A stretch of 30,104 nt of DNA from a virus. The translations under genes and the position numbers were made by a program. The notes beneath the pieces were generated by a model that searched no databases, was not told the DNA's origin, and saw nothing but the letters and a program-made list of their open reading frames with translations. Shown piece by piece: positions 1-30,104 of this stretch. The stretch is from the IMG/VR virus record IMGVR_UViG_3300047562_001695, positions 1-30,104 of that record. One strand, written 5' to 3'. Numbering within the stretch: position 1 is the first letter of the stretch; each line of letters starts with the position of its first letter.

Positions 1-102
1 ATTCAAATCCAGAACAACTGTGCTCCCTACGATTGGTCGTTTTCAGAGCAAGAATGCGTCAAAAATATTATTAACCTTTTAGGTTCAGAGAGCGGTGAAT
101 AA
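1..102 (+). CDS. C-terminal fragment of an unidentified protein (cut by window edge)
   Basis: An open frame runs from base 1 to a TAA at 100-102 and gives the last 33 residues of a protein (ending NLLGSESGE). The stop shares one base with the ATG of the next gene (TAATG), a translational-coupling arrangement used throughout this phage, which supports it as a real gene end. The fragment is too short to assign a function. The start lies outside the window. Confidence 0.55.
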   Translation: MQIQNNCAPYDWSFSEQECVKNIINLLGSESGE

Positions 103-260
103 TGAAGAAGCGCGATGATCTAACAAATTTCGGAATAAGGATTCCCCGCGAAGTGAAGCCTTGGGTTTCCATTCTCGCTTGGCTTATATTCATCGGAATG
201 TTTCTTTACGGGATCGCAAAGGTCGCGGAGCGATTCTCTGATGATGTGACTTGGCCTTAG
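102..260 (+). CDS. Small single-pass membrane protein, 52 aa
   Basis: A 52-residue ORF starts at the ATG in TAATG, directly coupled to the preceding gene. A charged N-terminus (MKKRDD) is followed by a hydrophobic helix at about residues 21-39 (WVSILAWLIFIGMFLYGIA) and a short charged tail, so one membrane span is predicted. It ends four bases inside the 3' end of the convergent M15 peptidase gene. Its position beside an endolysin-like gene makes a lysis-accessory role conceivable, but no family is recognised. It could also be a minor membrane protein of unknown function. Confidence 0.55.
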   Translation: MKKRDDLTNFGIRIPREVKPWVSILAWLIFIGMFLYGIAKVAERFSDDVTWP

Positions 261-622
261 TAGGTCCACATAACCGGCGCGCCTTCTCGATCATCGACGT
301 GGATGAAATCTCTCCCGACTCCGATCCCCGCAAAGCCAGATTCAATCGCATATCTGACAAGCCAGAATTTGTCGCTCGCTGATAAGGCCAATAGGTCGCT
401 AGCATTGCCTTGAAGATGTTGGCTAGATGGATTTCCCCGTACGTTTCGATTATGGTTCGGGCAGCGATACCCGGACATGACTCGTATCGGCTTGGAATAG
501 AGATTCCTCATCTTCTGCAATTTCATGATAAAAGCTACCTTCATTGGCGGATCTTCGGAGCCTGGGCAGGATCCGCAGCGGCATGAGAATTCCTCCGATC
601 GAAAGTTCTGCGAGAGCTTCAT
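257..622 (-). CDS. M15-family zinc peptidase, probable endolysin
   Basis: This 121-aa protein matches the single-domain Peptidase_M15_3 (D-Ala-D-Ala/L-Ala-D-Glu carboxy-endopeptidase-like) fold. It has the N-terminal 'F...EF.C' motif, the SGYRC segment at about residues 50-54, the zinc motif SQHLQGNASD with His69 and Asp76, and the C-terminal FIHVD motif with His108. These are the expected zinc ligands. Such proteins cleave peptidoglycan stem peptides, and in phages they serve as endolysins. Cysteines cluster at residues 14, 16 and 19. It has no signal peptide, so holin-dependent release is inferred. The start follows an AGGAAAGG Shine-Dalgarno. It is transcribed leftward, alone, against the late genes and about 24 kb from the putative holin, probably from the extended -10 promoter at 793-801. 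Confidence 0.85.
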   Translation of the reverse strand: MKLSQNFRSEEFSCRCGSCPGSEDPPMKVAFIMKLQKMRNLYSKPIRVMSGYRCPNHNRNVRGNPSSQHLQGNASDLLALSASDKFWLVRYAIESGFAGIGVGRDFIHVDDREGAPVMWTY

Positions 623-792
623 TTCTTCTTACCTTTCCTGGAAAAGAGAATCCCTCAGAGCAGTTTCCAAGGGATCCAAAGAGGTCTTCGTGTACGCAGA
701 AGAGTCAGAACAAACGGCGCAGACCAAGACCCCAAGTTCCTCTTAGGAGCTGTGAGACAGCTTGAATCCGCTCCGTTGTGTTCGGCTCTCTC

Positions 793-801
793 ATTATATC
801 A
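793..801 (-). promoter_or_regulatory. Extended -10 promoter for the leftward M15 gene
   Basis: On the minus strand this reads TGATATAAT, a perfect TGnTATAAT extended -10 element. No convincing -35 box lies 16-18 bases upstream, which extended -10 promoters can tolerate. Transcription would start near 786, leaving a leader of about 165 nt before the peptidase start at 622. Confidence 0.45.
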
Positions 802-816
802 CTTGAGGAAATTGGA

Positions 817-844
817 TTGTGGACGATAGGAAGGCTATGATAAT
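817..844 (+). promoter_or_regulatory. Possible rightward promoter upstream of the methyltransferase
   Basis: A GATAAT -10-like hexamer (839-844) lies 16 bases downstream of a weak TTGTGG -35-like hexamer (817-822), in the 257-base gap between the divergent peptidase and methyltransferase genes. The -10 is good and the -35 is poor. It faces away from the minus-strand extended -10, so this gap is probably a divergent control region. Apart from these elements and the methyltransferase ribosome site, the gap (623-878) shows nothing coding. Confidence 0.35.
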
Positions 845-878
845 TCTAGGGCAAACCTTGTGAACAGGAAGCCAATCA

Positions 879-2057
879 ATGCAAATAGAGAAAGTCCCGG
901 TGGGATCACTCGTGCTAGATCCTACCAATGCCAGAAAGCATGATCAGAAGAACCTAGAAGCCATCAAGGGAAGCCTTGCGAAGTTCGGCCAGCAGAAACC
1001 GATCGTCGTGACCGCTGACAACGTGGTGATCGCAGGCAATGGGACGCTAGAAGCTGCCAAGGCTCTTGGTTGGGAGAATATCGATATCCATCGGACGGTG
1101 CTGAAGGGAGCGGAGGCGATGGCGTACGCGCTGGCTGATAACCGCACAGCAGAACTTGCCGACTGGGATGATGAGATTTTAAAAGAGCAGATTGGTGCTC
1201 TTGCGATGGATGGATGGGACGTTGGTGACTTTGGTTTCGACCTAGATGATTTCGATCTCGATGCTGGCGGGACTGAGGGCAAGACCGATCCCGATGATGT
1301 GCCGGAAGTTGAGGAGAACAAGTTTGGCGTCAGCCGAGGACAGATTTGGCAGATTGGCGAGCATCGGCTTATGTGTGGGGATTCTACGAGTAAAGAGGAT
1401 GTTGATAGGCTTATGGGGGGTAATTTAGCTGATGTTTGGATAACTGATCCTCCTTATAACGTGGACTATGTTGGAAAGACCAAAGATTCTCTTAAGATAG
1501 AAAACGATATGATGAGCAATGAAAATTTTAGGTCTTTTCTGATTGAGGCTTTTAGTTCTGCCGTTCAGAGTATAAAGCCAGGTGGTGTTTTTTATATCTG
1601 GCATGCTGATAGCGAAGGGCTAAACTTTCGTGAGGCATGCTTTAAAGTTGGGTTAAAGGTCAGGCAGTGCCTTATTTGGTGCAAGGACGTTATGGTCATG
1701 GGGAGGCAGGACTACCACTGGAAACATGAGCCTTGCCTTTATGGTTGGAAAGACGGTGCTGGTCATCTTTGGGCCGCAGACAGAAAACAAACAACCATTC
1801 TAAACTTTGCTAGACCTAAACGTAACGATATACATCCAACGATGAAGCCTGTCGATCTAATAGAATACCAAATTAAAAACAACACAAAAGGCAAAGACCT
1901 AGTGCTTGATACATTCCTAGGCTCTGGCTCCACCCTCATCGCCTGCGAGAAAACAGGCCGCAAGTGCTACGGGATGGAAATCGACCCGCATTATTGCAGC
2001 GTGATAATTGAGAGGTGGCAGAACTTCACCGGCAAGGAGGCGACACGTCTTGGCTGA
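879..2057 (+). CDS. ParB-like domain / DNA methyltransferase fusion
   Basis: This 392-aa two-domain protein is of a type common in phages just upstream of the terminase. Residues 1-100 form a ParB/Srx-like N-terminal domain (NARKH..., then VIAGNGTLEAAKALG and ALADNRTAELADWD). An acidic linker (about 101-145) leads to an N6-adenine/N4-cytosine methyltransferase. Motif IV is DPPY at 190-193, and the SAM-binding motif FLGSGS follows near the C-terminus (346-351). Motif IV before motif I marks the beta class (N6_N4_Mtase family). It would methylate phage DNA, either to evade host restriction or for regulation; the target site cannot be read from sequence. The start has an AGGAAG ribosome site. 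The middle third (about 1370-1900) is more AT-rich, uses different codons and has fewer GATC sites than its flanks, suggesting a recombined segment. Confidence 0.9.
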   Translation: MQIEKVPVGSLVLDPTNARKHDQKNLEAIKGSLAKFGQQKPIVVTADNVVIAGNGTLEAAKALGWENIDIHRTVLKGAEAMAYALADNRTAELADWDDEILKEQIGALAMDGWDVGDFGFDLDDFDLDAGGTEGKTDPDDVPEVEENKFGVSRGQIWQIGEHRLMCGDSTSKEDVDRLMGGNLADVWITDPPYNVDYVGKTKDSLKIENDMMSNENFRSFLIEAFSSAVQSIKPGGVFYIWHADSEGLNFREACFKVGLKVRQCLIWCKDVMVMGRQDYHWKHEPCLYGWKDGAGHLWAADRKQTTILNFARPKRNDIHPTMKPVDLIEYQIKNNTKGKDLVLDTFLGSGSTLIACEKTGRKCYGMEIDPHYCSVIIERWQNFTGKEATRLG

Positions 2058-2400
2058 TCCAACTCAGAAACGACTGATAGATGAGAAAGAACTTCAGCAA
2101 GTCGAGAAGCTCGCCGGTCTCGGTTTGAATATGAAACAGATCGCTCACATCATCGGTGTCTGTAAGAAGACCTTAGAGCGTAGAATGCAGGACCAGCCTG
2201 AAGTAGCTGTCGCAGTAGAAAAGGGCAGGGCTCTTGCGATCGCCAAAGTTTCAAAGACTGCTTACGAGTTGGCGCTCTCTGGAAAGCATCCAGTAATGAC
2301 AATTTTCTTTCTGAAATGCAGAGCTGGATGGAGCGAGACCGATGCGGAAGATACTGAGCAGGAGAAATACAAGCCGCCCAAGAGCCTTCGACTGGCTTGA
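2050..2400 (+). CDS. terS: Terminase small subunit (TTG start)
   Basis: This 116-aa protein has an N-terminal helix-turn-helix (about residues 15-45: LAGLGLNMKQIAHIIGV) of the kind that recognises the packaging site. It lies directly upstream of the large terminase. The start is the TTG at 2050, because a strong AAGGAGG ribosome site at 2035-2041 sits just before it and it overlaps the methyltransferase stop. An upstream in-frame ATG at 2008 would bury the ribosome site in the gene and is less likely. The C-terminal half is charged and presumably mediates assembly and binding to the large subunit. The function rests on position and HTH, not on a strong family signature. Confidence 0.75.
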   Translation: MADPTQKRLIDEKELQQVEKLAGLGLNMKQIAHIIGVCKKTLERRMQDQPEVAVAVEKGRALAIAKVSKTAYELALSGKHPVMTIFFLKCRAGWSETDAEDTEQEKYKPPKSLRLA

Positions 2401-3644
2401 AAAGCAACCCGAAACAAGTTGCAGCTTTCAATGATACCGCACGAAACCGCTATCTCAATTGCGGTCGGCGTGGCGGGAAGACCTTCCTGATCGTCGAGGA
2501 ATTGCTTCGAGCGATCGACAGCTCCCCTTATCGCGGGGAAGTTGTTTACATCGGACCTACCAATTCTCATGCGAAAGAGCTGATATGGGAGCCGATCGAA
2601 GAAGCTCTCGATGAGATGGGTTGGCGATACAAGCCGATGGTAAGTAAGCAGCGGTTCGAGCTGATGGGGAAGCGAAAGATTTATGTGATCGGAGCTGAGA
2701 AGATTCAGAGAGTTCGCGGTCGCGCCTTGGTCTTTGCCGCTCTCGATGAGCTGGCTTATTTCTCAACAGATCTCAATGAGGTATGGCGAGCGATTCGACC
2801 GGCTCTCTCTGACCACAAGGGAAGGGCTTTGGCGGCTACGACTCCAGATGGGAAGGGGACGCAGGCTTATGAATGGTATGAGAAGGCCAAGAAGGATCCA
2901 GCCTGGAGCGTTCATGAGTGGTTGACGCTCGATAATCCATACATCGATCCAGACGAGATTGAAGACGCTAAGCGTGATCTCGATGAGAAATCCTTTCGTC
3001 AGGAATACATGGCGACTTGGGAGAGCTTCGAGGGGTTGGCTTATTACAACTTCGATGAGACGTTTCATGTGAAACAGCAAGTCCCAGTGAATCCCAGGAT
3101 CCCGATCCATCTCTGTTTCGACTTCAACGTGAATCCCACAACGCTCCTGGTGTCGCAGTTAGAAGGCGAGATGCTATCATACAAGCTGGAGTATTCTTTG
3201 AAGAACAGCTCGACCGAGGAGACCGTCAAACAATTCTGTGATGAATTTCAGAACCAAGCTGATTATATTAGAATCAAAATCAGGGGAGATTCTTCAGGGA
3301 AGGCAAGATCTTCAACGACAGGAAAGTCCGATTATCATTACATCGAGCAGATCCTTGCACAGCGGGGATTCCGATATGAGATGGAAGTGCTTCCTAAGAA
3401 TCCCCCGATTATCGACCGAGTGAAGCATGTGAACGGTTGGCTTCGACCAGTGGCAGGCAACCATCGTATAGAGATCGATCCTCAATGCGAGGAGCTCATC
3501 AGGGATCTGTCTTCCCAGCAGCTTAATGGAAGGCATCCAAGCGATAGGAACAACCTTGGGCACAAGGCTGACGCGATGGGTTACGATATCTTTTATCAAC
3601 AGAAAGTTGGCAGCAGACGAGCGAGCCGAACCTTGGAGTTGTGA
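2397..3644 (+). CDS. terL: Terminase large subunit (packaging ATPase/nuclease)
   Basis: This 415-aa DNA-packaging motor protein has a Walker A variant GRRGGKT at residues 23-29, and a Walker B strand ending in Asp117-Glu118 (ALVFAALDE). The coupling motif is ATTPDG near 147-152. The C-terminal RNase H-like nuclease carries Asp242 (CFDFNVNP), Asp298 (RGDSSG) and Asp391 (HKADAMG), the expected metal-binding acids. It hydrolyses ATP to move DNA into the procapsid and cuts concatemers. The start is a TTG overlapping the small-subunit TGA (TTGA). No good ribosome site precedes it, so translation is probably coupled. Its stop overlaps the portal start. The length is typical. Confidence 0.95.
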   Translation: MKSNPKQVAAFNDTARNRYLNCGRRGGKTFLIVEELLRAIDSSPYRGEVVYIGPTNSHAKELIWEPIEEALDEMGWRYKPMVSKQRFELMGKRKIYVIGAEKIQRVRGRALVFAALDELAYFSTDLNEVWRAIRPALSDHKGRALAATTPDGKGTQAYEWYEKAKKDPAWSVHEWLTLDNPYIDPDEIEDAKRDLDEKSFRQEYMATWESFEGLAYYNFDETFHVKQQVPVNPRIPIHLCFDFNVNPTTLLVSQLEGEMLSYKLEYSLKNSSTEETVKQFCDEFQNQADYIRIKIRGDSSGKARSSTTGKSDYHYIEQILAQRGFRYEMEVLPKNPPIIDRVKHVNGWLRPVAGNHRIEIDPQCEELIRDLSSQQLNGRHPSDRNNLGHKADAMGYDIFYQQKVGSRRASRTLEL

Positions 3645-5056
3645 TGGCACTGGCACAGGACGCGAAACAGATCATCGAGGAGATCGAGAAGAATACAAAT
3701 CTCCTCAACCAGAACAAAGACCTCTTCGAGATATTCGAGGGGCAGCTTCTCGATCACGTCGATGCGGCTCTCCGCTGCCAGCTCTCAGAACAGTCATATA
3801 TGCAGGCCCGTCACAGGATCGCGCCGATCAATGTTCTTCGCCGGATCATCGACAAGCTCTCCAAGATCTACCAGCAGTCGCCGACTAGGACAGTTATCGA
3901 TGGGACGGACCAGGATAAGGAGCTGCTCGCTTGGTACGAAAAGAAGCTCGGCATCAATGAGAAGATGAACCAATCGAACGAGTTCTCGAATCTCCAGAAA
4001 AATAACCTGATCGAAGTTTTTCTCGATGGCGATCAGCCAAAGATGAGAACAATCTCCGCTCATCAGTTCTGGATTTACTCGGATAACATGGTGGATCCGA
4101 CTGTCCCGACTCATATCGCGATCTTCGATTCTGATATGTCTGTCAAGAAGAACGATAGGAAGGCTGACAAGTTCAGGCTGTATACCGATGAAGAGTTCCT
4201 GATCGTCGATTCCGATGGGGATGTGATCCGGAGCGAGATGAACGAGATTGGGAATCAAGATGGAATCAACCCTTATGGGATCCTTCCATTCACGTATGTG
4301 AACACGAGCGCGAACTTGCTGGTTCCACTCCCTGATACTGATACTCTCGCGATGTCCGTTCTGATCCCGATCCTGCTTACGGATCTGAATCACGCCGTCC
4401 AATTCCAGAGCTTCTCAATGATGTATGGTATCGATGTAGACGTTCAAGATATCAAACGGGCTCCGAATGCTTTCCTCGATCTGAAGTCTGATCCAGCCAG
4501 CGATAAGACTCCGCAGATCGGATCCATCAAGCCACAAGTCGATATCGATCAGGTTCTCGGTCTGGTCGCATCTGAATTCTCTCTCTGGCTCAATACTCGC
4601 GGCATCAAGCCTGGATCCATCGGAGAGATGAATCGGGATAACTTCGCTTCCGGAGTTTCCAAAATGATCGATGAGATGGATGTCTCAGAGCATCGACAGA
4701 GACAGGTCACGATCTATCGAAACGTGGAAACTGATTTTTGGGATCGCCTGCTGAATCATATCCATCCATTTTGGGTCGCGAATGGGATGATCGAGAATAG
4801 GCATATCTTCTCCCCGAACGCTCGCGTCGAGACCAACTTCAAGCCCCAAGTTCCGCTCCTGCGTCGAGGAGATCTTATCAGAGAGCTTCAAGCTGAGATG
4901 ATGGCAGGCTTCACGACTCGGAAAAGAGCGATCAAGATCTTGAATCCACAAATGGCGGATGATGAGATCGAGGATCTGATGAGAGAAATCGATAGCGAAA
5001 ACATGATTACGGTGGATTCCAATGGCTTGGCAACGGACGAGGATAGTTCTTCCTGA
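3644..5056 (+). CDS. Portal protein (SPP1 gp6-like)
   Basis: This 470-aa protein resembles the SPP1-type portal family (Phage_prot_Gp6). It has an N-terminal helical stretch followed by RHRIAPINVLRRIIDKLSKIYQQSP (quoted in part), a beta-rich wing (about 110-230) with the motif HQFWIYSDN, and the long helical stem and crown with PLLRRGDL and a C-terminal acidic tail. Portals form the dodecameric vertex through which DNA is packaged and on which neck and tail assemble. The ATG at 3644 overlaps the terminase TGA by one base; a GTG one codon earlier (3641) is an alternative. Position directly after the large terminase is canonical. GATC sites are very dense here (13 in the first 600 bases). Confidence 0.9.
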   Translation: MALAQDAKQIIEEIEKNTNLLNQNKDLFEIFEGQLLDHVDAALRCQLSEQSYMQARHRIAPINVLRRIIDKLSKIYQQSPTRTVIDGTDQDKELLAWYEKKLGINEKMNQSNEFSNLQKNNLIEVFLDGDQPKMRTISAHQFWIYSDNMVDPTVPTHIAIFDSDMSVKKNDRKADKFRLYTDEEFLIVDSDGDVIRSEMNEIGNQDGINPYGILPFTYVNTSANLLVPLPDTDTLAMSVLIPILLTDLNHAVQFQSFSMMYGIDVDVQDIKRAPNAFLDLKSDPASDKTPQIGSIKPQVDIDQVLGLVASEFSLWLNTRGIKPGSIGEMNRDNFASGVSKMIDEMDVSEHRQRQVTIYRNVETDFWDRLLNHIHPFWVANGMIENRHIFSPNARVETNFKPQVPLLRRGDLIRELQAEMMAGFTTRKRAIKILNPQMADDEIEDLMREIDSENMITVDSNGLATDEDSSS

Positions 5057-5453
5057 GAGATATTCAAAGCAGGACCGGGAAGCGATCGCATCTGAGATCA
5101 TCGATCACATCCGAGAGCGTTCCCAGTCAGGAAAAGGTTTCAATCCTGAAACTGGAAGAAACAAGAAATTTGTTAGGTACTCCAAGGAATACGCAAAGTT
5201 CAAGGGAGTTTCCAGATCAGATGTCGATCTGACTCTCTCTGATACCATGCTGCGGGATATGCGGCTCCTCTCTGATAAGCCAGATTCTCTGCTGATCGGA
5301 TTCGAGAATGGAACGGAATCCAATGCCAAGGCGGAGGGAAATCAGATAGGTTCGTATGGAAGATCAGCAGATCCATCCAAAGCCCGCCCCTTTTTGGGGA
5401 TAACCCAGGCGGATCTGAGAAGAATCCTCGAAAAGTATGATGAGGTAGAGTGA
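5022..5453 (+). CDS. Neck / virion morphogenesis protein, 143 aa
   Basis: This 143-aa protein overlaps the portal end by 35 bases in another frame. Its features are IASEIIDHIRERSQSGKGFN, then FVRYSKEYAKFKG, VDLTLSDTMLRDM, IGFENGTESNAKAEGN and a terminal FLGITQADLRRILEKY. They resemble the HK97 gp10-like/virion-morphogenesis group of neck or tail-completion proteins. That assignment is from recall of the family pattern and from position between portal and scaffold. The ribosome site is weak, so coupling to portal translation is likely. The next gene is a second protein of the same broad type, so the pair may act together at the head-tail joint. Confidence 0.6.
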   Translation: MAWQRTRIVLPERYSKQDREAIASEIIDHIRERSQSGKGFNPETGRNKKFVRYSKEYAKFKGVSRSDVDLTLSDTMLRDMRLLSDKPDSLLIGFENGTESNAKAEGNQIGSYGRSADPSKARPFLGITQADLRRILEKYDEVE

Positions 5454-5454
5454 G

Positions 5455-5955
5455 ATGGCGAGACAGAGAGCGGTCGCGGATCTGAGAAATGTTCTCGATC
5501 GGATTGACAAGAGATTCATTGGCAGAGGCGATAAGCAGAAGAAACTGATGCGATCTCTTGGTCTTCAAACCGTCGATATCATTGTGGAGAGAACCCGCAA
5601 AGGCTTTGGGGTGAAACGGGTTGGCGGGAACCGCAGGAAGCTGAAACCGCTCTCCAAGCGATACATCGAATTCAGGCGAAGGAACAGGGATAAGCTGGGA
5701 AAGGCTGGCCGGATTACGAAAAGCAATTTAACATTCACCGGTCAGATGCTAGATAGTGTTAAGATACTTAAGTCAACTCCTGGCGGTTTTGAGGTTGGTC
5801 CGAGCGGATCCAGATCTGATCGGAAGCGGAACGCCGATGTCGCAAGATGGGTTACTGAACAAGGCAGGCCCTTCATGAACCTCGGCAGGAAAGAGATTGG
5901 ATCTCTTGTCCGTTATCTCAGGGAAGAGTTCAACCAAAGAGCCCTTAGGATATAA
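5455..5955 (+). CDS. Neck / virion morphogenesis protein, 166 aa
   Basis: This very basic 166-aa protein starts two bases after the preceding stop, with a GAGG ribosome site just inside the upstream gene. It shows VERTRKGFGVKR, a lysine/arginine-rich middle (RRKLKPLSKRYIEFRRRNRDK), FTGQMLDSVK and a C-terminal GRPFMNLGRKEIGSLVRYL. The 'TGQMLDS...PF..L' pattern is typical of phage virion morphogenesis or tail-completion proteins (gpG/gp10-like). Its C-terminus overlaps the scaffold ORF region. A head-tail joining role is inferred from pattern and position. Confidence 0.6.
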   Translation: MARQRAVADLRNVLDRIDKRFIGRGDKQKKLMRSLGLQTVDIIVERTRKGFGVKRVGGNRRKLKPLSKRYIEFRRRNRDKLGKAGRITKSNLTFTGQMLDSVKILKSTPGGFEVGPSGSRSDRKRNADVARWVTEQGRPFMNLGRKEIGSLVRYLREEFNQRALRI

Positions 5956-5974
5956 TCCCATGGAGGGGGAATCA

Positions 5975-6610
5975 GTGACAGAAGCTAATGATTCAGTGAA
6001 TCAAGCCGATGATCAAAATGGATCCAGTGGATCGACGGAAGCGGAAGGACAATCTCAAGATACTGTGAAGTATGATACCTATCGCAAGGTTCTCAGTGAG
6101 AAGAAGCGAAGGGATGAGGAAGTCCGAGAGCTGAGGGAGAAAATCGAGGCTTATGAGCGATCCCAGAAGGAAGCTCAGGAGAAAGACCTCGAAGATCAAA
6201 ACAAGTGGAAAGAGATAGCAGATCTCAGAGCTAAGGAAGCGAGCCAATATAAGCACGATCTGGAATCCATGAGGGAAAGCCAGCGTCAGGCAATGAAGCT
6301 CGACAACTTCTTGAGCGCACTTGGATCTAACCTTCCAAAGCAATATTGGGGACTGGTCGATCTCGATGCGATCAAGCTCAATCCTGAGACAAACGAAGTC
6401 GATGATATGTCCGTAACATCGGCAATCGAAACTTTCAGGAAGTCTTATCCAGAGATCCTTCAGTCGAAGACATCCGCGACCACACCGAACACAGCTCCCC
6501 GTGGGACAGCAGCAGCAACGAGGGGCGAGAAGGATATGAAAGACCTTCCCGCTAAGGAACGCAACAAACTGCTGGCGGCCGATCTCATCGAGTTGAAGAG
6601 GCGACGTTAG
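5975..6610 (+). CDS. Capsid scaffolding protein (GTG start)
   Basis: The protein (211 aa from this start) has an acidic, Ser/Gly/Gln-rich N-terminus, a long charged coiled-coil region (about residues 30-115, rich in Lys, Glu, Arg and Gln) and a basic C-terminus ending in LKRRR. This is the classic scaffold profile; the basic tail would bind the capsid shell. It sits immediately upstream of the major capsid gene, the normal place. I chose the GTG at 5975 because a strong GGAGGGGG lies just upstream. The ATG at 5960 has a weaker TAGGA and would add five residues. No protease gene precedes it, so the scaffold may exit uncleaved or be cleaved by another factor. Confidence 0.8.
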   Translation: MTEANDSVNQADDQNGSSGSTEAEGQSQDTVKYDTYRKVLSEKKRRDEEVRELREKIEAYERSQKEAQEKDLEDQNKWKEIADLRAKEASQYKHDLESMRESQRQAMKLDNFLSALGSNLPKQYWGLVDLDAIKLNPETNEVDDMSVTSAIETFRKSYPEILQSKTSATTPNTAPRGTAAATRGEKDMKDLPAKERNKLLAADLIELKRRR

Positions 6611-6632
6611 CTGATAGGAAAGGAATCTTATT

Positions 6633-7472
6633 ATGGCTGACATGGGCAAAACAGAAACCGCTGCCACGGCGGAAGAACGGATTAGTGCTGAAATCCAGAT
6701 GCAACTCATCGAAGTTAGCAAGCTGGTTCCAACTGTTCAGGATTTCTCGTCTATGGCTACTAAAGGCGTAGACGTTATTAAGGTACCTAGAGCTGGCGAT
6801 TTCACTGTCGACGACAAGGCGGAAAACGTCGCTGTCACCGCACAGGTAATCACTTATGCGACTGACAACATGAATTTGGATAAATACAAAGTTATCCAAG
6901 TTCTTTTGGAAGATGATGCGGAGCTTGATTCAAAGCCTGACATTGTTGCGGACATCATCGGACGTATGGCTCGCGGTATCGCTTTGCAGGTAGATACAGA
7001 CATCGTAGCCGCTCTTGCTGCTACTTCTGCTGCTGCGCCAGATCATCGCATTGCATACGCCAACGCGTCGACTCTAGGTAAGGCTGACATTTTGGAAGCT
7101 CGCCGATTGCTTCACGAGCAGAATGTCCCTTTTAATGAATGCTACATCGGTGTTTCTCCTGCATCAGAAAAAGCATTGCTTGCGATTGACGACTTCGTTC
7201 ATGCTGACAAATATGGCAGCGCTGAAGGCCTTCGCAATGGAGAGCTTGGCCGGTTGTACGGAGCTCCAGTAATCATGTCTAATGAGTTTGGAGACAATGC
7301 CACTCTGGTATGGCATCCCACACACGTTGGATTCGCTATGCACAAGATGGCATCTTTTGAAACCGATCGACAGCTTGAAAAGTTGGCGACTCTCTACTCT
7401 GTTTCTCAGAAGTATGGAACGCTGACAATGGACAGTGGAAAGCGCGGTGTTCTATTAGGGTCTGCTTCCTAA
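6633..7472 (+). CDS. Major capsid protein (HK97-like fold)
   Basis: This 279-aa protein follows the scaffold and carries capsid-like features: an N-terminal helix (ISAEIQMQLIEVSKLVP), the DVIKVPRAGDFTV segment, and a central helical spine (PDIVADIIGRMARGIALQVDTDIVAAL). Near residues 155-240 come LEARRLLHEQNVPF..., YIGVSP, LYGAPVIMSN and the C-terminal SQKYGTLTMDSGKRGVLLGS. This matches the short HK97-fold capsid proteins of the phage P22/N4-like 'coat' type. AAAGGA precedes the start. Codon use differs from the packaging genes and GATC sites are few (1 in 600 bases counted), consistent with high expression or a different recent ancestry. Confidence 0.9.
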   Translation: MADMGKTETAATAEERISAEIQMQLIEVSKLVPTVQDFSSMATKGVDVIKVPRAGDFTVDDKAENVAVTAQVITYATDNMNLDKYKVIQVLLEDDAELDSKPDIVADIIGRMARGIALQVDTDIVAALAATSAAAPDHRIAYANASTLGKADILEARRLLHEQNVPFNECYIGVSPASEKALLAIDDFVHADKYGSAEGLRNGELGRLYGAPVIMSNEFGDNATLVWHPTHVGFAMHKMASFETDRQLEKLATLYSVSQKYGTLTMDSGKRGVLLGSAS

Positions 7473-7494
7473 TAAAGCCAACGTTTAGAAGTTT

Positions 7495-7511
7495 GGGGGC
7501 TATTTGCCCCC
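7495..7511 (+). terminator. GC-rich hairpin after the capsid gene
   Basis: GGGGGC (7495-7500) and GCCCCC (7506-7511) form a perfect 6-bp stem with a TATTT loop, 23 bases after the capsid stop. It lacks a T-tract, so it is not a strong intrinsic terminator. It may attenuate transcription or stabilise the abundant capsid mRNA. Confidence 0.4.
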
Positions 7512-7533
7512 TAGCTTCGTTGCTGAGGTTTCA

Positions 7534-7743
7534 ATGGCTTCAAAGATGCAATACAAGGCTCCTCGACACGTAAAGGCATCTTCTCCCGAAGAGCTTACTA
7601 GGGCGATGGTGCGAAATAATATCCTTAATGGTATCGAATACAATTATTTCAGCATTGGTCAACAGGGCAGCAGTTGGTTTGCTTGGTATTTGGCTGACGT
7701 TACTGATTTGATTCGAGTGAGAATAACAGACCAGGATGGCTAA
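7534..7743 (+). CDS. Small phage protein of unknown function, 69 aa
   Basis: The ATG at 7534 is preceded by GAGG and gives 69 residues (MASKMQYKAPRH...). An upstream in-frame TTG at 7504 would begin inside the hairpin and is unlikely. The N-terminal part looks helical and basic; the second half has an aromatic stretch (WFAWYLADVTD). It ends eight bases inside the next gene. No family is recognised. Its place after the capsid and before likely virion adornment genes suggests a minor structural or assembly protein. Confidence 0.6.
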   Translation: MASKMQYKAPRHVKASSPEELTRAMVRNNILNGIEYNYFSIGQQGSSWFAWYLADVTDLIRVRITDQDG

Positions 7744-8170
7744 TAACACTTATACAGAGATTCCAAATTCAAGAGATGATTTGGAATTACAGAAGTTCGC
7801 GCTAGATGAGGATGGCAGAGTCATTGTCAAAACATCAGCCAGCGGTACTTTTCAAACTGCTGGGCTAAATACTGATGCTCTGATAACTGAAGTGCAAGCG
7901 CATCACCATTCCTGGGTAAAGCTCAATTCTTTGGCAGCAGGTCAAGGAATCAACATACAGAATCCGTCAGACGCTAACAGCAACGTCAAAATAAATTATG
8001 TTTCTCCATCCCAAGATCTTTCTACTCTAAATTCTTTGGGATATGTTGGAATCGAAGTGCTTCCAGGGCAAGAGCGTTTTTATTTGTTGAAAACCTCTGG
8101 AGGAATAATCGATGTTTACGCAAAAGCAAAGAACGGCAGCGTGACTTTGAACATTGAGCAGATAGGTTAA
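7736..8170 (+). CDS. Predicted beta-rich virion protein, 144 aa
   Basis: The 144-aa ORF overlaps the previous gene by eight bases. It begins MANNTYTEIPNSRDDLELQKFALDEDG-like, with the pattern 'FALDEDGRVIVKT' seen at the start of many phage structural proteins. It continues with alternating beta-type segments (WVKLNSLAAGQGINIQNP, YVGIEVLPGQERFYLLK, SVTLNIEQIG). It looks like a small jelly-roll or beta-sandwich protein, perhaps a capsid adornment or a base for the beta-helix protein downstream. The role is inferred from position only. Confidence 0.6.
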   Translation: MANNTYTEIPNSRDDLELQKFALDEDGRVIVKTSASGTFQTAGLNTDALITEVQAHHHSWVKLNSLAAGQGINIQNPSDANSNVKINYVSPSQDLSTLNSLGYVGIEVLPGQERFYLLKTSGGIIDVYAKAKNGSVTLNIEQIG

Positions 8171-8173
8171 AAT

Positions 8174-8518
8174 GTGTCGCTTCTCGCCTCATCAGCAGCA
8201 GGATCCAAATGGATCAGGCTATCATCTGTCATACCCGAGGGATCGACGCAGATTGTATACAATACCCCGATGGCTAATCTGAAAGGCCAAAAGGTCCTTT
8301 TTTCTATTTTCAATGAAGAACAGCAATTATTCCGAACGCAGGAAATCTTGATCTCAAGAAAGTCGGAAGATATCGGTTATTCAGTTTACAATAAACTAGG
8401 CGATCACATTAGTTTTTTAATTAATGTTTTCGTCACTGGCGCCGATTCAAGATTTGTTGTGGAGAACAATGAGGCTTTTGATCTTTCTTTTGTTCTCTAT
8501 CGTTTGGACATTTTCTGA
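8174..8518 (+). CDS. Predicted beta-rich virion protein, 114 aa (GTG start)
   Basis: A GTG at 8174, three bases after the preceding stop, gives a 114-aa protein rich in beta-type alternation (KWIRLSSVIPEGSTQIVY, KGQKVLFSIFNEEQQLF, SFVLYRLDIF). An AGG in the upstream stop region may serve as ribosome site. It is similar in size and character to the preceding protein and to those at 20283 and 20756, all of which precede a large beta-structured protein. No named family is recognised. Confidence 0.55.
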   Translation: MSLLASSAAGSKWIRLSSVIPEGSTQIVYNTPMANLKGQKVLFSIFNEEQQLFRTQEILISRKSEDIGYSVYNKLGDHISFLINVFVTGADSRFVVENNEAFDLSFVLYRLDIF

Positions 8519-8534
8519 TTTAAGGAAGTTCACA

Positions 8535-10784
8535 ATGACTCAAGATTATTTCAAAGTAGAGCTTGGCTATGAGTTAACGTCGCCAAATTCGCAATCGGGA
8601 CCGCGATGGCTTCAAGGATCTGCTGCACCCGGCGGAGAAGCGATCACTGATGATGCTCCGATTGGATCTTTCTACACACGAACCAACGGACAGTTTTACA
8701 CAAAAGTTGCTAACACTGGATCGGCTTCCGATTGGGAAGAAAAAACAAGCTCAGGTCCTACTTCTTTTTCATGGCGATCTGAACTTGTAAGAGCCGCTAC
8801 TGCCGACACTCTTTCTGCGGGAGCTGGTCAAGATCCTACTTCATGGTCAGATAATGAATCTGGACTTGATGCAACAAATTGGAACATCGGCGATTACATA
8901 CTATCGGATGTAGACGGAACGCCAGCTCTATTTGAGATAACAGGTAAAGACTCATCTACTTCGATCACGCTGACTGCTGCAAGCAAAGCACTTGCGGATA
9001 AAGATACATTTATCGTACAGGCATATTTGCCTGACTCACCTGCATCTCAAGAACAACAGTCAATTATTCATTTTCCAGATGCAACATTATCAGCGATAAA
9101 AATCTCTGATTTTAACTGGGAATTTGCAACCGGTATCAATCTTTCTAGCGGATACGCAGCAAGCTCTGGTGATATTGCTGATTCTGATACTGTCGAATCT
9201 GCTATTCAAAAACTTGATGGCAACAATGATGCTCAAGACAGCGTCCTAGGAACGGATCAAGGGGCCACCGATTTTGGATCTTTCTCAGGAACATCTTTTG
9301 CTGATGGTCAGGACGCAAAGCAATTATTCCAGAGAGTCGAAACACTTTTGGAGCAAATGCGCGGAGTCCGTGTATCTGGCATTACAACAGCAGCAACAGT
9401 TGATAGCGTCTTACATGCTGATGTGAAAGCCTGCAAATGGATGGTAGAAGCGTTTGAAGATGCTACCCCGGCAAATCGAAAAGCGTTTGAAGTTTACGCT
9501 TTGACAGATGGCGGCGGAGGCGGAGAAAGCACAGCTCCAGCTATCCCAGCAGCTCCGGCGCTTCCTGGTTCTTACGATCACACTGTAGGTTCCGGTGGAT
9601 CTTTCGCAACCCTTGAAGCAGCTTTAGCGGATGCTTCTGTTTCTGATGGCGATTCTATCCAGGTGCTTGACGGAACATACTTGGTAACCAGCTCTATTGC
9701 TGTAGATAAGCAGGTCAAAATCTACGGGCAATCTAAAGCTGGTGTGATTTTTGAAACTGCGGGAGATACAAGCGATCCCGTCAATATGTTCAATATCTCT
9801 GTTGATAATGTCTTGATGAAAGACATGACGATCAAACACAAAAAGACCAGCAACACTAGCGTGGAAAATGCTATCGGCGTGTCTGGCCCTGGATTCCCTC
9901 AAACCAGGGTTGCAAATTTTGTGATTGATAACTGCCGTATTGAGCATGTTGAATTCGCTCTTGTGATTCGCGGTTCAGATTGGCAATTAAGAAATTGCCA
10001 GTTTGTATACGAAGGTCCTAGCAATTCGACCCGTCGCCATGTAGGCGTCTACGGCACACTTGGAAATTGCTTTATGTACCAGTGTGAGTCAGAAGATAAT
10101 GGTGCAACAGGAAATACTCGCTGGTTAGTCCCAACCTCTACTACAGGTTCCAATCCAAATGAGACAATGGAAGGAAACCTTGTACTAGATGGAAACGTCC
10201 AGACAGTAGGAAATCTACAGCAATTCTATAGCCAAGATAACTGGCAAGGTAGTGCTGGCGGGTTTGCTCTATTCGTCAAGGGTAACACGACCAACGAAAG
10301 CAGCGCGTTTGTTTCCATGTATGGTGGTACAGCAAATTTCGCTGACATCTTGTCCAAGGTCGAAGTAACAGGCAACTCTCTTAGCAATACCCATGGGGGA
10401 GATCCAGTTGGCGGAAAAGGCGTGATTGGTTTTGATGGGTTCGGCGGAGTATCTCCTAGAAGCACTGCATTGCCTGTGGATTCTGGCAACAATACATTGG
10501 CGAATCTTGATTTCCGAGGCGGTTATTTGGAAGCGACTGGCTCTAGTGGATCTATTGTAGGATACAACTCTGCTAACCTGGTCGATTTCTCTGTAGCTTT
10601 GGCTTCAGTTGGTGGTACTTCGGTAGTTAACACAGTATATTCAAAATTAGAGGTAGGATCTGCATTCGACCTAACGACTACCGTCGACGTTGAAGGTTCA
10701 GAAATGCGTCTTAGAGCTGAAAGTTCTACGGCTGGTGTAACAGTAACGGCTAGACGAATTGAAGTTGTTTCTACTGCTGCGTAA
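8535..10784 (+). CDS. Large beta-helix spike-like virion protein, 749 aa
   Basis: The ATG at 8535 follows AAGGAAGT. The first 70 residues contain 'GSFYTRTNGQFYTKVANTGSASDW', a module common near the N-termini of phage fibres and spikes (quoted here only as a type). A helical segment lies at about 260-330, then a Gly-rich hinge and a proline/alanine linker (about 325-345). From about residue 345 comes a right-handed beta-helix of the pectate-lyase type (GSGGSFATLEAALADA, GDSIQVLDGTYLV, VKIYGQSKAGVIF, then repeated 'DNCRIEHVEFALVIRGS' coils). Such domains bind or cleave surface polysaccharide in phage tailspikes. The location between capsid and neck genes is unusual and suggests a capsid-attached fibre. 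I could not identify catalytic residues. Confidence 0.75.
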   Translation: MTQDYFKVELGYELTSPNSQSGPRWLQGSAAPGGEAITDDAPIGSFYTRTNGQFYTKVANTGSASDWEEKTSSGPTSFSWRSELVRAATADTLSAGAGQDPTSWSDNESGLDATNWNIGDYILSDVDGTPALFEITGKDSSTSITLTAASKALADKDTFIVQAYLPDSPASQEQQSIIHFPDATLSAIKISDFNWEFATGINLSSGYAASSGDIADSDTVESAIQKLDGNNDAQDSVLGTDQGATDFGSFSGTSFADGQDAKQLFQRVETLLEQMRGVRVSGITTAATVDSVLHADVKACKWMVEAFEDATPANRKAFEVYALTDGGGGGESTAPAIPAAPALPGSYDHTVGSGGSFATLEAALADASVSDGDSIQVLDGTYLVTSSIAVDKQVKIYGQSKAGVIFETAGDTSDPVNMFNISVDNVLMKDMTIKHKKTSNTSVENAIGVSGPGFPQTRVANFVIDNCRIEHVEFALVIRGSDWQLRNCQFVYEGPSNSTRRHVGVYGTLGNCFMYQCESEDNGATGNTRWLVPTSTTGSNPNETMEGNLVLDGNVQTVGNLQQFYSQDNWQGSAGGFALFVKGNTTNESSAFVSMYGGTANFADILSKVEVTGNSLSNTHGGDPVGGKGVIGFDGFGGVSPRSTALPVDSGNNTLANLDFRGGYLEATGSSGSIVGYNSANLVDFSVALASVGGTSVVNTVYSKLEVGSAFDLTTTVDVEGSEMRLRAESSTAGVTVTARRIEVVSTAA

Positions 10785-10791
10785 TCAAAAG

Positions 10792-10822
10792 GGCGGGGCT
10801 CTATTTGTGATGGGGCCTCGCC
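10792..10822 (+). terminator. GC-rich hairpin after the beta-helix gene
   Basis: GGCGGGGC (10792-10799) pairs with GCCTCGCC (10815-10822), with one G-U wobble, eight bases after the beta-helix stop; a few more wobble pairs extend it. It is followed by TATCAAAAAAA rather than a T-tract, so it is probably an attenuator or mRNA-processing/stability element, not a full terminator. Confidence 0.35.
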
Positions 10823-10842
10823 TATCAAAAAAAGGTAGATAG

Positions 10843-11709
10843 ATGAGACACGATCAGCGCGTATTTTTTGAGGATGGAGATGGAGCAGTTTTTTCAGATT
10901 TTACGCGTCAATTAAATGATTTTCGTTCTGGTGATTTAAATCTATTCATTAGTTCAGGACAGGATTATCTCTATATTGGATCTGATTATCCCTTCAACGC
11001 TCAATATTTTGAGATTACAGCAGGGAATTCTACTGAATCTTTTGCTGAAATAGATCTTTGGGGAGGTCAAAACGATGGTTGGAAACCTGCTATTGATGTA
11101 ATTGACTATACCTCAGAATCGAATGCGTCCCTAGCAAAGTCTGGGCATATAACTTGGACGCGAGAACGCGAAGAAAGCTGGGTGCAGCAGGATAAATCTA
11201 TAGAAGTTTTGGGCTTAGAAAATGCTCCATTGATCTACAATTTCTATTGGAGCAGATTCAAATGGAGCGCAAACCTATCAAACATTGGAATCCGTTACAT
11301 CGGAAATCGTTTTTCTACTGATGACGATCTATTTTCACTCTACCCAGACTTGAATAACCAGACAATGCGGGATCAATGGGAGCAAGGTTCTGTATCTGGA
11401 ACGAAAACCACGTGGTCCGAGCAATCTTTCATTGCTGCTGAACAGGTGATTAGAGATCTCAGATCCGGCGGAATTTTGGTATCCGATAGTCAAATTCTCG
11501 ATTTTGAAGCCTTCCGAAACCCTTCTATCCATAAGACTGCGGAAATTATATACGGGGGCATGGGAAGAGCCTTTGCAGAGGATCGAATAGCTGCTAGAAA
11601 TAGCTATAAGGAATCTCTGGACATTAAGAACTTCAGGATCGATCAGAACAAAGACGCGAACCTGAGCCGGTATGAGAAACGGATCTCTACCACGTATACA
11701 AGGCGATAG
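10843..11709 (+). CDS. Probable neck / head-tail connector protein, 288 aa
   Basis: The 288-aa protein starts at the ATG after AAAGGTAGATAG. The N-terminal half is beta-rich with many aromatic and acidic residues (FFEDGDGAVFSDF, DYLYIGSDYPFNAQYFEI, EIDLWGG). The C-terminal half is helical (AAEQVIRDLRSGG, IHKTAEIIYGGMGRAFAEDR) and ends in a basic tail with tandem arginines. Its place immediately before the tail terminator is where connector or adaptor genes sit in siphophages. I recognise no exact family, so the connector role rests on synteny. Confidence 0.5.
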   Translation: MRHDQRVFFEDGDGAVFSDFTRQLNDFRSGDLNLFISSGQDYLYIGSDYPFNAQYFEITAGNSTESFAEIDLWGGQNDGWKPAIDVIDYTSESNASLAKSGHITWTREREESWVQQDKSIEVLGLENAPLIYNFYWSRFKWSANLSNIGIRYIGNRFSTDDDLFSLYPDLNNQTMRDQWEQGSVSGTKTTWSEQSFIAAEQVIRDLRSGGILVSDSQILDFEAFRNPSIHKTAEIIYGGMGRAFAEDRIAARNSYKESLDIKNFRIDQNKDANLSRYEKRISTTYTRR

Positions 11710-11711
11710 CT

Positions 11712-12170
11712 TTGACGCAGATATCAGATGTCACTTCCAATCTACACACGATTATATCCTCTACGCTTCCCGGGTATGTCAGAATACCCGACTCCATTGA
11801 TATTGAAGATAATAGCGAAACCTACTTAAGACAGGGTTATGCTCTCATCATTGGCGATTCGACTCCTACCACTGAAACCGTAAAGGGCCTTTTGGATCAG
11901 GAGAGAACTTTTGGCGTAAGCCTTACCCAGCAGGTCTTTCAGACAGAACACAACGCCAGCGGGATCCAGACGGCGAAGCTCGGAATCATGGAAGATGCCT
12001 TCAGTCTGGTAAAGGAATTACATCTCACAAATGATACAATTAATGGCAGCGCGATAGATTGCAACTTCGTCGGAGACGATGGGGTGTCGTTCCTGGAGAC
12101 GGATCGCGGGAAATATTATCTGGTTTCTCTGATCTTTACGGTCAGGTACCGGGAGAACTTATTAGCATAG
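11712..12170 (+). CDS. Tail terminator protein (TTG start)
   Basis: The 152-aa protein starts at a TTG two bases after the previous stop, with AAGGCGA upstream. It has the alpha/beta layout of tail-terminator proteins: an N-terminal helix (SNLHTIISSTLPG), then YALIIGDSTP, a beta-strand pair (RTFGVSLTQQVFQTEHN), a central helix (AKLGIMEDAFSLVKEL), and a C-terminal strand (KYYLVSLIFTVRYRENL). These proteins cap the tail tube and join it to the head. Position directly before the tail-tube gene is the expected order. Confidence 0.7.
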   Translation: MTQISDVTSNLHTIISSTLPGYVRIPDSIDIEDNSETYLRQGYALIIGDSTPTTETVKGLLDQERTFGVSLTQQVFQTEHNASGIQTAKLGIMEDAFSLVKELHLTNDTINGSAIDCNFVGDDGVSFLETDRGKYYLVSLIFTVRYRENLLA

Positions 12171-12183
12171 GGAGTTGCTAACG

Positions 12184-13695
12184 ATGGCAATCGTGACACG
12201 AAAATCGGCTTATGCCGTAAAAGTGGAGTCGACGGAAGGAACTCCCGTCTCTCCAACAGCTTCGACAGATTATATCCCCATCCAAGCGGATGCTACAATG
12301 TCGCCGGAATTCGATACTCTGGAGAATGTAGAGCTGAAGGCTTCGATCGGGGCTTCAAAATCGATCCTTGGCTTCGAGAATCCGACTTCCAGCGTATCCG
12401 TCTATCTAACCGGATCCGGTTCTGCCGGGACGGCGCCCCAGGTCGATGAGATGTTAACCGCTGCTTTCGGGAACGAAGATGTTGAATCAACGGAGTACAA
12501 TACAGTCGCTGCTTCGACAGTCTCCACCGTCAAAGTCGATACTGGTGAAGGCGCTACGTATCGCAGGGGTCAGGCTCTCTTGGTCAAACATCCCGCATCT
12601 CCCTACGAGATCCGAGCTGTGGACAGTATCTCTGGTGATGATCTCTCTGTTAGCTTTGATCTCGATAACGCTCCTGGGGTTGGAGTTGATCTGGGATTAG
12701 CAACGACCTATTATCCTGCTGATGATGGCCATCAGACGCTATCTCTGTGGCATTATCTGGGCAACGGCGGAGCGACTCAGATGATCTCCGGCGCCAGGGT
12801 TACTGAGTTGGGTATCGAATTCCCTGCTGGCGAGCTGATCAATGCCTCTTATACGCTCGAAGGCTTGGAATATTACTTCAATCCCATCGAGATCACGACA
12901 ACGGATACCTATCTGGATTTCACAGATGATGATGGGACTTTCGCAGCTCAAATTACACCGAAATTCTACAAAGACCCTCATGATCTCGCTTCTGCTTTGA
13001 CTACAGCAATGAATGCGACCGCCACTACTCAAACACATTCTGTGACTTACAGCGACAGCGCGGGAACCTTCACGATCGCTAATTCAACGGGAGCTTTGTT
13101 GTCTCTTCTCTGGAATACTGGAGCGAACACAGCGAACACTGTCGGCGATAAGATCGGCTTTTCCATTGCGGCAGATGATACAGGATCAACCTCCTATGCG
13201 AGTGACAACCCGCTATCGTTCGCGTCTCCGCAAAGCCCGTCGTTTACAAACCACGGTGATCCGCTGGCCGCGAAGAACAATGAAGTATTTCTCGGAGATC
13301 AGCAAGACTCAGTCTGCTTCGAGGCTTCCAGTGTATCTTTCACGCTTTCTGATGCAAGGCAGACGATCGACTCGATCTGCGCAACATCCGGTCGAAGCGG
13401 TTCGATTGTGCAGAGTCGATCCGTTACCGTCTCGGTGACAGCTCTCCTAGAACAGTATGATGTGGATCAGTTCCGACGCTTCAGAGAGAACGACGAGACG
13501 CGGTTCCAGATCAACTTTGGCACGAAGTCTGGCGGAAATTACGAGCCAGGGAAGTCAGGTTGCGTTTACATCCCGACAGCAACCATAACATCCTTCAATG
13601 TGGTTGACGATGATGGACTTGTTACATTGGAGCTGGAGTTAACAGCCTTCGTAAACGATCAAGGCGAAGGCGAGGTATTTCTCTCTTTCGTTTGA
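12184..13695 (+). CDS. Major tail tube protein, 503 aa, with an inserted domain
   Basis: The ATG at 12184 lies nine bases after GGGAG; a TTG at 12175 is in frame but too close to that site. The N-terminus (KSAYAVKVESTEGTPVSP...) and the C-terminus (FEASSVSFTLSDARQTI, then VTVSVTALLEQYDVDQF, and TSFNVVDDDGLVTLELELTAF) resemble large siphophage tube proteins with a tube fold at both ends. Residues about 237-345 look inserted and share a module with the tail-tip protein at 19180 (pattern Y-LA-taln-VTYs-FTi-ns-lG). At about 500 residues it is larger than most tube proteins, consistent with surface decoration. A true intrinsic terminator follows. Confidence 0.8.
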   Translation: MAIVTRKSAYAVKVESTEGTPVSPTASTDYIPIQADATMSPEFDTLENVELKASIGASKSILGFENPTSSVSVYLTGSGSAGTAPQVDEMLTAAFGNEDVESTEYNTVAASTVSTVKVDTGEGATYRRGQALLVKHPASPYEIRAVDSISGDDLSVSFDLDNAPGVGVDLGLATTYYPADDGHQTLSLWHYLGNGGATQMISGARVTELGIEFPAGELINASYTLEGLEYYFNPIEITTTDTYLDFTDDDGTFAAQITPKFYKDPHDLASALTTAMNATATTQTHSVTYSDSAGTFTIANSTGALLSLLWNTGANTANTVGDKIGFSIAADDTGSTSYASDNPLSFASPQSPSFTNHGDPLAAKNNEVFLGDQQDSVCFEASSVSFTLSDARQTIDSICATSGRSGSIVQSRSVTVSVTALLEQYDVDQFRRFRENDETRFQINFGTKSGGNYEPGKSGCVYIPTATITSFNVVDDDGLVTLELELTAFVNDQGEGEVFLSFV

Positions 13696-13727
13696 TGGAG
13701 TCTCATCCGTTAATTTCTGGAACTATT

Positions 13728-13763
13728 GGCAGGCGGTTCTTTTGGCTGCCTGCCTATTTTTTT
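13728..13763 (+). terminator. Rho-independent terminator after the tail tube gene
   Basis: GGCAGGC (13728-13734) pairs perfectly with GCCTGCC (13748-13754), extended by a G-T wobble and a G-C pair, and is followed by TATTTTTTT (T-run 13757-13763). This is a textbook intrinsic terminator within the late gene run. Read-through or antitermination must supply the downstream tail genes, because no obvious promoter lies in the 23 bases between it and the next start. Confidence 0.85.
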
Positions 13764-13786
13764 AAAGACAGAACGCAGGAGGTCAC

Positions 13787-14191
13787 ATGAGCGAATTTAC
13801 TTGGAAGCCAGATGGAGACAGCGAAGTCGATGGTCACGTTGTTATTAAGGATGTGAGCGTAGAGGATCGCCTGGAGATGGGTATCGGTCTGCTGGATGAA
13901 TTCAAAGACATGCAGGACGATGAAGGCGACAACCTGAAAAAGATCTCTGCGTTCTCTCGCTCTCTTTCTGTCGGTGTGAAGCTGCTGAATAAGTACGTGA
14001 AGAAAGTCGAGTTGAAGCACAAAGAAACCGGAGCTGTTTACAAGTCAATGGCTGATCTTCAAGGTGATCTCGACGCTCATGGGGTTCTAGTCGATATGTC
14101 TTCGATGTATCTGGAGAGACTTCAATTGGGAAAGTTTCTCCAGCGACTATCAAGAGGCAAGTCGCAGCCAACTTCAGAGGTCACAGGTTAG
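13787..14191 (+). CDS. Tail assembly chaperone, short form (G-like)
   Basis: This 134-aa acidic, helical protein is preceded by a strong AGGAGGT. It lies between the tail tube and tape-measure genes, the invariant place of the lambda G/T pair in siphophages. It is made by ordinary termination at the TAG (14189-14191). A lambda-type slippery heptamer at 14128-14134 allows a fraction of ribosomes to shift to -1 and make the longer GT form. The protein should bind the tape measure and recruit tube subunits. Confidence 0.85.
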   Translation: MSEFTWKPDGDSEVDGHVVIKDVSVEDRLEMGIGLLDEFKDMQDDEGDNLKKISAFSRSLSVGVKLLNKYVKKVELKHKETGAVYKSMADLQGDLDAHGVLVDMSSMYLERLQLGKFLQRLSRGKSQPTSEVTG

Positions 14192-14379
14192 AGACTGAGG
14201 CTCTGCCGATTGTTTCTGAATACATGACCAGGAAGCGATTGGCGGAGCTTGGATATACAAGTCCAATGTCGGATCTTCCAGATTGGAAGGCAAGGTGTTT
14301 TGTTCTGATCAGCTCATACATCGACGAGCTGGTAGCGAAAGAGAACAAGAAACGATCCAAGAATGGTAAGGGGAGATGA
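13787..14379 (+). CDS. Tail assembly chaperone, -1 frameshift fusion (GT-like)
   Basis: Reading frame 0 to 14134 and then -1 from 14134 gives an open frame to the TGA at 14377-14379, a predicted 197-aa product (116 G residues plus 81 T residues). The T part reads VSPATIKRQVAANFRGHR, then LPIVSEYMTRKRLAELGY, DLPDWKARCFVLISSYID and a basic end. It has no start codon or ribosome site of its own, and its stop overlaps the tape-measure ATG. This is the lambda gpG/gpGT arrangement. In that family the T part contacts tube protein while G spots the tape measure. Confidence 0.85.
14128..14134 (+). other. Programmed -1 ribosomal frameshift site GGGAAAG
   Basis: The zero-frame codons are GGA (14129-14131) and AAG (14132-14134), preceded by G, giving G GGA AAG, the same heptamer as in lambda gene G. 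Tandem slippage re-pairs on GGG and AAA. The zero frame stops 55 bases downstream, while the -1 frame stays open to 14379 and contains T-like sequence. Confidence 0.9.
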
Positions 14380-16931
14380 TGGCAGATATCAACTTCGACT
14401 TAGAGATAGATGTCAAAGGCGCCCAGCAATCTCTGAAGAGATTGGAAAGTGTCGGGACAGCGACTTTCGCTGCTCTTGGAACTGCTGCTGCTGCCGTCTC
14501 TGCTGCCTTCGCTGGCCAACAGATCTTTTCTGGAATTAAATCGGTAACTGAAGCCGCTGGTGTCCAAGAGGATGCGATAAAGCGACTGAATACAGCGCTC
14601 TCCCTGGCTGGTGATTTCAGCGAAGATGCAAGCAAACGGCTCCAAGATTTTGCATCAGAACTCCAAGTCTCCACTGGCATCGGAGACGAAACCACAATTG
14701 GATTGTTGGCTCTCGCGAAATCCTTCAACCTGACTAACGAGGAAGCCGAGAAGCTCGTTTCTGCTGCCGCCGATCTTTCTGCTCAGACAGGGATGGAGCT
14801 TGAAGGAGCTGTCAGAAATCTCGGTAAATCTTTTAGCGGGTTGGCTGGTGAGCTTGGGGAGTCAGTCGCAGGAATTCGCGATCTTACGAAAGAGCAATTG
14901 AAAGCTGGAGGAGCGATTGATCTCGTCGCGAGCCGATTCGGGGGAGCCGCTGCTGCTGCTGCTCAGACATATTCAGGATCCATCAGATCTCTTTCTGGGA
15001 ACTTCGGAGATCTACAGGAGGAGCTTGGATTCCTGATCACGAAGAATCCGATCGTGATCAAGCTGATCAATGAAACATCCAAAGCCTTTAGGGAACTTGG
15101 GAAGTTCATTTCTAAGAATTCGGACGATATCAAAGATGGCCTAAATGATGGATTGATCGGTATCGTCAAGTCAGCTCCAAAAGTGATCAGGGGTATCGGA
15201 TCTATCGCGAAGATCGTCATCGAACTTGCAAAGCAATTTAACAACCTCGATTCTCTGCTCTCTGGTTTCTTCGCTGATCTTATCGAATCGACAGAAGATG
15301 TAGGTGAAGCCTTTAAGATCCTAACATCTCCGATCAAGGGCTTTGTTCTCGGTTTGATCGAAGTTGAGAAATTTGTTCAAAGACAAGCTTTGGATGATCT
15401 TGAGGAGCAAGCGCAGACCACTAGAGAAGCTCTCGCAAAGATCGAGGATCTTTTCACGAAAGGAAAAATATCCACGGAGGGATACCGTACAGCGGTCAAG
15501 AATGCAGAGGAGAGACTTGCTACTTTCGAGAAACAGATCGAAGGAGTTAATAGCGAGATAGCGATACTGAATGAAGCTGGAAAGCAAGTCGCTATTGAGA
15601 TTGATATTGATGCGAAAAAGCTACAAGAAGATCTCCAAGTCAGAGTGACTCAGGCTGAGATAAAAGCCGTAAAGCTGGAGGGAGCGGAAAAGATAATCGA
15701 TGATGCTGTTCAGAAGTTCAGCGAAGCCGCTTTCAACGCTGCGGATGCTCTTGAGGGAGCAGGGAACAACCTCAGAACAATACCAGTTCCCCAGCCTGGA
15801 GATATCAACTTTGTTGGTCCGCTCCCAGAATTTCGAGATACATCTAGCCAGGAGGGAGCGAAGGACTTCATCGGACCACAAATCGATCCGGCAGATCTAG
15901 CAAAGCGACGAGATGCAGAGAAGAAAGCACAGGAAGCAGAATCAAAGCGCTTGGAAGGGATATTGGTCAGAGCTGGCGGTCAGTTCGTGAACAGTATTCT
16001 GAAAGGAGCTGATGGCGCAAGGCAAGCTGTAGCAGGCTTGGGCGGATCGATTGCAGAAGTTCTGATCCCAGGAGCAGGCGGCTTTGTAACAGCTTTCATC
16101 GATCAGATCGTACAGCTTGGTCCTGAAGGGATCACGCAGGTGATTAACGAATTCGTCACTGCTTTGCCTGTCGTGATCGAAGCTCTCGCTGAAGCCATGC
16201 CTGTTGTGGCTATCGCCATCGCGCAGAATGCCGATGAAATCATCATCGCTCTTGTAAGAGCTGCTCCGAGGATCATCGAGGAGCTTGTCAAAGCAGCTCC
16301 ACAGATCGCTTCTGAATTGATCCTTTCCTTAAAAGATCTGATCATTGGACTGGGTCCTGAGCTCGCAAGCGTATTCAAGTTTCTGATCGGCGCCCCATTG
16401 CAATCATTCATTGATGATCTAAGTGGAATCGATGTGGCACAAGAAATCGAGAATGCGGGACAGGCTTTCGCTGATGCAGTTTCTCCTGTGACTAATGCTC
16501 TCTCTACAATCGCCTCCGCATTCACCGATCTTCTGGACAGAATAAATCGATCTCTAGGTGGGGGATCCAAAGGATTTGCGACTGGAGGGTCTGATCTGGA
16601 GAGAGCCATCAAAGGATCTATCCCAGGACTCGCGACAGGCGGTTTGGTTGGTGGATCCGGATCAGGAGATACGCAGCTTTTCAGGCTTGAACCTGGCGAG
16701 CTGGTTATCGACCGATCGACATCTGGCAGGCTTCTGGATTTCGTCAACAGATCAGAGCGCGGAGCAACGCAAGGCGATCCTAATAATGAGATGGTCGTGA
16801 TGGTTCTCGCTCAGATCTTATCTGCTCTTCAGCAGCCGATGAACGTAGAAACCACAGCAGAGATTGATGGAGAAGCTCTTGCCAATATTCTGCTAAGATT
16901 GAATCGAACAGATGCGAGAACTAGCGCATGA
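14376..16931 (+). CDS. Tape measure protein, 851 aa
   Basis: The long, mainly helical, Ala-rich protein follows the GT pair and is the longest gene in the window, as expected for a tail-length ruler. It begins MMADINFDLEIDVKGAQQSLKRLESVG, a usual start for the family (quoted in part), followed by an Ala-rich hydrophobic stretch (about 30-50). Coiled-coil regions occupy about 330-560. A hydrophobic/amphipathic zone lies at about 580-680 (ALPVVIEALAEAMPVVAIAIAQ), which in this family may contact or cross the host membrane. A Gly/Ser-rich part precedes the conserved end 'ATGG...F.LEPGELVIDR' near 780. ATG at 14376 or the adjacent ATG at 14379 may be used. GATC density is extreme (17 in 600 bases). 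Confidence 0.95.
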   Translation: MMADINFDLEIDVKGAQQSLKRLESVGTATFAALGTAAAAVSAAFAGQQIFSGIKSVTEAAGVQEDAIKRLNTALSLAGDFSEDASKRLQDFASELQVSTGIGDETTIGLLALAKSFNLTNEEAEKLVSAAADLSAQTGMELEGAVRNLGKSFSGLAGELGESVAGIRDLTKEQLKAGGAIDLVASRFGGAAAAAAQTYSGSIRSLSGNFGDLQEELGFLITKNPIVIKLINETSKAFRELGKFISKNSDDIKDGLNDGLIGIVKSAPKVIRGIGSIAKIVIELAKQFNNLDSLLSGFFADLIESTEDVGEAFKILTSPIKGFVLGLIEVEKFVQRQALDDLEEQAQTTREALAKIEDLFTKGKISTEGYRTAVKNAEERLATFEKQIEGVNSEIAILNEAGKQVAIEIDIDAKKLQEDLQVRVTQAEIKAVKLEGAEKIIDDAVQKFSEAAFNAADALEGAGNNLRTIPVPQPGDINFVGPLPEFRDTSSQEGAKDFIGPQIDPADLAKRRDAEKKAQEAESKRLEGILVRAGGQFVNSILKGADGARQAVAGLGGSIAEVLIPGAGGFVTAFIDQIVQLGPEGITQVINEFVTALPVVIEALAEAMPVVAIAIAQNADEIIIALVRAAPRIIEELVKAAPQIASELILSLKDLIIGLGPELASVFKFLIGAPLQSFIDDLSGIDVAQEIENAGQAFADAVSPVTNALSTIASAFTDLLDRINRSLGGGSKGFATGGSDLERAIKGSIPGLATGGLVGGSGSGDTQLFRLEPGELVIDRSTSGRLLDFVNRSERGATQGDPNNEMVVMVLAQILSALQQPMNVETTAEIDGEALANILLRLNRTDARTSA

Positions 16932-19180
16932 GCTTTGCAGATGAAATAGAGAAAACATCTAGCGAACGCTTTACGCTGGTGAGACTTACCTTCTCCCGTT
17001 GGATTAGCGAGGATCTGGTTTCCGATGGCGTGAATCGATACAAGATCGAAAAACTTCCTTTTAAAGTTCGAGACTCATTTAGGACAGAGATCGTTTCTGG
17101 TGGGACTGTACTAACAGAGCTTACTAATCAGCCAAACATCGATGATACGGCAGATAACAACGTCTGGGATCAGCAGGAAGATGGGACATTCCGCATCAGG
17201 ACTACTCTCACGATCAATAAAGGGCAGCTCGGAGATCAGATCTTCTATTTAAGATACTACGTTTTTCTGAGCAGCTCTGCCAATGGAACTTTCTACAATT
17301 TTGATCCCATGGCAGCGGATACAGATGTCAGGTTATGGGAGCCTCGAATTGTCCGCGAGCCTGATCTCAGATCCAACAGCGACGACTCAATCTTTGGCAA
17401 TATCAAAAGCACAGCCAGCAATATCTTGATCTCAAACGAAGATGGATGGTTTGATCAGTATTTAAGTGATATAGATTCTGCTCATAACCAAGAATGCAAA
17501 GCCTGGATCGTGACTAATGGGCAGGTAGATAACTTTTTTACTGCTGCTATGCGCTCTTTTTCTGTCGATAATACTGTCACGATATCGCTTTATGAGGCGA
17601 CTACTAAACTCGATGCACAGGCAACCTTTGGGACATCTAGGGAAGATACGTTTTTCAGCGAATATACCAACTATGGGGTATCGGCGTTAACTGTTGTTCG
17701 TGTGCAAAGCGATAAGAAAAGCCAGCCGATTCCTTTGGTCATTGGAGATAATTCTTTCCATGAAACAGACCGCCAATCTCCAGATGATACGATCATTGGA
17801 CTTAATGCAACCGATAGTCAGGTTTTTAACAAAGGCCAAACATCTTGTGGATTGAATCCTGACTCGTCAACATCGGGTACGGTAAATCGGCATCACAGCT
17901 TGTCTCGTGTCTTGGGTGGAGTTCGCCAATCTGGAAACGGCTTCGGACTACCTGTTATCCTGACTCGCGGAGCACAGTTTGGTTTTGATACAGAAATAAA
18001 AATTGCCTTTGTGACGAATGCCAATTGGCTGATCGGTGATACGTTTACATGGGCTCCAGGGGGAGGGGAAAACGATTCCTACGGGGTTGTGATCGGTGTG
18101 ACACAATGGACTTATTCATCAAATCAATACAATCTTGTTATCTGGTCTGACAGCGATCAAAACATAGCAGCTAAGGGATCTGGCGGGACGATGAGCAGCA
18201 GCGCTATTCCGTTTTCCAATGAGTCGATAGGCGTTATCCTGCGATCGAATGCCTGGAATAATTCTACTAGCTGGAACGGAGCAGACAGGGGATATCGACC
18301 TTTGATGCTTGGCTGGGATTATACGCTTACAAATAACACTCTTAATATTGATTCAGCTAGCGAATACGGGTTTCAGGCAGATGTAAGGCTCATCACAATC
18401 ACCCTAGTTGATGATGTCGAAACCCACAGCCATACAGTAATGTCCAGAAGCTTTGATCCCAAGCTTGATACTATCGAGTTTAGAATGGGAGCATCCAAAG
18501 AATTCCGCGCTCATGGAAAGATCGCAGCACAGTTAGTCCAAGCAGCTGGCTTGCCCATCAATCAATCGAGCTTCGATGCCGCTGATTCTTTCTTCTCTTC
18601 CAACTTGCAGTTTCAGATTCCCACAATCAATGATCGCAATCTTTTGAGCTATCGAAATTATCTTTCTCTGATTACAAAAAGCCTTGGGACTTATTTCACA
18701 ACCAACAGCGCTGGCCAGATTGAATACAACTTCCTGGTTCCTAGCGCTTCTGGAACTGAAATAGGCGATGCTGATATAATCAATGATCGAGTGATAAGAA
18801 AGCGCATCTTCGAGGATATCTCCGCGAGGCTATTCGCCAGGAATGAGCACATCGTAAATCCTTTGAATACCGATGCAGCAGAGCAGACATATCGTAGCGA
18901 TAAGTTCCGCTTTCTCCACCAGAGCGATAATGATGTGGTCTTGAATCACGTTTTAACAAGCTCAGCAGGCACGGAGAGAATTCAGAAGATTACTAGGAAT
19001 CGAAAAGATATTTACGAAATCGATGCATCTCATCGCTTCTGGAACTTAAAGATTGGGGATAATATCACATTGACGCATAAGCAGACCGGCAATGTAGCAA
19101 AGAACCTAGTCGTCATCGGTCTTCGCAAGTCTGTGAACAATCTTACGATAACAGCTCGCGACTTTGGGGAGCTTGATTGA
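16928..19180 (+). CDS. Tail-tip / baseplate hub-type protein, 750 aa
   Basis: It starts in an ATGA overlap with the tape-measure stop. This 750-aa beta-rich protein has an N-terminal region with paired strands (RFTLVRLTFSRWI, YKIEKLPFKVRDSF). Its C-terminus (about 660-750) reads RIQKITRNRKDIYEID, FWNLKIGDNITLTHKQ and VVIGLRKSVNNLTITARDF, the pattern seen at the end of siphophage tail-hub proteins. The central part is unassigned. Position straight after the tape measure and its size point to a distal-tail or hub protein. It might combine distal-tail and hub roles, since no separate short distal-tail gene is seen between the two. Confidence 0.65.
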   Translation: MSFADEIEKTSSERFTLVRLTFSRWISEDLVSDGVNRYKIEKLPFKVRDSFRTEIVSGGTVLTELTNQPNIDDTADNNVWDQQEDGTFRIRTTLTINKGQLGDQIFYLRYYVFLSSSANGTFYNFDPMAADTDVRLWEPRIVREPDLRSNSDDSIFGNIKSTASNILISNEDGWFDQYLSDIDSAHNQECKAWIVTNGQVDNFFTAAMRSFSVDNTVTISLYEATTKLDAQATFGTSREDTFFSEYTNYGVSALTVVRVQSDKKSQPIPLVIGDNSFHETDRQSPDDTIIGLNATDSQVFNKGQTSCGLNPDSSTSGTVNRHHSLSRVLGGVRQSGNGFGLPVILTRGAQFGFDTEIKIAFVTNANWLIGDTFTWAPGGGENDSYGVVIGVTQWTYSSNQYNLVIWSDSDQNIAAKGSGGTMSSSAIPFSNESIGVILRSNAWNNSTSWNGADRGYRPLMLGWDYTLTNNTLNIDSASEYGFQADVRLITITLVDDVETHSHTVMSRSFDPKLDTIEFRMGASKEFRAHGKIAAQLVQAAGLPINQSSFDAADSFFSSNLQFQIPTINDRNLLSYRNYLSLITKSLGTYFTTNSAGQIEYNFLVPSASGTEIGDADIINDRVIRKRIFEDISARLFARNEHIVNPLNTDAAEQTYRSDKFRFLHQSDNDVVLNHVLTSSAGTERIQKITRNRKDIYEIDASHRFWNLKIGDNITLTHKQTGNVAKNLVVIGLRKSVNNLTITARDFGELD

Positions 19181-20286
19181 TGACTACAAGAAACAAACGA
19201 ATCCGTTTCATGGATAACCAGTTGATCACCACATCGAATGTGGATACCTCGCTGATCGATGCATCATTTCCATTCTCAAACATGCTTGACGATGCACGCT
19301 TTAAAATAACTCGGTTCACTGGTAGCTTTATAATAGAAACAAGCAACAGCTCTCTCTATGCCAATGATGGATCAGATATCATCATCCAGATTTCGACTGG
19401 CCAATATACGGCTTCCCAGCTTGCTACGGAAATACAGACAGAACTTAATGCGGTATCGTCAAACTGGACAGTCACTTATTCGACATCAACTTATCGATTT
19501 ACCGTGGATCGCTCCAGCGGGACGAAAATATTGCGCCTATCATCTACGTCGAACTCTATCTGGGATACGCTTGGATATACGGGATCAGTTGACCAAACCG
19601 CAGGCGTTGCCGATGAGCAGCGAAACCACTCCAAAGAATTCATCGAAGTTGACCTTGGAACGAACGCGAACGAAGTAGGGTTCTTTGGCCTGGTCGCTCC
19701 CCCTAACATGACGAATCCGATCAGTGATAACGCAACAGTTGAGCTTCTTGCCAGCAACCTTCAAAACTGGTCTGCTCCTGCTAGGACTATCACACTGCAA
19801 AGCAATGATTTCGGCGTCTACGGATTCCTTGATGATGAGAATTCTCGATATCGCTATTGGCGTTTCGAGCTTACAGATAGGAAAAATATTAATGGTCCTA
19901 CCTGGGATTTTTCCAACATCTATCTCGGAACATACACAACACTCGCCAATCGAAACGTCAATAGTGGTTTCACAAAGACCTGGATCGATCCATCTGACGT
20001 ATCCCAAGCAGGAAGCGGAGCGACATACGCCAACATCAAGCAGCGATATCTTCAGCTTAATTCGCTAACGATCAACTATATGGATCAATCTGATCGCAAA
20101 AAACTAGAGCAGTTGTGCTATGATTTTGGACAGCATAAACCATTTTGGATTGCTCTGGATCCCGTGGAGGAATGCAGCACGATCGATGAGCTGACAAGAT
20201 ATGTCTACTTCAATGGAAATCCGACTTTCAACCATTTCAGGAACTCGGTTTATTCGATGGCGTTCGGTGTAAGGGATGCTCTATGA
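19180..20286 (+). CDS. Tail-tip associated protein, 368 aa, sharing a module with the tail tube
   Basis: The ATG at 19180 overlaps the preceding TGA (TGATG), with GGGGAG upstream; a TTG one codon earlier is possible. Residues about 50-150 carry the module found in the tail tube insert (IIIQISTGQYTASQLA, then TELNAVSS, TVTYSTSTYRFTV and DTLGYTGS). Residues about 150-240 look like a galactose-binding beta-sandwich (FIEVDLGTNANEVGFFGL, then RYRYWRFELTDR). The C-terminus (SDRKKLEQLCYDFGQHKPFWIALDP) matches the closing region of many phage tail-tip proteins. It is probably a virion baseplate component involved in host contact. Confidence 0.6.
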   Translation: MTTRNKRIRFMDNQLITTSNVDTSLIDASFPFSNMLDDARFKITRFTGSFIIETSNSSLYANDGSDIIIQISTGQYTASQLATEIQTELNAVSSNWTVTYSTSTYRFTVDRSSGTKILRLSSTSNSIWDTLGYTGSVDQTAGVADEQRNHSKEFIEVDLGTNANEVGFFGLVAPPNMTNPISDNATVELLASNLQNWSAPARTITLQSNDFGVYGFLDDENSRYRYWRFELTDRKNINGPTWDFSNIYLGTYTTLANRNVNSGFTKTWIDPSDVSQAGSGATYANIKQRYLQLNSLTINYMDQSDRKKLEQLCYDFGQHKPFWIALDPVEECSTIDELTRYVYFNGNPTFNHFRNSVYSMAFGVRDAL

Positions 20287-20756
20287 GCTTTATTGACTTT
20301 GTTAGCAAACAAATGATCAAAGTGCTAGATACTGATGAAGAAACGCCAGTAGGAAATTCTATTATTTTTTCAGAATCCACTGAATTGAAGCATTGCCGCA
20401 TTATTTTCTACAAACATGGTTTTGGTTTCACTGGAAACGAGCGTTTGTTTCTGAAGCTGTATAGTGATCAAGAACGCTCTAAACTTGTTTACCAGAGCCA
20501 GCCATTAATAACCTATAAGATTATCAATCCAGATATTGCGACGACAGAATACTGGCTTGGTAAAGTGCGGTTTGATTTTGAGCCTGCGGTTCCGATTCTA
20601 GCTGGAGATGTCTATTATGCAAGTATCTCGATTAGCAATTACACAAGAAATAAAAGCAATTATTACATTGGAATCGGTTTCGAGAGCCCAAAACCGGTAA
20701 ACGTAATAGACGCTAACAACCCACCATTTCTATTAGAATTTTTTGGAGTAAGATAA
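20283..20756 (+). CDS. Small beta-rich virion protein, 157 aa
   Basis: An ATGA overlap couples this gene to the preceding tail-tip gene. The 157-aa protein is rich in Tyr, Phe, Ile and Asn and reads as successive beta strands (KHCRIIFYKHGFGFTG, ERLFLKLYSDQ, DVYYASISISNY). It is clearly more AT-rich than its upstream neighbour. Its stop overlaps the next start by one base (TAATG). No family is recognised; a small tail-tip accessory or fibre-base protein is the likely role from context. Confidence 0.55.
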   Translation: MSFIDFVSKQMIKVLDTDEETPVGNSIIFSESTELKHCRIIFYKHGFGFTGNERLFLKLYSDQERSKLVYQSQPLITYKIINPDIATTEYWLGKVRFDFEPAVPILAGDVYYASISISNYTRNKSNYYIGIGFESPKPVNVIDANNPPFLLEFFGVR

Positions 20757-21070
20757 TGGCAGGTGAAATTAAAACGCTTGAGTTCAGCGAAGGAGTTAGC
20801 GTCGTATCTCCTGTTACTATATTTCAATTTTTTGAATTGGAAGATGATTCAGGGGATTGGGATGGTGCTACATCTACGAAAACCTATGACGTTTCGGCAA
20901 CAATTTCTGATGCCAGAAAAATGGATTGGTCATTTCAGGATGCAGCAAACAATCGAAGGGTCCTGCAAGGGGCAGATATAGATTTCCCTTCCGCGACTCA
21001 AGTTCGTGTCTCTTTTGGTGTAAATATACCTTCAGGTACTTACTGGCTAATAGGAGTCGGCGCAGGATGA
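20756..21070 (+). CDS. Small beta-rich virion protein, 104 aa
   Basis: This 104-aa protein starts at TAATG and ends in the ATGA of the fibre gene. It contains DVSATISDARKMDWSF and TQVRVSFGVNIPSGTYWLIGVGAG and looks like a small beta-sandwich. Strict overlaps on both sides tie it to the fibre gene. The function is unknown; it may be a fibre connector or assembly factor. Confidence 0.55.
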   Translation: MAGEIKTLEFSEGVSVVSPVTIFQFFELEDDSGDWDGATSTKTYDVSATISDARKMDWSFQDAANNRRVLQGADIDFPSATQVRVSFGVNIPSGTYWLIGVGAG

Positions 21071-23376
21071 AAAATCGATATGGTTTAGAGAGAGCAGCAA
21101 CAAACTTTAAATGGTGGATCATAGGAGTTTTCAGCGTCATTGCGATCGGCACTGCTTCTGCTATGTATGTAGGCGGTGAGCTTGAATCTGCATTGTTTGA
21201 AAAACTGGCGACTGATCCAACGGGGACTGAAGGCCAAGTTTATTACAATACCACAGAGAAAAAAGCTAAGCTTTACAATGGATCTGCTTGGACTGATTTC
21301 GGCAGTGGTGATGGAGCTGCTGGAGCTGGCGAAATTAATTACAATGATGACCCAGATGGTGCTTCTAATTGGACGGAATTAGGGGACGGCGTAACTGTCA
21401 GTACGACAGTTGTGGAAACAGAAATCCCACGTTGGCCCATTAAAACTCAAGCCGTCAAGCTTACCAATGACACCACGGGGACTTCCGGTTGGTCGGTATG
21501 CGTCGAGGTTGGCGAGGCCGACCGAAACAAGAAACTCAAGATTGAGTGGGCGCAAATCATTTCAACATCGCCAGCCTATTCGAGCGGCGAGTTTACCTAC
21601 CAGCTATTTAGCGAAACGAACGACACCTGTACGGGCACCGAAACCGGCGTCACGTTACATAGCAGCGGCACCACGTCGGCAGTAGCGATCCCGGCGCAAA
21701 ACGGCGTCATGTATGACGAGTTCGACGCGGATGACTCTCAGTATTACGAATTGAAGTTCGTTCGCGCAAGCGGTGCATCGGCGTCGTTTATCGGCATCAA
21801 TGACTTGGTTATCGGACCCGGCAAACTTCACAGCGGCGCGGTGGTTACGGCGTGGGAAGATGCTTCCGACTTAACTATATCTGGTTTCGGCACTGTAACT
21901 AGTAACCAGCTAATAAAAAGAAGGGTCGGAGAGAACCTAGAAGTATTCGGTAGATTTACAACTGGAACGGTGGCGGCTTCGACCGCATCTATCGCTTATC
22001 CTAATAGCGATACTTTAGCCACGATATTAAGTGCTAACGCGGTTGTTGGTAAGTGGTGGAGTAATGTTATTACTGCAACGACTGTAAAAACAGGTACGAT
22101 ATACTCTAGTTCTTCTAATGTCCGCTTTGGTAATGACGACTACACTACTGCATCAGGCCCGGGGACGTCATTAGACGGCAACGAAGTAACCGTTTCCTCA
22201 ACTATTGTATGGGTTAAATACAGCGTTCCGCTGGCTTCATATCAAGGCTCCGGCGTTCTCAACACCATTACACAAGATAACCTTTCGGAGTGGTCTGATG
22301 CTTCTGTTTCTGTTTCTGGTGCAGGAACTTCACCGACTGTTGTGGCCAAGAAAAGAAGAATGGGAGATGAGTTAGAACTTGATCTTTCAGTTATACTTAA
22401 CGCAACCCCGTCAGGCATATTGACATTCACTTTACCTGATAACTTAGTGGCTGACACAAATAAGATGAGAGCGTCCCCCGCTGGCTCTACTTCTGCGTAC
22501 TGGTCTGCCAGAGGTAATGCGAGGTACTTAGATGTTAGCGCTTCTCCCGATAACGGTTATACGGGCAACCCTATAATAAACAATACTAATAAGTCGCAAA
22601 TCCAAGTTCTTTCGTTTGATTCAGGTGGCGCGGAGAATTTGTGGGGGACGACCAACAATGCACCAGTAGCTCCTGCATCGGGGGACGTTGTACACATATA
22701 CGCAAAGATTCCAGTTACTGCTTATGCAGGCTCCCAGTCTTCGCTGGTGGGGTTTACCGCTGCAAGCGAAACGCAAAGCGGGCTGGTTAGTACGGGCACC
22801 CAGACCTTTGGGGGCTCAAAAACCTTCGAGACAAATGCGCTTTATGTCGATCCCGCAACCGGTAGTTTCACCAACATTTATTTTCAAAACAATGATATTT
22901 CCGAAACTGGATTTCGGATAGGCATCGGCAGCGATGAACAGGCTTATTTGGTTAACTCAGAAAACACAGATATGAATTTTTGGACTAACGATATTTCTAG
23001 AATGACGATTGCCAGCGATGGCAACGTAACGATTAACCAGAATCTTAAGGTCACTGACTTTCTTAGGATTGGAAATGAGTCAGAACTGACAATTTCAAGC
23101 GGCACTGTTACGGCTACCAGCTCTTATCATACAATTGATACCGAGGGCGACGCTGCTACGGATGACTTAACTAATATAAACGGTTGTAGTACAGCGTCGG
23201 ATTTGGGGAAAATCCTAATTCTTAGAACAGCAACGTCAGCCCGTGACACCACGGTTAAAGATTCGGCTGGCAATTTACAAATAGCAGGCGATTTCGCGAT
23301 GAGTCAAAGTCAATACCGTCTTGTCTTAATGTGTTCCGGCACTACATGGTTTGAATTGTCGAGGTCTGTAAACTGA
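21067..23376 (+). CDS. Tail fibre-like protein with an apparent signal sequence, 769 aa
   Basis: The ATG at 21067 overlaps the previous stop (ATGA). After a basic start comes a hydrophobic stretch (residues about 16-29, WWIIGVFSVIAIG) ending TASA, which looks like a Sec signal peptide or anchor and is unusual for a virion fibre. Residues 47-80 hold the fibre module 'GQVYYNTTEKKAKLYNGSAWTD'. Residues 262-398 and 409-560 are two diverged copies of one domain (W-DAS-KRR-G-LE...YS.P...Y.GS). Then come TQTFGGSKTF (about 578-587) and a C-terminal domain with DLGKILILRTATSAR, AGNLQIAGDFAM and WFELSRSVN, typical of fibre tips. Base composition changes along the gene: 21430-21860 is GC-rich, 21870-22730 is not, and both have few GATC sites. 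Receptor binding is the likely role. Confidence 0.75.
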   Translation: MKNRYGLERAATNFKWWIIGVFSVIAIGTASAMYVGGELESALFEKLATDPTGTEGQVYYNTTEKKAKLYNGSAWTDFGSGDGAAGAGEINYNDDPDGASNWTELGDGVTVSTTVVETEIPRWPIKTQAVKLTNDTTGTSGWSVCVEVGEADRNKKLKIEWAQIISTSPAYSSGEFTYQLFSETNDTCTGTETGVTLHSSGTTSAVAIPAQNGVMYDEFDADDSQYYELKFVRASGASASFIGINDLVIGPGKLHSGAVVTAWEDASDLTISGFGTVTSNQLIKRRVGENLEVFGRFTTGTVAASTASIAYPNSDTLATILSANAVVGKWWSNVITATTVKTGTIYSSSSNVRFGNDDYTTASGPGTSLDGNEVTVSSTIVWVKYSVPLASYQGSGVLNTITQDNLSEWSDASVSVSGAGTSPTVVAKKRRMGDELELDLSVILNATPSGILTFTLPDNLVADTNKMRASPAGSTSAYWSARGNARYLDVSASPDNGYTGNPIINNTNKSQIQVLSFDSGGAENLWGTTNNAPVAPASGDVVHIYAKIPVTAYAGSQSSLVGFTAASETQSGLVSTGTQTFGGSKTFETNALYVDPATGSFTNIYFQNNDISETGFRIGIGSDEQAYLVNSENTDMNFWTNDISRMTIASDGNVTINQNLKVTDFLRIGNESELTISSGTVTATSSYHTIDTEGDAATDDLTNINGCSTASDLGKILILRTATSARDTTVKDSAGNLQIAGDFAMSQSQYRLVLMCSGTTWFELSRSVN

Positions 23377-23450
23377 TGAAACCCCTCAACCTCACATTGA
23401 TTTGCCTGCTTGCTTCGTGTTCGACTCCGAAGGAGGGTAGCGGATATTGA
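23376..23450 (+). CDS. Tiny lipoprotein, 24 aa
   Basis: The ATG shares one base with the fibre stop (TGATG). It encodes a basic start (MKPLN), a hydrophobic stretch and the lipobox LASC with the cysteine at residue 15, leaving a mature lipopeptide of only ten residues rich in Ser, Gly and Pro. This is a full lipoprotein signal in a 24-residue gene. Phage-encoded small lipoproteins act as outer-membrane spanins (Rz1-like) or superinfection-exclusion factors. The mature part is very short for a spanin, so either role is speculative. It lies 13 bases before a second lipoprotein gene. Confidence 0.55.
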   Translation: MKPLNLTLICLLASCSTPKEGSGY

Positions 23451-23463
23451 TAGGAGTTAACCC

Positions 23464-24414
23464 GTGAAAAATATTTTAATAATCTTAATCCTAGCAGCCT
23501 GCGCAACCAACGGAGGCGATCGAAAGAATGAGAAGCGCAATCCTAGCGATGATATACAGGCGGCTTACTCTCAGGCAGTTGATCGTCTTAAAAATGATTT
23601 CTCTGAAAATGGCTGGATTGTTTCGCGCCATCAAGACGGGAACACGGAGCACGAAGGCGATTCGCTGATCTGGACTGGGTTGGCGATGGCTTCACTTCCC
23701 TGCGCAGATGGCGAGATGTTCTCGCGGCGGATGGCGAGGATGATCGACGAAAACGATGGCGCCATGGTTCGCTATGAGCCGCTAGGGGAATACGCTGGCG
23801 GGAGAGAGATCAGCTTCGATGGAGCGACAGGGCTTTATTTCGGGATATTCCAACGGATCCGCCAATGCCCAGATGAAGCGCAGATATGGAAAGCGACATG
23901 GCAGAATCACCTAACCTATCTGGAAGAAAATAACTGGAAGCTGCATCCAAACGCCGACGCCCTTGTTGCCCCTCCTTTCAATGTGATCCGCGATTACATC
24001 AGCTACCAGCTTGGGCTGACTGACGATATCCCCTCAGGCGTTCGCTTGCGATCCCTGGAAGCCGCAGCATTGACCTGGTCCTCTGCTGTGATCGAGAGCA
24101 AGAGCAGTTGCTTTCGCGTCCATCTCGCTTTCCTCTATATGCTTTTCCTCGATGATGCGGATCTAATGCTAGAAACGGCTTATGATGGATTCTGCTATGC
24201 GACAGAAGAAGCAGATATTCCAGCCATAGACCATTGGTGCGATCGAAAGAACATCGACGATTGGATCAAGACTTTTGAATATGATCTCTACGAGTACCGG
24301 CATCAACGTTGTGGCGGTTGGGAAAAGCCGGATGGGAAATCCCTCAAAACACCAGGATTGGATCTGATCTTTGGGATTCAGCTCGCCTATCCAGAGGTTC
24401 TAAATGGAAATTAG
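23464..24414 (+). CDS. Phage-encoded lipoprotein with a predicted helical enzyme-like domain, 316 aa (GTG start)
   Basis: The GTG at 23464 follows TAGGAG at a good distance. A short signal ends in the lipobox LAAC (cysteine at residue 13), so export and lipid anchoring are predicted. The mature part (about 300 aa) is rich in Trp, Tyr, Glu and Asp and has amphipathic helices (SLIWTGLAMASLPC, DGATGLYFGIFQRIRQC, WQNHLTYLEENNWKL, HLAFLYMLFLDDADLML). This suggests an all-alpha toroid like that of some glycosidases, although I see no proven catalytic set. Eleven cysteines, unusual for a phage protein, fit an exported environment. It lies between the fibre and lysis genes. Possible roles are cell-surface modification, exclusion of other phages, or saccharide hydrolysis. 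Confidence 0.6.
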   Translation: MKNILIILILAACATNGGDRKNEKRNPSDDIQAAYSQAVDRLKNDFSENGWIVSRHQDGNTEHEGDSLIWTGLAMASLPCADGEMFSRRMARMIDENDGAMVRYEPLGEYAGGREISFDGATGLYFGIFQRIRQCPDEAQIWKATWQNHLTYLEENNWKLHPNADALVAPPFNVIRDYISYQLGLTDDIPSGVRLRSLEAAALTWSSAVIESKSSCFRVHLAFLYMLFLDDADLMLETAYDGFCYATEEADIPAIDHWCDRKNIDDWIKTFEYDLYEYRHQRCGGWEKPDGKSLKTPGLDLIFGIQLAYPEVLNGN

Positions 24415-24658
24415 TTGGCAAACTCTCCAGATCATTGCTTCGATCGTGAGCGCGACAACGGTGATCGTCTGGCGTGTCGCGAAAGCCGCTGCGGATCTCC
24501 AGAAGATGTTGGCAGATCTGGATAAGAAAGTGGCCATCTTGGAGACAAAGACAACCAATGTCACGCATGATCATGATCTACTTGTACTTACTGCACAGAA
24601 AAGCGATGCCGCACATAGACGGCTCGATGAGCTTTACGAAAGGGCAGGAAATGAGTGA
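24404..24658 (+). CDS. Membrane-anchored coiled-coil protein, 84 aa (i-spanin or holin-associated type)
   Basis: It overlaps the lipoprotein end by 11 bases. An N-terminal hydrophobic helix (residues about 6-24, TLQIIASIVSATTVIVW) is followed by a heptad-patterned charged region (about 27-80, LQKMLADLDKKVAILETK...). One N-terminal span plus a coiled coil matches an inner-membrane spanin or an XhlA-type lysis protein. It directly precedes and overlaps the putative holin gene, which supports a lysis role. Confidence 0.6.
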   Translation: MEISWQTLQIIASIVSATTVIVWRVAKAAADLQKMLADLDKKVAILETKTTNVTHDHDLLVLTAQKSDAAHRRLDELYERAGNE

Positions 24659-24857
24659 AGACAAGAATCCGGAAGGTAAGCCATTTTGGAAGTCGAAGCG
24701 CTTTTATGCAACTCTTCTGACTGCTGTTCTGCCATTGGTTCCGCCGATCGCAGATTTCGCAGCGAAATATCCTGAGATGTATTCCGCGATACTCGCTGCT
24801 GTGTTCGGTTGGGTTGGCCTGAAGACCACCGAGCCAGTTCGCCTAAAGATGAAATGA
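24651..24857 (+). CDS. Putative holin, 68 aa
   Basis: The ATG at 24651 follows GGGCAGGAA and lies eight bases inside the previous gene. The 68-aa protein has a basic N-terminus (KSKRFY), one hydrophobic segment (YATLLTAVLPLVPPIADF), a short loop with charged residues (AAKYPEM), a second hydrophobic segment (YSAILAAVFGWVGL) and a basic tail (PVRLKMK). Two spans with charged ends fit a class II holin, which would release the cytoplasmic M15 peptidase at lysis. It is the last gene of the rightward late run before the regulator promoter. Confidence 0.7.
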   Translation: MSEDKNPEGKPFWKSKRFYATLLTAVLPLVPPIADFAAKYPEMYSAILAAVFGWVGLKTTEPVRLKMK

Positions 24858-24880
24858 TCCAGAACTGCGCATAATTTGTT

Positions 24881-24909
24881 TTGACTTCTGCGCACCCTAC
24901 GATTATAGA
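24881..24909 (+). promoter_or_regulatory. Sigma70 promoter for the ribbon-helix-helix gene
   Basis: TTGACT (24881-24886) and TATAGA (24904-24909) are separated by exactly 17 bases, with a start predicted near 24916 and the gene's ribosome site and ATG following at 24930-24946. This is one of the two best sigma70 matches in the window. Confidence 0.75.
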
Positions 24910-24943
24910 TATGACTCACCTTGACCACAGGAGGGAATTATCT

Positions 24944-25225
24944 ATGTCTTTATCTTTAGATGAGTATTTCGAGAGCCTATCTCCGAAGCATCAAAAGCAA
25001 TTCTGTGAAGTGATGGAATTCGCTATTCCAGAGAGAAAGGATCAGAAGCGGATCAGCGTCTTTCTCGATGTCGATCTTTTGGAGCGAATCGAAGCCGATG
25101 CGGAAGGCCATGGCGTATCGAAGGGGATTTATATCAATGCCGCGATTCGTGGATATTACGGTTTGATCCAATCGTTGAGTGATCTCAATGCGAGATTGGA
25201 AGGCGTAGATGCAACAAACAACTAA
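24944..25225 (+). CDS. Ribbon-helix-helix DNA-binding regulator, 93 aa
   Basis: The ATG at 24944 is preceded by AGGAGGG at optimal spacing; the longer upstream frame would start inside the promoter and is rejected. Residues about 36-72 form an Arc/CopG-type ribbon-helix-helix: a beta strand (RISVFLDVD), a helix (LLERIEADAEGHG), a turn and a second helix (SKGIYINAAIRGYYGL). The N-terminal 30 residues (LDEYFESLSPKHQKQF) form a helical extension. It has its own promoter and terminator and so is a free-standing regulator between the lysis and recombination modules. Its operator is not known; autoregulation is plausible. Confidence 0.75.
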   Translation: MSLSLDEYFESLSPKHQKQFCEVMEFAIPERKDQKRISVFLDVDLLERIEADAEGHGVSKGIYINAAIRGYYGLIQSLSDLNARLEGVDATNN

Positions 25226-25295
25226 GCAGCGAATCAAGGCGGAACAGCTTTGGCGACTCTCGCGATAGAATCCTCCATCATCGAATCAAAAACAA

Positions 25296-25321
25296 CCCCG
25301 GTCTTGGCCGGGGATTTTTTT
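25296..25321. terminator. Bidirectional intrinsic terminator
   Basis: CCCCGG (25296-25301) pairs with CCGGGG (25308-25313) around a 6-base loop and is followed on the plus strand by ATTTTTTT (T-run 25315-25321). On the minus strand the hairpin is followed by TTGTTTTTG, so it can end both the rightward regulator transcript and the leftward SSB operon. Confidence 0.85.
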
Positions 25322-25721
25322 AAAAAGGGATTGTATCCAGGGATGGATCGGAGCTTGGCGGCTCCTTGGCTTCTGGCTGGAACCCGCCGGACGATCTCCT
25401 CGCCTCAGCTTCCTTCCTAGATTCCATCGAAATCTTGTCAATATTCTTGCATTTCAACCGAAATCCCATCGATCCATCCTTCTTCTGGAAAGTCTCATGA
25501 TCCATCGATCCGCTGACGATCACCCTCCCTCCCTTATCAAGATACTGGCTCATCGTTTCCGCTCGCTTCCCCCATAGATCGCAATCAACCCAAAGCGTCT
25601 CACGATCCTTGCCAGGAGAATGTCCAATTGTGAAATTGAGAACCCTCTGCCCGTCGTGAATCGACTTCAATTCCGGCTTCCCTGCTATATATCCCTCAAT
25701 CGTCCAAACATTCATTGCCAT
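25320..25721 (-). CDS. ssb: Single-stranded DNA-binding protein
   Basis: This 133-aa OB-fold SSB has an N-terminal strand (MNVWTIEGYIAGKPEL), LNFTIGHSP, LWVDCDLWGKRAE, the loop LDKGGRVIVSGSM and KNIDKI. A Gly/Ser/Pro-rich tail ends in DTIPF, which keeps the acidic-hydrophobic tip (D-x-I-P-F) that recruits partner proteins. It coats single strands during replication and recombination. AGGAGGAAATGAG precedes the ATG. It is the last gene of the leftward recombination operon, starting one base after the upstream stop, and ends at the bidirectional terminator. Confidence 0.92.
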   Translation of the reverse strand: MAMNVWTIEGYIAGKPELKSIHDGQRVLNFTIGHSPGKDRETLWVDCDLWGKRAETMSQYLDKGGRVIVSGSMDHETFQKKDGSMGFRLKCKNIDKISMESRKEAEARRSSGGFQPEAKEPPSSDPSLDTIPF

Positions 25722-25722
25722 C

Positions 25723-25872
25723 TCATTTCCTCCTGAGTTCTTCTGCGAATTGTTTCTTGCCGCATTTCTTGCACGTCTTGGTTACGACAACATCTCCAGA
25801 GATGAAGAGTTCTGTCGACCAAATCCAATCGTGCATACAAAAGTATTTCCTGATCAGCTCTTTGAGCGTCAC
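25723..25872 (-). CDS. Small zinc-ribbon protein, 49 aa (GTG start)
   Basis: The GTG overlaps the TGA of the preceding gene, and its own stop is one base before the SSB start. It encodes 49 residues with a Cys at 12, His at 14 (YFCMHDW), then a CxxC knuckle (TCKKCGKKQF, Cys34 and Cys37). One Cys-x-His plus Cys-x-x-Cys set fits a structural zinc site. The protein is otherwise basic. Such small zinc proteins are frequent in phage early operons; a DNA- or protein-binding accessory role to SSB and the recombinase is inferred. Confidence 0.65.
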   Translation of the reverse strand: MTLKELIRKYFCMHDWIWSTELFISGDVVVTKTCKKCGKKQFAEELRRK

Positions 25873-25994
25873 TTCTTCGACTCCAGCTCCAGGTGCCTCC
25901 TATAGATCCGCCAAAAGATCCAGCAGACCAAAGAGACAGCAGAGAATCCTCCCGCGAGAAATCCGACGAGAAGATGAATCAGTTCCATGTTCAT
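25869..25994 (-). CDS. Small membrane protein in the recombination operon, 41 aa
   Basis: The ATG at 25994 overlaps the TGA of the RecT-like gene (ATGA) after GGAGGAGGA; a second in-frame ATG at 25988 is an alternative. The product (MNMELIHLLVGFLAGG..., quoted in part) has one strong hydrophobic span (residues about 5-26) and a positively charged end (WRIYRRHLELESKK). Coupling on both sides supports it as real. Why a membrane protein sits between recombinase and SSB is unclear. It could tether the replication/recombination complex or act on the host membrane; nothing in sequence decides. Confidence 0.6.
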   Translation of the reverse strand: MNMELIHLLVGFLAGGFSAVSLVCWIFWRIYRRHLELESKK

Positions 25995-26722
25995 GATTCC
26001 TCCTCCTGCGGCTTGTACTTCTCATAGACGATTTTCTCGACATCAGACATGCAGACTTCGAGATCCTGGATCTGAACAGACAGGAGCTTCCAATCGTCTT
26101 CTGGGACGTTGTAATCTTGGAAAAGTTTTAGCAGATCTCGCTTCTGCTCTGGAGTCCCTCGATAGATATGATTAGCTGGCTCAAGTTGCGGATCCGATGC
26201 TTCAGATTCAACATCGATCACTTCCCCATCCTGGTTTACAACAGCTCCCAATTCTTCAGGGACATAGGAAACCCCAGCGATACAATCTGGGAACATGGAT
26301 CGAGCCATTTCTGAGACGCATCGAGAGCGGAGCATCGCTCGCGGATATTTCTTCCAAGATGGATTCCCAAGAAGCTGGGCTGTCCTTGCATCTTCCATAG
26401 AGAATGAGAATCGAGCGATCTTGTGCCCAGGTCGCGACGCCTCGATCACACAGATTTCATTCGTCAGCTCGATGAAGTTCACGACGGCTCCTGGGCAATG
26501 TCGATAGATCTGCGCGAGCATGAGTTCTGCTGACATTGTTGGCTTGCCCTTGATCACGTGGATATGCGAGAGAGCCTGCATCGGAGGGATCTGGAGCTCC
26601 TGCCCCTTCTGCATGATCACGATCGCCTGCTCTGGCGTCTTGATCGCATCTGGCAGAAATCCAGATTTCAGATAGACTGCGGCCTGCTGCTTCATTTCAT
26701 GGAACGGAACTAATTGGCTCAA
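25991..26722 (-). CDS. recT: RecT-like single-strand annealing recombinase
   Basis: This 243-aa protein carries the pattern of phage RecT/DUF-type annealing proteins: LKSGFLPDAIKTPEQAIVIMQKG, then QELQIPPMQALSHIHVIKGKPTMSAELMLA (quoted in part), and further on PRAMLRSRCVSEMARSMFPD. The C-terminal 60 residues are acidic and variable. Members pair complementary single strands and drive phage recombination. It overlaps the upstream exonuclease by four bases and couples to the membrane protein downstream. No RecE/YqaJ-type 5'-3' exonuclease gene is present in the window. Confidence 0.88.
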   Translation of the reverse strand: MSQLVPFHEMKQQAAVYLKSGFLPDAIKTPEQAIVIMQKGQELQIPPMQALSHIHVIKGKPTMSAELMLAQIYRHCPGAVVNFIELTNEICVIEASRPGHKIARFSFSMEDARTAQLLGNPSWKKYPRAMLRSRCVSEMARSMFPDCIAGVSYVPEELGAVVNQDGEVIDVESEASDPQLEPANHIYRGTPEQKRDLLKLFQDYNVPEDDWKLLSVQIQDLEVCMSDVEKIVYEKYKPQEEES

Positions 26723-27348
26723 TGAATACCTCCATTCATTCCAGACGTGATATCTAGATAGATTCTTTCGGTCGATTGCACGTCTTGGCGATTGTATTTC
26801 TCGATCAGATCGATCTCATTATTCTCCCACCATTCAAAGCACTGTGTCGCGTCCTTCTCTCCATCACGCTGGATCTGGAGGCACCATTCTATATCCTTCA
26901 ATGAAGCTCGCTGAATGCTGCGTCCGGTTCCAAAGAAGCCTTGGATATCGACGTGACGACGAAGCAGCCACTCAGGCACAGAAAGTCCATTCGCCAAGTG
27001 GCGCCCCACAAGATAAGGCTGATCAAAATCGATATTGTTCTTGCCCACGAATTCATTAACGTCTTTCCCTGCGATGAATACATCGAGATCAGAAAGCAGA
27101 TCCCGCTCATTATCCGCACAGAAGAAATGAAAATCGCCGTTGTAAGAGATTCCACAGGCAATCACCCTTCCAGTGATCCAGCGGAGAGCTGCTTTCTCCC
27201 GCTCCGCCTCCCTCTTGTCTTCGATCGACTTCGCGATCTTTTCAGGATCTTTGAGCCTAGCATCTGGCTTGAACTCCTTTTGATCAAGATATTCCTCGAT
27301 CCGATCGGACTTGTACGTCTCGATATCGTAAACCAAATAATTCCTCAT
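26719..27348 (-). CDS. DEDDy-type 3'-5' exonuclease (PolB-exonuclease-like)
   Basis: This 209-aa DnaQ-superfamily exonuclease resembles stand-alone PolB-like proofreading domains. Motif I is YDIETY (Asp8, Glu10), motif II is NNIDFDQPYL (Asp109 after Phe108), and motif III is YNRQDV with Tyr185 and Asp189 in the Y-x3-D spacing of the DEDDy subgroup. An inserted charged region (about 13-58, including DPEKI and a Lys/Glu-rich helix) precedes WITGRVIACGISYNG. It would degrade 3' ends, two metal ions being held by the four acids. It is the second gene of the operon, starting in an ATGA overlap with the zinc-knuckle gene, and overlaps the RecT start. Confidence 0.85.
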   Translation of the reverse strand: MRNYLVYDIETYKSDRIEEYLDQKEFKPDARLKDPEKIAKSIEDKREAEREKAALRWITGRVIACGISYNGDFHFFCADNERDLLSDLDVFIAGKDVNEFVGKNNIDFDQPYLVGRHLANGLSVPEWLLRRHVDIQGFFGTGRSIQRASLKDIEWCLQIQRDGEKDATQCFEWWENNEIDLIEKYNRQDVQSTERIYLDITSGMNGGIH

Positions 27349-27494
27349 GCGTTGCTAACCTCCACCTGTCCTTCCACCCAGCAACAATCGCACACTGGAT
27401 CGGGCTCAAGATCGACAATCGATCCGGCTCGATCATCCAGTATCCAAGCATCGCGCACACCGCAGCGAGCGCATTCATAAAACTTTGTTGACAT
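27345..27494 (-). CDS. Small zinc-knuckle protein, first gene of the leftward operon, 49 aa
   Basis: The ATG at 27494 follows GGAGGAATC, and the stop overlaps the exonuclease ATG. The 49-aa acidic protein has two cysteine clusters: FYECARCGV (Cys8, Cys11) and VCDCCWVEG (Cys35, Cys37, Cys38), a likely zinc knuckle. It is too short and unusual to place in a family. Its start codon lies directly downstream of the -35 box of the opposing promoter, so the opposite regulator's transcription should interfere with this gene. Confidence 0.65.
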   Translation of the reverse strand: MSTKFYECARCGVRDAWILDDRAGSIVDLEPDPVCDCCWVEGQVEVSNA

Positions 27495-27517
27495 GATTCC
27501 TCCGAAATATTTATGAT
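27488..27517 (+). promoter_or_regulatory. Sigma70 promoter for the HTH regulator, overlapping the leftward operon start
   Basis: TTGACA (27488-27493, a perfect -35) and TATGAT (27512-27517) are separated by 18 bases, about 30 bases before the HTH start. The -35 overlaps the start codon of the leftward zinc-knuckle gene (27492-27494). The 52-base gap therefore holds both divergent ribosome sites (CCTCC at 27499-27503 and GGAGG at 27533-27537), and the two transcripts must cross. A clear promoter for the leftward operon is not visible. Confidence 0.7.
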
Positions 27518-27546
27518 TTTGGCTACCATACTGGAGGTTTATAATT

Positions 27547-27798
27547 ATGATCGAGTTGCGTCAACTCCTTTTTACGGCTCGGATTTCCCAGCAGGAATTG
27601 CTGAAAGAATGCAATAAAAGCGCGAAGAAGAAGGTACATCAGAGCCGCCTATCGCGGATAATGAACGGTGTTTGTTCAGCGACGGATCGCGAAAAGAATC
27701 GGATCAGGCTGGCTTTGTTTCGGATGGGGTTCAATGATGAAACAATCCTCAGGATTGCGGAGCTTCGTGCGGTTCCTGCGGAAAGCCATGTCAGTTAG
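27547..27798 (+). CDS. Small HTH regulator (Cro/CI-like), 83 aa
   Basis: The 83-aa basic protein is preceded by GGAGG. It carries a predicted helix-turn-helix: RISQQELLKECNK... then SRLSRIMNGVCSATDREKNRIRLAL, like the xenobiotic-response-element class (ISQQ-L...S-LS-I--G). It is the only gene between the divergent promoter and the helicase leader and faces the recombination operon, the layout of a lambda-like early switch. It may repress the leftward operon or itself. The operator is not identified. It is shorter than typical CI repressors and has no peptidase domain, so it looks more like a Cro. Confidence 0.65.
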   Translation: MIELRQLLFTARISQQELLKECNKSAKKKVHQSRLSRIMNGVCSATDREKNRIRLALFRMGFNDETILRIAELRAVPAESHVS

Positions 27799-27831
27799 TT
27801 ACTGGAAAGGAATATTCACCCTCACCTTCAG

Positions 27832-27850
27832 GAAGCGATTCTAGCGCTTC
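27832..27850. repeat. Inverted repeat GAAGCG-7-CGCTTC
   Basis: GAAGCG (27832-27837) and CGCTTC (27845-27850), separated by seven bases, lie 34 bases after the HTH gene stop. It could be an operator for one of the phage regulators or part of a weak terminator; no T-tract follows. Confidence 0.35.
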
Positions 27851-27865
27851 TGATCGACTACTACC

Positions 27866-27879
27866 CGCTATATATAGCG
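27866..27879. promoter_or_regulatory. 14-bp perfect palindrome, candidate operator
   Basis: CGCTATATATAGCG is a perfect 14-bp palindrome in the noncoding stretch between the HTH gene and the helicase. Symmetry and AT-rich core suit binding of a dimeric HTH or ribbon-helix-helix regulator, and TATATA could also serve as a -10 box with a weak -35 upstream. Confidence 0.4.
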
Positions 27880-27949
27880 CGGAAATCTTTCGCTTGAAAT
27901 GGCTTTTAATTCTGCGCCATGATCGCCGAACAGTTCCCTGGAAAAGAAA

Positions 27950-27981
27950 CATCCCGCGACAGGCGAACCATCGGCGGGATG
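27950..27981. repeat. Inverted repeat CATCCCGC-16-GCGGGATG
   Basis: An 8-bp perfect inverted repeat (27950-27957 and 27974-27981) with a 16-base spacer. In RNA it would form a hairpin in the helicase leader. With the neighbouring repeats it suggests a structured leader or a protein-binding region. Confidence 0.35.
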
Positions 27982-27995
27982 AAACCAAAACCACA

Positions 27996-28020
27996 AACAT
28001 TCATCGCATGAAGGAATGTT
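27996..28020. repeat. Inverted repeat AACATTC-11-GAATGTT
   Basis: A 7-bp perfect inverted repeat (27996-28002 and 28014-28020) ends 27 bases before the helicase TTG. A hairpin here could expose or hide the ribosome site AAAGGA. The whole gap 27799-28047 (249 bases) contains these repeats and no convincing gene. Confidence 0.35.
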
Positions 28021-28047
28021 GTCCATCCTCATAGAGAAAGGAACCGC

Positions 28048-29313
28048 TTGAAGCTACCAAACAAGACCCCAAAAGAAAAGATAATAAAGCTAATCACTGA
28101 TGTAATGCTCCGCAAAGCTGGCAACGGTCACGATGGATTCTCGCCATGGGGAAGCGAGATCATTGTTGTGGAAGATGAAGGCAGGAGATCCGCATATCTT
28201 TCTGACGATCAGAAAGTTTTAAAGCCTCTCACGATCCAGGGGATAGCCTCTGAGATTATTTCATACTGCGACCAGCAGAACATTTCCAATCTTCTCATGG
28301 ATCACGATCTCGCCGTTAGAACCGCAAAGACCTACCTTCTCAGGGCTATCCCAATGGATACTGAACAAGTAAAGCTATCAAGAAAAGCCGACGAGCCTGG
28401 ATATTGTCATTTCCGCCAGCCTTACAATCTATTAGAAAACGTCACAGAAGAACAGTTCCATGAATCTTGTCCGCTGTTCTCAGATTGGATCAATCGCGTC
28501 ACATTGAATCGCGATGCTTTCATCCACTTCATCGGAAGCATCTTTGAGAACAACAGCTACAACCAGCAATATCTGGTCTTGAAAGGATCGGGCGGCGATG
28601 GAAAAGGTTCGCTCCTGAATTGCCTGCACAAGTTCTTTGGGCCGATCTATGCTGCGTCCTTCATGTCGAGGATTCTGCACAAGGATTGGACTTCGACAAC
28701 TTACCAAAAGCGGCTGGTGACCTTCCCCGATGCTCAGAATCTCAAGCATTTGAACGAGGAGGTCTTCAAAGCGATCACTGGCGGGAATCCGGTGCCATAT
28801 CGGGGCCTTTACGAGAAAGAATTCACAGGCGTGAGCAAGGCGAAGTTCATCGTCTGCACGAATGAAGATGTCGACGTGAGCGGGATGTTGAGCGACTCCC
28901 GGCGTCGAATCTATTGCGAGATCAAACCGGCGCAGAAGGCGACACCCAATTATCAAGAGGATCTGATCGAGGAGAGCCAGGTCTTTTTCAGCTATTGCCA
29001 TACTCAATATCTGAAGCATTGTTCACAAGGTTTGCCGATCGCGACCGATGCGACAGTGGAGGATTATCTCCTAGAGGAAAGCTACGATGATTTTGATTCC
29101 TTCTTTTGTCAGTACATGGCGCCGAACGGATCCGTGAAGCGAGGGGATGTAAATCAACTCTTCAAGCATCAGGTGAGCCGAGACGGTCGCGAGTTCAAAC
29201 GATTCAAGCGATACCTTCAGAGAGTCCATGGTGTGACAGAAATCCGTATCGATGGCGTTCGACGCCTTAAAGGCGTGTGCATTCGTTCAGCAGTTCGTTC
29301 CCTCAGAAACTAA
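28048..29313 (+). CDS. SF3-type replicative helicase (D5/P4-like C-terminal domain), 421 aa
   Basis: It starts at a TTG with AAAGGA seven bases upstream. The ATPase core has Walker A GSGGDGKGS at 180-188 (G-x-x-G-x-G-K-G-S) and LVTFPDAQ near 223-230 at the Walker B position. Then come AITGGNPVPYRGLYEKEF, a motif-C-like FIVCTNED (Asn272) and DSRRR (284-288) with the arginine finger. This matches D5/P4 superfamily 3 helicases, which unwind DNA at phage origins. A primase domain is not recognisable in the N-terminal 120 residues, so it may be a helicase only. The C-terminal 80 residues look like a winged-helix. It lies directly upstream of the AT-rich candidate origin. Confidence 0.85.
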   Translation: MKLPNKTPKEKIIKLITDVMLRKAGNGHDGFSPWGSEIIVVEDEGRRSAYLSDDQKVLKPLTIQGIASEIISYCDQQNISNLLMDHDLAVRTAKTYLLRAIPMDTEQVKLSRKADEPGYCHFRQPYNLLENVTEEQFHESCPLFSDWINRVTLNRDAFIHFIGSIFENNSYNQQYLVLKGSGGDGKGSLLNCLHKFFGPIYAASFMSRILHKDWTSTTYQKRLVTFPDAQNLKHLNEEVFKAITGGNPVPYRGLYEKEFTGVSKAKFIVCTNEDVDVSGMLSDSRRRIYCEIKPAQKATPNYQEDLIEESQVFFSYCHTQYLKHCSQGLPIATDATVEDYLLEESYDDFDSFFCQYMAPNGSVKRGDVNQLFKHQVSRDGREFKRFKRYLQRVHGVTEIRIDGVRRLKGVCIRSAVRSLRN

Positions 29314-29331
29314 TCCCCCCTGTACAAGTCA

Positions 29332-29460
29332 GTAGTTATTCACCCTTAAACCACAGGTGGATAACTACCTTTATTCTAGTAATTCTCTATATATGTCACC
29401 CCTACCACCCCTTTATAATAGAATATATATTTTAGGTAGTAATAGGGTATATATAGAGAA
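29332..29460. other. Candidate replication origin: AT-rich region with paired DnaA-like boxes
   Basis: Two inverted DnaA-box-like nonamers, TTATTCACC (29336-29344) and the complement of GGTGGATAA (29356-29364, TTATCCACC), each match TTATNCACA at all but the last base. They form the arms of a 13-base inverted repeat (29332-29344 and 29356-29368). Just downstream is an AT-rich stretch (29369-29460) with runs such as TATAATAGAATATATATTTT, flanked by an 11-bp perfect inverted repeat. C-rich motifs (CACCCCTACCACCCC) occur between. It lies between the helicase and a nuclease gene. No experimental evidence supports it. Confidence 0.5.
29384..29459. repeat. 11-bp perfect inverted repeat flanking an AT-rich core
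   Basis: TCTCTATATAT (29384-29394) and ATATATAGAGA (29449-29459) are exact complements 54 bases apart. They bracket the AT-rich core of the candidate origin and could form a cruciform or pair in RNA. Confidence 0.6.
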
Positions 29461-29635
29461 AAGTTTCGAGTTAATTTGCCATGGCTATCCATGGCACAAG
29501 AAAAGCGGATCGCGAAAATCGATTCTGAGGCGTTTTCATCTTGATCTGATATCTGAGTCGGATGTTGGGAAAAAGCCGCTCAGAATTGAGAATTGCAATC
29601 GAGGCGATGCTTGTGGTTCTCTGACTCCCAAATGA
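29393..29635 (+). CDS. Uncertain small ORF coupled to the ERCC4 gene, up to 80 aa
   Basis: An open frame runs across the downstream side of the candidate origin and ends at TGA (29633-29635), which overlaps the ERCC4 ATG (ATGA), the coupling seen between most genes here. The last 50 residues are basic with Cys and His (CHGYPWHKKSGSRKS, RIENCNRGDACGS) and look protein-like. The N-terminal part is translated from AT-rich repeat DNA and is doubtful. The only in-frame ATG (29393) lacks a ribosome site, so the start may be elsewhere or the ORF may be a remnant. Confidence 0.25.
   Translation: MSPLPPLYNRIYILGSNRVYIEKSFELICHGYPWHKKSGSRKSILRRFHLDLISESDVGKKPLRIENCNRGDACGSLTPK
29477..29496. repeat. 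Perfect hairpin TGCCATGG-CTAT-CCATGGCA
   Basis: An 8-bp perfect stem with a 4-base loop. Each arm also contains the palindrome CCATGG. No T-tract follows, so it is not an intrinsic terminator. It may be an operator or a structural element at the edge of the candidate origin. Confidence 0.55.
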
Positions 29636-30102
29636 AGATCGAACCACACAACCTTACCGTTCTGATCGACAAGCGCGAGCAGCGTCCCTGGTCCGTGGAT
29701 CCTCTGCGCAAAAAAGAGGCAACACTCCAGACTGGTGATTATTCGATCCTTGGACTCGAGTCCCATATCGCGATCGAGCGGAAGTCTCTCGATGATCTGA
29801 TGGGTTGTATTGGGAAAGGGCGGGAGCGATTCGAGAGGGAGCTTGATCGGCTTCGTGCCTATCCCTGTCGGTATGTGATCGTCGAGGCGAATTGGGGAGA
29901 TATCGAGGCTGGCTCCTACCGGTCGAAGATTCATCCCAACGCTGCGATGGGATCTATCTGCGCTTGGATGGCTCGCGGGATTCCCTTCCTGTTCGCTGGG
30001 AGGTCGGATCGAGCTGGCAAGCTGGCTTGTCGGATCATGTATCGCTATGCCGTCGATCGCGCACGTGAGGCGACCTTTCTGGTTGAATCTCTCAAATCCT
30101 GA
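29632..30102 (+). CDS. ERCC4-type (XPF/Mus81-like) DNA nuclease, 156 aa
   Basis: The ATG at 29632 gives a compact ERCC4-domain nuclease: VLIDKREQRPW near residues 10-20, GDYSI near 36-40, and the catalytic core IAIERKSLDDL near 47-57, containing the E-R-K-x-x-x-D motif that binds metal. Two further regions follow: RYVIVEANW at about 79-87 and HPNAAMGSICAWMARGIPF, which match the family. These enzymes cut branched or flap DNA, and phage versions act in recombination and DNA repair. An upstream in-frame TTG (29593) would lengthen it without domain gain. It ends two bases before the window edge. The ribosome site is poor, so coupling to the small upstream ORF is suggested. Confidence 0.85.
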   Translation: MKIEPHNLTVLIDKREQRPWSVDPLRKKEATLQTGDYSILGLESHIAIERKSLDDLMGCIGKGRERFERELDRLRAYPCRYVIVEANWGDIEAGSYRSKIHPNAAMGSICAWMARGIPFLFAGRSDRAGKLACRIMYRYAVDRAREATFLVESLKS

Positions 30103-30104
30103 TT

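Follow-up and report, generated by a model that had tools for sequence, protein, structure and literature searches.

Abundance of the tetramer GATC in a 30,104-base virus record and its relation to protein content, codon choice and short-word bias

GATC avoidance is well described in phages whose hosts restrict GATC (PMC6286503; HF1-group haloviruses, PMC7230728). An excess of the word is known from the mycobacteriophages of subcluster B3, which carry GATC genome-wide at about four times expectation while related subclusters are without it; there, no modification has been identified, and GATC usage still rises and falls locally along the genome (PMC4841201). Phage-encoded modification of the site has been demonstrated for the lactococcal phage Phi93, whose Dam enzyme was shown experimentally to methylate GATC and to stop cleavage by DpnII (PMC4190342). 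For marine prophages with orphan methyltransferases, motif frequency has been discussed as a sign of absent restriction or of regulation (PMC12570018).

GATC counts and null models

Here we analysed the virus record IMGVR_UViG_3300047562_001695 over its whole length of 30,104 bases (GC 47.3%), referred to as the window. GATC is its most frequent tetramer. The 366 occurrences are 3.1 times the 117 that a mononucleotide model of its base composition predicts, and the density of 12.2 per kb compares with a median of 4.2, a 95th percentile of 7.3 and a maximum of 11.1 per kb across 97 gathered viral loci. An earlier sequence-only reading had counted 13 sites at 3661–4260, 17 at 15001–15600, 13 at 26041–26640, and one each at 6661–7260 and 21901–22500, and all five counts are exact; the 5–7-fold enrichment that it derived holds for the densest stretches measured against equal bases and not for the window as a whole. 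The excess is confirmed as a real and strong compositional anomaly. Within genes the density is 12.6 per kb, about twice that outside them (6.7 per kb), which speaks against regulatory GATC clusters between genes. The flanks are even (GGATCC 21, AGATCT 22, TGATCA 19 and CGATCG 26 occurrences), ruling out a longer motif such as GGATCC, RGATCY or a HIP1-like word, and the enriched word is plain GATC.

A ladder of null models was run on the 33 annotated genes, which comprise 28,038 coding bases and 353 GATC. Random synonymous codons, preserving the protein only, yield 149 expected sites, and shuffling each gene's own synonymous codons yields 254 (z 9.7), although GATC could in turn have influenced the codon usage on which this permutation relies. 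With codon usage and junction dinucleotides fitted and Gibbs-sampled, 278 sites are expected (observed/expected ratio, O/E, 1.27; z 7.3); with codons and junction trinucleotides the expectation reaches 329 (O/E 1.07, z 2.6, GATC at rank 3), trinucleotide models absorbing part of GATC itself and bounding the cause rather than splitting cause from effect. A plain second-order Markov model of the whole window expects 361 of the 366 sites, and the maximum-order Markov O/E is 1.01 on one strand and 1.00 on both. Among the 256 tetramers GATC is the top over-used word under codon permutation (z 9.3) and likewise ranks first under the codon and junction dinucleotide model. A within-gene junction-preserving permutation (331 expected) was set aside as too restrictive, contexts being near-frozen in short genes, and a pseudo-likelihood test (LR chi2 52), which counts each junction twice, was replaced by the Gibbs simulation.

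Most of the excess stems from the proteins and their codon usage, and most of the remainder from short-word bias, which leaves an unexplained GATC surplus of 7–27% whose size depends on the model. The codon choice in question is a preference for GAT (78% of Asp codons) and ATC (56% of Ile codons), and the dinucleotide rho values are 1.33 for GA/TC, 1.16 for AT and 0.62 for TA; CGAT, ATCG and TCGA are raised together with GATC. Among the three causes the sequence-only reading had proposed (a similarly biased host, methylation at GATC, or codon choice of GAT and ATC), codon choice is the best supported, with protein and codon usage yielding 254 of the 353 coding sites. The same reading had named disappearance of the enrichment under codon and dinucleotide control as what would refute it: most of the enrichment is explained in this way, but a surplus of 1.27-fold beyond dinucleotides and 1.07-fold beyond trinucleotides stays. 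Other words in the window genes deviate downwards, GGCC and GTAC reaching 0.55 and CCTC 0.58 of the codon-permutation expectation, and GGCC is low under the trinucleotide model as well.

On balance we consider it probable that the abundance of GATC is a by-product of the lineage's protein, codon and short-word signature, without counter-selection against the word. Synonymous sites of the lineage would have drifted towards GA, TC and AT steps, with Asp encoded by GAT, Ile by ATC, AT preceded by G and TC by GA; this signature probably matches that of the phage's host, and recent hosts would exert no selection against GATC. Most sites would then simply follow from the protein, its codons and the short-word bias, a small surplus specific to GATC coming in addition, and modules would differ because their genes differ in amino-acid content and codon usage, without any change in what GATC does. 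This reading draws on the null ladder, on the between-gene heterogeneity that vanishes under within-gene permutation, and on a close relative whose orthologs use GATC in the opposite way. As to the host, terminase and portal searches of 84,980 genomes gave no match, and no tRNA genes were found in the window.

Differences between genes

The genes at issue are the following; G001 and G002 are close relatives of the window, a group that was found by terminase and portal searches in IMG/VR only.

879..2057, + strand, ParB-like domain and beta-class N6/N4 DNA methyltransferase (PF01555, 8.8e-27; phrog_498, 3.2e-151)
3641..5056, + strand, portal gene, named by position and synteny (orthologs in G001 and G002 at 67–68%)
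6633..7472, + strand, major capsid protein gene (PF19821, 2.2e-11; phrog_267, 2e-29)
14376..16931, + strand, tape-measure gene (phrog_5493, 1.5e-8)
21064..23376, + strand, probable tail fibre gene (36% identity to its G002 counterpart)
25991..26722, − strand, RecT-like annealing protein gene (phrog_561, 1.3e-29)
26719..27348, − strand, PolB-type 3'-5' exonuclease / RNase H-like gene (PF13482, 1.8e-8)

GATC is unevenly distributed among genes by length (chi2 96.2, df 32, p 2e-8), and the heterogeneity persists under one genome-wide codon model (p 0.005, the smallest value possible with 200 simulations). It is gone under within-gene codon permutation: per-gene counts against codon-shuffled sequences, one form of the check that the sequence-only reading had proposed, lose the between-gene contrast once each gene keeps its own codons (p=0.26). 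The surplus itself is present in most genes and is thus genome-wide, not a property of one region. At the dense end, the portal gene holds 32 GATC (22.6 per kb; codon usage z 9.0; Pfam and PHROG searches without match) and the exonuclease gene 14 (22.2 per kb). The tape-measure gene has 50 (19.6 per kb) against 31 under the codon and dinucleotide model, the largest synonymous surplus of any gene, and the RecT gene 14 against 6.4 expected, with Ile encoded by ATC in 16 of 16 codons (codon usage z 5.8). At the sparse end, 7 sites in the fibre gene compare with 17 expected from genome-wide codon usage and 7.5 from its own (codon usage z 10.8), and 9 in the methyltransferase gene with 15 under the genome-wide codon model (codon usage z 5.5). 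Gene by gene, GATC tracks the rho of GA (GA/TC), which is 1.80 in the portal, 1.62 in the RecT, 1.53 in the tape-measure, 1.09 in the capsid and 0.95 in the fibre gene.

The sequence-only reading had suggested that the GATC-poor modules were acquired recently. Recent acquisition, from genomes lacking the bias, we regard as unlikely overall, and its standing differs from gene to gene. The capsid gene is not a recent arrival, because its orthologs in G001 and G002 are syntenic and 78–80% identical (~79%), as well conserved as terL, and are just as poor in the word: the capsid genes of all three carry 1–3 GATC each, with 2.0–2.5 expected from the protein alone. It is GATC-poor because its protein offers few places, random codons for the window's capsid protein giving 2.0 sites where 2 are found. 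The fibre and methyltransferase genes may be newer, judging from their deviant codon usage and low GA rho, from the distance between the fibre and the G002 gene, and from the locus upstream of terS, which holds different genes in G002, G008 and G003. Deviant codon usage is, however, equally a feature of the GATC-dense portal and RecT genes, where it runs in the direction opposite to that of the fibre and methyltransferase genes. A modular reading finds no support beyond what proteins and codons explain.

Close relatives and the ParB-methyltransferase

Where an identical dipeptide is conserved and could be encoded with GATC, the word is present in 54–57% of cases in the window, in 35% each in G001 and G007 and in 14% in G002. 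In G002, whose terL is 76% identical to that of the window, GATC is the most avoided of the 256 words (O/E 0.51, z −5.7), which we infer to reflect restriction at GATC. Judged from two comparisons, with G001 and G007 as reference, GATC appears to have been gained in the window and lost in G002. This comparative contrast is a useful new fact, and its G002 part is the most worth following: syntenic orthologs that differ as 55% to 14% at the same dipeptides are a natural contrast, in which one can test whether a phage switches from avoidance to tolerance of a site, or back, when it gains or loses a methyltransferase or a host that restricts the site. Searches for phage relatives with the portal, tail protein, primase and lipoprotein returned none, and capsid matches were distant only (<30%).

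The gene order in G002 (L005:5405-11248) is primase, nuclease, M15 peptidase, terS, terL. The two ends of the window (28048-30102 and 257-2400) are neighbours there, and the window is therefore probably a near-complete, circularly permuted genome. Downstream of the fibre gene, a putative lipoprotein (window 23464-24414; L005:576-1535) is conserved and 57% identical in G002; it has no Pfam, PHROG or phage-collection match.

Selection on the phage to match the GATC density of a host that modifies or uses the word (Dam, phosphorothioation) appears distinctly unlikely. It would accommodate the GATC-specific synonymous surplus of 1.27 beyond codons and junction dinucleotides, and haloarchaeal genomes with a cognate methylase have been reported to over-represent GATC (PMC7230728). 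However, the residual falls to 1.07 beyond trinucleotides, the DNA between genes, the expected place for regulatory sites, is poorer in GATC, and a Psychromonas prophage from sea ice has fewer GATC than its Dam-like host (PMC12570018).

The phage's own enzyme is another conceivable source: if the ParB-methyltransferase modified GATC, restriction there would be irrelevant and the word could rise freely or be favoured. The gene product has an N-terminal ParB-like part and C-terminal beta-class methyltransferase motifs (DPPY, TRD, GSGST), lies upstream of the small terminase gene and matches, besides phrog_498, PADLOC MTase_II PDLC03229 over its full length (6e-116). Among the window ORFs scanned, several of which are without any match, there was no match to a restriction enzyme or to 7-deazaguanine and similar hypermodification genes. 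The methyltransferase family has no match in G002, which avoids GATC more than any other word and has an HNH homing-type nuclease in its place, and G001, with GATC usage at neutral level, shows the C-terminal 45 residues of a similar enzyme where its contig ends beside terS. Vibrio phage D93, whose enzyme is, of those compared, the closest to the window's in the catalytic and recognition region, has GATC as its top word (O/E 1.32–1.53), and structures of DpnA (GATC) are among the PDB relatives of the catalytic domain. Nevertheless, carriers of similar enzymes span O/E values from 0.23 to 1.53 (LT996074 0.23, TMW P1 0.75, Javan178 0.86, the gut phage MT835973 0.86, CR191 1.11), and Javan178, MT835973 and LT996074, GATC-neutral or -avoiding, are close to the window's recognition region as is D93. 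The contig L082, with a 53–54% identical enzyme of a sister subgroup, has no GATC in 12 kb, and viral loci that carry a methyltransferase are no richer in GATC than the others (p=0.70). Moreover, the methyltransferase-less close relative is a single one, and relief from avoidance would predict an O/E near 1, not a surplus. The carrier comparison thus lends no support to a GATC specificity of the enzyme, and we judge this explanation improbable; literature on streptococcal prophage orphan methyltransferases gives no target sequence. The protective or signalling methylation proposed earlier finds no support either, given carriers of closely similar methyltransferases without common enrichment and GATC half as dense outside genes. 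Improbable as well is positive synonymous selection for GATC through a per-site benefit of a phage or host modification (methylation or phosphorothioation), with the methyltransferase-less sister lineage pushed the opposite way by restriction.

Gene content varies between the small terminase gene and the M15 peptidase, where the latter is seen (window 622-2400; L005:9161-9658, L187:5279-6722, L004:8596-9594): the window has the ParB-methyltransferase there, G002 the HNH nuclease, G008 a separate ParB-like gene with a Dcm-like methyltransferase after it, and G003 a methyltransferase with a similar C-terminus and a different middle part. In contig L083, which bears a methyltransferase, the top word is GGCC, over-used about two-fold (z 7.9), and GATC is over-used with it. 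Zero GATC is found in several viral contigs of about 10–20 kb (L082, L021, L049, L050, L061, L064, L069, L081 and L149); the genes of L021 are also without ACGT, CGCG, GCGC, GGCC and TCGA, which suggests strong multi-site restriction pressure.

Comparison with known systems

An anomaly of this kind is already known, with subcluster B3 as its published precedent (PMC4841201). As in B3, the GATC excess of the window is genome-wide and well above composition, and close relatives are without it. B3 over-uses GGATCC too, whereas the 21 GGATCC of the window are no more than the other NGATCN palindromes (19–26); in addition, the surplus of the window has been split by codon models, and its close relative G002 actively avoids GATC. 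The ParB-methyltransferase belongs, by its full-length match, to the orphan family phrog_498 and, like its counterparts in several relatives, adjoins the small terminase gene. With Phi93 the window shares a phage-encoded methyltransferase near packaging genes, but its enzyme is a beta-class ParB fusion, in contrast to the Phi93 Dam. G002 and several zero-GATC contigs fit the pattern of GATC-avoiding phages, to which the window is opposite in sign. The case shows what share of an apparent restriction-site anomaly can be ordinary codon and short-word bias.
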